DNA of 64,000 bases from the NCBI GenBank assembly GCA_020848995.1, contig JADLHA010000041.1, positions 33,418 through 97,417 of the forward strand. Reading direction: 5' to 3'. This DNA comes from Saprospiraceae bacterium. GTDB taxonomy: Bacteria > Bacteroidota > Bacteroidia > Chitinophagales > Saprospiraceae. The translations under genes and the position numbers were made by a program. This document shows, one piece after another, positions 1 to 64,000 of the stretch (position 1 is its first letter; each line of letters begins with the position of its first letter). The notes under the pieces are model-generated. The model saw only the letters and a list, made by a program, of their open reading frames with translations, had not been told where the DNA came from and did no database searches.

Positions 1-2817
1 AAACTCAATGCGGGCCTTTTCGTGGGCAGACTGCAGGCGATATTTCCATTCGGCCTTCTGGTCCTTGATCGAGTTGACCTTAGATTGGAGTTCGCCCAAA
101 TTGCGCTGATGCATTTTGACCTTTGCCTCAAGTTCGGAAATTTCGTTGCGCATCTCGTAATAACCGCGCTCCAACTCCGACAGATTCTGCTCCATTTCCT
201 TGCGGCTCTCCAACTTGATGCGTAGGTGTTCGCGTTCCTGTTGCACCTCAACTCCCAATTGTTCGATGGAGAGACTGAGTTCGCCGATCCGCGTCCGTTC
301 CATTTGCAAGGCCTGACCAGCTTCGGCCATCATGGATTGCTTGGCGTTGAGGTCGCGTTGGCAATTGTCGAAGCGGTTTTGCCATTTCAACAACTCGATC
401 TTTGACTGATTGAATGCGTTGGATGCATCCGACAGAGCGGCAGCCGCCCGGTTAAATTCGTCGTCAGAACCAACGAGTTCACCACTTAGGCGATTGAGCT
501 TTTCATGAAGCCCGTCGATCTCTGTCCGGCTTTGGGCCAGGCGATCCGATTGTTCAACCATCTGAAGGCCATTTTGGCGGATGCGTTCCCGCAACTCTTC
601 TTCCTGCTTTTGGAGGTGTTGCTTTTTGGCCTGGGTCTGGGCTGCATGAAGGTTCAGTTCAGCGAGTTGTCGTCTGGCTTCTTCCACTTCCCGGCTGCGG
701 TCTTCCAGTTCAAGCGATCGCTGTTGATCCCGGAGTGCGGAAAGTTTGCGGTTCATTTCGGCTGCTTCGGAATCAAGCGTTGATATCTCCGCTTCCAGTT
801 TTTCGAGATTCTTCTTTCTTCCCAGCTTCTTGCCCTCAAACAGTCCGACAGATCCACCACTGATCATGCGGTTGGCTTTGAGAATGGAACCGCTGAGGCT
901 GATCACAGAGACGTCGTCGGGAAACCGGCTGATGTCTTCCAGATGTTGCTCGGCTTCAAATAGGTAGACATTATCCAACAGCGCAGCAAAAAGTGGACGG
1001 TATTTATCAGATACTTCGATCAATGAAATTGCCGGCAAACATCCGGGAATTTCGCGCCGGATTGCGGGTTCCTGCCGGAATTTATCAAGAATAAAGAAGT
1101 TTGCCTTCCCTTTGGCATTGTTAAAGAGCAGGCGGATTGCCGCAATTGCCTCATCTTCGGTGTTGGCAACGTAATAGTTCAAATGGTTTTCCAGGTAGAG
1201 CTCAATTGCAGCACGGTACTTTTCCTCTGTATAGATTAAGTCAGACAGAATGGGAATGTCTTTGCGCCAGTTGTGGTGAAGAAACTTGACGGACTCCGGG
1301 AAGCCTTCCAATTTGTCAACCATGCTCTTTAACAGGTCGTGGGCATTGGTTTTAGCGTCCTTCTGCCGGTTGACGGCCGCAACATCGGCTGTGCACTTTT
1401 CCAGCTCGGCCTGTACGGCTTTCAATGCATGCTGCCTCGTTTCTTCATTTTTCAACAAATCCTGCAAAGCAGCTTCTGACTCCGCAATCATCCCGGTCAT
1501 TTCCACATCGCGGGCTGCGATCTGTTCCAATTCTCCCGCTCTCGACCGGATTTCATCATCGCAACGGAGCGAATCCAACCTCAGATTCTCCATTTGATTT
1601 TCTGCGATGGCCGCGGTTTTCTCCTGAGCGTGCACCGAGGCTTCCAATTGCTGCTTTTCCTGCTGAAACAGGTCTACTCCCGTTTTAATCCGGTCGTATT
1701 CCTCTTGTTGTGCAAGGAATTGCGATTCCTGTAACTGCAGAAAGGCCTCTGCATGCTGCAGATCGCGGGTACACGTGTCCAATTCCTCCGTCAACTGGGC
1801 CAGGTCACGTGAAAAACTTTCCAGCTTTTGTTCGAGCAGGGCAATGTTTTGCTGCAAGACCACCTGCTGGCTCCGCTGCATGCCCGACTGTTGTTCTTTG
1901 ATCTGGATGCTGCTCTCCAGGGTCCGTATGTCGTCGAGGATTTCATTGACGCGCCGTTGAAAATCTGACAAATTGCGCTCCTGGTCGAGATGAGTCTTCT
2001 TATTGGCTTCGATGGTCGCTTCTACCTGGCGAATGGATCCCTCCTCTTCACCAATGAGCAGCAACTCGGCCTGGATCTGGGATTCGATCGACGCCATTTG
2101 CTGTTGGAGGGAACGCGCGGTAAGGTATTGCACCAATAAGCCAGCTGCCCGGTATTTCTCCCTGAGTTCATTGAATCGCCTGGTGCGCCTGGCTTGCTTT
2201 TCCAGCTCAGCGAGGTTGTTGTTGATCTCGAAGAGCAGGTCTTCAATCCGGGCCAGATCTTCACGCGTCGCTTTGAGCTTGTTGAGTGATTCGCGTTTGC
2301 GGACTTTGTATTTGCTGATTCCCGCAGCCTGTTCAAACATCTTGCGGCGGGCACTCTCCTTGTTAGAAAGGAGCTCTTCCACCATGTTGAGTGCGATGAT
2401 CGCATACGAATCGGAACCGATCCCGGTGTCGAGGAATAAACCCGTTATGTCTTTAAGCCGGCAATTGACCCCGTTTAAACGGTACTCACTATCCCCGCTG
2501 CGGTAGAGCAAACGCTCGATTTCGACGTGATTGTACTCGGTAGGGAGCAGGTTTTTCGTGTTTTCAAACAGCAGCGATACCTGGGCTACAGGAGCCTCTT
2601 TGCGCTTTTTGGTGCCATTGAAAATGACATCCGACATCTGTTCAAGCCTCAATTCGCGGCCCTTTTGTTCACCCAGCACCCACCTTATGGCGTCAACGAT
2701 ATTCGATTTTCCCGAACCGTTCGGACCGACGATCCCCGTGATGTTCTCGTTGAAGTGGATAACCGTCTCGTCGGCAAAACTCTTAAATCCCTTTATGGTG
2801 AGTTCCTTTAGTCTCAT
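1..2817 (-). CDS. smc: Chromosome segregation protein SMC, C-terminus cut off by window edge
   Basis: SMC is the ATPase core of the bacterial condensin that compacts and separates chromosomes. The reverse strand is open from the ATG at 2817 to base 1 (939 codons); the ORF track omits it because it has no stop inside the window. The N-terminus is a typical SMC head: MRLKELTIKGFKSF, then Walker A GPNGSGKS at residues 31-38 followed by NIVDAIRWVLGEQ. A long charged coiled coil follows, a hinge occupies about residues 505-655 (region around GFPESVKFLHHNW), and the returning coiled coil runs to the edge. About 240 residues are missing, including the ABC signature and Walker B. The start lies 4 nt after a perfect TAATTTTG promoter box, so the mRNA may be leaderless. 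Identity is secure from the head sequence and overall layout. Confidence 0.96.
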   Translation of the reverse strand, partial: MRLKELTIKGFKSFADETVIHFNENITGIVGPNGSGKSNIVDAIRWVLGEQKGRELRLEQMSDVIFNGTKKRKEAPVAQVSLLFENTKNLLPTEYNHVEIERLLYRSGDSEYRLNGVNCRLKDITGLFLDTGIGSDSYAIIALNMVEELLSNKESARRKMFEQAAGISKYKVRKRESLNKLKATREDLARIEDLLFEINNNLAELEKQARRTRRFNELREKYRAAGLLVQYLTARSLQQQMASIESQIQAELLLIGEEEGSIRQVEATIEANKKTHLDQERNLSDFQRRVNEILDDIRTLESSIQIKEQQSGMQRSQQVVLQQNIALLEQKLESFSRDLAQLTEELDTCTRDLQHAEAFLQLQESQFLAQQEEYDRIKTGVDLFQQEKQQLEASVHAQEKTAAIAENQMENLRLDSLRCDDEIRSRAGELEQIAARDVEMTGMIAESEAALQDLLKNEETRQHALKAVQAELEKCTADVAAVNRQKDAKTNAHDLLKSMVDKLEGFPESVKFLHHNWRKDIPILSDLIYTEEKYRAAIELYLENHLNYYVANTEDEAIAAIRLLFNNAKGKANFFILDKFRQEPAIRREIPGCLPAISLIEVSDKYRPLFAALLDNVYLFEAEQHLEDISRFPDDVSVISLSGSILKANRMISGGSVGLFEGKKLGRKKNLEKLEAEISTLDSEAAEMNRKLSALRDQQRSLELEDRSREVEEARRQLAELNLHAAQTQAKKQHLQKQEEELRERIRQNGLQMVEQSDRLAQSRTEIDGLHEKLNRLSGELVGSDDEFNRAAAALSDASNAFNQSKIELLKWQNRFDNCQRDLNAKQSMMAEAGQALQMERTRIGELSLSIEQLGVEVQQEREHLRIKLESRKEMEQNLSELERGYYEMRNEISELEAKVKMHQRNLGELQSKVNSIKDQKAEWKYRLQSAHEKARIEF

Positions 2818-2821
2818 GCGG

Positions 2822-2829
2822 CAAAATTA
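2822..2829 (-). promoter_or_regulatory. Promoter -7 box of smc (TAATTTTG)
   Basis: Reverse-strand TAATTTTG matches the Bacteroidota TAnnTTTG consensus exactly and is followed by CCGC and then the smc ATG. With such spacing the transcript would start at or within a few bases of the start codon. Confidence 0.6.
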
Positions 2830-2972
2830 GATTTTTCTTTAATATAAATTATTCATATATATCAACATAAGTCTTGTATAAGCGACTCATTAACAGTTAT
2901 ATATATATTTTTGCACTATCTTCATCGCACTGGATCAAGACATTGGCTTACTGCAGGTAAGAACAAAAAAAA

Positions 2973-4313
2973 TTACAATTTCAGGAAATTCCAACTGCCG
3001 GACTGAAGCACTTTATAGGACAACAGTCCCTGCACAAGCCAGTAGGCAATTTCAGCAGACCACGCAAGGGCCAGGCCATTCACGGGGTGTTTTACGGCAA
3101 AGTAGGCAAGAGCAAGGTACACCACGCAACCTGCGAATTGAATCTGAAGCCCCTTAAACGTCTCACCCACCCCGCTCAATCCATTGAAATACATGGTCGT
3201 GACTGAATAGACCAATAGAATGCATAGCATGATGCGGAAGTACGGCGTCGATTCCTCGATGAGACCAGACTCGTGATGGCCCAGCAAGGGCTCCAGGAAA
3301 ACCCCAGGGAACAGCAGAAAGGGGATCGACAAGATGGCCGTGGAAGCAAAGGCAATCAGCGATGAATGGTGGACCAGTTTTAAAACCCGCTTGCTCCTCC
3401 CCTTTCCAATTGCGTTGCTTACCAGGGTATTGATGGCTGTCGAATAGCCCCAGCAGGGAATCGCCAGAACGAGGTAGGTTATGCGCAATAAATTCGAGAC
3501 TGCAAGAGCCCGCTCTCCCATTTTCTCAATAAAGGAGAAAAACAAAAACCAGGCGGAGATACCAAGCAGGGATTGCAATAAAATATTGAAGGAGATGGAA
3601 TTGATGGTGCGAATCCAGCTAAATTCAATTTTCGGAACCTTCAGCAACTGGAATACCCGCAGCTCTTTGTCGAGGAGCATGTAAACGACAAAAACGACGA
3701 AGGCCACAATTTCAGATATGCCGCTGGCGAGGCCTGCACCGGCGATGCCCATTTCCGGCATACCAAATTTGCCAAACACCAGTGAGTATCCCAGCCAAAT
3801 ATTGACGCAACATAAAACGAGGGTGTCGATGAGTATGAATTTCGGGCGTCGAATGCCAATGTACAGAGAAACGAGGGCCAGACCCACATAAGCAAAAACC
3901 AATCCTATGATCCGGTAGTCTAAAAACTGCAAAGACTTGTTGAGAATGATCTCGCTTTGCACAAATACAGACAAAATGGGCCGGGCTGCAAATTTCAAGG
4001 TAAGAAATACGAGAAGACCAAGCGCAAATTCGTAAAAGAGGATGGCGTAGAAATACTTCTTCACAAAATCGTAATTCCGCTCGCCGAACTTTCGGGCAAT
4101 GAGTATTTGCCCCCCTTTGCTAAACCCAAAAGCAATGGCTGCAACGATTAGGTAAAATACCGATACAAATCCCGCAGCGGCAAAATCGTTGACGTCATAA
4201 TAATACAGAAAAAGACTATCCGTCAACGCGATGATGTTTTGGGCTGCACTGCCAATCATCATGGGTAGCGACAACTTGATCACGTTGCGAACGTTATACC
4301 AAAACTCGTGCAC
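2973..4313 (-). CDS. MATE family efflux transporter
   Basis: This is a 446-aa polytopic inner-membrane protein of the MATE (multidrug and toxic compound extrusion) family, which exports cationic drugs or metabolites in exchange for H+ or Na+. The N-terminus (VRNVIKLSLPMMIGSAAQNI) and the following ALTDSLFL segment match the first MATE helix, and about 12 hydrophobic segments fill the rest in two homologous halves. Length is normal for the family. The start is GTG at 4313, chosen because a perfect TATCTTTG promoter box lies 16 nt upstream. It is monocistronic by context, with smc downstream having its own promoter. The substrate cannot be deduced. Confidence 0.88.
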   Translation of the reverse strand: MHEFWYNVRNVIKLSLPMMIGSAAQNIIALTDSLFLYYYDVNDFAAAGFVSVFYLIVAAIAFGFSKGGQILIARKFGERNYDFVKKYFYAILFYEFALGLLVFLTLKFAARPILSVFVQSEIILNKSLQFLDYRIIGLVFAYVGLALVSLYIGIRRPKFILIDTLVLCCVNIWLGYSLVFGKFGMPEMGIAGAGLASGISEIVAFVVFVVYMLLDKELRVFQLLKVPKIEFSWIRTINSISFNILLQSLLGISAWFLFFSFIEKMGERALAVSNLLRITYLVLAIPCWGYSTAINTLVSNAIGKGRSKRVLKLVHHSSLIAFASTAILSIPFLLFPGVFLEPLLGHHESGLIEESTPYFRIMLCILLVYSVTTMYFNGLSGVGETFKGLQIQFAGCVVYLALAYFAVKHPVNGLALAWSAEIAYWLVQGLLSYKVLQSGSWNFLKL

Positions 4314-4329
4314 GCCTTGCTATTTGTCC

Positions 4330-4337
4330 CAAAGATA
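4330..4337 (-). promoter_or_regulatory. Promoter -7 box of the MATE gene (TATCTTTG)
   Basis: Reverse-strand TATCTTTG is a perfect TAnnTTTG match 16 nt before the GTG start. The same spacing class is seen at purL, the hydroxyacyl-CoA dehydrogenase gene and the rRNA methyltransferase gene. Confidence 0.6.
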
Positions 4338-4491
4338 ATTAGGAATTCCATCGATCATCAAAACGCATCCATTGCAGCCAGGCTGGTTTAGTGTACTCCG
4401 CTGGAAAACGGCAAAGTAAAGTCCAGTCAACGCATAAGACGCACTTCCAAGGGCTTGGACACAGCCCCCGCCTCAGACCGCAGGGCTGACC

Positions 4492-5733
4492 CTATGCTTC
4501 TTTGGTTTTGTGCAAGGTAATGCGGGTAATCTCCGGCCAGATACCTACCCGCCCGCGATAGCCGAGCACGCCAAAACCGCGGTTGATGTAGAGCGATCGC
4601 CCATTTTCTGTATGAAGATCGGACCAGCGCGGGTAGCGGTATTGGATGGGACTCCACTTGAAGCCGGGCAATTCAATTCCCATTTGCATGCCGTGCGTGT
4701 GTCCGCTCAGCGTTAATTGCACGTTGCCCGGATGATCCTTGACAACCTGTTCCCAATGCGTTGGATCATGAGAAAGCAGCACTTTGAAATCGGACGGCCC
4801 CAGACTCCCCATCGTTCGGTCAAGATCGCCCAATTGCCCAAAGCCCACACCCCAATTCTCCACTCCAAGCAGATGAATTGAAGAGCCGTTGCATTGGAGG
4901 GTCCGTTTGTCATTCAGCAATAAGTCAAAGCCCATGGCGCGATGGTGGTCCAGCAAGCGCTTAAAATTAGCTTCCTCTTCCGCAGAGCTGGCCCATTCGA
5001 AGTAGTGCCCGTAGTCGTGGTTGCCCAAAATGGAATATTTGCCAAACCGGGCGTAGAGCTGGCGAAAGTCGTTTATCCAGCGCTCGGCTTCTGCTGCCTG
5101 GGCGTTGACCAGATCGCCTGTAAACACAAGTAAGTCGCTGTTGAGTTCCTGGATGGTTTGGAACGCTTTCCGGATCGCTTCGGGACTGTCTATGCTCCCC
5201 GCGTGGAAATCGGAAATTTGGGTAATGGTAAATCCTTCAAATTCATCCGGGAGATCCGGGCTGAAGATTTGTTTTCTATGAACTTTGAACTGATATCGCC
5301 CCCGAATCATGCCATAGGTAAGCGACACCATGGGCAAGGCAGCCAAAACGAGGGCTGTCTGACCAACAAATCGCCTTCGGGAAGGTAAGAAAGAGGCTTC
5401 ATCGGTTGATGTGGACATGACCCGGTTGACCAGTCCCTCACCAAAGCGAAAGATGTCTTCTCCAAAAAAGCTCAGCACGAGCATGAGCTTGGAGATGCCC
5501 GCAATCATCCAAGCATTGGTGACCAGGGAAAGCCACTGTGGCGCACCGGAAGGTTTGCGGAGTTCTTCCGGAAAAATCAACCACATCAGGGGAAAACTTG
5601 CCGAAAGCAACCAATAAAAGAAGGCGATCCAATTCTGGCCAGATGGGTCGATGACGGCCATTAAGGCCTTCAGACCCTGAAACACGTAAAAATCCAGCAC
5701 AAAAAGTATGAGTAACAGGACCAGTATGCTCAC
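4492..5733 (-). CDS. Membrane-anchored metallophosphoesterase (YaeI/YkuE-like)
   Basis: This 413-aa protein has about three to four N-terminal hydrophobic segments (residues 1-80 and again about 125-145), followed by a calcineurin-like phosphoesterase domain. The metal-binding motifs are all present and in order: SDFHAG, GDLVN, GNHDYGHY and the final SGHTHG, with LLSHDPTH between the last two. YaeI/YkuE relatives act at the membrane on phosphate esters, sometimes on lipid-linked substrates; the substrate here is unknown. The start is GTG at 5733 (MSILVLLLILF). It is divergent from the thioesterase gene. No clear TAnnTTTG box was found upstream. Confidence 0.88.
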   Translation of the reverse strand: MSILVLLLILFVLDFYVFQGLKALMAVIDPSGQNWIAFFYWLLSASFPLMWLIFPEELRKPSGAPQWLSLVTNAWMIAGISKLMLVLSFFGEDIFRFGEGLVNRVMSTSTDEASFLPSRRRFVGQTALVLAALPMVSLTYGMIRGRYQFKVHRKQIFSPDLPDEFEGFTITQISDFHAGSIDSPEAIRKAFQTIQELNSDLLVFTGDLVNAQAAEAERWINDFRQLYARFGKYSILGNHDYGHYFEWASSAEEEANFKRLLDHHRAMGFDLLLNDKRTLQCNGSSIHLLGVENWGVGFGQLGDLDRTMGSLGPSDFKVLLSHDPTHWEQVVKDHPGNVQLTLSGHTHGMQMGIELPGFKWSPIQYRYPRWSDLHTENGRSLYINRGFGVLGYRGRVGIWPEITRITLHKTKEA

Positions 5734-5862
5734 AGAAGCTACAATTTGTTAACGATTTGCAAAGAGATCGCGCTTTCGGCAGACAAAAGGCAAATTCCTA
5801 AAGCGGGTAACTGTACCTTAACGCTTAAATTTTGCAGATGGTTCACCAATTTTCTTCCGGTT

Positions 5863-6339
5863 ATGGCATCTGAATGGGTTCAGAAAAAGCGGATCCGTTT
5901 TAAAGACTGCGATCCGCTGGGTCATCTTTTCAATACCCGATACCTGGAATATCTGCTCGAGTCGCGTGAAGATATGCTGATGGAAGTTTACCGTTTCAAT
6001 TTGTACGAATACATGGTTGAGCGCGGATGTGCCTGGGTCATCGTCCGGCATGAGATCGTCTATGTGGCTGAGGCCATGCGTAATGAGTGCGTCATGATGC
6101 GTTCAGACCTCATTGACTACGACCTCAAAAAAATCAAGGTTGAATACCAGATGTGGGATGAGCAGCTGACGAAACCCAAGGCCCTTTTGCATACGACGCT
6201 GGTGCACGTCGACCTCTCGACACGCAGGTCTTCTCCCCACCCGTCTGACGTCATGGAGCTTTTCAAAAAAATGCACAAACCTGGCATGGGTTTCAGCCTG
6301 GACGACCGCGTCCGGCAGCTCGCCGCCCCAAACTCATGA
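5863..6339 (+). CDS. Acyl-CoA thioesterase, 4HBT hotdog family
   Basis: This is a 158-aa hotdog-fold thioesterase of the YbgC/4-hydroxybenzoyl-CoA thioesterase type. The diagnostic segment RIRFKDCDPLGHLFNTRYL carries the catalytic Asp and the conserved GH-N pattern near the N-terminus. Such enzymes hydrolyse acyl-CoA thioesters in the cytoplasm; chain-length preference cannot be read from sequence. The ORF track starts 39 codons earlier at 5746, but that extension is unlike the family and overlaps an A/T-rich promoter-like stretch (AAATTTTG near 5827), so I use the ATG at 5863 (MASEWVQKK). The downstream leuS gene has its own promoter. Confidence 0.85.
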   Translation: MASEWVQKKRIRFKDCDPLGHLFNTRYLEYLLESREDMLMEVYRFNLYEYMVERGCAWVIVRHEIVYVAEAMRNECVMMRSDLIDYDLKKIKVEYQMWDEQLTKPKALLHTTLVHVDLSTRRSSPHPSDVMELFKKMHKPGMGFSLDDRVRQLAAPNS

Positions 6340-6374
6340 TGAAGCAGCCTCCGGCCATCCCTTAGATTAATTCC

Positions 6375-6382
6375 TATTTTTG
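6375..6382 (+). promoter_or_regulatory. Promoter -7 box of leuS (TATTTTTG)
   Basis: TATTTTTG is a perfect TAnnTTTG match followed by TGCTG and the ATG at 6388. The GTG chosen by the ORF track at 6382 overlaps this box, which argues for the ATG. Confidence 0.6.
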
Positions 6383-6387
6383 TGCTG

Positions 6388-9231
6388 ATGAATCTCGTGG
6401 AATACGAACATATTGCCGTAGAACAGGCCTGCAAGCAATTTTGGAATGCTGCGGCTATTTACAAGACGGAAGGCCTTTCTGACAAACCTAAGTACTACGT
6501 TTTGGACATGTTTCCGTACCCATCGGGAGCCGGATTGCATGTTGGGCATCCCCTGGGCTACATTTCATCCGACATCGTTGCCCGTAAGCGCCGGATGGAA
6601 GGGTACCAGGTTTTACACCCCATGGGGTTCGATGCATTTGGTCTGCCGGCGGAACAGTATGCCATTCAAACCGGCATTCATCCCTCGGTATCGACCCGTC
6701 AGAACATTGATCGGTACCGCGAGCAACTCGTCAACATCGGTTTGTCTTACGATTGGTCAAGAGAAGTCATCACCTGTCAGCCGGAATATTACCGGTGGAC
6801 CCAATGGATCTTTCTACAACTTTTCCACCACTATTACGACACGTCTGCGGATCGTGCATTGCCTATTTCCAAGCTCGTTGAACAGTTCGAACATGGCGGC
6901 AGCACATCCGTCCATGCCAGTTGTTCAGAGACCCTGCAATTCTCGGCAGAAGCCTGGAATGCCATGTCTTTAAAGGAACGCGACGACTTGCTGATGAATT
7001 ACCGCCTGGCTTTTCGCAGGATCTCCCATGTGAACTGGTGTGATGCCCTGGGCACTGTGCTGGCGAATGACGAAATCAAGGATGGCGTTTCGGAACGTGG
7101 GGGACATCCCGTTGAGAAAAGGCCCATGATGCAGTGGGCGCTCCGGATCACAGCCTATTCGGAAAGACTGCTCCGCGATATGGAAACATTGGAGTGGTCT
7201 GAAGCGCTTAAAACCATGCAGCGCAACTGGATTGGCAAATCAAAGGGCTGCGCCATTTTCTTCGATCTGGAGGAAGGCGGAGACAAGCTGGAAGTATACA
7301 GCACGCGGCCCGACACCATTTTTGGTGCGAGTTTCCTCGCCCTTGCCCCGGAACATCCCCTGGCCGAGCAATTGTGTGCCGGAGAGCTGATGGAGTCTTT
7401 AATGGAATACCGCAAGCTTGCGAACGTGTCTGCCGATCGAGAGCGCAAAAACGCCAACGGTTTCTTCACCCAAAAGTATGCCCTTCATCCTTTTACGAAC
7501 GAGCGTTTACCTGTTTGGATCGCCGAATACGTGCTGATTGAATACGGCACCGGGGCCATCATGGGAGTCCCCGGGCATGACCTGCGGGATGAAGCCTTTG
7601 CTCAAAAGTTTTCGCTGCCCATCCGAAAGGTGATCGATTTTAGCGGCTATCCGGTTACCGACATCGAGCAAAAGACCGGGGTGTTGGTCAATTCCCAGTT
7701 TCTCGATGGCCTTGACGTGTCCGACGCAATCGACAGAGCCATCGGTGAGTTGGAATTGGCGGGCAGAGGTTATGGCAAAACAGTCTATAAAATGCGTGAC
7801 GCCAATTTCAGCCGCCAACGCTATTGGGGAGAACCCATCCCGGTCATCTATGATGCCAACGGCTGTTCCATCCCGCTTGACGAAAGTCAACTGCCGTTGG
7901 AACTGCCTCACCTCTCGAACTTAGAGCCCGGAAGCGGAGGAAAATCGCCACTGTCGGCTGCTGCAGAATGGGGTTTGACCCCGCAGGGACAGCGCGAAAC
8001 CGATACCATGCCCGGCTACGCGGGTTCCTCCTGGTACTTTTTGCGTTACATGGATCCGCACAACGATCAGTCCTTCGCCTCAAAGGAAGCGCTGTCGTAT
8101 TGGCGGGATGTCGATCTGTACATTGGAGGAACAGAACACGCCGTGGGGCACCTCATGTACAGTCGTTTTTGGCATAAGTTTTTATTTGACCTGGGCTATG
8201 TCCCCACCTCCGAGCCCTTCAGGAAACTGGTAAACCAGGGAATGATCCAGGGGGTGATCGAATCGGTCTTTCTGCTAAAGCAGGAAGGGACCCCGGCCGT
8301 TAACCGCTTTATCTCAGCATCCGTCGCAGACCGCTTCCCAGCAGGGCAACTCGCCAAAATACCAGTTCACCTCGATTTCGTTGAAGATGCCAATACCCCT
8401 GCGGCCCATCTGTCTTTAGCGGGCCTAAAAAAATTCCTTCAGTGGAGGCCCGAGTTTGCAGGCAGTCATTTCCTCAACGAACATGCGGAAGGCCACCTCG
8501 GGGAACTCCCTCCGGATTTCACCCTGAAGACCCACTCAGAAATTGGCAAGATGTCCAAACGCTATCACAACGTGGTCAACCCCGACGATGTGATCCGCGA
8601 ATACGGTGCAGACTGCTTCAGGATGTACGAAATGTTCCTGGGTCCCATCGAGCAGTCAAAGCCCTGGGATACGCATGGCATCGACGGTGTAGCCAAGTTT
8701 CTAAAAAAGTACTTTGCCTTGTTTTTCAATGAGGAAGGTCATTTTCATCTGGTTGATGAAGAGCCGACGCGGGAGGAACTTCAAACCCTGCATCAATGCA
8801 TCAAAAAAGTGAGTCAGGACATCGACTCCCTTAGTCTGAACACCTGCGTGAGCGCATTTATGATCTGCGTCAATGAGCTGCGGCGCATTCAGTGTTCAAA
8901 CCGGAGGATCCTTCTGCCGCTGACACGGCTGATGGCCCCGTTTGCACCCTTTATCACCGAACACATCTGGAAATTGAGCGGGCATGAAGGCAGCATACAT
9001 CTCAGCAGCTATCCGAATTGGGACGAAGTCCTCACTGAGCGAACGGAGGTACATTACCCCGTGAGCATCAATGGCAAAAAACGCTTTGAATGGATCGTAG
9101 CGAAATCCCTGGGTGAAGAGGAGCTGCGCTCGGGAGTGCTCGAATTGCCGGAAATCAAAAAATGGTTGGGGGGCGCCGATCCCAAAAAGATCATCCTCGT
9201 TCCCGGGCGGATGATCAACATTGTGGTTTAG
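6388..9231 (+). CDS. leuS: Leucine--tRNA ligase
   Basis: LeuRS charges tRNA-Leu with leucine in the cytoplasm. The 947-aa protein shows the class I signature HVGH at residues 51-54 inside PYPSGAGLHVGH, the following GFDAFGLPAEQYA segment, a central editing (CP1) domain of about residues 230-430, and KMSKR at about 721-725. The C-terminus has the anticodon-binding helices (LMAPFAPFITEHIW) and a short terminal domain. Length is typical for the Bacteroidota form. Start ATG 6388 is preferred over the track's GTG 6382 because the latter lies within the TATTTTTG promoter box. The stop overlaps the convergent dehydrogenase gene by 4 nt. Confidence 0.97.
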   Translation: MNLVEYEHIAVEQACKQFWNAAAIYKTEGLSDKPKYYVLDMFPYPSGAGLHVGHPLGYISSDIVARKRRMEGYQVLHPMGFDAFGLPAEQYAIQTGIHPSVSTRQNIDRYREQLVNIGLSYDWSREVITCQPEYYRWTQWIFLQLFHHYYDTSADRALPISKLVEQFEHGGSTSVHASCSETLQFSAEAWNAMSLKERDDLLMNYRLAFRRISHVNWCDALGTVLANDEIKDGVSERGGHPVEKRPMMQWALRITAYSERLLRDMETLEWSEALKTMQRNWIGKSKGCAIFFDLEEGGDKLEVYSTRPDTIFGASFLALAPEHPLAEQLCAGELMESLMEYRKLANVSADRERKNANGFFTQKYALHPFTNERLPVWIAEYVLIEYGTGAIMGVPGHDLRDEAFAQKFSLPIRKVIDFSGYPVTDIEQKTGVLVNSQFLDGLDVSDAIDRAIGELELAGRGYGKTVYKMRDANFSRQRYWGEPIPVIYDANGCSIPLDESQLPLELPHLSNLEPGSGGKSPLSAAAEWGLTPQGQRETDTMPGYAGSSWYFLRYMDPHNDQSFASKEALSYWRDVDLYIGGTEHAVGHLMYSRFWHKFLFDLGYVPTSEPFRKLVNQGMIQGVIESVFLLKQEGTPAVNRFISASVADRFPAGQLAKIPVHLDFVEDANTPAAHLSLAGLKKFLQWRPEFAGSHFLNEHAEGHLGELPPDFTLKTHSEIGKMSKRYHNVVNPDDVIREYGADCFRMYEMFLGPIEQSKPWDTHGIDGVAKFLKKYFALFFNEEGHFHLVDEEPTREELQTLHQCIKKVSQDIDSLSLNTCVSAFMICVNELRRIQCSNRRILLPLTRLMAPFAPFITEHIWKLSGHEGSIHLSSYPNWDEVLTERTEVHYPVSINGKKRFEWIVAKSLGEEELRSGVLELPEIKKWLGGADPKKIILVPGRMINIVV

Positions 9232-10139
9232 CCAAAAGACTTGCTGCTGCGCGAAAGGAACTGAGCGGCAACCGCGATATCTTTAGAACCGGCGTCATGC
9301 TGATAAAAGCCTTCTCCCGTTTTGACACCAAGTTTTCCTGCAGTAACCATATTTACCAGCAAAGGACAGGGTGCATATTTGGGATTGCCGAACCCTTCGT
9401 GCAAAACCCGCAATATGGCCAGACAGACATCGAGACCAATGAAATCAGCCAGTTGAAGCGGTCCCATCGGGTGTGCCATTCCCAGTTTCATGATGGCATC
9501 GATCTCCTTTACCCCGGCTACGCCCTCATGAAGACTCTCGATCGCCTCATTGATCATGGTCATCAGGATGCGATTTGAAATAAAACCTGGAAAATCGCTT
9601 ACTTCCACCGGAATTTTCTGCAACTGCTTGCTGAGGTCAACGATTTGCTGCACCACTTCGTCGCTGGTGCTGTACCCGCGAATGATCTCTACGAGCTTCA
9701 TTACCGGTACCGGGTTCATAAAATGCATGCCAATTACCCGACTGGGATCGTTTGTCGCAGCCCCAATGCGCGTGATGGAAATGGAGGAAGTGTTCGATGC
9801 CAAAATTGTGCCCGGTCGACTGAGTCTCGAAAGATCAGCAAAGATGTTCAGCTTGAGGTCGACCTTTTCGGTGGCCGCTTCAACCACTAGGTCAGCTCTT
9901 TCTACAGCCACTTTCATCTCCGTGGTGCATTTGAGCCTATCGAGGATGACCTGCTTCTGGTTTTCTTCAAGTCCGCCTTTGGAGATGATGCGGTCCAGGT
10001 TTTTTGAGATGGTATGTACGGCCCGCTCCAAAGCCTGTCCGGAGATATCGAAGAGCTGGACATCAAATCCGTGTTGGGCAAACACATGTGCTATTCCGTT
10101 TCCCATGGTGCCAGCCCCTATTACTGCAATGTTTTTCAT
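9228..10139 (-). CDS. 3-hydroxyacyl-CoA (3-hydroxybutyryl-CoA) dehydrogenase
   Basis: This 303-aa NAD-dependent enzyme interconverts 3-hydroxyacyl-CoA and 3-oxoacyl-CoA in fatty acid or butanoate metabolism. The start MKNIAVIGAGTMGNG contains the Rossmann dinucleotide motif at residues 8-13. The catalytic His region GMHFMNPVPVMKLVEI and the substrate segment SDFPGFISNRIL follow, and the C-terminal all-helical domain includes GPLQLADFIGLD and KTGEGFY. It is the short single-function form (HbdA/FadB2-like), not the fused hydratase-dehydrogenase. The track's start at 10400 adds 87 residues with no homologous look; ATG 10139 sits 19 nt after a perfect promoter box and is used here. Convergent 4-nt overlap with leuS. 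Confidence 0.92.
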   Translation of the reverse strand: MKNIAVIGAGTMGNGIAHVFAQHGFDVQLFDISGQALERAVHTISKNLDRIISKGGLEENQKQVILDRLKCTTEMKVAVERADLVVEAATEKVDLKLNIFADLSRLSRPGTILASNTSSISITRIGAATNDPSRVIGMHFMNPVPVMKLVEIIRGYSTSDEVVQQIVDLSKQLQKIPVEVSDFPGFISNRILMTMINEAIESLHEGVAGVKEIDAIMKLGMAHPMGPLQLADFIGLDVCLAILRVLHEGFGNPKYAPCPLLVNMVTAGKLGVKTGEGFYQHDAGSKDIAVAAQFLSRSSKSFG

Positions 10140-10157
10140 CGAATTCTTTTGAGGCGG

Positions 10158-10165
10158 CAAAGGTA
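10158..10165 (-). promoter_or_regulatory. Promoter -7 box of the hydroxyacyl-CoA dehydrogenase gene (TACCTTTG)
   Basis: Reverse-strand TACCTTTG, a perfect TAnnTTTG match, lies 19 nt before ATG 10139 and supports that start over the longer ORF. Confidence 0.6.
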
Positions 10166-10227
10166 TGCTTCCAGTCCGTATTTCGATCCATGCTGCTGAT
10201 CGAAAAAATCCTATATTGGCTCCCAGC

Positions 10228-11070
10228 ATGTTATGCATCGTCGATTCCGGAGCCTCGAAAGCCGATTGGGCCTTGCTCGATGGCCAGATGCTGGATCGCT
10301 TCACCACGAAGGGGTTCAATCCCACGACGCAACCCGGGGAAGCCTTCATGGATATCCTGATGCAATTGAAAGCAAAAGGGACGAAAAGGCCCCAAAGCAT
10401 TTACCATTATGGCGCAGGGTGCTCCAATGAACAGGCACAAAAGAGTCTGTCGGATCTTTACCATCGCTTTTATCCGGACAGCAAGGTTTACATATATCCG
10501 GATTTGCTGGGTGCCGCTAGAGCCGTTTGCAAAGGAACTTCCGGGATCGTTTGCATTCTTGGCACAGGCTCACACGCCGCCCTCACCGACGGGCATCTCT
10601 TACTCCATCATTTTCAGTCTCTTGGCTACATCTTGGGGGATGAAGGCAGTGGAACCCACCTGGGTCGCTTGCTGATTCAGCGCTTTTTCCTTGGTGGGGT
10701 GCCAAAGGCCGCTGTGCAAAAAATACAAAATGAGCTGCCCCAATTCGATGCTGACTTCATCTACAAGTTCTACCAGTCTAAAGATCAAGCAGCAAAGCTT
10801 GCTGCCCTTGGAGCTTTTGTCATCTCCAACAAAGAGGAGCCTTGGATTTCGGACCTCATTGACGAATCCTTTTCCTCTTTCATCGCCCTGCGACTCAAGG
10901 CGTACCGGGATCATCGCGATTTACCGGTTTACGGCGTGGGGTCCGCAGCCGCATTGTTATGGGAAAAATTTTCACACCAGCTTAGAAACCAGGGCTTTAC
11001 ACCCGGAATTTGCCTGCAAAGGCCCCTGGATGGGCTTATAGATTATCACCGACATTATGCGCGAGATTAA
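10228..11070 (+). CDS. BadF/BadG-type ATPase, probable N-acetylglucosamine kinase
   Basis: This 280-aa protein belongs to the BadF/BadG/BcrA/BcrD ATPase superfamily (ASKHA fold) and resembles the NAGK-like kinases common in Bacteroidota, which phosphorylate amino sugars recovered from cell walls or glycans. The phosphate 1 motif is VDSGASKADWALLDG at residues 5-19; the adenosine and phosphate 2 regions appear as GTSGIVCILGTGSHA and YILGDEGSGTHLG, and VYGVGSAAALLWEKF lies near the C-terminus. The start is placed at ATG 10228 because the 21 upstream residues of the track ORF precede the conserved fold. It overlaps pfkA by 14 nt, so the two are translationally linked. Substrate assignment is by family only. 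Confidence 0.75.
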   Translation: MLCIVDSGASKADWALLDGQMLDRFTTKGFNPTTQPGEAFMDILMQLKAKGTKRPQSIYHYGAGCSNEQAQKSLSDLYHRFYPDSKVYIYPDLLGAARAVCKGTSGIVCILGTGSHAALTDGHLLLHHFQSLGYILGDEGSGTHLGRLLIQRFFLGGVPKAAVQKIQNELPQFDADFIYKFYQSKDQAAKLAALGAFVISNKEEPWISDLIDESFSSFIALRLKAYRDHRDLPVYGVGSAAALLWEKFSHQLRNQGFTPGICLQRPLDGLIDYHRHYARD

Positions 11071-12037
11071 ACGAATTGGAGTCTTTACTTCAGGTGGAGA
11101 TGCTCCGGGAATGAATGCCGCTCTGCGTGCTGTTGTGCGAAGTGCCTGCCACCGCAAGGTGCTTGTCAGCGGCATTTACCGCGGCTACGAAGGGATGATT
11201 GACGGGGAAATATCAGACTTGTCGCCAAGGGACGTCGGCAACATCATCCACCGGGGCGGTACCATCCTCAAAACCGCAAGGAGCGCGCGTTTTATGACTG
11301 CGGAAGGAAGGAAAATCGCCTTTGAGCAATTGAAACAAAAGCACATTGACGCCTTGGTAGCGATTGGGGGCGATGGCACGTTCGCAGGGGCTCAATTGCT
11401 TTACCAGGAGCATGGACTTCCGGTAATTGGACTCCCGGGTACCATCGACAACGACCTGTACGGGACCAACTACTCCATTGGTTTTGACACGGCCATCAAT
11501 ACTGCGATTGACGCGGTCGACAAGATCCGGGATACGGCTGATGCCCACAATCGCTTGTTCCTGATCGAAGTCATGGGGCGCCATTCCGGTTTCATTGCCC
11601 TTCACACTGCGATTGCCTCCGGAGCTTCTGCAATGATCATTCCGGAGCGCGAGCTCGATTTTGAATGGCTGGTAGCGGACCTGCAGGGTACCATCGACCG
11701 GAAGAAGCTGTTCGGTCTTGTCATCGTAGCTGAAGGGAATCCGCTTGGCTCTGCAGAAGACCTTGCCCGCAGACTTCAGGATCGCATCCGAGAATATGAG
11801 GTGAAAGTAACCGTAATCGGGCACATCCAGCGAGGTGGATCGCCGACTGCGGCTGACCGGATTTTGGCAAGCAGGCTCGGCCATGAAGCTGTTGAAGCCC
11901 TGCTGGCTGGATCGTGCGATTGCATGGCAGGTTTATTGAGCGACACCATTGCCCTTACCCCCTTTGGTCAAGCCATCGGAAAGCGCAATCTGCCGGATCC
12001 GGAACTCATCGAACTCGCTACCATCCTCGGTCTCTAA
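11057..12037 (+). CDS. pfkA: ATP-dependent 6-phosphofructokinase
   Basis: PfkA phosphorylates fructose 6-phosphate to fructose 1,6-bisphosphate in glycolysis. The 326-aa sequence has the bacterial group motifs in order: FTSGGDAPGMN (10-20), GGDGT (104-108), PGTIDND (127-133), EVMGRHSG, and HIQRGGSPTAADR. Gly after GGD and Gly in PGTIDND are the residues associated with ATP rather than pyrophosphate use. Length equals that of E. coli PfkA. The start overlaps the last 14 nt of the upstream kinase gene; the stop overlaps the convergent pabA by 20 nt. Pairing a sugar kinase with pfkA suggests feeding of recovered sugar into glycolysis. Confidence 0.96.
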   Translation: MREIKRIGVFTSGGDAPGMNAALRAVVRSACHRKVLVSGIYRGYEGMIDGEISDLSPRDVGNIIHRGGTILKTARSARFMTAEGRKIAFEQLKQKHIDALVAIGGDGTFAGAQLLYQEHGLPVIGLPGTIDNDLYGTNYSIGFDTAINTAIDAVDKIRDTADAHNRLFLIEVMGRHSGFIALHTAIASGASAMIIPERELDFEWLVADLQGTIDRKKLFGLVIVAEGNPLGSAEDLARRLQDRIREYEVKVTVIGHIQRGGSPTAADRILASRLGHEAVEALLAGSCDCMAGLLSDTIALTPFGQAIGKRNLPDPELIELATILGL

Positions 12038-12635
12038 GCCATAACCGGGGACTCCTCAAACCCGATAGCCAATTGCCCATAATTTGGTTTCCGCTGGTTG
12101 TGAGGAATGACTCGGGGTGGAACTGGAAGCCTTCCACCGGTCGTGTTGTCATGCGTATCCCCATCAAAATTCCGTCCTCAGACCAGCAAGTAGGCTCCAG
12201 CAAATCATCAGGCAGGTCTGGATCAACGGCCCAACTGTGGTACAATCCGACCTCAAATTCATCTGGGAGACCGGCCAACAAGCTGGTGGCCGATGGCAAT
12301 TTGCGCACTTTTTTCAACTGTCCGTGTTGAACGAAGGGTTGTTTGAAAAGCCGGGCTCCACAGTGTTCTGCAATCGCCTGCATACCCAGGCAAATTCCAA
12401 GAATCGGCACCCCTGAGTAGAATTGAAGCAAATGCTCCATCAGTGGAAAATCTGATGGAACGCCGGGGCCTGGAGAAAAAACGATGCCTGATGCGTTAAA
12501 ATCCCATCCAATGCTTTCCAGCCTCCCTGAAACCAGGAGTACTTCAGCGTCAAGCGTTTCCAGCAACTGGACCAGATTGTAGGTAAATGAATCCTCGTTA
12601 TCAACCAGCAACACTTTCTGAACTCCCGAGTGCAT
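12018..12635 (-). CDS. pabA: Anthranilate/aminodeoxychorismate synthase glutamine amidotransferase subunit
   Basis: This 205-aa class I glutamine amidotransferase supplies ammonia to a chorismate-using synthase. The catalytic triad is visible: Cys82 in GICLGMQ, and His173/Glu175 in GFQFHPES; VDNEDSFTYNLVQLL near the start is the family N-terminus. TrpG and PabA cannot be separated by sequence alone, but the divergent neighbour at 45 bp is a pabB-like gene followed by a pabC-like gene, which favours a role in p-aminobenzoate and folate synthesis. A near-consensus promoter box TAATTTCG lies 20 nt upstream. The 3' end overlaps pfkA by 20 nt. Confidence 0.88.
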   Translation of the reverse strand: MHSGVQKVLLVDNEDSFTYNLVQLLETLDAEVLLVSGRLESIGWDFNASGIVFSPGPGVPSDFPLMEHLLQFYSGVPILGICLGMQAIAEHCGARLFKQPFVQHGQLKKVRKLPSATSLLAGLPDEFEVGLYHSWAVDPDLPDDLLEPTCWSEDGILMGIRMTTRPVEGFQFHPESFLTTSGNQIMGNWLSGLRSPRLWLRDRGW

Positions 12636-12680
12636 AAAACCGTTTAACTTTCAACGAAATTAGAAAAAGAGCTGTTTGCC

Positions 12681-13658
12681 GTGAACGGATTTTCGGACTA
12701 CCCCATTGTACTGAGGGAAATGACCCGTTTGCACCGCGAAGGCATCCCCTTCTTATTTGCCGTCAATTTTGATAAAACCGAGGGCTTTTGTTTACCAATC
12801 AGCAAAATATCGCCGGAACAGATTCAATTTCAGATAGGGCTTAACCCACTATTGGCGCATGAGCCGCCTCCCTCCATTGAACTTACTGCTTACCCGCTCC
12901 CTTATTCAGCTTATTTTTCAAAATTTTCGCACGTGCAGGAGCAAATCCGAAACGGAAATACCTATTTATGCAACCTGACCCAACCCAGCCCTATCTTTAC
13001 CCAAGCAGACCTAGAATCCATTTATGCTGCAAGCGCAGCTCCGTATAAGCTCTATGTGCGGAACCGGTTTGTCGTTTTCTCTCCGGAACCCTTTGTCAGA
13101 ATATCGGGAAGCGTAATTTCAGCCTTTCCAATGAAAGGCACCGCAATAGCAGATGGCGAGAGTTCAGAAGCATCGCTTCGGAACGACCCCAAGGAAGGCC
13201 CTGAACACAACACCATTGTGGATTTATTGCGCAACGACCTCAGCATCGTTGCCCATAGAGTCTATGTAAAAAGGCTAAAATATTGTGAGCGGATAAAAAC
13301 CTTACGCGGAGACCTCCTGCAAATGAGTTCAGAAATCAGCGGGAGCCTCAGGGCAGAATATGCAAATGACCTGGGGAACCTGTTTGACCGGATCCTGCCT
13401 GCCGGCTCCGTAACGGGAGCCCCGAAAATAAAAACCATAGCCATACTCCGCGAGATCGAAGCTTACTCAAGGAATTACTATACCGGCGTCTTTGGTTTAT
13501 TTGATGGAGTTAGCGTTACTTCGGCCGTGATGATTCGGTTCATTGAACAGACTGAAAATGGACTCGTCTATAAAAGCGGAGGGGGCATTACGGCTCTGTC
13601 GGATCCGGAAAAAGAATATCAGGAACTCGTACAGAAAATTTATGTTCCCGTTTTTTGA
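12681..13658 (+). CDS. pabB: Aminodeoxychorismate synthase component I
   Basis: PabB converts chorismate and ammonia to 4-amino-4-deoxychorismate. The 325-aa sequence is the compact Bacteroidota form that lacks most of the N-terminal half. It keeps the chorismate-binding core: QIRNGNTYLCNLTQP, FPMKGTA, DLLRNDLSIVA, LPAGSVTGAPKIKTI and FGLFDG, ending in the YKSGGGI-type segment. The start is GTG 12681. It runs divergent from pabA and overlaps the pabC-like gene by 17 nt, so the three genes together cover chorismate to p-aminobenzoate. A weak box (GCTGTTTG) abuts the start. Confidence 0.9.
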   Translation: MNGFSDYPIVLREMTRLHREGIPFLFAVNFDKTEGFCLPISKISPEQIQFQIGLNPLLAHEPPPSIELTAYPLPYSAYFSKFSHVQEQIRNGNTYLCNLTQPSPIFTQADLESIYAASAAPYKLYVRNRFVVFSPEPFVRISGSVISAFPMKGTAIADGESSEASLRNDPKEGPEHNTIVDLLRNDLSIVAHRVYVKRLKYCERIKTLRGDLLQMSSEISGSLRAEYANDLGNLFDRILPAGSVTGAPKIKTIAILREIEAYSRNYYTGVFGLFDGVSVTSAVMIRFIEQTENGLVYKSGGGITALSDPEKEYQELVQKIYVPVF

Positions 13659-14244
13659 AAGCATGGCCATCGTGCACGGCGAAGTCCGCAACCTGCACCA
13701 TCACCAAAAGCGGATCTGCGATACCTTCAAACATTTTTTTCCCGGCTTCGTGCCCCCAAGCCTCAAAGACCTTATTCCAAAAACCGATAGGTATTCTCAA
13801 GTTCGTGTCAAATGGAAATTTCAGTATTCATCAACACATAACCATTCCCAAATACAGCCCTATGTACCAAAGAGTCATTCACATTTTGTGTTGGCGATAT
13901 CAGATATGAGCTATCCGTTCAAATCGACCAGGCGAGAAGAACTCAATTCATTAAAGGATGGCCTCCCACAGGGGGCTGAAGTCATCATTTTAAAAAAGGG
14001 CAACCTAACCGATACGACCTATTCAAACCTGGCCTTCTGGGATGGAACCCATTGGTACACCCCTTCCAGTCCCTTGTTACCGGGTACAATGCGTGCACAA
14101 CTTTTGGAGGACGGTAAAATGCTGGAATGCCCCATAACCCCAAGGAATTTGTCCAAATTCAGTCACTTCAAATGCATTAATGCCATGAACAATTTGAAGG
14201 AAGCCCCAACCTATGCCATTCAATGCATCCAGGAGCACAAATAG
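13642..14244 (+). CDS. pabC: Class IV aminotransferase, probable 4-amino-4-deoxychorismate lyase
   Basis: This 200-aa PLP enzyme of fold type IV most likely releases pyruvate from aminodeoxychorismate to give p-aminobenzoate. Family landmarks include FESMAIVHGEVRNLHHHQKR at the N-terminus, a Lys in YPFKSTRRE at the position expected for the PLP Schiff base in short Bacteroidota homologues, KKGNLTDTTYSNLAFWDG, and TPSSPLLPGTMR. ATG 13642 is used because the track's start (13543) lies deep in pabB. It overlaps pabB by 17 nt and is followed after 6 nt by yggS, whose product handles PLP. The lyase role rests mainly on context. Confidence 0.8.
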   Translation: MFPFFESMAIVHGEVRNLHHHQKRICDTFKHFFPGFVPPSLKDLIPKTDRYSQVRVKWKFQYSSTHNHSQIQPYVPKSHSHFVLAISDMSYPFKSTRREELNSLKDGLPQGAEVIILKKGNLTDTTYSNLAFWDGTHWYTPSSPLLPGTMRAQLLEDGKMLECPITPRNLSKFSHFKCINAMNNLKEAPTYAIQCIQEHK

Positions 14245-14250
14245 TAAGTT

Positions 14251-14910
14251 ATGGTCAACCTGAATCAATATTTCAAACTCAGTGCACTGGCAAAGAGCTA
14301 TGGAGCTCGCCTGCTGGTTGTAACAAAATACCAAAGCCGTGAAGACATCCTGCAACTTTACGAATCAGGACACCGACTCTTTGGTGAAAATCGTGTGGAT
14401 GCCCTTCTCGAGCGAAAGGCGACGCTCCCTGCAGACATTGAATGGCACATGATTGGCAGTCTTCAAAAAAACAAGATCAAACAACTCGTTGAATGGATCT
14501 CCTGCATCCAATCAATAGACAGCCTTGGATTAGCTGATAAAGTCCATGAACATGCAAACCGCATCAACAGGAACACTACCGTTCTGTTTGAAGTTAAGAT
14601 TGCAGCAGAACCGAGCAAACACGGCTTTGAAGAAAGCGAACTCCAGAAATTATTGGATAACGGCCATTTCGACCTATATCCCTCAATGCGCCTAAGCGGT
14701 TTGATGGGCATGGCAAGTTTTACCAACGACCACAAACAAATCTCGACAGAGTTCGCTGGTCTGCGCAAACTTTATGACGCTCTGGCAGAACAATATAGCT
14801 GCTGTAAAGATTTCGACACCTTGTCGATGGGCATGTCAGGAGATTATGAACTCGCGCTGGAGCAAGGCTCAACGATGCTGCGCATTGGATCAATACTATT
14901 TCAAGCATAA
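14251..14910 (+). CDS. yggS: YggS family pyridoxal 5'-phosphate homeostasis protein
   Basis: This 219-aa member of the YggS/PROSC family binds PLP without known catalysis and buffers the cofactor for apo-enzymes. The PLP lysine lies in LLVVTKYQ near residue 26, followed by FGENRVDALLERK, WHMIGSLQKNKIK, the segment LSGLMGMASF, and LSMGMSGDYELALEQGSTMLRIGS for phosphate binding. Length is close to the family norm. It is the last gene of the pabB-pabC-yggS run. Its TAA stop is also the first three bases of a repeat element (TAAGGGCACTTCTA). Confidence 0.92.
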   Translation: MVNLNQYFKLSALAKSYGARLLVVTKYQSREDILQLYESGHRLFGENRVDALLERKATLPADIEWHMIGSLQKNKIKQLVEWISCIQSIDSLGLADKVHEHANRINRNTTVLFEVKIAAEPSKHGFEESELQKLLDNGHFDLYPSMRLSGLMGMASFTNDHKQISTEFAGLRKLYDALAEQYSCCKDFDTLSMGMSGDYELALEQGSTMLRIGSILFQA

Positions 14911-15070
14911 GGGCACTTCTAAGAACTCCATTCTGATGCCAGAATGAAAAGGGCTGCCTCCCTCCACTCCCTGTTGATGCCAGAATGAAAAGGGCTTCCT
15001 CGCTAAATTCATTGAGCGCGTGAGCCTGTGCGGGCAAGCTGGCGCAAGAGGGGGGGGGGAAGTGCCCTTA
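14908..15070. repeat. TIR-bounded repeat element, copy 1 (short form)
   Basis: A 163-bp non-coding element is bounded by perfect 12-bp inverted repeats, TAAGGGCACTTC on the left and GAAGTGCCCTTA on the right. Inside are about 1.6 copies of a 41-bp unit beginning TTGATGCCAGAATG (14933 and 14974), the segment GCTAAATTCATTGAGCGCG and a run of ten G at 15050-15059. Compared with copy 2 it lacks the 73-bp inner segment. The left TAA is the yggS stop and the right TTA is the stop (reverse TAA) of the next gene, so the element fills the whole convergent gap. Confidence 0.85.
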
Positions 15071-16699
15071 AGGAACCAAGAACTTCAGTACCGTTTGCTT
15101 GCCCTTCCTGTCCACCGCACGAACAACATACATTCCACCAGCAAGGTTCGTGCAATGAGCAAAGTGCCCGGCGTTTGGCAACAGGCAACATACAGGCTTC
15201 CCGTCCAATCCATAAATCTCTGCTTTCACGACAGAGCTCGACGGATGAAATTCAATTTGGGACGATGCCGAATTGAAAATAATTTGTAAGCTGCTCTCTT
15301 CAGTCTGCTCCGCGTCTGTAGCTTCGCAAAGTTCCACTACACTAAAACTCAGCTCTTTTTGCCCCAATACGACGTCAGTCGAGATCAGGTCAAGATTTTT
15401 CGCTGACAAGCCCAGTTCTGAAATCCTCATAGTATCTTTAAAAACCTCGGAGCTGAGCGGAGTGGAGCATTTATGCTGAAACTGGATGTCATTTTCGATC
15501 AGTATGCAGTTTTGGAGAGGCATGCCTTCGGCAATGACCGCCGTCCAAAATCGAGATCCGGTACGCTCGTAGCAAACGGTAGAACTTCCCTTGCCCTCCG
15601 GTAAATCCAATCCCTTTTGATGCAAGCGGATGGCTTCAACGATCGCATTCGCGGAATTGATTTTAACCGTGACATAGCCCCGTTCTGCTAAAATAGAGGC
15701 GGGCGACTGCCCTCCGAAATAAAATGTGTTACCATCGACCAATCCGCTTTCAACGCGAATCGGCATGGTGTAATTGCGCCAGGTGCGTAAAGCGTAATTG
15801 ACATCAAACAACGTGACTAAAAGCTGTCCCGGCTCTGAACCTCCGAGTACAGCCTGCGAGAACAAATGCAGGTTGGCTCCATTTGCGCGAAGGTATGTCC
15901 AACCATACCGGTTACTGAAGCTCTGATTTGGCGCCAGCAGCTCCACCTTGCGCAATTTTCCCGGCATTCCATCCGGATCAAGGTCCATCAGCATCATTCG
16001 GTGGTAGTTGTCGCCACTTGTCTGAACGATTCCACCAATGGCTATTCTTCCTGAAGGATCAAAAGCAATCGCATGAGGGAATTCCGAATGGATCGGCCCC
16101 ACAGCGTTGTACAGGTATGCCCATTCAATTTGTTGTCCGTCGTATTCAAAAGCAACAACCTTGTCCTGTTTTCCGGAGAGGTAATCCACTTCTGTTCTTG
16201 CAAGGATGCAAAACCGGCCGCCTTCCAAAACAATATCAACGGCAACCAGAGGCTTGTCCGGATCAATCATCCGGCTGAAGAGCACAAAATTGGAAAAAGT
16301 GCCGAGTCGCACATTGTAAACAGCGAGGAAAGGGAAACGTCCACTTGCCGGATGGGAGTAGTTACCCAGCATCACCAGTTCGACCTCTCCGTTGCCAATC
16401 ATTTTGACCAATTCGAGGTCGCCGCCTGGAAGGTAGAGGTACATCGCCTTTTTTAGCGCTTCAGGCGTTGCAAATTGCGCGAGTATAATGCCGTTGTCAC
16501 TTGTTGTACGATCGGTAGCGTTCCAGGCAATGGACTTTATTCCGGGGCTGGTTCCAAGCCCCGAAGTTGAATGCATTGCAACTACGCGCAACAAGGTGTA
16601 ATTGGTATCTGTCAGGGTTATGAGGGAGTAGGATTGAGTTTGAGCTTCCCTAAGCCACAGCAAAATGCTCCCAATAATCAATAAGTACTGGTACTTCAT
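15068..16699 (-). CDS. Secreted protein of unknown function with T9SS type A sorting domain
   Basis: I do not recognise a specific function. The 543-aa product starts with a signal peptide (MKYQYLLIIGSILLWLREAQTQ) and ends with a T9SS type A sorting domain: EIYGLDGKPVCCLLPNAG, GGMYVVRAVDRKGKQTVLKF. The middle resembles a beta-propeller-like or repetitive beta protein with segments such as AIAFDPSGRIAIGGI and VTLFDVNYALRTW. The start is placed at ATG 16699 because it overlaps the stop of the upstream FG-GAP gene in an ATGA junction, indicating coupled translation; the track's longer start (16828) lies inside that gene. The product is probably exported across the outer membrane and released or bound to the surface. 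Confidence 0.8.
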   Translation of the reverse strand: MKYQYLLIIGSILLWLREAQTQSYSLITLTDTNYTLLRVVAMHSTSGLGTSPGIKSIAWNATDRTTSDNGIILAQFATPEALKKAMYLYLPGGDLELVKMIGNGEVELVMLGNYSHPASGRFPFLAVYNVRLGTFSNFVLFSRMIDPDKPLVAVDIVLEGGRFCILARTEVDYLSGKQDKVVAFEYDGQQIEWAYLYNAVGPIHSEFPHAIAFDPSGRIAIGGIVQTSGDNYHRMMLMDLDPDGMPGKLRKVELLAPNQSFSNRYGWTYLRANGANLHLFSQAVLGGSEPGQLLVTLFDVNYALRTWRNYTMPIRVESGLVDGNTFYFGGQSPASILAERGYVTVKINSANAIVEAIRLHQKGLDLPEGKGSSTVCYERTGSRFWTAVIAEGMPLQNCILIENDIQFQHKCSTPLSSEVFKDTMRISELGLSAKNLDLISTDVVLGQKELSFSVVELCEATDAEQTEESSLQIIFNSASSQIEFHPSSSVVKAEIYGLDGKPVCCLLPNAGHFAHCTNLAGGMYVVRAVDRKGKQTVLKFLVP

Positions 16700-18963
16700 C
16701 GCTTTATCCATTTTTCGACCCAACGGTGGTGTCCGTCTGAAACGGTCACGAAGTAGACTCCTGGTGACAACCGTTGTGCTTCGGGTATTTCGGCAAACCC
16801 ACTCAGTGTGTAGGTGGTAGCTATACACTTGCCTGAAGCATCAAAAATTTGTATTGTATATTCAACCTCTTTAGCAAGATGAACAACAAGTGCCCCACCC
16901 GATGGATTGGGTGTTAATATAAAACGGGTGCATCGCTGCGGATTTTCCGATGCGGTCGGACCCAGCAGATCCGTCTTATAAAAAGAGATGCCGCCGCGGG
17001 CATTTCCGGTTACCATTTCGAGGACTCCGTCTGAGTCGATGTCTGCAAGGCTCAGCGTGATGCGTTCTCCTTCCTTCATAAGTCCGTAGTGTGGATTCAG
17101 CATTTCATAAGTGCCATCGGGATCCTGGGTTATTCCACCAATGCGCTTGACTTCGCCAAAAATGTTACCCGTAAATAGATTAAGGGCTCCCTGATATTGA
17201 TAAAATTCCGGACTGGAATAAACCTTTGAAGAAATGCCGTTTACGATAATGTTCCCAAGACAGTTTGTATTGGGTTCCTTAAAGTAATCCGGATCAAAAG
17301 CAGCCTCCTCTGGTGTGCCTTGATTCTGAAAATAATAAAAACTTCCGCAGGCCTTGCCGGATGGATCATTTGTGTTGAGTCGCGATCCACTGACAATATC
17401 CAGGCGTCCATCGCCATTGAGGTCGATGAGATATGGCGAACTGTAGGATTTTGCACTCAATTCCTGGTAGGGATACTCCGGCTTATTAAATTGAAAGGGC
17501 TTCCCTGCCCCGGCAGTATTTTCACAAAAGAAGAACTGACCCTGATTTTCGCCGACGAGCATGTCGAAGTCACCGTCGTTGTCGAGATCGCCAAATGCCG
17601 GAGTAAAAGAATGATGAGCATCTGCACTGAGGGCATAATCGTTAAACTCCAGGTAATTGCTGTCAGCCAAAGCAAATGCAGGTGTAGTTTCTGTCCCCAC
17701 GTTTTCAAAAAGGACCAGGCGCGCATCCCGCAAATTGGTACCGCGGATAAAGAACCCTTCCGTACCGACGATGAGGTCCATTTTTCCATCCTGGTTGAAG
17801 TCGACAAAGCAAGGGTCTGTTGCGGAGCCGAGGTCCATCATTTCGCCAACGAGAAAAGAGCGGGTATTCCGCTGAAATTTGGGAGCCGCCGCAGTACCCA
17901 CGTTCCGGTAATACCAAAGATTGTCGATATTTTCTGAAATGGATCGCTGGTTAGGAGCTACCAAAATATCTGTTAAGCCGTCGTGATCGACATCTGCTGA
18001 AAAAGCTGCGAGAAAAGTTGCGAGGTCGAGGGAATCGGAGTTGCCTGGCCAGTTAGTCTGCTGTTTATTCATATAAGGACGTTCCAGGCTGCCGGCGTTG
18101 AAAAGAGCGATCAAACCATTGTTGGTGAGGTCGCCAACCAGCAAATCCGGCAGACCATTTCCATCCAGGTCTTGCGACAGCAAAGTTGAACCGGAGTGCC
18201 TCAGCACCGGCATAGCATTGCGAAATGAAGCGCAACTATCTGGGCTGCCGCTCAGGGTAATCTCAGCGGTAAAGCCACTTTCTACAAAACCGCCAAAGCA
18301 ACGGTCTGCCAACACAAACGCCATGGTGTCATTTGAGAAAGCCCTTTCTTTGACGATGTTTTTAAAGAGACTTACCCGGTTATTTCCCGGTTCGAAAAGC
18401 AGTATGTCAAGATCGCCATCTCCATCGAGGTCCTCGATCACTGGTATGTCGGTAAAATCGATAGGGATTTGGGTCGTGTTGTTGCCGAGTGAGAAAAACA
18501 GCACCTTAAATGGCTTGCCCATGTCGAATTTTTCGAATTCCAGTCCGGCTTGTCCTCTTGAACCCCGGTAGAGTTCGATGCCGGGAATCCCTTCCGTATT
18601 GAAAGAACTGGCGAATAAATCGGCAATGCCGTCGCCATTGAAATCCCTGAAAAGAGTCCAGTCTTTAAGCCTCGGGAATTTAACCCGGTACTGGGGGCTG
18701 AATGCGTATTCCTGCAAGACCGGATCGTAACGAAAAGGCAACAGGACATCTCCTGCGCGGTCGAACAGGACCAAATCCTCCACAGCATCGCCATCGAGGT
18801 CGATGGTATTGACTTGTATGTTGTCTGCACCTCCTGTCGCCCCATAGCGAAGCACTCTGCCTTCACCATCGATCACGGGAATGGGGATCCAGGGAAGTCC
18901 CTGTGAAAATATGCCCACGCTCCATAGGAACGGGAGGATGGATGCCAAAATGATAACTCTCAT
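16696..18963 (-). CDS. FG-GAP/VCBS repeat protein with T9SS sorting domain
   Basis: This 755-aa secreted protein has a signal peptide (MRVIILASILPFLWSVGIFSQ) and about eight FG-GAP-type repeats with calcium-loop cores, for example DFNGDGIADLF, DLDGDGDLDILLF, DLDGNGLPDLLVG, DFNQDGKMDLIVG and DLNGDGRLDIVSG. These form an integrin-alpha-like beta-propeller used in adhesion or ligand binding. The C-terminus (LTPNPSGGALVVHL through YFVTVSDGHHRWVEKWI) is a type A sorting domain for the type IX secretion system. It forms a two-gene unit with the following T9SS protein. A perfect promoter box (TAGTTTTG) lies 22 nt upstream. The ligand is unknown. Confidence 0.87.
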   Translation of the reverse strand: MRVIILASILPFLWSVGIFSQGLPWIPIPVIDGEGRVLRYGATGGADNIQVNTIDLDGDAVEDLVLFDRAGDVLLPFRYDPVLQEYAFSPQYRVKFPRLKDWTLFRDFNGDGIADLFASSFNTEGIPGIELYRGSRGQAGLEFEKFDMGKPFKVLFFSLGNNTTQIPIDFTDIPVIEDLDGDGDLDILLFEPGNNRVSLFKNIVKERAFSNDTMAFVLADRCFGGFVESGFTAEITLSGSPDSCASFRNAMPVLRHSGSTLLSQDLDGNGLPDLLVGDLTNNGLIALFNAGSLERPYMNKQQTNWPGNSDSLDLATFLAAFSADVDHDGLTDILVAPNQRSISENIDNLWYYRNVGTAAAPKFQRNTRSFLVGEMMDLGSATDPCFVDFNQDGKMDLIVGTEGFFIRGTNLRDARLVLFENVGTETTPAFALADSNYLEFNDYALSADAHHSFTPAFGDLDNDGDFDMLVGENQGQFFFCENTAGAGKPFQFNKPEYPYQELSAKSYSSPYLIDLNGDGRLDIVSGSRLNTNDPSGKACGSFYYFQNQGTPEEAAFDPDYFKEPNTNCLGNIIVNGISSKVYSSPEFYQYQGALNLFTGNIFGEVKRIGGITQDPDGTYEMLNPHYGLMKEGERITLSLADIDSDGVLEMVTGNARGGISFYKTDLLGPTASENPQRCTRFILTPNPSGGALVVHLAKEVEYTIQIFDASGKCIATTYTLSGFAEIPEAQRLSPGVYFVTVSDGHHRWVEKWIKR

Positions 18964-18985
18964 GGTGCTCTATAAGGTGAACGGA

Positions 18986-18993
18986 CAAAACTA
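18986..18993 (-). promoter_or_regulatory. Promoter -7 box of the FG-GAP operon (TAGTTTTG)
   Basis: Reverse-strand TAGTTTTG matches TAnnTTTG exactly 22 nt upstream of the ATG at 18963. A second reverse match (TAAGTTTG, 19132-19139) lies further upstream and may be chance. Confidence 0.55.
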
Positions 18994-19231
18994 ACGAAAC
19001 GTGGCTGAGGCTTTGCATTTTGAATGCCTTGTCGAAGTTTGATTCCGGTTCAAGCCCCGGCGGGTTGTGCCTGCTTTTAGGATTATCATGGGCCCGATCA
19101 TTTTGCTATTTAGTTGTTTTACAATGCATTGCAAACTTAGTATCCCTATAGAACCCGTCTTTCCGGCAGCCAAAGGCGTCCAAATGAGGCATTCGGAAAG
19201 CCGAAAAGAACGTCATATATAAATCATTAAA

Positions 19232-19239
19232 TATCTTTG
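19232..19239 (+). promoter_or_regulatory. Promoter -7 box of purL (TATCTTTG)
   Basis: A perfect TAnnTTTG match. The TTG chosen as the purL start in the ORF track (19237) lies inside this box and would not be transcribed, so the in-frame GTG 18 nt downstream of the box is the better start. Confidence 0.6.
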
Positions 19240-19257
19240 CATTGCAAAAATTGCATC

Positions 19258-21489
19258 GTGGCCATAGCGAATCTGGAAACCGCGGTCAAACTTGGGTTGA
19301 CCGAAGATGAATACCACAAAATTGTTGAAATTTTACATCGCCCGCCGAACTTTACCGAGTTGAGCGTATACGCAGTGATGTGGTCCGAGCATTGTTCTTA
19401 CAAGAATTCCATCCTTCATCTCAAAAAATTGCCACGCAAAGGCAGCCGTCTGCTCGCAGAAGCTGGAGAAGAAAACGCCGGCCTGGTGGACATTGGTGAT
19501 GGGTTGGCCTGTGCATTTAAAATAGAGAGCCACAACCACCCTTCTGCCATTGAGCCTTATCAGGGGGCCGCAACAGGTGTTGGTGGCATCCATCGGGATA
19601 TTTTCACCATGGGTGCCAGGCCAATTGCTGCGCTGAACTCCCTTCGATTTGGAGAGCTCTCGCTTGGTCATACCCAGCGCCTGATGCGCGGCGTGGTTAG
19701 GGGAATCGGCAACTACGGAAATGCCTTTGGGGTACCAACGGTAGGGGGAGAGGTGTATTTCAATCCCTGTTACAATCAAAACATCCTGGTAAATGCGATG
19801 AGTGTCGGTATTGTCGGACACCATCAAACGGTTTCCGCAACGGCAACAGGCCCTGGCAACCCGGTTTTTATCGTCGGTTCCGCAACGGGTAAAGATGGTA
19901 TCCATGGAGCAACCTTTGCCTCAGCCGATCTGGGAGAAAATGCTGCAAAAGATTTGCCTGCAGTTCAGGTGGGAGATCCCTTTCAGGAAAAGCTGCTCCT
20001 GGAAGCCAGTCTGGAAGCCATAGCAACGGGGCAGGTAGCAGGAATGCAGGACATGGGAGCTGCGGGCATTACCTGTTCGAGTTCGGAAATGTCTGCCAAG
20101 GCTGGAACGGGAATGGAAATCTGGCTTGACAAGGTTCCGACGCGCCAAAAAAATATGCAGGCATTTGAAATCCTTTTGTCGGAATCCCAGGAACGCATGC
20201 TGGTTATCTGTAGAAAAGGTGGAGAAAGCCAACTGTTGGAAGTGTTTCGCAAATGGGATCTGGAGTGTGTCCAGATCGGGGTGGTCACCGATTCAGGGCA
20301 AGTGCGCTACCATTTTCATGGAGAGCTGGTCGCAGACATTCCCGCTGCCTCGCTCGTTCTGGGCGGAGGTGCGCCGGTTTATGAGCGGGCATATCAGCAA
20401 CCTGCCTATATTGACGAAGTGAACGCCTTTGATCCAGGCGCTGTCCCCGTCCCGGAAGACCTGGTTACTGTCGGACAAAAGTTGCTGCAGCACCCCGACA
20501 TTGCCTCCAAGCGCTGGATCTACGAACAATATGACAAAATGGTACGGACGGGAACGATGACTTCCGTAGAATCTGCTGATGCTGCCGTTGTGCGAATCAA
20601 GGGAACTCAAAAGGCGCTCTGTCTGTCCGTCGACTGCAATTCGAATTACGTATACCTCAACCCGGAAGCCGGTGGCATGATCGCCGTGGCTGAGGCAGCC
20701 CGGAACATAAGCTGCACGGGCGGCATCCCCGTGGCGATTACAAACTGCCTGAATTTTGGCAATCCATACAATCCGGAGGTTTATTGGCAGTTTGTACATG
20801 CCTTGAAGGGTATGGGGCAAGCCTGCGAAAAGTTTGGAACCCCGGTGACGGGAGGAAATGTCAGTTTTTACAACCAATCTTCGGGTAAAGACGGGATCAT
20901 ACCCGTTCACCCGACCCCGGTAATCGGGATGCTGGGCATCATGGAAGACGCAGCCCTGATGACGACTATGGGATTCAAGGCAAGCGGAGATCTCATTTAT
21001 CTACTCGGCAATGTCACCGACGAGCCAAGCTACTGCACCTATCTCCAACTGGTGCATGGGATCCAACTCGCACCGGTTCCACACTTCGACCTGGAAGAAG
21101 AAGCCCATTTGCACGAAATCCTTCAAAAGTCAATACGGGCGGGCCTCCTGAACAGCGCCCACGACCTTTCAGAAGGGGGATTGTTTGTGTCGCTCGCCGA
21201 ATCGGCATTCGCTTCGGGAAAATTTGGCTTTGATGTCCAATTGCCAAGTGGATTGCGCAAAGACTTCGCACTTTTTGGGGAAGGCCAAGGGCGTGCGCTG
21301 GTGACGATCAAAGCAGAAACAAAAAGACATTTCGAGCAGTTTCTTCAACAAAACAGACAGCCGTTTTATTTTTTGGGAATGGTCACCCCGGAGGGTTTTA
21401 CCATTGACGGCTGTGATCATGGAAATCTGAAAGAAAATTTGAATTTATATGTTCACGCGATTGAAAATCAATTACAAAAACAGCATTAA
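19258..21489 (+). CDS. purL: Phosphoribosylformylglycinamidine synthase subunit PurL
   Basis: PurL converts FGAR to FGAM in de novo purine synthesis, using ammonia delivered by PurQ with PurS. At 743 aa it is the small single-subunit PurL, without the fused glutaminase domain of the large form. Recognisable elements are [32 protein letters not shown] (catalytic His region), [23 protein letters not shown] cut into the ATP-binding motif, [18 protein letters not shown], and a second half with [13 protein letters not shown] and [17 protein letters not shown]. The start is GTG 19258, judged from the promoter box. purQ and purS are not in the window. The TlpA-like gene follows 7 nt after the stop. 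Confidence 0.95.
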
Positions 21490-21496
21490 CTGCAGA

Positions 21497-22594
21497 ATGG
21501 GCCAGTTCCCGGCACTGCTTTTAGCATTGGCTATTTTGCTCGTATCGGGATGCAACCGGGGCAACTCCATCAGTGGCAAGTTTGATGGCGCTCCGGATCT
21601 CGCCGTACAGTTGGAGCGCATCGCTCTGGATAACACGACGACCTCACTTGACCGGACAGACATGAAATCCGGTGAGTTCAGGTTTGCCGTAAAGGAGCCC
21701 CTACCAGCCGGCCTATACCGGATCCAATTGGGTCAGCAATCGATCATTTTTGTATTGGATGGTACTGAGACGCAAATTGCGTTTTCCGGCAATTTCGCGG
21801 ACCTTGGCAAAGGCGTGTTGCAAGTGAGTGGCTGTCCGGCATCTGAAGAAGTATATGCTACTAACAATAAATTTAGTCAGCAGCGCCCAACCGTAGAAGA
21901 CATAAAGGCAGCCATCCAGTCGGCAAATAGTCCGCTTGCTGGAGGCCTGATGGCCATCCAATTTCTCGGTCTGAGACCCGAATTTGCCGCAATACACAAA
22001 ACGTCCCTCGATCGCCTGAAAGCAAGTTTCCCAACGTCAGATTTTACGAGATCCTATGAAAGCATGCTGGTACAGCTGGAGCAGATGCTGGCTTCGCAGC
22101 AGGCAGCGGAGACCATACAAATCGGAATGGATGCGCCGGATATCGAATTGCCATCCCCAGATGGCAAGAAATATGCGCTGTCGGATCTCAAGGGTAAGGT
22201 CGTATTGCTGGACTTTTGGGCCAGTTGGTGTGGACCATGCCGCAGAGCTAACCCACATGTCGTTGAACTTTACCATAAGTATAAATCGAGAGGATTTACC
22301 GTATTCAGCGTCTCGCTGGATGGAGTCGACGGCCGGACCAAGTCTCAATTGGGCAGTGAAAGTCAGATCCAGGAATTTATGGATCGATCAAAACAGGCTT
22401 GGGTCGCAGCCATCGAAAAAGACAAACTCATTTGGGAATGCCATGTCAGCGATTTAAAAAAATGGGATAGTCAGCCCGCCAAAGTGTATGGGGTACAGTC
22501 CATTCCTAGAACCTTTCTCATAGGCAAGGATGGAAAAATAGCGGCCATCAATCCAAGAGAAAATCTGGAAGAGGAAATCGCCAAAGCCCTTTAA
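21497..22594 (+). CDS. TlpA/ResA-like thioredoxin-fold lipoprotein with N-terminal DUF4369-like domain
   Basis: This 365-aa lipoprotein begins MGQFPALLLALAILLVSGCN, with a lipobox at LVSGC (Cys19). Residues about 25-110 resemble the DUF4369-type beta domain often found before thioredoxin folds in Bacteroidota. The C-terminal domain contains the redox motif WCGPC at about 244-248 within LLDFWASWCGPCRRANP, and a cis-Pro region SIPRTFLIGKDGKI. It probably reduces disulfides in the periplasm or on a membrane-tethered partner. ATG 21497 is used rather than the track's 21449, because the longer version overlaps purL and spoils the signal peptide. It is probably co-transcribed with purL; a functional link is not evident. 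Confidence 0.85.
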   Translation: MGQFPALLLALAILLVSGCNRGNSISGKFDGAPDLAVQLERIALDNTTTSLDRTDMKSGEFRFAVKEPLPAGLYRIQLGQQSIIFVLDGTETQIAFSGNFADLGKGVLQVSGCPASEEVYATNNKFSQQRPTVEDIKAAIQSANSPLAGGLMAIQFLGLRPEFAAIHKTSLDRLKASFPTSDFTRSYESMLVQLEQMLASQQAAETIQIGMDAPDIELPSPDGKKYALSDLKGKVVLLDFWASWCGPCRRANPHVVELYHKYKSRGFTVFSVSLDGVDGRTKSQLGSESQIQEFMDRSKQAWVAAIEKDKLIWECHVSDLKKWDSQPAKVYGVQSIPRTFLIGKDGKIAAINPRENLEEEIAKAL

Positions 22595-22648
22595 ACGAGA
22601 GCACCTGCAATCACCGGGAAAAATCGCGATCCGGTAGCCGAACTGAAA

Positions 22649-23401
22649 TTAGATCGAAAACTTCCAGGCCAGAAAAATTGAAGCGGCAACTGCTGCATTC
22701 AGGGACTCCGCCTGGCTGGGGTTTCGGCGTGGAATGGAAAACAATTTTTTACAGGAGGTACGGATTGCATCACTTATTCCATGCGATTCGCTGCCAATAC
22801 ACAGGAACCTGACGATTTGGGGGTCATGGTTCAAATAGGACTCCCCGCCTGTGTCCGCAGCATAGATATCGACCCCACGGAACCCCGCTAGCATAGACTC
22901 CCAGTGCCGGTGATCGACTTCCACCCGCGCAATGCTGGACATACTCGCCTGTACGCATTTTGCGTTATACGGATCGACGCAATCCGGAGAGCAATATATT
23001 TTTTTCAAACCAAACCAGTCGGCTGAACGAAGGATGGTACCTAAATTTCCGGGATCTGAAATGCGGTCCAAGTATAGCACCAGCCCGGAGTGATCAGATT
23101 CGTCTATGACTTCGAATTCAGGGAAGGTAAATACGCCAAGAAAACCGCCTCCCGTTTTTAGGGAAGTAATTGCCTGAAGCATGCTTTCGTCTACTACCCT
23201 CACCTCATCCGCGGTATGATTTATGAGATCGAGTTCTCCTGCCCGGTCCGAACCGGCAACCAGCATCTTGCACTGGAGCCTTTTCTCTCCAAGCAGGTCG
23301 CGAACCAGCTTTGAGCCTTCGGCGACGAACAGTCTCTGGCGGTAGCGTTCCTCTCGCCGCTGGAGGTTTTTGATCCAGATTTTTTCTGATTTAGTTAGCA
23401 T
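22649..23401 (-). CDS. TrmH/SpoU family RNA 2'-O-ribose methyltransferase
   Basis: This 250-aa SPOUT-class enzyme transfers a methyl group from SAM to a ribose 2'-OH in rRNA or tRNA. An N-terminal substrate-binding part (LTKSEKIWIKNLQRREERYRQ, FVAEGSKLVRDLL) is followed by the three SpoU motifs: DPGNLGTILRSADWFG, CIGSESHGIS and IPRRNPSQAESLNAAVAASI. Together they form the trefoil knot and dimer site. The target RNA position cannot be assigned. The start ATG 23401 is preferred to the track's 23491, whose extra 30 residues overlap the divergent outer-membrane protein gene. A perfect promoter box lies 24 nt upstream, inside that neighbouring gene. Confidence 0.9.
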   Translation of the reverse strand: MLTKSEKIWIKNLQRREERYRQRLFVAEGSKLVRDLLGEKRLQCKMLVAGSDRAGELDLINHTADEVRVVDESMLQAITSLKTGGGFLGVFTFPEFEVIDESDHSGLVLYLDRISDPGNLGTILRSADWFGLKKIYCSPDCVDPYNAKCVQASMSSIARVEVDHRHWESMLAGFRGVDIYAADTGGESYLNHDPQIVRFLCIGSESHGISDAIRTSCKKLFSIPRRNPSQAESLNAAVAASIFLAWKFSI

Positions 23402-23406
23402 CTTTG
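23399..23406 (+). promoter_or_regulatory. Probable -7 box of the TamL/BamA-like gene (CATCTTTG)
   Basis: One mismatch to TAnnTTTG; it ends 8 nt before ATG 23415 and overlaps the start codon of the divergent methyltransferase gene on the other strand. Confidence 0.4.
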
Positions 23407-23414
23407 CCGGCACA

Positions 23415-25781
23415 ATGCGGGTCTGCAAAAGTATATTATTCCCGGCGATCGCGGTCTTGCTCACCAGCTGCCAGACAACGCGATTTCTCAAGAAGGACGA
23501 GGCCCTGCTTACGAGTTACCGGATCAAAGTGGGCGGAATCAGCTCCGATGAAGCCAACTCGCGGCTTAAAGACCAGTTGCACCCTCTTGTCAAGCAAAAA
23601 CCCAACAAAAACTTCCTCCTTCTCTTCCCAAGGGAGTGGTTCTACTGGAAAGCCAAGGATCGCAAAAACACGGATTCATGGCTCACGAAGAGCTACGAAA
23701 AAATGGGAGAAGCTCCGGCAATCCTGGACTCCTTTGCCTGTCAGACGACAGCCACCAATTTTAAGAATTTTCTATACAACATGGGCTACTTTACCGTGAC
23801 TACCTCCTACGGGATTAAGGTACGCAACCAAAGGGCCCGGGTTACATACCATGTACAAACGGGACCGCGATACAAAATTGAGTCCATCGATTACCTGGCT
23901 GAAGACAGCACCATCCAAGAGATCATCAACAGGGACCGAAGCGCTGCGCTATTGTATCCGGGGGCCCCGCTGGATTACGGTCTTTTTCAGAATGAGAAGG
24001 CCCGGCTTAGCGAATTGCTTTTCAACCATGGCTATGCAGAATTCAGCCCGGTTTTCATTGAACCGTTGGTTGCCGATACCTCCCGTTTAAGTGCAAAGCT
24101 CGTCCTGAACATCAAGAACCCGGAAGACAAACCAGGCCATACGCAATTTAGCATAAACCGGGTCAGGATAAACCCAGATTTTCGTCCAGGCACCGCACAA
24201 GCAACCCAGTACCATTCCCATTTCGATTCGCTCAGCTTTGCCACTACGGCATCAAAACCATTCATTCGCCACGAGCTACTTTCCGGAAAAATATTATTGC
24301 GTCCCGGAATGGTTGCATCCAAAAATCTCGTAGACAACTCCTATTCAAATCTTTACCACCTCGGCACGTATCGCTTTATCAGCATTGAAGGAAAAAGGGA
24401 TAGCCTTGCCCTGGATCGCATCAATTATCAAATACAATTAAGTCCTAACAAGAAATGGATATTTGATTTTGGTGCCGACTTCAACTATACTTCAATCAAG
24501 AAAAACGCAGCAACACTCTTTGGCATATCCGGATACACCAATTTGCGCAACAGGAACCTGTTCAGACGTGCAGCAAGCAATTCAATCAAATTTGAGGTAG
24601 GCACAGAATTGAATCTGCTCGACATTAGAAAATTCAACTCCCTGAGTCTCCATTTAAGCAATGATCTGTCGCTCGCATCCTTTTACGACTTGACCGGGAG
24701 CTGGTCCCTATTTAAAATGTTGTCTAAGCCATTTGGCAGTAAGATTCTCGATCCTGATTCAAGAACTAACATTCGTTTGTCAGCAAATTATGAAAACCTC
24801 GTTTCGCTGTACAAATACACGTCCGCAAATACCGGAATCGACTATGACTGGCAAATTGGAGCACGCCGCAGAATTACCATGCAAACACTCGGTTTGTCAT
24901 TATATTTTCCAAAAACCACCCCGGAATTCGATAGTCTCCTCAAATCCAACAGACTGCTACAATCAAGTTTTTCTGACAGACGGCTTCTGAGTGCGTTGCT
25001 TCTCGATAACGTCACGTATTACTACCAAAGTCCACAAAAGAGAAACAACCGCTATTCAGTAATCGCATCATTCAACTTGTCAGGCCTGGAAGTAAATCTC
25101 GCAAATTCTCTCTCCAATGCAATATCCGGCAAACAGGATACCTTCCGGGTTGGAGAATTCACCTTTTCAGAATTTGTCAAAACCGATCTGGATTATCGCT
25201 ACTATACCGCATTTCGGGACAAGAGCAGCTTGGCTTTGAGGCTTTCAAGCGGTATCGTCATTCCCTTTGGAAGAAGCACAACTGTGCCTTATATCAAGCA
25301 GTTTTACGTGGGAGGCCCTCAAAGCATCAGGGCCTGGAATCTTCGTGAAATTGGTCCTGGCGCCATTGCACCTCCCGAATCCGACTCTTCTTCCAATCGC
25401 AGCATTGCCTTTTTTTCGGCAGGAGACTTCAAACTGGAAGGTAGTGTTGAATTCCGGTTCGACATTTTCTGGCGGTTGAAGGGAGCGGTCTTTTTAGACG
25501 CAGGCAATATTTGGTACCTGCCCAAGAAGGTCAGCGATCCGGATACACGGGCAGGCTTTTTGAGCAAAGATTTTTATAAGGAAATTGCTGTGGGGACCGG
25601 TCTTGGCTTGAGGTTGGATTTGACGTATTTTCTTTTTCGCGTGGACATCGGCTTTCAACTTCGCAATGCCTTTCCAGACGACCGGGGAAAATACTGGCTC
25701 TATGGCAGCGACAATCCGGTAAGTTTTAACAAATTACAGCGCAACTCAACCATTCACCTGGCACTCGACTATCCGTTTTGA
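23415..25781 (+). CDS. BamA/TamA family outer-membrane lipoprotein (TamL-like)
   Basis: This 788-aa Omp85-type protein starts with a lipoprotein signal, MRVCKSILFPAIAVLLTSC, with the lipobox at LTSC. Bacteroidota commonly have such a lipidated TamA homologue (TamL), which inserts or exports outer-membrane and surface components with a TamB partner. POTRA-like segments span roughly residues 25-350 (for example NFKNFLYNMGYFTVTTSY and LRPGMVASKNLVDNSYSNLYHLGTY), followed by a 16-strand barrel with the Omp85 lid-lock region YVGGPQSIRAWNLREIGPG and the terminal strand ending in YPF. tamB is not in the window. It is divergent from the methyltransferase gene with only 13 nt between start codons. The 3' end overlaps nth by 13 nt. 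Confidence 0.86.
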   Translation: MRVCKSILFPAIAVLLTSCQTTRFLKKDEALLTSYRIKVGGISSDEANSRLKDQLHPLVKQKPNKNFLLLFPREWFYWKAKDRKNTDSWLTKSYEKMGEAPAILDSFACQTTATNFKNFLYNMGYFTVTTSYGIKVRNQRARVTYHVQTGPRYKIESIDYLAEDSTIQEIINRDRSAALLYPGAPLDYGLFQNEKARLSELLFNHGYAEFSPVFIEPLVADTSRLSAKLVLNIKNPEDKPGHTQFSINRVRINPDFRPGTAQATQYHSHFDSLSFATTASKPFIRHELLSGKILLRPGMVASKNLVDNSYSNLYHLGTYRFISIEGKRDSLALDRINYQIQLSPNKKWIFDFGADFNYTSIKKNAATLFGISGYTNLRNRNLFRRAASNSIKFEVGTELNLLDIRKFNSLSLHLSNDLSLASFYDLTGSWSLFKMLSKPFGSKILDPDSRTNIRLSANYENLVSLYKYTSANTGIDYDWQIGARRRITMQTLGLSLYFPKTTPEFDSLLKSNRLLQSSFSDRRLLSALLLDNVTYYYQSPQKRNNRYSVIASFNLSGLEVNLANSLSNAISGKQDTFRVGEFTFSEFVKTDLDYRYYTAFRDKSSLALRLSSGIVIPFGRSTTVPYIKQFYVGGPQSIRAWNLREIGPGAIAPPESDSSSNRSIAFFSAGDFKLEGSVEFRFDIFWRLKGAVFLDAGNIWYLPKKVSDPDTRAGFLSKDFYKEIAVGTGLGLRLDLTYFLFRVDIGFQLRNAFPDDRGKYWLYGSDNPVSFNKLQRNSTIHLALDYPF
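23426..23433 (-). promoter_or_regulatory. Promoter -7 box of the RNA methyltransferase gene (TACTTTTG)
   Basis: A perfect reverse-strand TAnnTTTG match, located within codons 4-7 of the opposite-strand TamL-like gene and 24 nt from the methyltransferase ATG. Confidence 0.5.
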
Positions 25782-26392
25782 AGTCTTTTGCAAATTGGGC
25801 ATTTGTCGAGGTCATGCCCCCTGGCTGGGCAATATTGCCTTCCATAAAAAATGATTTTTAGATGTAAGTCGTTCCACCGGTCGCGGGAAAACACACGCTT
25901 GAGGTCCTTTTCCGTTTGTACAACATGACTCCCTTTACTAAGTCTCCAACGTTTTGCAAGCCGGTGTATATGCGTATCAACCGGAAAGGCAGGTATGCCA
26001 AAAACCTGAGACATGATCACCGAGGCAGTTTTGTGTCCGACACCGGGGAGTGCTTCCAGTTCATCATAACCCGAGGGAACCTGCCCGCCATGCCGCTCGA
26101 CCAGGATTCCAGACAATTGTTGAATCGCTGCAGCTTTGCGCGACGACAGACCACACGGCCGGATCACTTCCTCAATGCGCTCAACCGGGACCCTCGCCAT
26201 CGCCTGCGGTGTAAGGGCCAGGTTGAAAAGTTCCGGAGTTACGCGGTTAACCCTTTCATCCGTGCATTGCGCTGATAACAATACTGCAATCAACAGGGTA
26301 AATGCATCCTGATGATGAAGGGGAACGTAGACTTCCGGATAGAGTTCGTCCAGCATTTCCACTACGATCTTCGCCCGGTCTGATTTTTTCAT
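25769..26392 (-). CDS. nth: Endonuclease III (DNA glycosylase/AP lyase) with atypical Cys cluster
   Basis: Nth removes oxidised pyrimidines from DNA and cleaves at the abasic site. The 207-aa protein has the helix-hairpin-helix LPGVGHKTASVI with catalytic Lys121 and the catalytic Asp139 in FPVDTHIHRLAKRW. The C-terminus is unusual: it has only three Cys (188, 198, 201), spaced C-x9-C-x2-C, instead of the canonical C-x6-C-x2-C-x5-C that holds a 4Fe-4S cluster, and it ends soon after. Some Bacteroidota Nth proteins lack the cluster altogether, so this may be an intermediate form. Its ATG overlaps the stop of the LuxC-like gene (ATGA). Confidence 0.92.
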   Translation of the reverse strand: MKKSDRAKIVVEMLDELYPEVYVPLHHQDAFTLLIAVLLSAQCTDERVNRVTPELFNLALTPQAMARVPVERIEEVIRPCGLSSRKAAAIQQLSGILVERHGGQVPSGYDELEALPGVGHKTASVIMSQVFGIPAFPVDTHIHRLAKRWRLSKGSHVVQTEKDLKRVFSRDRWNDLHLKIIFYGRQYCPARGHDLDKCPICKRLQNG

Positions 26393-27411
26393 GTTTCAAG
26401 AATAAATTTCATGGTGTCTATGCCATCCGCATAATCGAGCAATCCGGGTAGCTGTGAATTGCCAAACCGGACTGTATGAAATCCCGGAATGTCCCTCCCG
26501 GAACAAATGCATTGAACCCGTCTCGCGTCTTCAACAAGACGGTCATTCAGTTTCTTCAAATCGCTGTAGAATTCAACATGCAAGGTGGCAATTGGAGAAG
26601 AGGTTGCTAAGGATGGGACCAAAGCAACGGGGCCATTAAAAATGCCCTTTGTGCGCATTACTGTGTGAAAAGCCTGGGTGTATTTAAGGTGTCTAACATA
26701 CAATGGATGCTCCAGCACCCAGGAAAATGACTCATTCCATCCCTGAAGGAGATTGTCAGGTTTATATCCCAAAGGTAAGAACAGCTTTGACACATTTCTG
26801 CAGCCAAGACCATAGTAAGCAAAAACGTCCTTACCCAGGGCTAGGAGTTCTGTTTCGGATTCGTTTCCAAAGAGTACCGCAACCGAGTTGCGGTGGCCTC
26901 TGGCCAGAACAGGAGTTGAAGGCCATCTCGATTTAAAATCCCTTAGCGCGATGTCCGATCCCGTAACGATGAACCGATCAGCCACAGTCAGCTCACCGGT
27001 TTCTGAAAAATCAAAATCGCATGCCAGCCCTTCGCGTTCTATGAATCTGTATACGTATCTGCAAGCAGGCTGATCCTTGTGCGAAAGCTTTATCCGCACA
27101 GATGCGTTGCATGCCAATGCGCAGAGCACGTCGTGAAATGAAACGATGGGGATATTGCCGGCAGCGACAATTCCAACGATAGAATGGCTCCGTTCATCAG
27201 AGATCGCATATTTCCCAAGCCATTGATTCAGAGCGCTTTCGTTCAGATAACCCTCACAAATCGCATGCAGGCTGCGCCTGATTTCCCTTTCGGTAAACCA
27301 TGGATTTACCGCTTCGGCCTCTTTGACCATGCCTTGAAAATCTCCGAGCTCTGCCATGAGATACGTTCTCCATGAGGAGCAAAATTCCACGAAGCGATTT
27401 ACAAAAGACAT
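26389..27411 (-). CDS. LuxC-like acyl-CoA (fatty acyl) reductase
   Basis: This 340-aa protein matches the LuxC-type acyl-CoA reductase family of Bacteroidota. The aldehyde-dehydrogenase-fold nucleotide-binding stretch VGIVAAGNIPIVSFHDVLCAL lies around residues 78-98, and the probable catalytic Cys lies in YYGLGCRNVSKLFLP. LuxC reduces fatty acyl groups to aldehydes, but these stand-alone homologues have no luxE or luciferase nearby here and their substrate is unknown. It sits between rluD (2-nt gap upstream) and nth (ATGA overlap downstream), giving a three-gene unit rluD-luxC-like-nth read from one promoter. Confidence 0.8.
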   Translation of the reverse strand: MSFVNRFVEFCSSWRTYLMAELGDFQGMVKEAEAVNPWFTEREIRRSLHAICEGYLNESALNQWLGKYAISDERSHSIVGIVAAGNIPIVSFHDVLCALACNASVRIKLSHKDQPACRYVYRFIEREGLACDFDFSETGELTVADRFIVTGSDIALRDFKSRWPSTPVLARGHRNSVAVLFGNESETELLALGKDVFAYYGLGCRNVSKLFLPLGYKPDNLLQGWNESFSWVLEHPLYVRHLKYTQAFHTVMRTKGIFNGPVALVPSLATSSPIATLHVEFYSDLKKLNDRLVEDARRVQCICSGRDIPGFHTVRFGNSQLPGLLDYADGIDTMKFILET

Positions 27412-27413
27412 GT

Positions 27414-28460
27414 TCAGTTCACCTCGCGCTGCGCATCCGACCGGCTAAGGGTGTATGCACGCCATTTGTCGATGAGTTGACGGAATGCGTCGGGAAGTTC
27501 GCTTTCGAAATGCATCCTGTGCCGACGGACCGGATGGTCAAAACCTATGGATCTCGCATGCAAGGCATGACCGGGTAAAATGTCAAAACAGTTTTCAACA
27601 AATTGGCGGTACTTATTAAAAACGGTACCTTTCAGGATCCGGCTACCCCCATACTTTTCGTCGTTGAACAGCGGATGCCCGATATACTTCATGTGCACTC
27701 GAATTTGGTGTGTTCTGCCCGTTTCGAGCATACATTTCAAGAGACTCGTGTAATAAAAGGCCTCGACGGTTTCGTAATGCGTTACAGCGTGTTTACCATT
27801 CAATCCATCTGAAAAAGTACACTGTCTTTGACGCACTTTCGGATCGCGACCGACGTTAACGTCTATGGTTCCGGAAGAAGGGTCAGGTTCACCCCAGACC
27901 AGGGCATAATATTCACGAGTGATGGTATGCTCGAAAAACTGACGTGCCAGATGGGCATGAGCAAACTCGGTTTTTGCTACGACGAGCAACCCGCTGGTAT
28001 CTCTGTCAATCCGGTGTACCAGGCCAAACCGGTTGTCAGGTCCCTTCGGCCGGGAGCGAAGGTAAAAGGCCAATGCATTGACGAGCGTGCCGGAACGAAC
28101 TCCGGGGGCAGGATGAACGACCATTCCCCGCGGCTTATTGACTACCATCACCGCATCATCTTCGTAAACGATGTCGAGCGAAATGTCTTCAGCAACGACT
28201 TCTGAACTGTCCGTCAATTTGGGGAGCCTGAGTTCCACCAGGTCATTTCCCGAGATGCGAAAACTTGCTTTAGTCGATTTGCCGTTGACCAACACCAAGC
28301 CTGCCTCTATAGCAGCCTGAATCCGGCTTCTCGAGACTTTAGATAAGCGGTTGGCCAAAAACCGGTCAACGCGAAGAGGGGCCTGGCCTGGATCGACCTC
28401 GATGGACACAATTTCCAGCAACTCATCAGAGGAATCGATTGGATCAAAAATTTCTTCCAT
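27414..28460 (-). CDS. RluD family 23S rRNA pseudouridine synthase
   Basis: This 348-aa enzyme isomerises uridines to pseudouridine in 23S rRNA (the RluA/RluD family). An S4 RNA-binding domain occupies about residues 25-90 (RVDRFLANRLSKVSRSRIQAAIEAGLVLVNG), and the catalytic domain follows with the invariant Asp in GLVHRIDRDTSGLLVVAK, the segment LETGRTHQIRVHM and HALHARSIGFDHPV. The two-domain layout fits RluD best. It is first in the run with the LuxC-like gene and nth. A perfect promoter box is 26 nt upstream. Confidence 0.93.
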   Translation of the reverse strand: MEEIFDPIDSSDELLEIVSIEVDPGQAPLRVDRFLANRLSKVSRSRIQAAIEAGLVLVNGKSTKASFRISGNDLVELRLPKLTDSSEVVAEDISLDIVYEDDAVMVVNKPRGMVVHPAPGVRSGTLVNALAFYLRSRPKGPDNRFGLVHRIDRDTSGLLVVAKTEFAHAHLARQFFEHTITREYYALVWGEPDPSSGTIDVNVGRDPKVRQRQCTFSDGLNGKHAVTHYETVEAFYYTSLLKCMLETGRTHQIRVHMKYIGHPLFNDEKYGGSRILKGTVFNKYRQFVENCFDILPGHALHARSIGFDHPVRRHRMHFESELPDAFRQLIDKWRAYTLSRSDAQREVN

Positions 28461-28467
28461 AAATTTG
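28460..28467 (+). promoter_or_regulatory. Promoter -7 box of the Cys/Met PLP enzyme gene (TAAATTTG)
   Basis: A perfect TAnnTTTG match 33 nt before ATG 28501. Its first base is part of the divergent rluD start codon. Confidence 0.55.
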
Positions 28468-28486
28468 CCTGCTCACGCAACAAATC

Positions 28487-28494
28487 CAAACTTA
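28487..28494 (-). promoter_or_regulatory. Promoter -7 box of rluD (TAAGTTTG)
   Basis: A perfect reverse-strand TAnnTTTG match 26 nt before the rluD ATG, facing the TAAATTTG box of the opposite gene with 19 nt between the boxes. Confidence 0.55.
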
Positions 28495-28500
28495 GTAACC

Positions 28501-29706
28501 ATGGGCGAAGGGAATATTCACATCGAGTCAGTTTGTGCGGCTGAGCCAAAGGTAAACAAAACCACAGAAGCGCACAAAAACCCCATTTATGCAAGTTCCA
28601 CATTCCGCTTCAACACCATTGAAGAGGGGATATCCATTTTCAAAGACCAGCCGGGAGGGCATGTGTATACGCGCTATGGCAATCCTGGCATTGAGGCTGT
28701 TGCGGCAAAAATCGCTGAGCTTGAAGTTTTTGGATCCCCGGAAAGCGCTTACGGTTTGCTAACCAGCAGTGGGATGGCAGCAATTTACACTGCAGTCCGG
28801 TGCGTTCTGCACTCAGGAGACCTGCTGGTGACACAACAAAACCTGTACGGGGGTACCACCGAACTCTTTGAAAAGATACTCCCTTCGGAAAATATCCAAT
28901 GTGTTGCCCTCGATCTGGGGGACGAAGATGCCCTTGACCAAGTGCTCTCGCAGCATACCCGGTGCAACAAGGCCATTTTTCTCGAAACACCCGCAAATCC
29001 GTCACTCCAGTGTCTGAATATTGAGTCGATCAGCGGGCTGGCAAAATCCTATGGTGCCATGGTCATTGTCGATAACACTTTTGCCACTCCGGTCTTGCAA
29101 CGCCCCTTGCTGCTCGGTGCTGACCTCGTGGCACACTCCACCACGAAATACCTGCACGGTCATGGTCTTTCTACCGGTGGCGCCGTCATCGGGCGCGATG
29201 AAGACCTCATGCGCAATAAGGCCTGGCCATTTATGAAACTTACCGGCTGCAACTCCAATCCGTTTGATGCCTGGCTACTCAATACCGGACTTAAAACGCT
29301 GGCCTTGCGGATAGTCCGCCAAAGTGAAAATGCTCACTACATTGCCAAACGGCTTCAGGAAATGAAAGGAGTAAACAGAGTGCTCTATCCAGGGTTGACT
29401 GATTTTGCCACCCACGCTGTAGCTGCCAAACAGATGTCACATTTTGGAGCCATGCTCAGTTTTGAGACTGGAGAATCGCTGGCGGATGCAAAATTGTTCT
29501 GCAACAAATTGAGGCACTGTACCATCGCTCCATCCCTGGGCGAAACAGACACGATGGTTCTGCACCCCGCGACGATGTCCCACCTGAAAGTTGATCCCTC
29601 CATCCGCAAATACTACGGCATAACTGACAATCTGGTTCGCATGTCGGTTGGCTTGGAACACCCTGACGACATTCTTGCAGATATTGAACAGGCACTGGTT
29701 GCGTGA
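28501..29706 (+). CDS. Cys/Met metabolism PLP-dependent enzyme (trans-sulfuration family)
   Basis: This 401-aa fold-type I PLP enzyme belongs to the cystathionine gamma-synthase/gamma-lyase, methionine gamma-lyase and O-acetylhomoserine sulfhydrylase family. Motifs include [20 protein letters not shown], the aromatic-stacking region [44 protein letters not shown], and the PLP Lys in [12 protein letters not shown]. Near the C-terminus [19 protein letters not shown] and the [13 protein letters not shown] ending are present. Sequence inspection cannot decide among the family reactions. The start is ATG 28501, supported by its promoter; the longer ORF reads through rluD. The stop is 4 nt from the convergent phosphodiesterase gene. 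Confidence 0.88.
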
Positions 29707-29710
29707 TCGC

Positions 29711-30199
29711 TTAATTGGATAATTCAATAACCTCCGCCCCCTGAATGCTTGCCTGCACAATCCTGAGCCTGACTAAAGTTTGCACTTTGTGAAATCCTTG
29801 TTTCCCAGCAGCCCCAGGATTTAGGTACAGGAGATGATTTGAGTGATCATAAGCAATTTTCAGGATATGCGAATGTCCGCACACCAATACATGTGGTTGA
29901 TGCTCGTGGATTTTAGCCCTGACGTCTGCGTTGTAGGTACCAAATTTGCCAGCAATATGGGTCATGAAGACTTTCATCCCGTCCGCCATAAAATAAGAAA
30001 ATTCGGGAATGCGTGAGCGAATGTCTCTTCCATCAATGTTTCCAAATACCGCACGAGTAGGTTTAAAATTCTGAAGTGCATCCAGCACTTGCAGAGAACC
30101 GATGTCACCAGCATGCCAAATTTCGTCGCATTTTTCAAAATGAGAAAAGACCCTATGGTCGAGAAAACCATGGGTATCTGAAAGCACACCAATCGTCAT
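29711..30199 (-). CDS. YfcE/MJ0936-like metallophosphoesterase
   Basis: This 162-aa cytoplasmic calcineurin-fold phosphodiesterase of the YfcE/MJ0936 type cleaves phosphodiester model substrates using Mn2+ or similar metals. All metal motifs are seen: LSDTHG (7-12), HAGDIG, GNIDGRD in place of GNHD (common in this subfamily), THIAGKFG, and CGHSHILKI with LNPGAAG near the end. Its true substrate is unknown. ATG 30199 overlaps the TGA of the upstream ADH-like gene (ATGA), so the two form an operon. Confidence 0.9.
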   Translation of the reverse strand: MTIGVLSDTHGFLDHRVFSHFEKCDEIWHAGDIGSLQVLDALQNFKPTRAVFGNIDGRDIRSRIPEFSYFMADGMKVFMTHIAGKFGTYNADVRAKIHEHQPHVLVCGHSHILKIAYDHSNHLLYLNPGAAGKQGFHKVQTLVRLRIVQASIQGAEVIELSN

Positions 30200-31170
30200 A
30201 TGTCCGAAACGCGCAATACTATTTTACCAAACTGATCCTGGCTTTCCATCCGTTGGAAAGCAGCGTCGGTATTCTGTAAACGGTAAACAGAATCAATGAC
30301 GGGTTTGAGTTTTTTCTCGTTTACCAGGGCTAGAAATCCGGCAAAATCATCCTGCGAACCCATGGTGCTCCCATAGATGGAAATTTGCTTCCAGAAAATC
30401 TGCTGCGGTACAATATCAGACATCTTGCCCCCTGTTCCTCCGTAGACGGCTATTCGCCCTCCGGGGCGTGCTAATTGTACGAGCTTGGCAAACGAAGCAC
30501 CGGCATATCCATCTACGATGATGTCAAAACCCTCGCTGCAGCGCTCTTTTAAATTCGTTTCCCACTCAGGAGTTGAGTAAAGCACTCCCCCCGAAGCACC
30601 CATGGCTAATGCCTTATTGAGCTTTTCCGGGCGCGAACTGGTCACATATACTTCAAGGCCGAAGGCAAGACCGATCTGCAGCACAAACAAGGCCACTCCC
30701 CCACCAATACCCGTCACCAAGAGTCGCTCGCCCTGAACGGGCATACACCTGGAGACGAGGGCCCGGAAAGCGGTCACCCCAGCCAACCCGATAGCAGCCG
30801 CCTCTGCATCGTCGAGGTGCTCCGGTGCAGGATAGATGTTGTCTGCAGGAACATTGACTCTTTCAGCAAATGTTCCATCCATCGGCAAACCCAAAATCTG
30901 AAACTGCTTGTCCTGCACGCGCTCGTCCACCCCCCAGAACATTCCAGGATTGATCACAACGCGTTCGGAGCCCCGGTAAGCGCAGGCATCCGAACCTGGA
31001 ATGATCGGATATTTGAGTCCAGCATACTGGCCCTTCATGATCCAGAGGTCGCGATGATTTAAAGCGCAGGTTTTGACGCTGAGTGTCTCCATTTCATCGG
31101 ACTTAACCGGTTGAGGGACTTCGACGTAGGAAGGACGCGCATACTTTTCAGGGAGGACAATGGCTTTCAT
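30196..31170 (-). CDS. Zinc-type alcohol dehydrogenase/quinone oxidoreductase-like protein (MDR superfamily)
   Basis: This 324-aa medium-chain dehydrogenase/reductase has the N-terminal GroES-like fold (MKAIVLPEKYARPSYVEVPQPV, ALNHRDLWIMKGQYAGLKYP, PGSDACAYRGSERV) and a nucleotide-binding domain with LVTGIGGGVALFVLQIGLAFG. The catalytic-zinc Cys of classical ADHs is not evident, while NHRDLW fits the quinone oxidoreductase branch, so an NAD(P)H-dependent enone or quinone reductase is the most likely activity. ATG 31170 is used rather than the track's start at 31197, and a near-consensus box (TATTTTTA) ends 4 nt upstream of it. It is linked by ATGA overlap to the phosphodiesterase gene. Confidence 0.85.
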   Translation of the reverse strand: MKAIVLPEKYARPSYVEVPQPVKSDEMETLSVKTCALNHRDLWIMKGQYAGLKYPIIPGSDACAYRGSERVVINPGMFWGVDERVQDKQFQILGLPMDGTFAERVNVPADNIYPAPEHLDDAEAAAIGLAGVTAFRALVSRCMPVQGERLLVTGIGGGVALFVLQIGLAFGLEVYVTSSRPEKLNKALAMGASGGVLYSTPEWETNLKERCSEGFDIIVDGYAGASFAKLVQLARPGGRIAVYGGTGGKMSDIVPQQIFWKQISIYGSTMGSQDDFAGFLALVNEKKLKPVIDSVYRLQNTDAAFQRMESQDQFGKIVLRVSDI

Positions 31171-31184
31171 GAGGTAAAAATAAA

Positions 31185-31212
31185 AAAGTGCCCCCAATCA
31201 CAGAGGCACTTT
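31185..31212 (-). terminator. Rho-independent terminator of the three-gene giant-protein cluster
   Basis: On the reverse strand, AAAGTGCC-(12-nt loop)-GGCACTTT is followed by a T-rich run (TTTTATTTTTA). It lies 34 nt after the stop of the 1421-aa gene and is the expected end of the giant-protein transcript. Confidence 0.8.
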
Positions 31213-31246
31213 CCCTTCATAAACCGATATAATAACTAAACGTCTC

Positions 31247-34200
31247 TTATTGCGTAAGAATGATCTTCCGTACCGCGGTATAACGATGCGTTTCCATACG
31301 GTAATAATAGATGCCCGCTCCCCCGAGTTCTGCTGCGTCGATGCGCATAGTGTTGGGGCCCTCCGTAGCAATGCAATCAACCGACCTGAGCAAAGTCCCC
31401 TCCGTATTGAAGAAACTGATGTTGACCTTTTGATTGACAGGTGCCTGGAACCTGATCGTTGAATAGCTCCGGAAAGGGTTGGGTTCGTTCTGGAAGAGCA
31501 CTGCGCGCTGAATTTCAGCTTTGTTAGAACGCTCTTTTAGCTGAATGCTGAGCAAGCTCATATCCTCAAGGTAAGCCTCGGCTAAAATTCCATCGTGACG
31601 CATCATCAGAAATTCCGCAACAGACACCGGCTGGGTCGTGCGAAATACGAAATAGAACAATGCCTGCTCGGTCGGCTTAACACTGCCAATGGAATTCCAG
31701 CTCGCATTTAGCCTTCCTGCATGCTTCGGATCTAAACAAATATTGCGTTCGTCCATCTCAAGAATGCCACTCTGAACACCAACGAATTCTCCTACTGTGG
31801 TTTCGAAGCCAAAACTGCACTGGAACCCAGCGAGGTTTCCAACCCAGCTACCATAGACTGGTATGCGAACGAGTCCGCTTTCGGTGGCTACAGCTTCGTC
31901 AAGTTCAAAACTCAACGCCGCAGATGCCCGTCCTTGGAACCCACCAGCTACTTCGGTGGTCTTGGCGCTCAGGTTCACGTCTCCCGTCTTGATGGCCATG
32001 AAATCAACATCATGCATTTCACCGGAAAGCTGATCAATTTCATATTGATCCACCCAGGGCATATTCGCCCATGGATTGTCAATCTGATCAAACTTGGTGT
32101 CCTTGGTCAAGAACGACCACGAGAGAACTCCTTCCTTAAACCGGTCGTTGATACCAAGTATGAGTTTGCGAATGTCGCTAATGTCGGAGGCGGTGATGCT
32201 TCTGGAATTGTTAACGTCTGCTGCAATGAATTGATACGGCGACTGGAACGACTCAACACCCAATATGTGTCTCTGAATGAGAACGATGTCTGCGGTGGTT
32301 ATTCCGTTACTAACGTCATCGTCCTTGCGGGGACGAACGGAATAGCGCTCGCCTTCCGGCAGGTCCACAAAAGAATAACTACCCGACCGTTCAGAATGGA
32401 TCGTACCGATCACCTTACCCTCCTGGAATAAGTCGAGGTGCGCATTCTGCAATACAGCCTGATTGCTGGTTGAGACCAGACCACTGATCATACCGCCATT
32501 ACCAAACCGGTTTACGCATGTATTCCCAATATTGTCCTGGAGGTAAAGTTTGGTTTTACAGAATGACTGGTTGTTCCACTGGTCTGTAACATATATGGTA
32601 ACATCCAGGGTATCCGAGATGCCATTGTCGATGTCGGAACAGGTATACCTGCGCACGGAATCAGACACAAGACTGCTGAATGAAAACCTGAGGTCATTAT
32701 ATGCCGTGCAATTATCCTGACTTTTGCTGTCGAAGAAGCGCGCAGGTACGTCGATGTTTCCCGAGGAGGGCATAACCACTGCAACCAGCCCAACCTTGCA
32801 AAATGGAGTTGGGACTTTGCAATCGTTAACCCGAATCAGCTGAACACATCTGGCCGTATTACCACAAGAATCGGATACCGTCCATTCAATGCGGTGAGTT
32901 CCAACGGGGTATACGCCACTGGCATTATTGCCCTGTTGCGTGCTTCCAAAGCCGGCATTTCCAATATCCAACCGGTAAGTCCAGATCAGTTTATCGTCAT
33001 CTGTGCAATCGTCGTCTGCAGCTCCAATCAAATCCAGGTAAGCATTGCAGCTCACGTCATCTGCGCAGATGTCTACGGTATTACACGTTTCGTTGGCAAT
33101 GGTCGGAGCGGAAGTGTTTCTAACGTAAATAAGCTGATCTCTTGAAAAAATGCCAACCGGATCATTGCTGTTCACATCGTAAAGACACCAGTCGATCACC
33201 TTCCAGTGCCGGATGATTTTGATGCAATACCCCCCCACGTTGTAAAAGCGTTCGTCGCTATAGCCTGCGATCAGATTTGCGCAACCATGCCCGGGAAGCT
33301 TGGGCTTTCCTGCTATTTCCGGATGAGCGTCAGAAGCCTGGCAACCGTTGACGGTAATATCGGCAGGCCAGCCAATATCGCTCATGGTAATGGGATCCTC
33401 GTCGACTACAGTGATCGTCTGGTGGCAAATGGTAAACGCGCCACTAAGCGATGCGGCCTTCCACTCCCGACGAATCACGCCAACCCCACATTTCCATTGA
33501 ATGGTATCATCGCGATAAGTTATTCTCACGTTGGAGCAAGAGTTGACAGCCGTGGCCCCTCCCACGATTCCAAGATCGGAAAGATCTGTACCACAGTCCA
33601 CAGTAATATTGGAAGGACAATCTATATCTGGGGCAATTTTATCCTGGACCGTCACAGAAACCATGCAATCGTTAAAATTGCCAGCCTTATCCCATACCCG
33701 GAACACGACCATATGGGGGTTGTGTTCGAGATCCTCGCAACAGAATGTTACCCGTGGACCAAATTCAGTATTGCCCGGAATTCCGCACCAATCGGTCATC
33801 CTGCGCACAGCCATTGAATCAATCTCGCAGTTATCCAGCGAACCGTTGTCGACTGAGGTAGCCTGAAGAGTTGCAACTCCCTGCTCATTTAAACTGACAA
33901 CCGTATGCTCATCGCAGATAGCGACCGGATCGAGACTGTCCTCGATCAGCACCTCGGTCCTGCACCTCGTTACGTTGCCGCAGGCATCCGTTACGATGTA
34001 GCGAACCCAGGTCGTATCGCGTGGCAGCCCCGGAATTACAGCGTTTCCTCCTGAATACGTAACTCCGTCTGTCCGGTAATCACCTGCCTCAGGTTTACCG
34101 TCGGGGCCCGCCAATTTGTATTCTACCGTAAAGGTAGTTGACGAACAATCGTCTATGAACTGTGGCGGAGGCACGATAGCAGTACCGGCACACTGGTAAT

Positions 34201-35512
34201 AATCCATAGGGAATCGCATGTAATTTTGCGCACATGCCACCACAGGAGGTTTGTTGTCCATGACTTTAATGAACTGGACGCGTTCCTCCAATTCTCCCGT
34301 GCACCAATCGAAAACCTTCCAGGTGCGCAATAGCTTAAAGGAGTTCCCGCAGATGGGTATGCGGATATCGCGGTAAGTAACGGCAATGTGGTCGCAGTGC
34401 ACATTCAACGGGTAACCCGTTCCTTTCCATTTCACGCCACCTATTGAGTCGAGTTCGTCATAAGGCGAAGGGTTGCCATTGTCAAGGGCGTTCCACCCAG
34501 CCGGATACGGTCCGACCGGAGGTTCAATGCTGTCGCATTGCAATGGCGGTAGTTGAAAACCGTCGTAATTCTGAGGCCACATGACCCCGGCAATGCTCGC
34601 CTGAGTAATGTAGATCGAGTCCTTGCATGAAGTCTTATTGCCTTTGCAATCAACCGCAGTCCAGTTGCGCTCAATCTGAGCGTAATATGGTGCATTGCAA
34701 CCATTTTTTGTATAAATGTCGTAATAACACAGTTCCACATCGCAACACAGGTCAAAACCTCTTACAATGTAGCATTGGGATTTTGTCGGATGCTTAATCA
34801 CCGTATCTCCGGGTGGAAGGGGGAAGCCTATCGAATCGGGAGAATAGTCCTCGTCACACTCCACGATATAGGCCGTGTCGCTGCACTCCAGCAGGGGAAT
34901 GTATTTGTCTTCTATGAGTATTCGTCCCCAACAGGCAATCCCGGTGCACAAGTGTCTGACATGTACTTTGAGCACCTGCCCCAGGTGGGAATAGTTGACG
35001 ATGTTGCCAAGGATGGGCAGGTTGTTTGTGTTATACACCGTCACCTGGAAGGAACTTGCGGGGTAATAGTCTCCCTCCAGCACGACCCCTGGCGTGATCA
35101 GCGCCTGACAATTCCCGTCGAGACTGACGTGAACCAGGTCATCGCAAGCCATGGCATAATCTCCTTCCACAATGACTTGTTGAAACACCTGGGTAAACGG
35201 AAACACTGCTGTAATCAAACGAATGATGTATGTGCCAGGAACCGTACCCCAGTCCACGGTAAAACTATTAACAGGACCAACCGGCACAGGATTCAACGTA
35301 CCACCGCCGAGCACAGCCACCAAAAATGGACCTCCGCTAAAATTGTAAGTAACGGTCTGTCCGGGGCAAACGCTTGTGTCTCCGCTGACGTACTGTCCTT
35401 TCGCATCATAGGAAATACAGACCATCAAACCAGCGATCCAAATCGCCAGAGACTTCCGAATAAGTTGCAGGAAGCAGGGAAGGCTCTCCGAAAATAGCGC
35501 AACTTTCTTCAT
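31247..35512 (-). CDS. Giant secreted HYR-type protein with dockerin-like, cohesin-like and T9SS domains (paralogue A)
   Basis: This ~1421-aa surface protein has a signal peptide in the first 45 residues (SLAIWIAGLMVCISYDAKGQ). Next comes a ~90-residue module ending CWGRILIEDKYIPLLEC, then a long Cys-rich series of Ig/HYR-like units (for example APDIDCPSNITVDCG). The last third holds a carboxypeptidase-regulatory-like domain (GISGLVSTSNQAVLQNA), a dockerin-like pair (NGITTADIVLIQRHILG and AADVNNSRSITASDISDIRK), a cohesin-like domain (RIPVYGSWVGNLAGFQCSFGF) and a type A sorting tail (LFQNEPNPFRSYSTIRF). ATG 35512 is chosen because the upstream track start lies in an intercistronic hairpin. It is the last gene of three tandem paralogues and ends at a terminator. 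Ligand and assembly partner are unknown. Confidence 0.82.
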   Translation of the reverse strand: MKKVALFSESLPCFLQLIRKSLAIWIAGLMVCISYDAKGQYVSGDTSVCPGQTVTYNFSGGPFLVAVLGGGTLNPVPVGPVNSFTVDWGTVPGTYIIRLITAVFPFTQVFQQVIVEGDYAMACDDLVHVSLDGNCQALITPGVVLEGDYYPASSFQVTVYNTNNLPILGNIVNYSHLGQVLKVHVRHLCTGIACWGRILIEDKYIPLLECSDTAYIVECDEDYSPDSIGFPLPPGDTVIKHPTKSQCYIVRGFDLCCDVELCYYDIYTKNGCNAPYYAQIERNWTAVDCKGNKTSCKDSIYITQASIAGVMWPQNYDGFQLPPLQCDSIEPPVGPYPAGWNALDNGNPSPYDELDSIGGVKWKGTGYPLNVHCDHIAVTYRDIRIPICGNSFKLLRTWKVFDWCTGELEERVQFIKVMDNKPPVVACAQNYMRFPMDYYQCAGTAIVPPPQFIDDCSSTTFTVEYKLAGPDGKPEAGDYRTDGVTYSGGNAVIPGLPRDTTWVRYIVTDACGNVTRCRTEVLIEDSLDPVAICDEHTVVSLNEQGVATLQATSVDNGSLDNCEIDSMAVRRMTDWCGIPGNTEFGPRVTFCCEDLEHNPHMVVFRVWDKAGNFNDCMVSVTVQDKIAPDIDCPSNITVDCGTDLSDLGIVGGATAVNSCSNVRITYRDDTIQWKCGVGVIRREWKAASLSGAFTICHQTITVVDEDPITMSDIGWPADITVNGCQASDAHPEIAGKPKLPGHGCANLIAGYSDERFYNVGGYCIKIIRHWKVIDWCLYDVNSNDPVGIFSRDQLIYVRNTSAPTIANETCNTVDICADDVSCNAYLDLIGAADDDCTDDDKLIWTYRLDIGNAGFGSTQQGNNASGVYPVGTHRIEWTVSDSCGNTARCVQLIRVNDCKVPTPFCKVGLVAVVMPSSGNIDVPARFFDSKSQDNCTAYNDLRFSFSSLVSDSVRRYTCSDIDNGISDTLDVTIYVTDQWNNQSFCKTKLYLQDNIGNTCVNRFGNGGMISGLVSTSNQAVLQNAHLDLFQEGKVIGTIHSERSGSYSFVDLPEGERYSVRPRKDDDVSNGITTADIVLIQRHILGVESFQSPYQFIAADVNNSRSITASDISDIRKLILGINDRFKEGVLSWSFLTKDTKFDQIDNPWANMPWVDQYEIDQLSGEMHDVDFMAIKTGDVNLSAKTTEVAGGFQGRASAALSFELDEAVATESGLVRIPVYGSWVGNLAGFQCSFGFETTVGEFVGVQSGILEMDERNICLDPKHAGRLNASWNSIGSVKPTEQALFYFVFRTTQPVSVAEFLMMRHDGILAEAYLEDMSLLSIQLKERSNKAEIQRAVLFQNEPNPFRSYSTIRFQAPVNQKVNISFFNTEGTLLRSVDCIATEGPNTMRIDAAELGGAGIYYYRMETHRYTAVRKIILTQ

Positions 35513-35599
35513 AATTTGTTCATTTAGTTGTAAGAGAATTGACATGACGTTCAATTTTATACCAGCTTTTGAAATTGATTGCTCAGGCTTGGCTTTCAT

Positions 35600-35621
35600 C
35601 CGGGAACATTGCTGTTCCCGG
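35600..35621. other. Intercistronic hairpin between giant paralogues B and A
   Basis: CCGGGAACA-TTGC-TGTTCCCGG is a perfect 9-bp stem, 26 nt after the stop of paralogue B. No T-run follows on the reverse strand, so it is more likely an mRNA processing or stabilising structure or attenuator than a full terminator. Confidence 0.6.
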
Positions 35622-35647
35622 AATCAGCCTAATTACCCAAGAACCGT

Positions 35648-38600
35648 TTATTTTATGACAATCATTTTTCGCGTTGCATTGAAGCCATTGGCATCCAGAC
35701 GGTAGTAGAGTATTCCGGATTCGTCAATGTCCTCAGACTTAATCACGATGCTGTTCATGCCTGCCTTGGCTGCCGATGAGTAGGTCCTGATCACCGCACC
35801 AGCGATGTTGTACAGACTCAGGACAACCGGTCCATCGGTGGGAACGCGGAAGTACACTCTCGACTCACCAGCAAATGGATTGGGAACATTCTGGAAGAGG
35901 GCATAAGCACCGTCGCCAAATGCGTTGCCACCGTCGCTAAAACGGAATCCAACACGTGCATCACCATCCGGAGTATACGCCTCAGAGCTAAACCGGTCAG
36001 TCGCGATATTGATTCCACATTGCGACAGCAAAGCATTTTGTCTGGCTCTCAATTCAATGTAAAACAGGTCTGCGCCCGCTTCAGGCAAAAGCAGGCCGTC
36101 AGCATTCCAGCTCATCCGGACAATACCCGGTTCGATATGATAGTGTTCACCCTGAACGGAGATCAAACCGTTCTGCATTGAGACGAACTCGAGCATTTGA
36201 GGATTAAAAGACATGGAGAACTGCATTCCATAGAAGCCAGCCGCTTCGGAGGTCCTAAGTGGCATCCAGTAGGTCTGGCCCGCATTCAAAAGAGCATCCT
36301 GCGACTCCAAAGTAAGCTGGTTGCGATAGCGCGACGTTTGGGATGAGAATCCCGTGTTGGCCTCTCCGGTGACATCACCGGTTTTTACCGCTACAAAATC
36401 CCTGTCCATTAGCTCCCCATTGGTGTGAGCAATGTTCACATCCGTAGCGAAGTTCATGTAATTATCGAATGTCAGAGGAAACGCTGCATCGATAAAATTC
36501 CAGGACCGGTTGTTGTCAAATCCAGACTGTACGCCTAGAATGAGTTTCCGGAGTTCCGACACGTCCCTTGCCGTGATTGAACCTGAACGGTTTACATCTG
36601 CAGCAACCAGTTTATAAGGAGAGTCGAGCAATTCCAAACCAAGAATATGACGTTGAATCTTGACGATGTCTTTCGTCGTGATCCCCTGCGCTGGGTCAGC
36701 ATCGTAGCTCGCCGCCATCTGATAGCTGCTGTTCATGTCAAGCCCACTAAACAGGTATTCACCCTGGGCACCAGTCTTGATCTGGCGCTGGGCGCCCCGA
36801 ACATCGCTCAGGTTTACGACAACTTCCGGTGAGGGATTGCCGTTGTAACCCCTAATAAACCCATTCAAGGAAAAGAATCCAGGCACATCAGGGCATGCAT
36901 CCTGGTTGTCCTGCAAGACAATGTTGGTTAAACAAAAGTCGTTGTTGCCCGCGTTATCCGTGATGTATATCGTTACCGGGAGGGTGTCGCTTTTTCCGTT
37001 GGCAATGTCGGAACAGGTGAATTCCCTCGAAGTTTGCGAAATATCAGCTGAAAAAGAATATTTTAATTCTGCGGGATCTGTACAGTTGTCTTCGCCTCTG
37101 ATCACCAGGTCGTTTGCCCACACGGTAACGGATCCTGAATTCTGCATTAATACGGTAACTAAACCATCTTTACAATAAGGAGTTGGCCTTTTGCAATCCC
37201 TCACGCGAATGAGGTAGCTACAACGGGACTCATTACCACACTGGTCCTTTACCACCCAGGTAATCCGATGAGTACCTTCCTTCAGGCCATAGGTAAATTT
37301 GTTTCGCGATCCCTTTGCATCTTCAGAACCATCGTCATTGAGGTCCAGTGAATAACTCCAGCGCAATTCTGCTTGAGGAGTGCAACGGTCCGTTGCCGTC
37401 GCCTCAAAGGTATAGTTCACCTGGCATTGGGATTCAATGCAAAGGTCTTTGTCGTCACAAGAGCTTGAAAATTCAGGCCCTTCGGCATTGATGAGCTTGA
37501 TGACCTGAGTATGATACCATATTCCATGTCCTTTGACAGGATCATAGGTGCACCAGTCGATGACGGTCCACTTCCGCAAGATTTTGTAACAGACGCCTTC
37601 CACAAAATTGAAGACGAGGTCTTCGTAAGTAGCTACCGGAAGGTTGCAATGATCCCTGTTCAGATAAACCGGTTTGCCGGTAACCGCGGGATCCGCAGCA
37701 TCGACGCAACCGTCCAGAACGAGATCATCAGGCCACAGGATGTCCTCCCATACAAACGGATCGTCATCATATACCGTGATCACTTGTTGACAGGAATCCC
37801 GCAGTCCGCCATTGTCTATGGCTATAAATTCCCGGATGATCTGACCGAGATTGCATGTATTCAAATAATTGTAAATACGGGTCTCGATCCGGACCTGACA
37901 GTTATCCGTTGCGCTGGCTTCGCCAAAAACGCTCAGGTCTGTTAAGTCAGTTTCGCAATCAACCCTCACATCATCGGGACAATTAATGATTGGAGGAAGC
38001 TTGTCCTGTACGATGGCTTGCACCATGCATTCACTTGAATTGTTGTTTTGGTCAATGACCCGAAGAACGACGGTGATGCCATCTGCATCGGAAACGTCCT
38101 GGCAGCAGAACTCTGCGTTGTCCTTAAAGGTAGTGCTGCCGCATGGGCCAGGGTCCATTCTCCGCACCTTAAAACTGACAGATCCACAATTATCGTGGCT
38201 GTGATCGTCAAAAACCGACGCAGGCACTGTAGCTTTGCCGGTAGACCCCAGCGATATGACCGTCTTTTCATGGCACACAGCTACGGGAGGCGTGCGATCA
38301 ACCACCTCTATATCAAACTGACAGCGGGTTGAGTTGCCACATCCATCCGTGATCGTGTAATATATCCAGTTACACCCCAGAGGCATATTGAATACCTGGT
38401 ACCTGCCATCGGGCAGTTTAATGATGTTATGATCGGTGCCCAGACCCGCAACGGGCGTACAATTTTTGGGATCTATAGCCGGCAAGTGTTTGACGTCGTA
38501 GGTCCATCCAGAGCAGTTTTCAGTGACGTACGGCGTATAATCGTTGACAATGGTAGATGGGGTAAGATCCTCCGGAACGGGCAGGATCAGGGATCCGGAA

Positions 38601-40069
38601 CAATTCCAGGGATTGGTATTCACCGTATAATTTTTTGGACAAACGACCTTGGGAGCCGAGGTATCGACCACCTTGATCAGCTGCGGAAAGTCGATGCGGA
38701 ATTCAGGGTTACACCAATCAAGAATCAGCCACCGGCGAATGAGTTTGTAGGTGCCGGGGCAAACCTGAATGGTATCGTCGCTGAAATCGTACTGTATGTT
38801 TCCACAGTAAATACCTGCTGGCTTACCCGTTCCCTGTGCCGTGGTATCCGGCATCCCGGATGGAAGCTTTGGCCAGTTTCCATTGCAACTCAGCGCTGGC
38901 AGGTGACCAGGCAGTCCATCGTAATGCGGGGGCAAGGTAATGTCGCCCAAGGTACCTCTTTGAAGGTCGATGGTATCGTAACAACAGGCCACATAACCGC
39001 CCGGATCGGTAGCGCACCATTTTCGGTATATGGTCGCACTCAGGTCGGCATTCGTGCAATCGTATTTGACAAGGCTGTCTTTGTAGGTAAGGTAAACGAT
39101 GCCGCAGGAGTCGATGCCGGTTACGATGTAAGGATAAATGTTGAGATTAACGTGCGAGGTATCTACCGGAAATCCATAGGCAAGAGGAGATACATCCGAC
39201 GAACAACTCACCGTATCGCGTGGTCTGCAATTCAGTGTTGGTGGGGATTTGTCCTCTAACACAATGTATCCCCAGCAACGATTGCCGCAAACGATGTTTC
39301 GCACGCTAACGGTAAGCCGCTTGTTCAGGTATTGGCTGGTAATAGGGAGCGTCAGCAGTGTATTTCCATCATAAACACTCACCTCGTAAAATCCGAGATC
39401 GGCACACGCTGCGGGCTCACCTTCCAGGATCATAGAAGGCAGGATTTCCGCTTCACAATGCGTATTCATCGAAATCTGAACCTGGTTGTTGCAGGTCATC
39501 TGGCAATCCGTCCAACAGTTCGGAATATCGACGTAATTTGAAAATACGAACTGCTCGGGATTATTGAAGCCAACTGCAAAGTTATTGCTCAGAATGGCCG
39601 GAGCCCCGACTGCGTATGGATTGACCTCGACACGGATCTCATAAATCACCGTATCGTTCGCAAGCATAACAGCACCTGATGCCACTACATTGTTAAGCAC
39701 TCCGTCAAACCCAGGGTTTATTGCACCGGGCAAAGCAGAAGGAGAGAAATACACAATCGCAGGTGCCCCGACGACAGAAACAAATGCGCTACCCAGCCGG
39801 GATGGCAGATCCAATCGGTCATACGTGGAGATTCCAAAAGCTCCTCCAAAAATGGTAGTACGTACCTGTAGTCTGAATACAGCATCAAAATGTCCGGGAG
39901 TACCACTGGTCGGTGCAGCCACGGATACAAGAGACTTATTCAATACTGGCTGAGCTACTACCCGAACAGAAGCTAGGGTCACTAGCAAAACCAGCATACT
40001 GAAGACCAGCCCGAGCGGGTAATTTTCCCGCAATCCGAAGAGCCTGCCCGTACAGTTGTTCGTGTTCAT
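35648..40069 (-). CDS. Giant secreted HYR-type protein with dockerin-like, cohesin-like and T9SS domains (paralogue B)
   Basis: This ~1473-aa paralogue of its two neighbours has a hydrophobic signal (LGLVFSMLVLLVTLASVRVVAQ). It has an extra N-terminal cohesin-like domain (VLNKSLVSVAAPTSGTPG) before the module ending CWGYIVLEDKSPPTLNC, followed by the Cys-rich HYR-type series (LPPIINCPDDVRVDCETDL). The carboxypeptidase-regulatory-like domain, the dockerin-like pair (QGITTKDIVKIQRHILG; AADVNRSGSITARDVSELRK), the main cohesin-like domain (WMPLRTSEAAGFYGMQFSMSF) and the T9SS tail (ALFQNVPNPFAGESRVYF) follow. ATG 40069 gives the best signal peptide; earlier in-frame ATGs exist at 40102 and 40183. 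A run of seven G lies at 40187-40193 upstream. Confidence 0.82.
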   Translation of the reverse strand: MNTNNCTGRLFGLRENYPLGLVFSMLVLLVTLASVRVVAQPVLNKSLVSVAAPTSGTPGHFDAVFRLQVRTTIFGGAFGISTYDRLDLPSRLGSAFVSVVGAPAIVYFSPSALPGAINPGFDGVLNNVVASGAVMLANDTVIYEIRVEVNPYAVGAPAILSNNFAVGFNNPEQFVFSNYVDIPNCWTDCQMTCNNQVQISMNTHCEAEILPSMILEGEPAACADLGFYEVSVYDGNTLLTLPITSQYLNKRLTVSVRNIVCGNRCWGYIVLEDKSPPTLNCRPRDTVSCSSDVSPLAYGFPVDTSHVNLNIYPYIVTGIDSCGIVYLTYKDSLVKYDCTNADLSATIYRKWCATDPGGYVACCYDTIDLQRGTLGDITLPPHYDGLPGHLPALSCNGNWPKLPSGMPDTTAQGTGKPAGIYCGNIQYDFSDDTIQVCPGTYKLIRRWLILDWCNPEFRIDFPQLIKVVDTSAPKVVCPKNYTVNTNPWNCSGSLILPVPEDLTPSTIVNDYTPYVTENCSGWTYDVKHLPAIDPKNCTPVAGLGTDHNIIKLPDGRYQVFNMPLGCNWIYYTITDGCGNSTRCQFDIEVVDRTPPVAVCHEKTVISLGSTGKATVPASVFDDHSHDNCGSVSFKVRRMDPGPCGSTTFKDNAEFCCQDVSDADGITVVLRVIDQNNNSSECMVQAIVQDKLPPIINCPDDVRVDCETDLTDLSVFGEASATDNCQVRIETRIYNYLNTCNLGQIIREFIAIDNGGLRDSCQQVITVYDDDPFVWEDILWPDDLVLDGCVDAADPAVTGKPVYLNRDHCNLPVATYEDLVFNFVEGVCYKILRKWTVIDWCTYDPVKGHGIWYHTQVIKLINAEGPEFSSSCDDKDLCIESQCQVNYTFEATATDRCTPQAELRWSYSLDLNDDGSEDAKGSRNKFTYGLKEGTHRITWVVKDQCGNESRCSYLIRVRDCKRPTPYCKDGLVTVLMQNSGSVTVWANDLVIRGEDNCTDPAELKYSFSADISQTSREFTCSDIANGKSDTLPVTIYITDNAGNNDFCLTNIVLQDNQDACPDVPGFFSLNGFIRGYNGNPSPEVVVNLSDVRGAQRQIKTGAQGEYLFSGLDMNSSYQMAASYDADPAQGITTKDIVKIQRHILGLELLDSPYKLVAADVNRSGSITARDVSELRKLILGVQSGFDNNRSWNFIDAAFPLTFDNYMNFATDVNIAHTNGELMDRDFVAVKTGDVTGEANTGFSSQTSRYRNQLTLESQDALLNAGQTYWMPLRTSEAAGFYGMQFSMSFNPQMLEFVSMQNGLISVQGEHYHIEPGIVRMSWNADGLLLPEAGADLFYIELRARQNALLSQCGINIATDRFSSEAYTPDGDARVGFRFSDGGNAFGDGAYALFQNVPNPFAGESRVYFRVPTDGPVVLSLYNIAGAVIRTYSSAAKAGMNSIVIKSEDIDESGILYYRLDANGFNATRKMIVIK

Positions 40070-40194
40070 AATGGATAATTTATGAGTGGTAAAACGATTC
40101 ATGTTCGCGACAATTTTTGAGATCTGAAAAACGGTTCTTATTGAGATTCGATTCATTTTTTTTAATTTTTTGCCCAAGAACAAAGCGGGGGGGT

Positions 40195-40218
40195 CACCTG
40201 TCAGTTAAGAGACGGGTG
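40195..40218. other. Intercistronic hairpin between giant paralogues C and B
   Basis: CACCTGTC-AGTTAAGA-GACGGGTG can form an 8-bp stem with one G-U pair directly after the paralogue C stop. On the reverse strand it is followed by seven C rather than T residues. Confidence 0.45.
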
Positions 40219-40222
40219 TACT

Positions 40223-43200
40223 TTATTCCATGAGCAGCATTTTGCGCATTGCTTTATTTTCATTCATTTCGAGTTGGTAATAGAGAATGCCTGTTCCCTT
40301 CAGGTCCTCGCGGGTGAGCGCAATGTGATTCAAACCCGCCAGGCCAGCAACCCGCTGACTGTAAATTCTTTTTCCATCCAGGTCAAAGACCGACAAAACT
40401 GCATCACCCGCCTCCGGAAGGTTGAAGAAAATAGAGGTTCCCTGATCAAAGGGATTGGGCTGATTCTGGTAAAGGAAGAATCCATTGACCAGTGTGTTGC
40501 CAGTCCTGAAGCGGAAATCGATTTCCCTGGATTCCAGATCCGCATCGTACATTTCTGAAGTAAAACCATTAGCCAGCACCAGTGCATTGCTGAGCCTTGC
40601 CGAACCGAGCGTTTCAAACTCCAGGTAAAACAGGGGCTTACCAGGAATAAGCTGCAAGTTTTGGTCGCAGCTCAGGCGAACCACCTCGGCCTGGTAGTCG
40701 ATTGCATAATTCGCATCGTTGATCTCGATCAACCCTCCCGTGACCTCCTTAAGCCTCAGCAATTTTGAGTTGAAGCTGAAGGCAAGCTGCATGCCGGAGA
40801 AAGCAGTCTCCTGTCCCGCATAAACGGGAATTCTGATTAGTTCTCCAGTCTTAACTTCCAGGTCATTCACATGCAGTTCAAAACTTGCATGGTGGCGCTG
40901 CGAAGAGCCCTGCAGGTTGTTGGTTCGTGCGTTTCCGTTGACATCGCCAAGTTTAACGGCAATGAAGTCCTGCTCAACCAATTCACCACCCATTTTGGCA
41001 ATCTGGCCCTGTTCTTCAAAAGGCCAAGGGCTCAACGGATTGGCGAAATTCTGGGTGGAAGAAATAAATCTCCAGGACTTTCCCGCAGGAAGCTGCTGAG
41101 TCAGTCCAAGGATCATCCGGCGCAAGTCAGAAACGTCCTTTGCTGTAATGGTCTGTGAGTTGTTGACATCTGCTGCGATGACCTTATAAGGCGACTCGAG
41201 CACCTGCAGACCAAGAATATGGCGTTGGATGAGCACAATATCCAGGGTCGAAATGCCATTCATGGGGTCGTCCTCTTTCTGAGCACTGACCGTATAGGCT
41301 TCGTTTAACGGAAGTCCAATGAAAGCATAATTGCCGTCTGCACCGGTAATGTTGACTTTAGGCATTCCAGGCATCTTTGCATCCAGTTGTACCTGTGCAT
41401 TCTCAACTTTAGAATAGGATTCGTTATAGACAGATCCCTTTAAATTTCCGGTTGTTCCACCACCGAGGTTGTCGGGACAGGCATTTCCGATACCATCCTG
41501 AATGATCACCTTGGTATCGCAAAAGTCACTGTTATTGTTGTCATCAAACACATAGATGCTAACATTAAAAGTGTCCGCGACGCCATTCTGAATTTGTGGG
41601 CAAGTGTAGGTCCGGCTCGTATTCGATGGATTGCTCGAAAAGGCAAAACGAAGTTTATCAGAAGCCGTACAGTTATCCTTACTGCCGGCATTGAAGTCTT
41701 TAGCCCAGATGGTTACCTGTCCGGTACTCGGCATAATGACCGTGATGAGGCCGGTATTGCAGAAGGGAGTAGGCTTCTTGCGATCGACAATCGTAAATAG
41801 ATAAGAGCAGGTCGAAGTGTTTCCACACTGGTCGCCTACGGTCCAGCGGATGCGATGGGTTCCCACCGGGTAGGTTCCACTTGCGTTGTTTCCGGTCCCG
41901 TAGAAGTCGACAGATCCGTTATCGCGAAGGTCAATTTCCCAGCTATACAACAATTGCGCAGGAAGGCAATCGTCCGTAGCCTCCAAAGTCAGGGTCGCGA
42001 AACCATTGCAATCATCGCTTATCCCGTCAAATGACAAGTTAGAGCAGGGCGTCAAAATAGTTGGCTTTACTGAATTATTGATTTTGATTACCTGTGTCCG
42101 CGTCCATCGCCCGGCACCCGTCGTACTATTAAAGATGCACCAGTCGACCACCGTCCAAGTTCGCAACACTTTGAAGCAAACATTCTCGACTACGTTAAAC
42201 ACCTTGTCTTCATACGTTGCTACAATCCCGGAACAGGTGGTATTTGAAGGCCAGCTGGGCTTTCCGGTCACATCAGGACTTACGCTTGGGTGGCATCCAT
42301 TGGTGATCACGGTGTCGCGCGGCCAAACAATAGAGGTCAAACCATTAAATAATGTAGAGTCCATAACAGTAATGGTTTGCTTACAAACCTTATATGGATT
42401 AAAATCATCAAAAAACGTATCCCTTCGCGTTATCGTTCCCTTTCCGCAATTATCAAAAACATAACTAACTGCACTTAGATGGTGCAGATTGCAGTCCTCA
42501 ATAACGAGTTGATCGTATCCCCACAGATGGGGTTGTGCAAGGGTATTGTTTGTCGGATCATAGATCAGGATGGGATCTATGTCCTCTGTCCGAGTTTCGT
42601 AACTTCCAAATACCGACAAATCGGAATAATCAAACTCGCACGAAATGGTAATGTTCGGCAAACACTGAACGACAGGTGGCTTTTTATCCTGAATGGTCAC
42701 CTCGACCATGCACTCATTGGTATTTCCTGCCTTATCGGTGACCTGCAGTACGACCGTCAACGGGTTATTCGGAATATCTGAACAACAGAATTCAACGTAA
42801 TCTCCAAAGAGGGCATCGTCCTTAACCGGATCCGGGCAATCCCCCGGAACCATTCTCCTGACTTTGAAGCCACCCATTTCGCAGTTATCATGAGAGCCGT
42901 CGTCAAAAGTGATGGCATATACTTTAGCGGTACCATCATCCGTAAGAGTAACTACGGTCTCCAGGTCGCAGACGGCAATGGGGCGTGTGCGCTCGTGGAC
43001 AAACACTTCAGAAGCACAGGTATCGACATTCCCACATTGATCTTTACCAATAAAGAGTATCCAGGAAATGCCAACGGGCAGGTGCAGTACCTTATATGTA
43101 GAATCCGTAAGCTTGATGATCCCCGACTGGGTGGCATCGATGGCCGATGGGGGAAGGCTGGTATCTGCCGCTCGCTTTACCCAAACTTCAAAGGTCACGG

Positions 43201-44542
43201 AGCTGCATTCCTTGACGACCGTAGGCAGCTTGACGATTGCCTCCCCCTCACATAAGTTAGGAAGGGTAGAAATTTCCTGATCGGGATTACACGTGAGAAT
43301 CGGTCCCCTGTCGTCGAGCACTTTGATCACCTGAATGCAGGAAGTTTGCCTACCGGTACACCAGTCTGCCACAATCCACTCGCGCAGGATCTTGTAGCTC
43401 CCGGGACAGATGTTTAATTTAATATCAATATAGGTGTAGTTGATGTTGCGACAGCGTGCAAAAGTCGGGTAGCCCGTTGTGTCAGGATGGGGGTTGCCAA
43501 GGCTGTCTTTTGGCCAGTTATCACCGCAATAAAATGCGGGCATCTGTATGTTGTCAAAATTAGGGGGGCAGGTTACAGCCCCGATATCGCCAACCTGAAT
43601 CAGGATGGTATCTGTACATTCAAATACATTTCCATAAGCATCTGTAGCCTTCCAATCGCGGAAAACTGTATCGATGTATGGCACAGGAGGTGGACAGTCA
43701 ACATGAACGATCCGGTCAGTGTACGTGATCGTCGTTGACCCGCAATTATCTACCAGAGAACTGTTGGACGTATAGGTATGTCCACTGACCCAGCTTGGAT
43801 CAGGCGCTCCGGGTGGCATGGGAAATCCGATGTCCTCAGGAGCATAATCCGCATCGCAGGCTACGATGAAAGTATCGCAAACCAGGAGCGGCGGAAGTTT
43901 GTCTTCGACCAACACATAGCCCCAGCAATAGGTGCCTGAACAAACATGGTGCACTTCCACAATCAGGTATTTCCCCAGGTGGCTACCATTGACAAATGGA
44001 CTCGTAGGAATCACGTTTCCGGTAACGGGATCCTTCAGGACAACAACGTAATCGAGGCTGTCGTAGGTCCCCTCCAGAATGTGACCAACCAAAACCTCCC
44101 CGTTGCATTGTTCGTCCAAGGAGAGGTTTATGGTATCGTTGCAATAGGTAGGAGGTGCAAAGCTGCCAGAGACGTGCACGTTAAAGATATCCGTGCAAGT
44201 CACAGGGTTACCAATGCTAAAGGTGAGTTGATAATTCCCCGGCACAGTACCGTAATCAATGATGAACCCGCGAAATCCAGGAGTCAGGTTTGTTACCGTA
44301 ACTCCCCCAGGTACTATCGGGGTGACACCCAGGAAATACGTGTTCAAATTGTTGTAAGGGTTGATCGTCAGCGTATCCGTCTCGCCCTCGCAGGCCAGAG
44401 TCCTGACGCCGCCAAGAGGAGAAGGTGTCCCGCAAGGCTGGCCCCAGAGGCTACCCACGCCAAAGAACAGTAAAATCAAGCCTGGCAAGCCCATCCGCAA
44501 CACGCAGTGTCTACACAGGGGCGCAAGTATTGGTTTGTTCAT
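40223..44542 (-). CDS. Giant secreted HYR-type protein with dockerin-like, cohesin-like and T9SS domains (paralogue C)
   Basis: This ~1439-aa protein is first in the tandem trio. The signal peptide is within MNKPILAPLCRHCVLRMGLPGLILLFFGVGSLWG. It lacks the N-terminal cohesin-like domain of paralogue B and has a short beta domain (TLACEGETDTLTINPYN) before the module ending CWGYVLVEDKLPPLLVC. The HYR-like Cys-rich series follows (PPVVQCLPNITISCEFDYS), then GNLKGSVYNESYSKVENAQ (carboxypeptidase-regulatory-like), the dockerin-like pair (NGISTLDIVLIQRHILG; AADVNNSQTITAKDVSDLRR), the cohesin-like domain (RIPVYAGQETAFSGMQLAFSF) and the tail (FLYQNQPNPFDQGTSIFF). ATG 44542 is preferred over 44575 for the signal peptide. 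A G7 run sits about 90 nt upstream. Confidence 0.82.
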   Translation of the reverse strand: MNKPILAPLCRHCVLRMGLPGLILLFFGVGSLWGQPCGTPSPLGGVRTLACEGETDTLTINPYNNLNTYFLGVTPIVPGGVTVTNLTPGFRGFIIDYGTVPGNYQLTFSIGNPVTCTDIFNVHVSGSFAPPTYCNDTINLSLDEQCNGEVLVGHILEGTYDSLDYVVVLKDPVTGNVIPTSPFVNGSHLGKYLIVEVHHVCSGTYCWGYVLVEDKLPPLLVCDTFIVACDADYAPEDIGFPMPPGAPDPSWVSGHTYTSNSSLVDNCGSTTITYTDRIVHVDCPPPVPYIDTVFRDWKATDAYGNVFECTDTILIQVGDIGAVTCPPNFDNIQMPAFYCGDNWPKDSLGNPHPDTTGYPTFARCRNINYTYIDIKLNICPGSYKILREWIVADWCTGRQTSCIQVIKVLDDRGPILTCNPDQEISTLPNLCEGEAIVKLPTVVKECSSVTFEVWVKRAADTSLPPSAIDATQSGIIKLTDSTYKVLHLPVGISWILFIGKDQCGNVDTCASEVFVHERTRPIAVCDLETVVTLTDDGTAKVYAITFDDGSHDNCEMGGFKVRRMVPGDCPDPVKDDALFGDYVEFCCSDIPNNPLTVVLQVTDKAGNTNECMVEVTIQDKKPPVVQCLPNITISCEFDYSDLSVFGSYETRTEDIDPILIYDPTNNTLAQPHLWGYDQLVIEDCNLHHLSAVSYVFDNCGKGTITRRDTFFDDFNPYKVCKQTITVMDSTLFNGLTSIVWPRDTVITNGCHPSVSPDVTGKPSWPSNTTCSGIVATYEDKVFNVVENVCFKVLRTWTVVDWCIFNSTTGAGRWTRTQVIKINNSVKPTILTPCSNLSFDGISDDCNGFATLTLEATDDCLPAQLLYSWEIDLRDNGSVDFYGTGNNASGTYPVGTHRIRWTVGDQCGNTSTCSYLFTIVDRKKPTPFCNTGLITVIMPSTGQVTIWAKDFNAGSKDNCTASDKLRFAFSSNPSNTSRTYTCPQIQNGVADTFNVSIYVFDDNNNSDFCDTKVIIQDGIGNACPDNLGGGTTGNLKGSVYNESYSKVENAQVQLDAKMPGMPKVNITGADGNYAFIGLPLNEAYTVSAQKEDDPMNGISTLDIVLIQRHILGLQVLESPYKVIAADVNNSQTITAKDVSDLRRMILGLTQQLPAGKSWRFISSTQNFANPLSPWPFEEQGQIAKMGGELVEQDFIAVKLGDVNGNARTNNLQGSSQRHHASFELHVNDLEVKTGELIRIPVYAGQETAFSGMQLAFSFNSKLLRLKEVTGGLIEINDANYAIDYQAEVVRLSCDQNLQLIPGKPLFYLEFETLGSARLSNALVLANGFTSEMYDADLESREIDFRFRTGNTLVNGFFLYQNQPNPFDQGTSIFFNLPEAGDAVLSVFDLDGKRIYSQRVAGLAGLNHIALTREDLKGTGILYYQLEMNENKAMRKMLLME

Positions 44543-44954
44543 AGTCAATGGTTTATAAAATTCGGTTTTGCTCATTGGTCAAAAGGGATCTCAGGAGCGC
44601 CCATGCGCCCATGATTCATGTGCTATACAGTAGGGGGGGTGGGAAGTTGGACCTGAGTGCCGATAGCAATCACCCAAGCCAACACCACAGGTGTGCAAGG
44701 AATATTCCAAAAAAGGCTTATAACTGACTAAGTATGCTTGCCAGTTGACATGTGTTCATATTAGTAATATTTACCATTTATATACATTTATTAAGCATTT
44801 ATATACGCTTTAAAAAAAGGATGTATCCGCAAAAAAAAAATACATACCCACATCATTCACCGCCGTGTGAGAGGTCACTGCATAGCCTGGCCTGCCAAAG
44901 ACAAAGCCCTGCGCTTACCGTTGGCCACATCACTGAAACGAGACCGTTCCAAGC

Positions 44955-45187
44955 TTAAGGGCACTTCTACCCCCCCCTGCTGCGCCAGCCAGCCCGCACA
45001 GGCTCACGCGCTCAATGAATTTAGCTTCACAATCCTTCGTTGCAGCTCAGTCAGTTATTGCTCCACATAGCTTCCTTCGCTGCGCCTCGGCTTGTTTTGC
45101 TAAATTCATTCTGTCATCAACAGGGAGAGGAGGGAGGCAGCCCTTTTCATTCTGGCATCAACAGGGAGTTTTTAGAAGTGCCCCTAA
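44955..45187. repeat. TIR-bounded repeat element, copy 2 (long form)
   Basis: A 233-bp element inverted relative to copy 1. The ends TTAAGGGCACTTCTA and TAGAAGTGCCCCTAA match as inverted repeats at 14 of 15 positions. Next to the left end is a C8 run (44970-44977). An inner perfect 12-bp inverted repeat, AATGAATTTAGC (45014-45025) and GCTAAATTCATT (45099-45110), flanks a 73-bp segment missing from copy 1. About 1.6 copies of the 41-bp unit follow. Confidence 0.85.
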
Positions 45188-45253
45188 GAGCAGTGCTCAA
45201 CTATCTGCAAAGAGAATTTGATCCTAGGGGAAAACCGCTACACCGTAAAAGGA

Positions 45254-45278
45254 AAAAAGGGCCATAGTGGCCCCTTTA
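45254..45278 (-). terminator. Rho-independent terminator of the DUF3667-like/lipoprotein operon
   Basis: Reverse strand: AAAGGGGCCA-CTA-TGGCCCTTTT with a one-base bulge, followed by TTCCTTTTAC. It lies about 70 nt after the lipoprotein gene stop. Confidence 0.75.
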
Positions 45279-45349
45279 AAAGATATCATGAAGAATTCCT
45301 AAACTTAACCCGCCGAGAAAGTCCAACCAGGTACCAAAGACTGCAACGC

Positions 45350-45880
45350 TTAGTAAAAAACAAAGCCAACCTTTTCAAGAGATCTTCTGATCTTCTCCTC
45401 AGACAACTGCTTCCTCGCCCGTTTCACGGAACTGATCTGCATGCTATCGAAACGCTGAACTGCCAATGAGAGGTTAAGGACTTTGAGTTGCTGAGTATTC
45501 AAATCATCCATGGTACGACGCATAATTTCAGTATTCGTCTTACATGTTTGAGACAGGTCATCCACCCACTTCGTCAGCCGACCAACTTCCGCATTAAGAG
45601 TCAGAATCTCTTCAGCACTGGTGCTCAATTTTTGCTCCTGATCGTGAACCGCGTGCTCAAGCTCCTTCACCCGCACAGACTGCCTAAAAACAATACTGGA
45701 TAAGCTATCGCGATCGCCATACAAACCAACAATTAAATTCTGGCTGGAGGTAAGTCCTTGTTGCGCGCGTTGATATTCTGCCTGCAATCCTGCATGATCT
45801 TTTTCAAGCGCTTTGAATTTTTTTGAGGATACGCAAGAGGCCAGCAACCCTACAAGCGCGATCAAAAATATGTTTTTCAT
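45350..45880 (-). CDS. Small coiled-coil lipoprotein of unknown function
   Basis: This 176-aa product begins MKNIFLIALVGLLASCVSSKKF, with a lipobox at LLASC (Cys16), so it should be lipidated and held in a membrane of the envelope. Residues about 20-150 are heptad-rich and predicted to form coiled coil (ALEKDHAGLQAEYQRAQQGL, VKELEHAVHDQEQKL). The N-terminal part resembles the leader of OmpA-like lipoproteins of Bacteroidota that start CVSxKKF, but no peptidoglycan-binding OmpA domain follows. It lies 12 nt after the DUF3667-like gene, in the same operon, and ends at a good terminator. The function is not recognised. Confidence 0.72.
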   Translation of the reverse strand: MKNIFLIALVGLLASCVSSKKFKALEKDHAGLQAEYQRAQQGLTSSQNLIVGLYGDRDSLSSIVFRQSVRVKELEHAVHDQEQKLSTSAEEILTLNAEVGRLTKWVDDLSQTCKTNTEIMRRTMDDLNTQQLKVLNLSLAVQRFDSMQISSVKRARKQLSEEKIRRSLEKVGFVFY

Positions 45881-45892
45881 AATCAGTAAAAA

Positions 45893-46636
45893 CTATGTCG
45901 ATTGGTTAATCAAAATAATTTCATGAGTAAGAAGTATTGCATACTTCATGCCCAAATAAATCGCCAAAATAGTAATCAGGGACTTCCAAGTTGAGGCAAA
46001 AAGATCATTCTTCAACAACTTGTAGTTTAACAGGAATATAATGGTTAACTGCGCAATAAATATGAGGATCTTCTGGACGGGATAAAATGTTTGAAACCCC
46101 AAAGTAATCAAATGCATTGCAATTACCAGACACATCATTTGACCCAATAAAAATGTAATTGCAGTCACTATTTCTGCCATGTTAAAACTCATTGACCGGT
46201 TAAGCGCCTTGGTACAGGCGGTAAATATGGGAATGATAAGCAAAAAGTAAAGTTTTCCATACTCATTAATGATCTGATCAAGCAGTCTCTCAGAATCATC
46301 CAAATAAATATCTGTACCTAAAGACGTATAATTATAATGTGAAAGAAAAAAACTGATCCCCATATTGATAAACAAGTACTTGAACGGGGTATAATACTTG
46401 TCGCGATCTCCATGTATATATTCAAAAAGAAATTCAATGGGTCTTTGCCATAAGGCGTTAAAGGTTGGGAAGTACTTTCTGAAATTGATGACTTCCGAGA
46501 TTATTTTATCCAACAAAAAGGCAAGGGAGAGCCTGGATTTATAATGTGCCTGGCCACAATTACTGCAAAAGAGGCCTTTATCCATATAGCCGCATCTTTT
46601 GCACTGAAATTCGGTTTCAGAATTACTCCCTCCCAT
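45893..46636 (-). CDS. DUF3667-like zinc-ribbon membrane protein
   Basis: This 247-aa protein has an N-terminal zinc ribbon, CKRCGYMDKGLFCSNCGQ (two CxxC pairs, residues about 12-29), then a region with FPTFNALWQRPIEFLFEYIHGDRDKYYTPFKYLF, and four to five membrane segments (for example LYFLLIIPIFTAC, FLLGQMMCLVIAMHL, ILIFIAQLTIIFLL). This layout is that of the DUF3667 family found widely in Bacteroidota; its function is unknown. It is the first gene of a two-gene operon with the coiled-coil lipoprotein. No consensus promoter was found upstream. Confidence 0.75.
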   Translation of the reverse strand: MGGSNSETEFQCKRCGYMDKGLFCSNCGQAHYKSRLSLAFLLDKIISEVINFRKYFPTFNALWQRPIEFLFEYIHGDRDKYYTPFKYLFINMGISFFLSHYNYTSLGTDIYLDDSERLLDQIINEYGKLYFLLIIPIFTACTKALNRSMSFNMAEIVTAITFLLGQMMCLVIAMHLITLGFQTFYPVQKILIFIAQLTIIFLLNYKLLKNDLFASTWKSLITILAIYLGMKYAILLTHEIILINQST

Positions 46637-46973
46637 AATATCCCCGACAGGCTTACCTCAAAGTAATGGCTTAAAATAAAATCCCTTCATGATACTCAGT
46701 ACTTGAATTTTACACTTCGCAGAGTTCAGGCCCTACAATCAATGCAAACTTCAATGCAAAAAAACAAGTAACGTAAAATTTGTCAGTTATAATCATCCGT
46801 CATGCAAGCCGAAGGTATAAAGGCCCAAAACTCATAAATTTTTTTAATCAACCTCAGTCATTTAAAGCCGTTATAGGCTGTATTAAGATAAAAAACAACT
46901 CCCTAATTGATTGAACGCAATCAATTAGGGAGTAATCATCAAATTAAGGCTTTGCTTCTAAGCCGGGTACGCA
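46637..46973. other. 337-bp intergenic region
   Basis: Contains only the terminator of the 2077-aa gene (46898-46933) at its right side and an A/T-rich stretch upstream of the DUF3667-like gene, presumably its promoter. Near matches to the -7 box occur (reverse TTACTTTG at about 46656) but no exact one. Confidence 0.5.
46898..46933 (-). terminator. Strong Rho-independent terminator of the 2077-aa giant gene
   Basis: ACTCCCTAATTGATTG-AACG-CAATCAATTAGGGAGT is a perfect 16-bp stem with a 4-nt loop. On the reverse strand it is followed by TGTTTTTTATC, as expected for termination 41 nt after the stop codon. Confidence 0.92.
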
Positions 46974-49900
46974 TTAATCCAACAGCAACATTCTCTTTGT
47001 TGCGCTATGTCCGTTTGCATCGAGCTGGTAATACAACACGCTGCCGTATCCGAGCTCAGAACGCTTGACGATCACTTCGTTGGCGCCCTTAGCTCCCATC
47101 AAATCATACAAACGCACCAGTTTCCCGGTCAAATCGTAAATGCTAAGTGTTGCGGGGCTGGCTTCGGGCAAGTTGAACCGGATGACCGCCTCCTTTGCAA
47201 ACGGGTTAGGCGAATTCTGGAACAGTTCGAACACGCTGGTCTCAGAAACGCTGCCGTCCCGTCGAACCGCCAATCCAATGTCTCTTGGCTGCAGGCCAGC
47301 ATCGTAGGCCTCGGCCCGGGTGATCTCGGAATTGATGGTAACCAATTTAGAAACCGTTCCGTCGGCAAGTGCCCTGAATTTCAGGATAAACAACACTTGA
47401 TCTGCAGGGCAGGTTTTGCCCTCTTTCTCGTTCCAACTGGTTGAAAGAAGACCATCGCCAACGCGCTGCGTACCAAAATTGCTGACATCCAGCGACAATG
47501 CACCTGGTTCAAAACCCTCATACGCCAATGCGTCCTGGTCAAAACGCAGTGTAAACTGATAGGCAGCAATGCTTTTGAAATTAGACGAAAGGACAGCCAT
47601 GTTATAGACTTCCCCGGCTACCAGCACGCCCTCTTCAATTTCAAGAGAAAGCTTTTCTCCGGAACGGCTGGAGCTGCCCACCGCATTCCTTCCCCGAACG
47701 GTATTGTTTACATCGCCAATCTTGATCGCCACAAAGTCTTCGACGACCTCCTGAGCTGCAGTCATGGGTACGACCGCTTGCCTTGGAGCATTCCAGGGTT
47801 CCTTTGGATTATCGAATATAAATTTCGATGGAACGAACGTCCAGCTCTCGGATTTAGAAAACTTATCTACGACGCCAAGGATTAACTTGCGCAGTTCGGA
47901 TATGTCAGAGGTAGACACTGTTTTGCTGGCATTCACGTCAGCAGCAAGCAGTTTATACGGACTATTCAGTTCTTCCAAACCAAGCAGATGGCGCTGAATT
48001 TTCACGATATCTGCTGTCGTCACTCCGTTCAGTGGATCGTCGTTTCGACCCGGCTTGATGACGTACTCTCTGGAAACGCCCCACAGGAGCTGGCCAAAGA
48101 AGTATTTGCCGTTATTGGAAGTGATCATTTGCTTCTTCATCACTGCAGATTCAAACAACTGCACATCCGCATCTTGTGTTTCCTCGTTGCTCTGGGTGCG
48201 GAGTTCTCCGCTGATCTTACCGTACGAGCCAACATCCGGACATACGTTATTGGGATCCTGGACGACCAGAGTCGTCTGGCAACAATCCTCATTTCCTTCC
48301 TCGTCTTCAACGCAAATGACGACCGGAATGATGAGTTCGTCGTTGACGCGATTGTTTACGAAATCCTCGCAGCAGATGGTAAGGCTGTCGCTATCGTAGT
48401 CGCCGAAATAAATGTGCAAGTCCTCGGGTGCAGTACAGTTGTCGTAGCTGCCTGCATCAAAGTCTTTTGCCCAAAGGGTAACGCAACCACTGGCAGGCAT
48501 TACGGTGGTGATCAGGCCCACGTGGCAATAAGGTGTAGGCGCCTTGCAGTCTTTGATCTCAAAGAGCTGGCAGTTGATGCCTATGTTGCCGCAACCGTCC
48601 TCTACATGCCAGCAGATCTTGTGCACACCCACCGGATAGTTACCGCTCGCATCGAAAGGATTCCCTGGGAAATCAGCCTGCGGATTGTCGTTGAATTTTG
48701 GCGCGCGCCCAGCAGCAAATTCCTTTTGGGTTAGCGGGCCTACGATGAAATCGAATCCCGGGTATTTGCCTTTTCCGTCGTTGAATGCGTCGATTTTATA
48801 CTCGTAGAACAACCAATCGAGCGGACTGCAATCGTCAGTTGCCGTTGCTGTCAGGGTCATGTGGCCGAAGCATACTCCATTGGTTTTGGTAGCGGGTTCA
48901 CAGTCGCCGATGCTTACGCTGACCACCGGTTTGATTTTATCTGAAACCTTGATGATCTGCAGATATTCCCAACGACCTCTGTTCAGATCGAGGTTCGGGT
49001 CGTACTGACACCAATCGATAACCGTCCAGTGGCGAAGGACTTTGAAGCACGCATCGGGTTCAATGGTAAACACTTCGTCGAAATACTCAATGCTGATCAG
49101 GGCGCAAAGGTCGTCTGCATTGTTTTCAATCACAGGGCGGCCCAGGGCCGGATTGTCGGGGCTGATATCGGCCCCGCAGCCTGCAAGGGTCGTTGCCTGT
49201 CCTGTGCAATTGCCCGGCCAGCTGATGTCATCTGTTCCATCGCAGTCGTCTTCCCGGTTGATGTAAAACGGATCGCAGTCGACCACCCAGATCGTTTGGG
49301 TTTGTGTCACGCTGATGTTATTCGGGCCACGGGCTACAACTGTGCGCGTCAACTGGCCCTGGCCGCATTCGCGGTTGTCGTTGACAGAGATGCTGAAGTT
49401 GGTACCGCAGGCGCCAAGTACCGTACCGTCGAAGCCCCAGGTGAGTTCATACTTGCGGTCGGCATGTGCCGTATCAAAGAGCACCTGATAGTACTCGCAT
49501 GCGCGATTCCATGCCGGTGGGTTTGCGGGGGGTGCACCCGGAACGAAACCAGGGTATCCGGTGATGTCGTTGCGCACGCAATAGTTATGACATACGAGGT
49601 CGCGGGTGACCACTTTCTTTCTCGCTGACAGGTCGTTAACCACCCTACCGAAGGTCGGGTCGTTGGGGTCTGTCAGTTTTTCGACGTCGAACCAGAACCA
49701 GCAGCTCACTACGATGTTTGGCGGTGCCACCACCGTAGGTACGCTCTTGTCCTGAACCTCCACTTCGATCATGCAATCGCTGAACCGGTTGAACAGGTTG
49801 CCGCCCGGGTTCATCCGGGTTGGAGCAATCGGCCCAACGCCCGGCTCGCGGTCAAACACCCGCAAAACCACCATGATCGTATTGCCCACGTCGGTGCAGC

Positions 49901-52900
49901 AGAATTTCACGTGGTCGTCAAAGTAAATTTGATTTCCTTCTAAAATTGCGTTGTCGTCACCATTAATTCCGGCGCAATTGGTTCCGTTATCCGGTTGAGC
50001 TGTATTGCTTCCATTGTTCGTACCCCGCAGGTGTTCCATGCGAATGACCTTAAAGAAGACGTGATGTGAGCAGTTGTCAAAACTGCCCTGGTCGAGGTCA
50101 TTTGCAAAAATCTTGGCAAAGTTCTCGCCCGGCGATTGGTTTCCGTTGATCGAAACGACGGTTCTCTGGTCACATACCGCTACCGGCGGAACGTTGTCCT
50201 GTACGTTTACGGCAACGCGTTTGCGGGTGATGCTACCGCAACAATCTTCTGCGATGATGTACACGCTCCATTCACCGGGTTCCATATCTACGATGATGAA
50301 TCCAGCCTCGTCGTTGCCCAAAATGGTTCCCGTTTCGGATTCGAGCGAATAGTGAAGTTCATTCGAGCAATTGTCGATCAGCCATGGCTTTGGAACTTCC
50401 CATCTCCCGGTACAAGTCCAAACATCCATGTTGACAACAATGGTATCGGGATACAAGACCTCGGGACCTTCCCGGTCAATGACTTTAATGACCTGGTTAT
50501 GGCCGCCGATGTCGCTCGAACACCAGTCGAGCACCGTCCATTGGCGAAGAACTTTATAGCATCCAATGGGCCCGGCATCGCAGCCTGGGCGAGCAATGTC
50601 AATGATAATATCCTGAAAAGTCACGCCCAAATTCGAGCAGCCGCTGCCGGTGGGATAGCCCGTACCGTGCCACTGAACAATTTCATCCGGGCCCCAGCAG
50701 ACCGGATTGTTGGGTCTCCAGTTCGGATGTGCGGGCCAATAGATGGGCCATGGGCTCGGATGACCAATGTAGAGCCCTGTATCCAGACAATTCCAGCCAA
50801 GCGTCCTGGGAAGACGCTCTCCCGCCAAATCGCCGGTTGGGCTGGGCAGGAAGCCACCCGTGGCAAACCAGTGGGCAGAGTCGAGCAGGTAGCCATCCAC
50901 GCAATATGGGTAAGGCAGGTAATGCGGAGAATAATCTTTGGTGTTGATCTTTCCGTCACAAGCCAATGCGGGGCTTTCGATGTCGTCGAAGTTAAGTGGA
51001 ACGTCAATAGATGAAAGGGTTGCAAGGCTTACGGTAATGGTCTGGACGCATTGATCCTTATTGCCGTAGGCATCTTCGGCCGTCCAGGTGCGCACAATGA
51101 GCTCTTCATATCCAGCTGCACAGCCCCCCTGGGTCACGTTGTCGCGGTAGGTCAGGGAATAGCCTCCGCAATTTTCGTCAACACCCGGTATGCCCATATA
51201 AGCTGGTGAGGTCGGAGTGGTGCCACAAACGACGCAGGTGTCTCGTGCACAAGTTAAAATTGGAGGCAATTTATCCTCTACGATGGCAGACCCCCAGCAG
51301 GAATTGCCGGTTTCCGTATCGATAACCGTGACCATGATCTTGCGACCGATGTCCTGGACGCTTACCTGTGCACCTGGCACATTGGGCTGGCGGTCAATGA
51401 CCACGTTGGTGATCCAATCCCGCAACTCGATGGTGTAATCATCAAAACAATGGTAGGGTCCCCCGGTCAGGATCTCATCTGCAGAAATCGTTGCAAAACA
51501 GTTCTCGTCGAGGCTCACCTGGATCAGGTCGTGGCATGCCAGGTGATCAACCGGGTTTTGGAATTCGTTTACGCAGACCTCAAACTCGCAGGTTGCTGTA
51601 TTGCCGGAGGCATCGGTTGCTTCATAACAAAGGGTAACGCAGCCAATCGGGAAATAGCATCCCGGACCGTAGGGTTGGCCACAGGTTTGAATAACAGGTA
51701 CCATATTGTCAGAAGACGGGAAGCTATAGCGGATATTTCCAACGAATTGCTGGTTGCCAGATGTTGCAAGACCTCCTCCCTGACCGAAGAGCCCAGTCCC
51801 GTATACGCACGACATGGGTGGATTCTTCAAAATGGCCAAATTGGCATCGCCCCAGGGGGTGCCGGCTTGAGTACAGCCTCCACTGCTCCAATACATTCCT
51901 CCCTGGCCCAGAATGCCTGCAATGTATATACCTCGGATTTCTCCGGGCTGAATGACCGGGCAACCCCCTCGGATGGTATCATAAGTTACACCTGTACAGG
52001 TAGAATTTTGAACGACGTTGACCGTCCGGAGGTCTATGTAAACACGCGCAGGAGGAGGGAAGGTGCCTCCAGTACCGGGCACCCAAACGCCACTGTTGCA
52101 GCGGGTCCAGGAAGCCCTGTTGAAGCGCACTGGAACGTGACTGCCGGGCGCTGTAGTGTACCATACCGTAGCTGTGTCCATATTTCTCCAATGAACATCG
52201 ATGCCGTGGAAAATGATAGCCTGAGTACCAATATTTTGTATGTCCCACATGTTTCCACCGTAGAAACCTGGATTCCAGACAATATTGGGGGAAACCTGGC
52301 AACCTGGGGCAATGCGCTCCGCACCAGTTCGGATGAGCCCCGAAGGGCAGTCGTCCATTGCCATAAATGGGGGAGCATCCCAGCTTGCTTCGCATTCACC
52401 TGGACCCAGGTTTATGATGACCGCTTTGGGGCAGCCGATGATCACGGGTGGATTATCGTCTCCAACGGTGATTTCCTGAGTGGCCGTTATTTCCTGGCAA
52501 TTGTATTTATTGTAGCTGGTCCATACGATGTGGTGCGTTCCATAGGGCAGCACTACTGAACCCCCGCACAAGCCCGTAAGATCGTTGACCGCCCGAAGGT
52601 TGGACTGGGGGATGGTCAGTTCGACGTCGACCCAGCTGTCTCCACAAAATGGGTGGGCGGTTCCATTGGTTATCAAGGAATTCGGAAGGGTTTTCCATCT
52701 GAGTCCCCCTTGTGCCTGGAGGTTGAAGTCGCAAAACGACATGGTGCAGGTGCTGGTGACCGTTTCACAGTCAATGCCCCCAACGCGGCAGATGATGTTG
52801 CCGTCTTCGTCAACCAGGACAATGTCTTCAAACGGTCTGGAACTCAAGTCGCCTACAGCCGTCATTTTAATGGTGACATCTGCACAACCCGCCTCGGGAA

Positions 52901-53207
52901 CGATGCCAAAGTCAATGGCCATGCTGTCCAGGTGAAATTCGCCCGAGCCGGGAGGAAACTCGATGAACTGGAAGTCAAAGTGCCGGTTGATGATTTGAGG
53001 TGCTGCATTGGGGTCCGGATAACAGCCACAGTCCGGAGCGATCAACTCAGGACAATCCAGCTGAATCGGCGCCAGGCATGCCCCCAGATTGCTGCTTTGA
53101 GGTGGGAACGGAGCAAAGCTACAGGAATAGCCCTGCCCGTTAACATTTGTAGCGCCACAAATGAGCAGCACCCAGAAGAGGAAAGACAAGTTTTTGCGAT
53201 ACTTCAT
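46974..53207 (-). CDS. Giant secreted HYR-type protein, 2077 aa, with dockerin-like, cohesin-like and T9SS domains (paralogue D)
   Basis: The largest member of the island starts MKYRKNLSFLFWVLLICGATNVNGQ (signal peptide). It has an N-terminal region not seen in A-C (residues about 25-560), containing a clear HYR-type domain (NPPVIIGCPKAVIINLGPGECEASW) and a beta domain rich in Gly/Asn/Trp. Then come the shared module ending CWGSAIVEDKLPPILTC, the Cys-rich Ig/HYR-like series, GKISGELRTQSNEETQDA (carboxypeptidase-regulatory-like), the dockerin-like pair (NGVTTADIVKIQRHLLG; AADVNASKTVSTSDISELRK), a cohesin-like domain (YNMAVLSSNFKSIAAYQFTLRF) and the tail (LFQNSPNPFAKEAVIRFNL). It has its own strong terminator and a possible ~250-nt leader, so it is transcribed apart from A-C. 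Confidence 0.85.
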   Translation of the reverse strand: MKYRKNLSFLFWVLLICGATNVNGQGYSCSFAPFPPQSSNLGACLAPIQLDCPELIAPDCGCYPDPNAAPQIINRHFDFQFIEFPPGSGEFHLDSMAIDFGIVPEAGCADVTIKMTAVGDLSSRPFEDIVLVDEDGNIICRVGGIDCETVTSTCTMSFCDFNLQAQGGLRWKTLPNSLITNGTAHPFCGDSWVDVELTIPQSNLRAVNDLTGLCGGSVVLPYGTHHIVWTSYNKYNCQEITATQEITVGDDNPPVIIGCPKAVIINLGPGECEASWDAPPFMAMDDCPSGLIRTGAERIAPGCQVSPNIVWNPGFYGGNMWDIQNIGTQAIIFHGIDVHWRNMDTATVWYTTAPGSHVPVRFNRASWTRCNSGVWVPGTGGTFPPPARVYIDLRTVNVVQNSTCTGVTYDTIRGGCPVIQPGEIRGIYIAGILGQGGMYWSSGGCTQAGTPWGDANLAILKNPPMSCVYGTGLFGQGGGLATSGNQQFVGNIRYSFPSSDNMVPVIQTCGQPYGPGCYFPIGCVTLCYEATDASGNTATCEFEVCVNEFQNPVDHLACHDLIQVSLDENCFATISADEILTGGPYHCFDDYTIELRDWITNVVIDRQPNVPGAQVSVQDIGRKIMVTVIDTETGNSCWGSAIVEDKLPPILTCARDTCVVCGTTPTSPAYMGIPGVDENCGGYSLTYRDNVTQGGCAAGYEELIVRTWTAEDAYGNKDQCVQTITVSLATLSSIDVPLNFDDIESPALACDGKINTKDYSPHYLPYPYCVDGYLLDSAHWFATGGFLPSPTGDLAGERLPRTLGWNCLDTGLYIGHPSPWPIYWPAHPNWRPNNPVCWGPDEIVQWHGTGYPTGSGCSNLGVTFQDIIIDIARPGCDAGPIGCYKVLRQWTVLDWCSSDIGGHNQVIKVIDREGPEVLYPDTIVVNMDVWTCTGRWEVPKPWLIDNCSNELHYSLESETGTILGNDEAGFIIVDMEPGEWSVYIIAEDCCGSITRKRVAVNVQDNVPPVAVCDQRTVVSINGNQSPGENFAKIFANDLDQGSFDNCSHHVFFKVIRMEHLRGTNNGSNTAQPDNGTNCAGINGDDNAILEGNQIYFDDHVKFCCTDVGNTIMVVLRVFDREPGVGPIAPTRMNPGGNLFNRFSDCMIEVEVQDKSVPTVVAPPNIVVSCWFWFDVEKLTDPNDPTFGRVVNDLSARKKVVTRDLVCHNYCVRNDITGYPGFVPGAPPANPPAWNRACEYYQVLFDTAHADRKYELTWGFDGTVLGACGTNFSISVNDNRECGQGQLTRTVVARGPNNISVTQTQTIWVVDCDPFYINREDDCDGTDDISWPGNCTGQATTLAGCGADISPDNPALGRPVIENNADDLCALISIEYFDEVFTIEPDACFKVLRHWTVIDWCQYDPNLDLNRGRWEYLQIIKVSDKIKPVVSVSIGDCEPATKTNGVCFGHMTLTATATDDCSPLDWLFYEYKIDAFNDGKGKYPGFDFIVGPLTQKEFAAGRAPKFNDNPQADFPGNPFDASGNYPVGVHKICWHVEDGCGNIGINCQLFEIKDCKAPTPYCHVGLITTVMPASGCVTLWAKDFDAGSYDNCTAPEDLHIYFGDYDSDSLTICCEDFVNNRVNDELIIPVVICVEDEEGNEDCCQTTLVVQDPNNVCPDVGSYGKISGELRTQSNEETQDADVQLFESAVMKKQMITSNNGKYFFGQLLWGVSREYVIKPGRNDDPLNGVTTADIVKIQRHLLGLEELNSPYKLLAADVNASKTVSTSDISELRKLILGVVDKFSKSESWTFVPSKFIFDNPKEPWNAPRQAVVPMTAAQEVVEDFVAIKIGDVNNTVRGRNAVGSSSRSGEKLSLEIEEGVLVAGEVYNMAVLSSNFKSIAAYQFTLRFDQDALAYEGFEPGALSLDVSNFGTQRVGDGLLSTSWNEKEGKTCPADQVLFILKFRALADGTVSKLVTINSEITRAEAYDAGLQPRDIGLAVRRDGSVSETSVFELFQNSPNPFAKEAVIRFNLPEASPATLSIYDLTGKLVRLYDLMGAKGANEVIVKRSELGYGSVLYYQLDANGHSATKRMLLLD

Positions 53208-53653
53208 AGGTCAGAGATTGGTCTTATAGCAAAAAGCACGGGAACGCATACACTCAGGCTACCCCACAGCAACCGGCCACAGCGCTTGCACTGTGTCCCG
53301 ACACCTGCGGAAAGTCTAGCAGAACCTAAAGCTGGACCAACCCTACCTTTCTGACGCTCAACGCCTTAAGTCGCAATCTTGGACGATTTTAGGAATGCGC
53401 TTCGCTTTTCTTGCTTCGTCCGTGAACCTTGAGTTTTCGTTACCTCACTTCTTTTCAATCAGCAAAAATAGATGAACTCCATAGATTACCAAACATTTGC
53501 GCAAATTTTTTGGGGTATATTTTGAAATGATTTATATATAAACAATAATTCTATGTGAGAGGACAACCATCCAGCCCGGAAACTCCAAAAAGCAGGCAAC
53601 CTTTACAGCAGGATCTTCGTATCTTTATAAAATGCCAACATCCCTGATTTTCA
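53208..53653. other. 446-bp divergent intergenic region
   Basis: Lies between the 2077-aa gene (reverse) and the nine-repeat gene (forward). A perfect reverse promoter box is at 53463-53470, implying a leader of about 250 nt for the 2077-aa gene. On the forward strand a near match, TATCTTTA (53620-53627), lies about 26 nt before ATG 53654. The stretch 53490-53560 is very A/T-rich. No gene or structured RNA was recognised. Confidence 0.5.
53463..53470 (-). promoter_or_regulatory. Possible promoter -7 box of the 2077-aa gene (TATTTTTG)
   Basis: A perfect TAnnTTTG match on the reverse strand, 255 nt upstream of the start codon. It is the only exact match in the intergenic region on this strand. 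Confidence 0.4.
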
Positions 53654-56545
53654 ATGGCCAGGATTAAATCTCTCCCCATGATGAAGAAAATGCGCTATTT
53701 CTTACTCCTGCTTTCGGGTTTGACCGCAGGATGGACTCCGTCCTACGCAGAGTGTGAACTCGGCTCTCCTACCCTTTCCAGGACCGACTGCAGCACTGAA
53801 GGCAGGTTTGCCGTCAAAATTGACTTTGACTTTCGCGATGTTAGCGAATGTTTCACCGTCACGGGCAATGGCAAATCGTATGGCACCTTCCCCTATGCGA
53901 AATTGCCCATCGTCATTGATGGCCTCGAGGGAGACTGCCTTACGAAATACGAATTCGTCATCCGCGATTGTGAAAAGCCGGACTGCAAAACAATTGGCCT
54001 CCTGGGCGTCGTTTGCTGCCCGCAGGGCTGCCAGCTCTTTGACCTGGTTGTGGAGAATACCCCTTGCGACACCAATGATCAATATTTCACATTTTTGAAT
54101 TTCAAGCACCTCAACACGTCGTCCTGCTTTACCTTGAAGATCAACAATCAATTCTTTGACACCCTGAATTACAAACAACTTCCGGTAAAGCTGGGGCCTT
54201 TTACCGCTGATTGCCATACAGAGCGCGTATTCTCCGTCCGCGATTGCGAAAAGTTGGATTGCGATGCCACACTGAGCACGCCAAAAGTTTGCTGTGGCGA
54301 CCCCTGCCAGTTTTCCAATGTCCGCATCGAGCACTCTCCCTGCGACAGCAATGGAAAATTTTATGCGCACCTCATTTTTCAGGTAAAGAATCCTTCTGAC
54401 AGTTTCTGGATTAAGGTAAATGACCTTTTTCTGGGCAAGTTCCGGTACGGCAATGCCTCATCTGCTGCATACCGTGTAGGCCCTCTGCCCGGAGACTGCA
54501 AAACGAAATTCAACATCTTGTTGAAAGATCACAAAATTACCGGCTGCGCCTTTGACACGATCTGGGGGCCCGTTTGCTGTGATAGCACGCAACTTCCCTG
54601 CCGCTTGTACGACCTCGTCAGCGAAAAAACTCACTGCGATTCTCTGGGGCAGTTCTACATGCATTTCAACTTTCAACACCAGTCTACTTCTGACTGCTTC
54701 CGCATCCTTGGCAACGGCAAGGTGTATGCAGAATTCAAATATTCCCAGCTGCCGGTCAAAATCGGTCCTCTCAAAGGGGACTGCCAAACGCCCTACGAAT
54801 TCGCGATAGAAGATTGCCATTTTCCCGATTGTCGACTCATCAAAGAACTGGGAAAAGTTTGTTGCGACAGTTTTCCAGGTCTTTGCAACCTAAGTGAATT
54901 GCGATACGAGACTTCCGATTGCAATGAACATGACCAGGTCAGCCTGTTTGTCAATTTCAACTACAGCAACACGTCTGAGTGTTTTAACCTGTTTCTTAAC
55001 GGGTCTTCCTACGGCACGTTCCGCTATGGTCAGCTGCCGGTCCGCATCGACGGTGTTGTTGCTGATTGCCGAACATCCTATAAGCTGCTCATCAAGGATT
55101 GTGAAAAACCCCTGTGCGCACTTGACAAGAACCTGGGCGTTTTTTGTTGCGATTCGTTGTCCGAATGCGCGATTCGCACACTCAAAGTGGAACGCACACC
55201 CTGCGATTCGAATCGCACTTTTTACATTTATCTACTGCCCTCGGGGGACAATACTTCGGAATGCTTCAGGGTTCTGGGGAATGGTCACGATTACGGCACT
55301 TTCAAATATACAAATGTTCCCGTTAAGCTCGGCCCCTTCAAAGCGGATTGCCTGACAGAATACGAGTGGGTGGTTCAGGATTGCGAACATCCCGATTGTC
55401 GCAAATCCCATTATACGGGCAAAGTTTGTTGTGAAGGCGATTGCCGTCTTGGCACCATGTCGGTTGAGCGCACGGAATGCAACGCTTTGAATCAGTTCTA
55501 TGCCTTTGTCAAATTCACTCATGCCGGCGCATCCGATTGTTTCCGGCTAAAGGGCAATGGTAGGGATTATGGAACGTTCCAGTACAGTGCAATTCCCATA
55601 AAAGTTGGCCCTCTGAATGCCGATTGCAATACACCTTACGAATTTATTGCCATAGATTGCCATAAAGCGGACTGCAAAACGGCCGCAGAACTGGGGCGGG
55701 TTTGTTGCGATTCTGCCGAACTGAAATTTTCTGCTTTTAAAATGGAGCGCTCTGATTGTGACCATGATTCCACTTTCGACCTCGCCATAAAGTTTGCCTA
55801 TAGGCAGGTCTCCGATTCATTTTTGCTTTTCATCAACGGCCGTCACCGCGGCACATACGCCTATGGTGCGCTACCCGTTCGCACCCCCCGCCTGAAGGCT
55901 GACTGCAAATCGATTTACACCTTGCAGATCGTCGATCAGAAGGATTCCGCTGCGTATATCGTTCGACACCTCGAGCGCCCCTGTTGCCTGATCAAAGCAG
56001 ACTCTTGCCAGATCCGCGATGTAAAGGCTACTCCATTGTACTGCACCGGTCCTGGAAAATACGCCCTGAAGCTCAATTTCCGGCATCTGGGAACGACCAA
56101 TGCTCACTTTGATGTTTATGACAGAAATGGGCCGGTTGGTTACTTTTCATTTGCTGACTTGCCGATTACGCTTATGGACTTCAAGAAGACCGGCAGGCTG
56201 TATGACTACGTCAAAATCTGCGAAAACGACAATCCTTCCTGCTGTAGCGTGGTAGAATTTTTGTCGATCGAGTGCAATGGAGGCGCGCCGACCCGGAATG
56301 ACTTAAAATCCATGGTGGTCAATTACCGGGATCGCTCGGTCCTGCTCTTTTCCGACAAGGAACTTCCGGCAGACCTTCAGATCGAAGTTTACAACCTGGA
56401 AGGCCGTTTGCTCTCGAAAAAGTTTTCCAGGCTCAGTCCTTATGAATTGGAAATCGATATGGGCCCAATCAGCCCTGACATCTATTTTGTCAAGGTCAAA
56501 TCGGAGGAATACAGCCGGATCCTCAAGTTTTTCAACCTCAAGTAG
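53654..56545 (+). CDS. Secreted protein of nine Cys-rich ~92-residue repeats with T9SS sorting domain
   Basis: I do not recognise this repeat. The 963-aa product has a signal peptide (MRYFLLLLSGLTAGWTPSYA). Nine tandem repeats of about 90-97 residues follow, to about residue 880, and then a type A sorting domain (LQIEVYNLEGRLLSKKF, YFVKVKSEEYSRILKFF). A canonical repeat reads roughly C-x11-C-D, then ECF or DCF, NGxxYGTFxYxxLPVKxGP, DCxTxYEF, DCxxPDC and VCC, giving eight Cys per unit. Repeats 1, 2 and 4-7 are canonical, 3 lacks two Cys, 8 lacks four and 9 is divergent. The likely fold is a small disulfide-stabilised beta domain, and the protein is probably exposed at the cell surface. Start ATG 53654; ATG 53678 (MMKKMRYF) is an equally good signal-peptide start. 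Divergent from the 2077-aa gene. Confidence 0.85.
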   Translation: MARIKSLPMMKKMRYFLLLLSGLTAGWTPSYAECELGSPTLSRTDCSTEGRFAVKIDFDFRDVSECFTVTGNGKSYGTFPYAKLPIVIDGLEGDCLTKYEFVIRDCEKPDCKTIGLLGVVCCPQGCQLFDLVVENTPCDTNDQYFTFLNFKHLNTSSCFTLKINNQFFDTLNYKQLPVKLGPFTADCHTERVFSVRDCEKLDCDATLSTPKVCCGDPCQFSNVRIEHSPCDSNGKFYAHLIFQVKNPSDSFWIKVNDLFLGKFRYGNASSAAYRVGPLPGDCKTKFNILLKDHKITGCAFDTIWGPVCCDSTQLPCRLYDLVSEKTHCDSLGQFYMHFNFQHQSTSDCFRILGNGKVYAEFKYSQLPVKIGPLKGDCQTPYEFAIEDCHFPDCRLIKELGKVCCDSFPGLCNLSELRYETSDCNEHDQVSLFVNFNYSNTSECFNLFLNGSSYGTFRYGQLPVRIDGVVADCRTSYKLLIKDCEKPLCALDKNLGVFCCDSLSECAIRTLKVERTPCDSNRTFYIYLLPSGDNTSECFRVLGNGHDYGTFKYTNVPVKLGPFKADCLTEYEWVVQDCEHPDCRKSHYTGKVCCEGDCRLGTMSVERTECNALNQFYAFVKFTHAGASDCFRLKGNGRDYGTFQYSAIPIKVGPLNADCNTPYEFIAIDCHKADCKTAAELGRVCCDSAELKFSAFKMERSDCDHDSTFDLAIKFAYRQVSDSFLLFINGRHRGTYAYGALPVRTPRLKADCKSIYTLQIVDQKDSAAYIVRHLERPCCLIKADSCQIRDVKATPLYCTGPGKYALKLNFRHLGTTNAHFDVYDRNGPVGYFSFADLPITLMDFKKTGRLYDYVKICENDNPSCCSVVEFLSIECNGGAPTRNDLKSMVVNYRDRSVLLFSDKELPADLQIEVYNLEGRLLSKKFSRLSPYELEIDMGPISPDIYFVKVKSEEYSRILKFFNLK

Positions 56546-56665
56546 CCTGAGCCGGACCCAGCCCGGCAGGAGGGTCGACTTCTTTTGCCATAACCTTTCT
56601 TTGCGGTAAACGGTAAGGCTGCTGTAGTGCTTTCTCATGTGAGCATAAATACAGACATTTGCGCC

Positions 56666-57859
56666 ATGTTCAGGATAGCGGGGCGCATTGCCCAAATGGA
56701 AGAGTCGGCCACCCTGCGGATGGCCCAGCGCGCCCGGCAGATGCGGCAAAGCGGTGCAGATGTAATCAACCTGAGTCTTGGAGAACCCGATTTTGATACT
56801 CCTGAATTCATAAAAGAGGCGGCGATCAAAAGCATGCGGGCCGGGGCCACGAAGTACACCCCGGTTGCCGGTACCCAGGAACTGCGCGAAGCCATTCGCG
56901 ATAAATTTTTGCGCGACAACAACATCTCCTATTCCGTCGATGAGCTCATGGTTTCCTGTGGGGCTAAGCAGTGTTTCGCCAACTTGTGCTTTGCCTTGCT
57001 GGAAGAGGGGGACGAAGCCGTCATGTTGGCTCCCTACTGGGTGAGCTATTACGAAATCGTAAAACTGGCCGGAGCTCAACCCGTTGTCGTCCAATCTGCT
57101 GTAGAAAATAATTTCAAACCCAATCTCGAAGAACTTCGCAAGGCTTTAAGCTCAAGGACCAAGTTATTTGTCTTTTCTACACCCTGCAACCCAACGGGAA
57201 CGGTATTTTCTGAAGGGGATCTCCGGGGTATGGCAGAATTGTTTGCCGAGTTCCCGGACGTATTGGTAATATCCGATGAGATTTACGAATATATCCAGTT
57301 TGGCACAAAACACTTCAGCATCGCATCACTTCCTGGAATGAAAGAACGCTGTGCCACCATCAACGGATTTTCCAAAGGGTTTGCCATGACGGGCTGGCGA
57401 TTGGGATACATGGGAGCACCGAAGCCCATCATCGATGCCTGCGTAAAAATTCAGGGCCAGTTCACCTCCGGTGCCGCAAGTTTCAGCCAGGAAGCGGCGA
57501 CGCTCGCCCTGCGCTCCGACCTTACGGAGACCTTCAAAATGCGCGACGCCTATGCGCGCAGACGGGACCACCTGCTCGCACAACTCAAGAACATTCCCGG
57601 ATTCAGGCTCAATCAACCTCAAGGGGCGTTCTACATTTTGCCCGAGGTGAGCGACTATTTTGGGAAACGACATAAAGACCTGCTCATCAAGGACGCGGAA
57701 GATTTTGCACAGTTCCTGCTGGCAGAAGCACACGTCGCTGTAGTCAATGGCATCGCATTTGGTGCTCCCCAATGCATACGCATTTCCTATTCCATATCGG
57801 AAGCGCGAATAACCGAAGCGGTCGAACGCATCCGAAGAGCACTTGCGCTGTTGCACTGA
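56666..57859 (+). CDS. Class I/II pyridoxal-phosphate aminotransferase (aspartate aminotransferase-like)
   Basis: This 397-aa fold-type I PLP enzyme of the aspartate aminotransferase Ib group moves amino groups between aspartate (or another amino acid) and 2-oxoglutarate. Seen in order: INLSLGEPDFDTPEFIKEAA, TKYTPVAGTQELREAI, PYWVSYYEIVKLAGAQPV, the Asn of STPCNPTGTVF, ISDEIYEYIQF, and the PLP Lys in INGFSKGFAMTGWRLGYM; the arginine for the substrate carboxylate lies in CIRISYS. Length matches the family. ATG 56666 is chosen because the near-consensus GACATTTG box ends 4 nt before it; the track start at 56627 is upstream of that box. The exact amino acid substrate is not certain. Confidence 0.9.
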   Translation: MFRIAGRIAQMEESATLRMAQRARQMRQSGADVINLSLGEPDFDTPEFIKEAAIKSMRAGATKYTPVAGTQELREAIRDKFLRDNNISYSVDELMVSCGAKQCFANLCFALLEEGDEAVMLAPYWVSYYEIVKLAGAQPVVVQSAVENNFKPNLEELRKALSSRTKLFVFSTPCNPTGTVFSEGDLRGMAELFAEFPDVLVISDEIYEYIQFGTKHFSIASLPGMKERCATINGFSKGFAMTGWRLGYMGAPKPIIDACVKIQGQFTSGAASFSQEAATLALRSDLTETFKMRDAYARRRDHLLAQLKNIPGFRLNQPQGAFYILPEVSDYFGKRHKDLLIKDAEDFAQFLLAEAHVAVVNGIAFGAPQCIRISYSISEARITEAVERIRRALALLH

Positions 57860-57866
57860 TCTTTAT

Positions 57867-58030
57867 ACAGGGAACTTCGAATAACTCTCCTTTGCACGCC
57901 AGTCTGCTTTCCTGAGTTCATGTGCTCAGTGAATTTGGCTTCACAACGCTTTGTCACAGCTCAATCAGTTATCGATCCATATGGCTTCCTTCAAAGCGCC
58001 CAGCCTCATTGATTCACAGGGGCCTTTGCA
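57867..58030. repeat. Decayed copy 3 of the TIR repeat element
   Basis: Similarity to copy 2 is visible but degraded: ACAGGGAACTTCGA at the left end in place of TAAGGGCACTTCTA, then CTCAGTGAATTTGGCTTCAC, CAGCTCAATCAGTTAT and GGCTTCCTTC in the same order and spacing. The right end is not clearly conserved. It fills most of the gap between two convergent genes, as copy 1 does. Confidence 0.65.
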
Positions 58031-58104
58031 AGTCTCTATGCTTAGTTTTCGGACAAAGGAAGACACCCTTCCATGAGCGTCGGGATTGAGTGTCAGGGTG
58101 GTTG

Positions 58105-59493
58105 TTAATCGAGCAGATTAAACCGGTAGTTGCTCAGTTCCACAATCCGGCAGTAGGTGTTTTCATAATATTCCGTCATTCCGGGATCTGCCACACGAGG
58201 CTTACCTTCAATATCGAATTTCGTCTGCAGGTATTCCAGCTCAAACGAATTGGGTGCTCCCGGATTGAATTGGCTCAACAAGTAATTCGCCAGATCGTAT
58301 CCTTCGTATGCGTCATTCCATGGATACATTTTATACTGTGCAAAAAATCGTTCCCGGAAATGGCGGACCCTGTGGTCGTGAAGGTCAATTAAATTGCCGA
58401 CAGACAGACGAACATTGAGTTGGTTAAGGTAGTCGAGGACATCCGGTTTAAAATCAAGCCAACGGTAGGTACCATAAACAATGACCTGCCGGTCTCCTTT
58501 TTCGGATGCAATTCTCCTCAACAAATGGTAAACGTAATCTTCATCCGAGAAAGAGCTAAATGGTGCAATCAGCACTGTAGTCTCCGCCTTATGAAAATAC
58601 GGATCGAGCAATGCTTCAGCTCCGGAGGCCATTTCCGTTGAAGAAATGATGAGTTCTTCTCCGGTAGCCGGTCCCTGCTGATTGAAGTAGCGCAGTCGAC
58701 TGTCGTCTTTGCTTTTAGCGAGCAGAAATACGCGGCTGGGAGGGAAATTTGCCCTAACGTGCTGCTCAATGTGGTGATAATGAACTGCCAGTTCTGCTTT
58801 GACCTGGAGGTAATGCGGATTGGATTCTGCAATTTTGGAACTGCTGATCCATGGGCTGACCACCACCTTATTGTTTGTGCGTGCCCATTCACCTGCCCAC
58901 TTTAGCGTTTCGGCACCATAGGGACCTATGATGCAATCCGGAGGATTTCCGGACAGCGCATGAAGCTTGTGTGCCAAATCATCCCGGTTGGTTTCATTGA
59001 TTACTTGCAGATTCGCCGGAAGGCCTGCCCTTTGTTCATATTCTTTGAGAGCGATGCACATGCCGGAATAAAAGTGAACAAAGCGCTCTCCCGCGAAGAG
59101 GGAAGCAGAATCTGCAATTTCCGATTCGAACGGAGCGACCAGCAGCATTCGGATGGACTTGCGAGTGCTGCCGGAAAAGGGTGATGCAGGTCTGCTGATG
59201 ACTTCCCCATGCCCTTTTCCTTCTGGAGTGTTGCCAGCCCCTTCAGGGGATTTGACAGGCGTCTCCTCCGGTGTCACATCCTTCCATATGATGGTATCGA
59301 CCGGTATTCCACTGTGCTTTGGGGGTTCTGGCTGCGCGGGGTTCGCAACAGGAGGATGCTTCCTGGGAGGCGCTGTGCTTACTTTCTTGCGCGAGGCTGA
59401 GCATCCCGCCAATACTTCAGCAGCCAGGAGCAGCAACACCAGGAAAGTCTTATTCCCATTCAATGGTCGCAGGAGGTTTTGAGCTGATGTCAT
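58105..59493 (-). CDS. Periplasmic-binding-fold lipoprotein (type 1 PBP-like)
   Basis: This ~462-aa lipoprotein has a signal NGNKTFLVLLLLAAEVLAGC, with Cys at residue 31 from ATG 59493. A Pro-rich linker (PPVANPAQPEPPKHSG) leads into a ~330-residue domain like the type 1 periplasmic binding proteins: RMLLVAPFESEIADS, SGMCIALKEYEQRAGLP, DCIIGPYGAETLKWA, VVSPWISSSKIAESNPHYL and DAYEGYDLANYLLSQF. Such domains in Bacteroidota often sit on outer-membrane or envelope lipoproteins and bind amino acids or cell-wall pieces; the ligand is unknown. The start overlaps guaA by 44 nt; a TTG at 59463 would give a shorter overlap and a 20-residue signal. Co-transcribed with guaA. Confidence 0.8.
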   Translation of the reverse strand: MTSAQNLLRPLNGNKTFLVLLLLAAEVLAGCSASRKKVSTAPPRKHPPVANPAQPEPPKHSGIPVDTIIWKDVTPEETPVKSPEGAGNTPEGKGHGEVISRPASPFSGSTRKSIRMLLVAPFESEIADSASLFAGERFVHFYSGMCIALKEYEQRAGLPANLQVINETNRDDLAHKLHALSGNPPDCIIGPYGAETLKWAGEWARTNNKVVVSPWISSSKIAESNPHYLQVKAELAVHYHHIEQHVRANFPPSRVFLLAKSKDDSRLRYFNQQGPATGEELIISSTEMASGAEALLDPYFHKAETTVLIAPFSSFSDEDYVYHLLRRIASEKGDRQVIVYGTYRWLDFKPDVLDYLNQLNVRLSVGNLIDLHDHRVRHFRERFFAQYKMYPWNDAYEGYDLANYLLSQFNPGAPNSFELEYLQTKFDIEGKPRVADPGMTEYYENTYCRIVELSNYRFNLLD

Positions 59494-60979
59494 ATACAAC
59501 GCGGTTGACGCCTCTGACATTGTTGATGATCTCAATGGATATTTTGCCAAGCAATTCGTGAGGTATTTCGCTGAATTCAGCGGTCATCCCATCGGTTGAA
59601 TGGACTGCGCGAAGGGCGATCACACGTTCGTAAGTTCTTTCGTCACCCATGACCCCTACCGTGTGAATCGGCAATAAAATGGCGCCAGCCTGCCAAATGC
59701 GATCATACCATCCTGCATCGCGCAAATTTCTTATGTAGATCGCATCGGCCTGCTGCAGAAGCTGTACATGCGTCGGAGTCACCTCTCCGATGATCCGGAT
59801 GGCCAACCCGGGGCCAGGAAAAGGGTGCCTGCCCAGAATATCCTGTGGCAGTCCCAGCGCTTGACCCACTTTGCGGACTTCGTCTTTAAAGAGCAGTTTG
59901 AGGGGCTCTATGATCTTCAGGTGCAGCTTTTCCGGAAGTCCACCCACGTTGTGGTGAGATTTAATGGTTGCTGAGGGTCCGTATACAGAAACACTTTCGA
60001 TGCGGTCTGGGTATATGGTGCCCTGGCATAGCCATTTGACTCCGGAATGTGCTTTTGCCTCGTTCTCAAAGACGTCGATGAACAATTTTCCAATGACCTT
60101 GCGTTTGGCCTCGGGGTCCGTGATCCCACTGAGCCCTTCATAAAATTGATTCTTTGCATCCACTCCGTGCACATCGAGACCCAGCGCTTTATAAGTAGCG
60201 AGGACCTGATCGAATTCATTGAGGCGCAACAAGCCATTGTCGACGAAAAAGCAATGTAACCGGTTGCCAACGGCCTCCTTCATCAAAAGAGCGGCCACGG
60301 ACGAATCCACACCCCCCGATAGTGCGAGCAGTACTTCTTCACCCTGCGTGGTTCTGCGTATTTCTTCAACCTGCTCAGCAATGAAAGACCCCATGCTCCA
60401 ATTGGGCTGTAAACCAGCAATTCCAAAGAGCCAATTTTCGAGCAACTTCTTACCAAACAGGGTATGCATGACTTCGGGATGGAATTGCACGCCATACGTT
60501 TGGGTTCCCTTTCCACCGATCCGGAATGCGGCTATGGGAATGCTGTCGGTCCTGCCGATGACGGTGCCACCCGTGGGTACGCGGACGATGGAATCGCTGT
60601 GTGACATCCACACCTGAGAGGCATCGGGAATCCCCTCCCAAATAGGATCTTCCTCTACATGGATGAGTTGGGCCTTTCCGTACTCTCTCTTGGTAGATGC
60701 GTTAACCTCTCCCCCAAGCTGATTGGCCATGAGCTGTGCCCCATAGCAAATGCCCAGAACCGGAAATTTGCCAATCAGTCTCTGCAAGTCAACTTCAGGA
60801 TGCCCATTGTCCCTGACAGAACTGGGGGACCCCGAAAGTATGATCGCTGAGAAATGCTCATCGCTTTCAATGCGCTTGTGAAAAGGTGCGATCTCGCAAT
60901 ATATGCCGAGTTCCCGAACCCTGCGTGCGATCAATTGCGTCAACTGGGAACCGAAATCCAGGATCAAAAGTTTATTCAT
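59450..60979 (-). CDS. guaA: GMP synthase (glutamine-hydrolysing)
   Basis: GuaA converts XMP to GMP using ATP and glutamine. The 509-aa protein has the N-terminal class I amidotransferase domain (Cys78 in LGICYGAQL, His-Pro-Glu in GVQFHPEV) and the ATP-pyrophosphatase domain with the PP-loop LSGGVDSSVAAL near residue 225. The C-terminal dimerisation domain includes GRHPFPGPGLAIR and ends PPATIEWE, the usual GuaA terminus. Length is normal. It is separated from nusB by 37 nt, so the two probably share a transcript, and it overlaps the following lipoprotein start. Confidence 0.97.
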   Translation of the reverse strand: MNKLLILDFGSQLTQLIARRVRELGIYCEIAPFHKRIESDEHFSAIILSGSPSSVRDNGHPEVDLQRLIGKFPVLGICYGAQLMANQLGGEVNASTKREYGKAQLIHVEEDPIWEGIPDASQVWMSHSDSIVRVPTGGTVIGRTDSIPIAAFRIGGKGTQTYGVQFHPEVMHTLFGKKLLENWLFGIAGLQPNWSMGSFIAEQVEEIRRTTQGEEVLLALSGGVDSSVAALLMKEAVGNRLHCFFVDNGLLRLNEFDQVLATYKALGLDVHGVDAKNQFYEGLSGITDPEAKRKVIGKLFIDVFENEAKAHSGVKWLCQGTIYPDRIESVSVYGPSATIKSHHNVGGLPEKLHLKIIEPLKLLFKDEVRKVGQALGLPQDILGRHPFPGPGLAIRIIGEVTPTHVQLLQQADAIYIRNLRDAGWYDRIWQAGAILLPIHTVGVMGDERTYERVIALRAVHSTDGMTAEFSEIPHELLGKISIEIINNVRGVNRVVYDISSKPPATIEWE

Positions 60980-61016
60980 ATTGATTATTCCGGATGCCTT
61001 TAGCCGGTCAATCTTT

Positions 61017-61949
61017 TCAAATACTCAGGCCCCTGCCCTCTTTGACAATCCGTCCGTTGGCTTCAAGTTGTTTGAGCAATTTGTCCAAAACGCCGTTTAC
61101 AAATTCTTTGGACTTATCCGTACTGTAGGTTTTTGAAAGTTCTACGTACTCATTGAGCGTTACCTTTGGTGGGATCGTCTTAAAATGGACCATTTCGACA
61201 ACGCCCATTTTTATAAGGATCATATCGATGAGTGCAACCCGTTCGGAATCCCAGTTTTCAAGTACTGGTTTAATCAACTCCATCAGGTCGTCTTCCATTT
61301 TGTACGTGTTGTCAAAGAGATATTTTCCAAAGAGGATGACGGTTTCATCGTCCGGGATATACTCCTCGTAAAAGGCGCTCGGATCCGGAAGAGCTTTCAG
61401 GGTTTTTTTCAGGGCACCGATCACCAGACTTTTGTCGTCAGACCAACCCGTAAAGCGGTCATCCATGATCTCATTGAACAATTCGTTGCGGCGACAAAAA
61501 CGGTAAAGCTCCAGCAGAATTTCGACATGATCCTCATGGGTACTTTCCTTCAGGAGGTAATCTATGTAGGTTTTTTCCTTACAAAAGTCCTTGTAGATTT
61601 TTCGAAACAGGTCATCATCTAAACCCTCTGCACACTTCTCCTTTTTAAAGCGCTCCTGCAAATAGACATTATGCTCGATGCTCTGGATCAGCGGGTTTGA
61701 ATAGATTTTGTCCGTAAAAACCATGTCCTCCTCTGTCTTAATGTGTTTGCCCTGTCGAAGCCGGGCATCTTCAGCGGCAAAAGAGCACACCTTCGCGATA
61801 CAGTAGAGGTTCAGCAGGTAGAGCCGAAAGGAGTCGTGAATGGTTTTATGGAAAGCGTTGAGTGCTTCGTTGTAGCTCAGATCGCGGTCTTGGGCCAGAC
61901 TATAAAGTTGTTGCATCACTTTGACGCGAACATTCCTCCTACTCAACAT
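61017..61949 (-). CDS. nusB: Transcription antitermination factor NusB, long Bacteroidota form
   Basis: NusB, with NusE (S10), binds boxA of nascent rRNA and supports antitermination. The 310-aa protein is about twice the length of E. coli NusB (139 aa), as is usual in Bacteroidota. The N-terminus is MLSRRNVRVKVMQQLYSL, and the C-terminal half has DSERVALIDMILIKMGVVEM, PPKVTLNEYVELSKTYSTDKSKEFVNGVLDKL, typical of the NusB fold. The middle is an inserted helical segment. A perfect promoter box lies 26 nt upstream. It starts the nusB-guaA-lipoprotein unit. Confidence 0.92.
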   Translation of the reverse strand: MLSRRNVRVKVMQQLYSLAQDRDLSYNEALNAFHKTIHDSFRLYLLNLYCIAKVCSFAAEDARLRQGKHIKTEEDMVFTDKIYSNPLIQSIEHNVYLQERFKKEKCAEGLDDDLFRKIYKDFCKEKTYIDYLLKESTHEDHVEILLELYRFCRRNELFNEIMDDRFTGWSDDKSLVIGALKKTLKALPDPSAFYEEYIPDDETVILFGKYLFDNTYKMEDDLMELIKPVLENWDSERVALIDMILIKMGVVEMVHFKTIPPKVTLNEYVELSKTYSTDKSKEFVNGVLDKLLKQLEANGRIVKEGRGLSI

Positions 61950-61975
61950 CGTAGTGTTCTGTCTTTATTGAGATG

Positions 61976-61983
61976 CAAAAATA
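61976..61983 (-). promoter_or_regulatory. Promoter -7 box of nusB-guaA (TATTTTTG)
   Basis: A perfect reverse-strand TAnnTTTG match 26 nt before the nusB ATG. Confidence 0.6.
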
Positions 61984-62210
61984 GTCGAAATCCGGTATGC
62001 CAGGTATGAAATTTAAAAATTAAGCGCCCGGAAACAATGAAGCGTTAACCCGGAAGGCAATCGTCCAGCTTAATCGTTGAATATCAAAATATTGTAATAT
62101 GTTAAGGCGGTGAATCGCTGAATGGACATGGGCCTTTAGTGCAGGGTAACCTTCCTGATCAATCGTTAGCCCCCCAACAATTTCAGTTCGGGGAGAACAT
62201 TCTGCAAACA

Positions 62211-63716
62211 TCAGTAGATCTTGTTGGCTTCTTCGTTCAGGTATTTCTGCCTCATTTCACTACGATCCGGAAGTTGGCGGTGATGCCATTTGTGGATGAT
62301 CTTGCCGTCCTTGAACAAGACAAGCCCCGGGTTAGACCGCATAATCGTCTTCAGCAAAAGGTCATCGGCCTCGTAAACGGGATAACTCATACCAGACTGC
62401 TTGCTCAAATCGATAACCCCCTCTTCGGTCAGTCCACCAAAGACTGCATGAACAGACACGCTTTCCGAACGCAGGGAATCCAGGAGTGGAATAAATTTAG
62501 ATTTCAGTATGTTTAGGTATTCCGGATCCCAGGTGTATTTGTTGCGCTTGATTTGTCGTTCGACTATGGTGTCGCGCGATACCACCAAAGGCCCTTCATC
62601 GGTGGTTACCGTGTCGGCGATCTTGATGCTGTCGCGTACGAGCATGGTCTCTGACACGGCTGAATAGCTCAGTTTCGGGCTGACGATCAGGAAACTGTAG
62701 TTGGGGTCAGCCAGCAAGGATTCGGCATAGCTCTCCCCCTCAAAGGAAACCAGGTCAAAATCAGAAATTTTGGTCCGGGGAATGCTTGGCGTCGATTTGA
62801 TCTGGTCCAGCGTTTCCCAGCTTGCCTTAAACTGGGGATTGGATTTGAACGAGTCCAGGTATGCGGCATAGGGCACTTCCAGCTCCATCCCCGACAACCG
62901 GTTGCGCACTCTGTATGCGAGAATTTCAACTTCTGCCTGGGCTTTGCGCTCTGCTTCCAGTTGCTCGCGGATGTTGGCTCCCGATTTGAATGGACGGAAG
63001 TCGATCGCGGGCTCGTTCCAGACAAAATTGGAAAAGCAGAACAGCAACAAGCCGGCTGTGCTGATGGCCGTCAACGACCTCCGGAGCAGGGGCGAGAACA
63101 ATTGGTTGAGGTGCCTCCAGCGCAACAAAAACCAGATGGCGGGAATCATCAGCACGAGGTCTTTGGTGAACGAAGTCTGCGGAGCAAGTTTGATGAAGTC
63201 CCCAAAGCAGCCACAATCCGTTACGCGCATCTGGTTGCTGTTGAAGGCAGTCCATCGGGAGAATTCAAAGAAATTGGCGTCGTTGGGAACGTAGCCCGTC
63301 AGAAAGGTAAACCCGGTCAGGATGGTAAAAAAAACCATGATGATGAAAAACAGCCAGGCCGACAACTGACGTCGGTATCCGATGATGAGCATGATTCCAA
63401 GAACGATTTCCAGGACGATCATAAACACCGAAAAAGCGATGGAATGATTCGAAAAAACCGGAAAAACCGGGGCCATAAATTTGAGCATTGACCCTCGGCA
63501 GGTATCCTCGAATGCCGTGAAATACTGCTCCATTTTATAGGCTGTACCCAGAGGATCTACGGCCTTGACAAAACCTGAAATGACAAACAGGATTCCGGCA
63601 AAATTTTGCAAAAAATGATCGGCAAATGCCATTCCGCCAGCCGCTTTTTTGGACAAGAACCACGTAATGATGGCAGCGAGTGCAGCAACGGTAAGAAATA
63701 GAGTAACAATCGTCAT
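62211..63716 (-). CDS. DoxX/MauE-like membrane protein with redoxin-like C-terminal domain (BT_3928 family)
   Basis: This 501-aa inner-membrane protein has about five membrane segments in the first 260 residues, and ADHFLQNFAGILFVISGFVKAVDPLGTAYKMEQYF is the DoxX-type signature. The motif DCGCFGDFIKL resembles the MauE-like redox motif. The soluble C-terminal half (about 300-500) looks thioredoxin-fold-like: SFLIVSPKLSYSAVSE, VHAVFGGLTEEG, NPGLVLFKDGKIIHKWHH. This arrangement is the BT_3928 family of Bacteroidota, thought to act in envelope redox or quinone-linked chemistry, with no proven function. Start ATG 63716; a perfect promoter box is 44 nt upstream. Confidence 0.82.
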   Translation of the reverse strand: MTIVTLFLTVAALAAIITWFLSKKAAGGMAFADHFLQNFAGILFVISGFVKAVDPLGTAYKMEQYFTAFEDTCRGSMLKFMAPVFPVFSNHSIAFSVFMIVLEIVLGIMLIIGYRRQLSAWLFFIIMVFFTILTGFTFLTGYVPNDANFFEFSRWTAFNSNQMRVTDCGCFGDFIKLAPQTSFTKDLVLMIPAIWFLLRWRHLNQLFSPLLRRSLTAISTAGLLLFCFSNFVWNEPAIDFRPFKSGANIREQLEAERKAQAEVEILAYRVRNRLSGMELEVPYAAYLDSFKSNPQFKASWETLDQIKSTPSIPRTKISDFDLVSFEGESYAESLLADPNYSFLIVSPKLSYSAVSETMLVRDSIKIADTVTTDEGPLVVSRDTIVERQIKRNKYTWDPEYLNILKSKFIPLLDSLRSESVSVHAVFGGLTEEGVIDLSKQSGMSYPVYEADDLLLKTIMRSNPGLVLFKDGKIIHKWHHRQLPDRSEMRQKYLNEEANKIY

Positions 63717-63760
63717 ATCTCAATTACTTTATGGTCAACGGCTTGTCAGGATGCTAAGCA

Positions 63761-63768
63761 AATGTATC
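63761..63768 (-). promoter_or_regulatory. Promoter -7 box of the DoxX-like gene (TACATTTG)
   Basis: A perfect reverse-strand TAnnTTTG match 44 nt upstream of the ATG at 63716, giving a longer leader than most genes here. Confidence 0.5.
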
Positions 63769-63814
63769 CGGAGAAATGCACAAAAGCTGCAATTTGTTGC
63801 AAATAACTTACAAT

Positions 63815-64000
63815 TAACGGCAATTCTAAAAACTCCATTTTGATGCCAGAATGAAAAGGGCTGCCTCCCTCCACTCCCTGTTGATGCCAGAATGAAAAGG
63901 GCTGCCTCCCTCCACTCCCTGTTGATGCCAGAATGAAAAGGGCTGCCTCCCTCCACTCCCTGTTGATGCCAGAATGAATTTAGCAAAACAAGCCGAGGCG
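63815..64000. repeat. TIR repeat element, copy 4, with 41-bp tandem units; cut by window edge
   Basis: Left end TAACGGCAATTCTA matches the TIR at 12 of 14 positions. Three exact-length 41-bp units begin at 63840, 63881 and 63922, with a fourth partial unit at 63963 that switches to AATGAATTTAGC, the inner inverted repeat. The last 31 bases equal the reverse complement of copy 2 around 45080-45110, so the element continues past the window. It is in the same orientation as copy 1. Confidence 0.85.

Follow-up and report, generated by a model that had tools for sequence, protein, structure and literature searches.

Giant type IX-secreted proteins of a Saprospiraceae bacterium as probable clients of a non-cellulolytic cohesin-dockerin display system

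The window analyzed here is a stretch of 64,000 nucleotides. Between its positions 31,247 and 53,207 it contains four paralogous giant genes on the minus strand, which according to the open reading frame calls encode proteins of 1450–2077 aa sharing one C-terminal cassette (Table 1). P0001, P0002 and P0003 are full-length paralogues with 36–38% identity, and P0004 is 30–33% identical to the other three over most of its length. In all four giants the cassette has the same order, consisting of a carboxypeptidase-regulatory-like domain, a dockerin, a GDV linker, a cohesin and a T9SS type-A tail. The open reading frames and the profile matches given below thus confirm the claim of a preliminary description that the four giants end in the same domain series, and the peptide that it quoted, AADVNNSRSITASDISDIRK, is found in P0001. 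Its picture of an island holds as far as the shared cassette is concerned, but two small genes also lie inside the span and the cassette is not specific to this place. The genome has ∼19 full or nearly full copies, which rules out a unique locus, and among 150 genomes sampled from the family 134 contain the cassette. The cultured relative Portibacter marinus has it as well (L081).

Table 1. Giant genes, their cassette domains and the small genes between positions 31,247 and 53,207 of the window.
Feature	Position	Strand	Remarks
Giant P0001	31247..35599	-	1450 aa; Cys-rich HYR/Ig-like body and C-terminal cassette
P0001 carboxypeptidase-regulatory-like domain	32330..32497	-	aa 1035-1090; HMM E 5e-6; Pfam PF13620 weak
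P0001 dockerin	32144..32326	-	aa 1092-1152; HMM E 6e-30; PF00404 20.6 bits
P0001 cohesin	31532..31921	-	aa 1227-1356; HMM E 5e-22; no Pfam Cohesin match
P0001 T9SS type A sorting tail	31256..31501	-	aa 1367-1448; HMM; TIGR04183 29.6 bits, above cut-off
Giant P0002	35648..40183	-	1511 aa counted from TTG; real start perhaps further in
P0002 carboxypeptidase-regulatory-like domain	36710..36868	-	HMM
P0002 dockerin	36527..36703	-	aa 1161-1219; HMM E 1e-27
P0002 cohesin	35957..36325	-	aa 1287-1409; HMM E 9e-24; PF00963 21.5 bits
P0002 T9SS type A tail	35651..35905	-	HMM; TIGR04183 28.9 bits
Giant P0003	40223..44575	-	1450 aa
P0003 carboxypeptidase-regulatory-like domain	41282..41449	-	HMM; within AlphaFold2 model
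P0003 dockerin	41099..41278	-	aa 1100-1159; HMM E 7e-30; profile matches to solved dockerins
P0003 cohesin	40502..40885	-	aa 1231-1358; HMM E 2e-23; AlphaFold2 model aligns to 1anu
P0003 T9SS type A tail	40229..40480	-	HMM; PorU CTD fold match; TIGR04183 27 bits
Small coiled coil gene	45350-45880		within giant island
Small DUF3667 gene	45893-46636		within giant island
Giant P0004	46974..53207	-	2077 aa
P0004 carboxypeptidase-regulatory-like domain	48051..48221	-	HMM
P0004 dockerin	47868..48047	-	aa 1721-1780; HMM E 8e-30; PF00404 16 bits
P0004 cohesin	47262..47660	-	aa 1850-1982; HMM E 1e-36; PF00963 24.3 bits, above cut-off
P0004 T9SS type A tail	46980..47231	-	HMM; TIGR04183 19.3 bits, below cut-off 23

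Cassette HMMs built from relatives less than 45% identical to the window proteins matched all four giants in this order, with E values of 5e-6 to 7e-13 for the carboxypeptidase-regulatory-like domain, 1e-27 to 6e-30 for the dockerin, 5e-22 to 1e-36 for the cohesin and 1e-21 to 5e-28 for the tail. Together with profile matches to solved dockerins and a cohesin fold match, these results rule out chance or misread domains. The tail is a type A Por_Secre_tail CTD, with TIGR04183 above its cut-off in three giants and below it in P0004, and in an AlphaFold2 model the P0003 tail matches the fold of the PorU CTD (Z 10.7).

The Pfam check suggested in the preliminary description gave weaker matches. 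Dockerin_1 (PF00404, cut-off 22.9) scored 16–20.6 bits in whole-protein scans, passing in none of the giants, and 25–27.5 bits in three of the four in a genome scan, with 22.1 in P0004. Cohesin (PF00963, cut-off 24.1) passed in P0004 only (24.3 bits), followed by P0002 (21.5) and P0003 (14.0), and was undetected in P0001. The identity of the Ca-loop pair as a dockerin is supported by profile matches of positions ∼69–127 to dockerin-bearing solved chains, the best chain from a dockerin-cohesin complex being 4uyp_B (E 3.9e-7). The two F-hand calcium loops of a type I dockerin are both present. Among 87 non-redundant cassettes, loop 2 is canonical (D102 and D113 in 87/87, N/D at 104 in 85/87), while loop 1 has D78 in every case and mostly D/N/E at 69, with Leu often found at ligand position 5. 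A100, A101 and L122 are likewise invariant, and H85 and R118 nearly so. Within the cassette, conservation is highest in the dockerin, whose mean pairwise identity is 54–55% as compared with 22% for the adjoining cohesin. Because the named loci had originally been found with dockerin peptide patterns, we recomputed identities on sets chosen by scaffold or by whole-cassette profile. Dockerin conservation persisted in these sets, which rules out a scan artefact.

The cohesin-like domain, for which an unrelated beta fold had to be considered, is predicted to be a cohesin. An AlphaFold2 model of the 416-residue P0003 cassette (pLDDT 93.8, pTM 0.82) has a nine-strand cohesin jelly-roll fold at model residues 196–323, which aligns to 1anu with a Z of 13.1 and an rmsd of 2.3 Å, and each of the 19 best structure matches is a cohesin or a cohesin-like module (Z 11.3–13.1). 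This model covers P0003, and the cohesins of the other three giants are assigned by HMM homology.

According to the preliminary description, the giants would assemble head to tail without a separate scaffoldin. This needs correction because the same genome encodes a separate scaffoldin-like protein on contig C28 (L124:5982-9239), which is 1085 aa long with three cohesins (Cohesin 51.6 bits), five SprB repeats and a type-B CHU_C tail (TIGR04131 above cut-off). A PorP/SprF gene (176 bits) starts 20 bp after the scaffold gene, and another cassette giant lies 220 bp upstream of it on the same strand. SprF is a known binding partner of SprB, and type-B tails use PorP-like proteins for anchoring (PMC9143113). 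Dozens of genomes have such a cluster, with 3–10 cohesins per scaffold, and in one relative the single chain of the scaffold (L201) combines 10 Cohesin domains (283 bits) with 11 SprB repeats and CHU_C. In a survey of 41 scaffold loci from 41 genomes, the type-B tail was complete in 37 scaffolds, and 35 of these had PorP/SprF within 600 bp. A dockerin giant was present in 26 of the 41 loci, always on the same strand, and within 1.5 kb in 23 (binomial tail 1e-28 to 3e-13, assuming a 2–10% chance of a dockerin neighbour). The other 15 loci had no dockerin gene within the stretch fetched, and the scaffold open reading frames of the clusters carried no dockerin. The scaffold and PorP/SprF gene pair thus adjoins dockerin giants across the family, and for the present organism the idea of assembly without a separate scaffoldin is contradicted.

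A single-sequence query detected the scaffold in 118 of the 134 genomes that have the cassette and in 0 of the 16 that lack it (Fisher 4e-13), although the sampled genomes are related and p-values therefore overstate independence. A profile search added all 16 remaining cassette genomes and 3 of the 16 cassette-less genomes, counts that are softer than those of the single-sequence query because the profile cross-matches cassette cohesins at weak E-values. Genomes with a scaffold have on average 14.1 dockerins versus 1.7 in cassette-less genomes. As an exception, G071 encodes a protein with several cohesins but gave no Dockerin_1 match.

We consider it probable, at roughly 60%, that the giants belong as clients to a non-cellulolytic cohesin-dockerin display system, exported by T9SS and spread across the family, and dock on a PorP/SprF-anchored scaffold. 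The domains, cohesin fold, gene cluster, co-occurrence and dockerin conservation are the observed part of this model. Each giant has a long Cys-rich HYR/Ig-like body and would leave the cell through the type IX secretion system by means of its type-A tail, and its single, highly conserved dockerin would plug into the cohesins of a separate scaffold (three here, up to 10 in relatives). The scaffold, with its SprB repeats, would be exported by its type-B tail and retained in the outer membrane by PorP/SprF, the product of the next gene. Interchangeable adhesin-like giants would in this way share scaffolds and form a coat or bundle at the surface; we infer the surface location and adhesive role of the giants, as we do the dockerin-scaffold contact. 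The divergent cohesin between dockerin and tail could provide a second, optional linking layer or a spacer. A type-A tail alone would anchor the giants to A-LPS, and docking is therefore not required for their retention.

The cohesins of the giants form a clade separate from that of the scaffold cohesins (3 label changes vs 39 when shuffled). They conserve residues on strands 3, 6 and 8 (G227, Q229, W269, E307 and Y309), and residues on the strands of the classical dockerin-binding face are conserved in them to the same degree as in the scaffold cohesins. They may therefore bind dockerins too, and face conservation does not tell which of the two cohesin classes the dockerin binds. A two-level assembly is a tentative possibility, in which giants dock by their conserved dockerin on the multi-cohesin scaffold held by PorP/SprF and the second-class cohesins of the giants themselves take further dockerin giants, giving a branched, exchangeable adhesin coat via type IX secretion.

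Head-to-tail binding between giants, with each dockerin engaging the cohesin of a neighbouring giant to produce fibres or mats, seems unlikely to us. Such chaining draws on the presence of both modules on each of the four chains and in nearly all cassettes of the family, and on the true cohesin fold with its conserved strand residues; it is opposed by the separate multi-cohesin scaffold in the same genome with its linkage to dockerin giant genes, by the 22% identity of the giants' cohesins as against 55% for the dockerins, and by at least one dockerin protein of this genome (L131) in which, as read from sequence, no cohesin lies between dockerin and tail. Furthermore, cohesin divergence tracks that of the dockerin no better than other domains do. 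Rho for dockerin and own cohesin is 0.19 in a large set; smaller sets give 0.27 and 0.48, with higher values for other pairs, so that no domain pair stands out consistently. Like face conservation, this comparison does not single out these two as a matched pair but is compatible with one. We find it improbable that the dockerin instead packs on its own cohesin or carboxypeptidase-regulatory-like domain and so stiffens the chain into a stalk ahead of the sorting tail, with no inter-chain assembly. The fixed module order, the conserved linker with SW..F and GDV motifs and the pTM obtained for the whole cassette agree with such a clamp, but it leaves unexplained both the co-occurrence and gene linkage with the multi-cohesin scaffold and the conservation of the dockerin alone. 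Assorted beta-sandwich domains precede the tail in many T9SS cargo proteins and dockerin loop 1 is often hydrophobic at ligand position 5, yet it is very improbable that the modules are vestigial or serve purely as stable spacers, Ca-dependent and beta-sandwich, lacking mutual recognition, given the invariant and near-invariant dockerin residues in 87 cassettes and the fact that dockerins are expanded only in genomes with scaffolds.

The proposed docking system shares with the clostridial cellulosome a multi-cohesin non-catalytic scaffold (three cohesins in L124 and ten in L201, with no catalytic family), many dockerin clients, surface anchoring of the scaffold, the cohesin fold and the dockerin family. 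It differs in that the clients are HYR/SdrD/DUF11 adhesin-like giants that also carry a cohesin, in export by T9SS, and in anchoring by PorP/SprF rather than by SLH or sortase. No glycoside hydrolase domain was detected in 18 cassette or dockerin proteins of the genome (part of its dockerin ORFs), and Pfam found no carbohydrate-binding module on five scaffolds (L124, L103, L100, L106 and L201), which rules out a cellulosome proper among the proteins scanned.

We know of no SprB that carries cohesins or receives dockerin proteins. With the SprB/SprF gliding adhesin pair of Flavobacterium johnsoniae the present system has in common the SprB repeats, a type-B CTD and a PorP-like outer-membrane partner (PMC9143113). 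The complex of Ca. Stygibacter (Cloacimonadota) likewise combines a big tandem-cohesin scaffoldin bearing a T9SS-type C-terminal domain with secreted dockerin proteins, but its clients are GH18, GH57, S8 and C25 enzymes and its scaffoldin has CBM2/CBM3 (PMC8542988), whereas the system described here is without such enzymes and has SprB repeats and an adjacent PorP/SprF gene. The dockerin/cohesin proteins of ANME archaea are also non-cellulosomal, with scaffoldin-like proteins of up to five cohesins and dockerin proteins of other functions; their scaffoldins, however, carry a dockerin too, their surface and export system is unrelated and their client domains are different (PMC9012536).

A search of the open-access literature found no description of such a system. 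Cohesin-dockerin pairs rank among the strongest protein contacts known and, to our knowledge, have been studied almost only for cellulose degradation. In scaffolds of 3–10 cohesins tied to gliding-adhesin type anchors and many giants, the cohesin-dockerin principle would be seen in a structural role; if true, this role, not a digestive one, would be common to most members of one bacterial family. The system would supply new cohesin-dockerin pairs, and the large number of T9SS giants encoded by Saprospiraceae would have an explanation that can be tested.

On the minus strand of the window (G000:C41:33418-97417, from a home genome of 3.14 Mb in 52 contigs) we confirmed four large ORFs. P0001, P0002 and P0003 are paralogues along their entire length (36-38% identity), and P0004 is alignable to them across most of its own length. 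Pfam places HYR, CarboxypepD_reg, Dockerin_1, Cohesin and Por_Secre_tail domains in these giants, several of them under the curated cut-offs. When module HMMs were built from relatives less than 45% identical to the window proteins, all four giants displayed the four C-terminal modules in identical order, with E-values of 1e-21 or better for dockerin and cohesin, which bears out the common order claimed in the preliminary description. One coiled-coil gene and one DUF3667 gene lie between P0003 and P0004 (45350-46636). Apart from a weak T9SS type A tail, Pfam recognises nothing in a 963-aa ORF (53654-56545) that is transcribed away from P0004; a 481-aa ORF (58105-59550), with no match in Pfam or NCBIfam, overlaps the GMP synthase ORF (59450-60979) at the latter's end.

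The cohesin and dockerin of this shared C-terminal cassette, previously described only as cohesin-like and dockerin-like, are genuine domains of those kinds, as borne out by profile and structural matches. A profile of 105 cassettes run against all PDB sequences matched dockerin-bearing chains at positions ~69-127 and cohesins within positions 187-320. For the P0003 cassette, an AlphaFold2 model (mean pLDDT 93.8, pTM 0.82) aligned structurally with cohesins or cohesin-like modules in its top 19 rows (Z 11.3-13.1), and its tail matched the PorU sorting domain. Calcium loop 2 of the dockerin is canonical in nearly all sequences, while ligand position 5 of loop 1 is often Leu.

The cassette is not peculiar to this island of four giants. 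With the whole-cassette profile we found ~19 full or nearly full copies, as well as partial ones, in the home genome, in open frames as long as 5339 codons, and the cassette is present in 134/150 genomes of Saprospiraceae. Named genomes among the matches are nearly all Saprospiraceae. In a phylum sample only 9/247 genomes were positive, the five richest being Saprospiraceae and the other four having one match each. Dockerin-bearing open frames reach 9227 and 13315 codons at G085:C15 and G062:C1.

The preliminary description proposed that the giants could assemble head to tail without a separate scaffoldin. This is contradicted by a three-cohesin scaffold in the same genome, one cohesin being placed by Pfam and two by iterated HMM (see table).

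Genes of the home-genome scaffold cluster and loci of a single-cohesin protein
Feature	Locus	Position	Remarks
Cassette giant	L124 (contig C28)	1749-5756	First of cluster
Scaffold	L124 (contig C28)	5982-9239	1085 aa; three cohesins, SprB repeats, CHU_C / TIGR04131 type-B tail
PorP/SprF gene	L124 (contig C28)	9259-10314	After scaffold
~265-aa single-cohesin protein	L170, L172, L175, L177, L183, L186, L196, L201, L202, L203		

We surveyed this locus together with 40 more fetched around scaffold matches in other genomes. Scaffolds in the 41 loci have 2-10 cohesins each; of the 37 whose tail is complete, 35 have PorP/SprF directly downstream. In 26/41 loci a dockerin giant is encoded on the same strand (≤1.5 kb away in 23). 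The same gene order occurs in named genomes found through the cassette and not the scaffold (L076, L080, L086, L098, L100, L103, L106, L122, L123). In the scaffolds of four relatives, Pfam counts between three and ten cohesins alongside SprB repeats and CHU_C, the richest scoring 283 bits over its ten cohesins. Ten loci have, immediately ahead of the scaffold, a small protein that combines a single scaffold-type cohesin with a type-A tail and could serve to anchor dockerin proteins at one site. SprB is bound by SprF, and PorP-like proteins have been proposed to hold type-B tails (PMC9143113).

A single-sequence query, which in the home genome gave one match only and left cassette cohesins unmatched at that threshold, detected the scaffold in 118/134 cassette genomes and 0/16 cassette-less ones. 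A profile query added the remaining 16/16 cassette genomes and 3/16 cassette-less genomes, its weak matches falling partly on cassette cohesins. Per-genome counts of Dockerin_1 matches average 14.1 (range 5-26) across 16 genomes with the scaffold, against 1.7 (range 0-6) for the 16 that lack the cassette. Because the genomes are related, p-values for the association are indicative only. G071 encodes a multi-cohesin protein of 2458 codons (C464, C165); neither a Dockerin_1 match nor a cassette was found in that genome.

Which cohesin partners the dockerin? In sequence sets chosen independently of dockerin sequence, the dockerin is the most conserved module (mean identity 54-55%; the adjoining cohesin averages 22% and the tail 30-35%), which fits a partner common to all. 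Scaffold cohesins and the giants' own cohesins form two separate clades; in the former, cysteines are conserved as a pair at model positions 214 and 285 (~71% each), probably forming a disulfide between strands 2 and 7, and this pair is absent from the latter. Strand conservation in both classes did not discriminate which one binds dockerin. Based on gene linkage, co-occurrence, cohesin multiplicity and a scaffold without dockerin, we prefer a model in which scaffold cohesins are the predicted partner; the head-to-tail linking of giants proposed earlier is its rival, or would form a second level.

Related systems are known: Ca. Stygibacter has T9SS scaffoldins with tandem cohesins and dockerin enzymes (PMC8542988), and in ANME archaea dockerins and cohesins occur in non-cellulosomal sets, where a protein bearing a dockerin can also have as many as five cohesins (PMC9012536). 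The open-access literature searched contained no paper connecting Saprospiraceae to a cohesin-dockerin scaffold. A recent survey of cellulosome bacteria took dockerin-fused glycoside hydrolases as its entry criterion (PMC11557425) and would therefore have missed a system such as this one.

Among eighteen cassette or dockerin proteins scanned, all from the home genome, none has a glycoside hydrolase. One contains a thioredoxin-like AhpC-TSA domain fused to a dockerin and T9SS tail (L133:1918-3630) and is apparently an enzymatic client. The giants' bodies have many invariant cysteines. Most of the eighteen carry HYR, SdrD_B, DUF11, PKD, CARDB or cadherin-like domains, from which we infer that the role of the clients would be adhesive or coat-forming.
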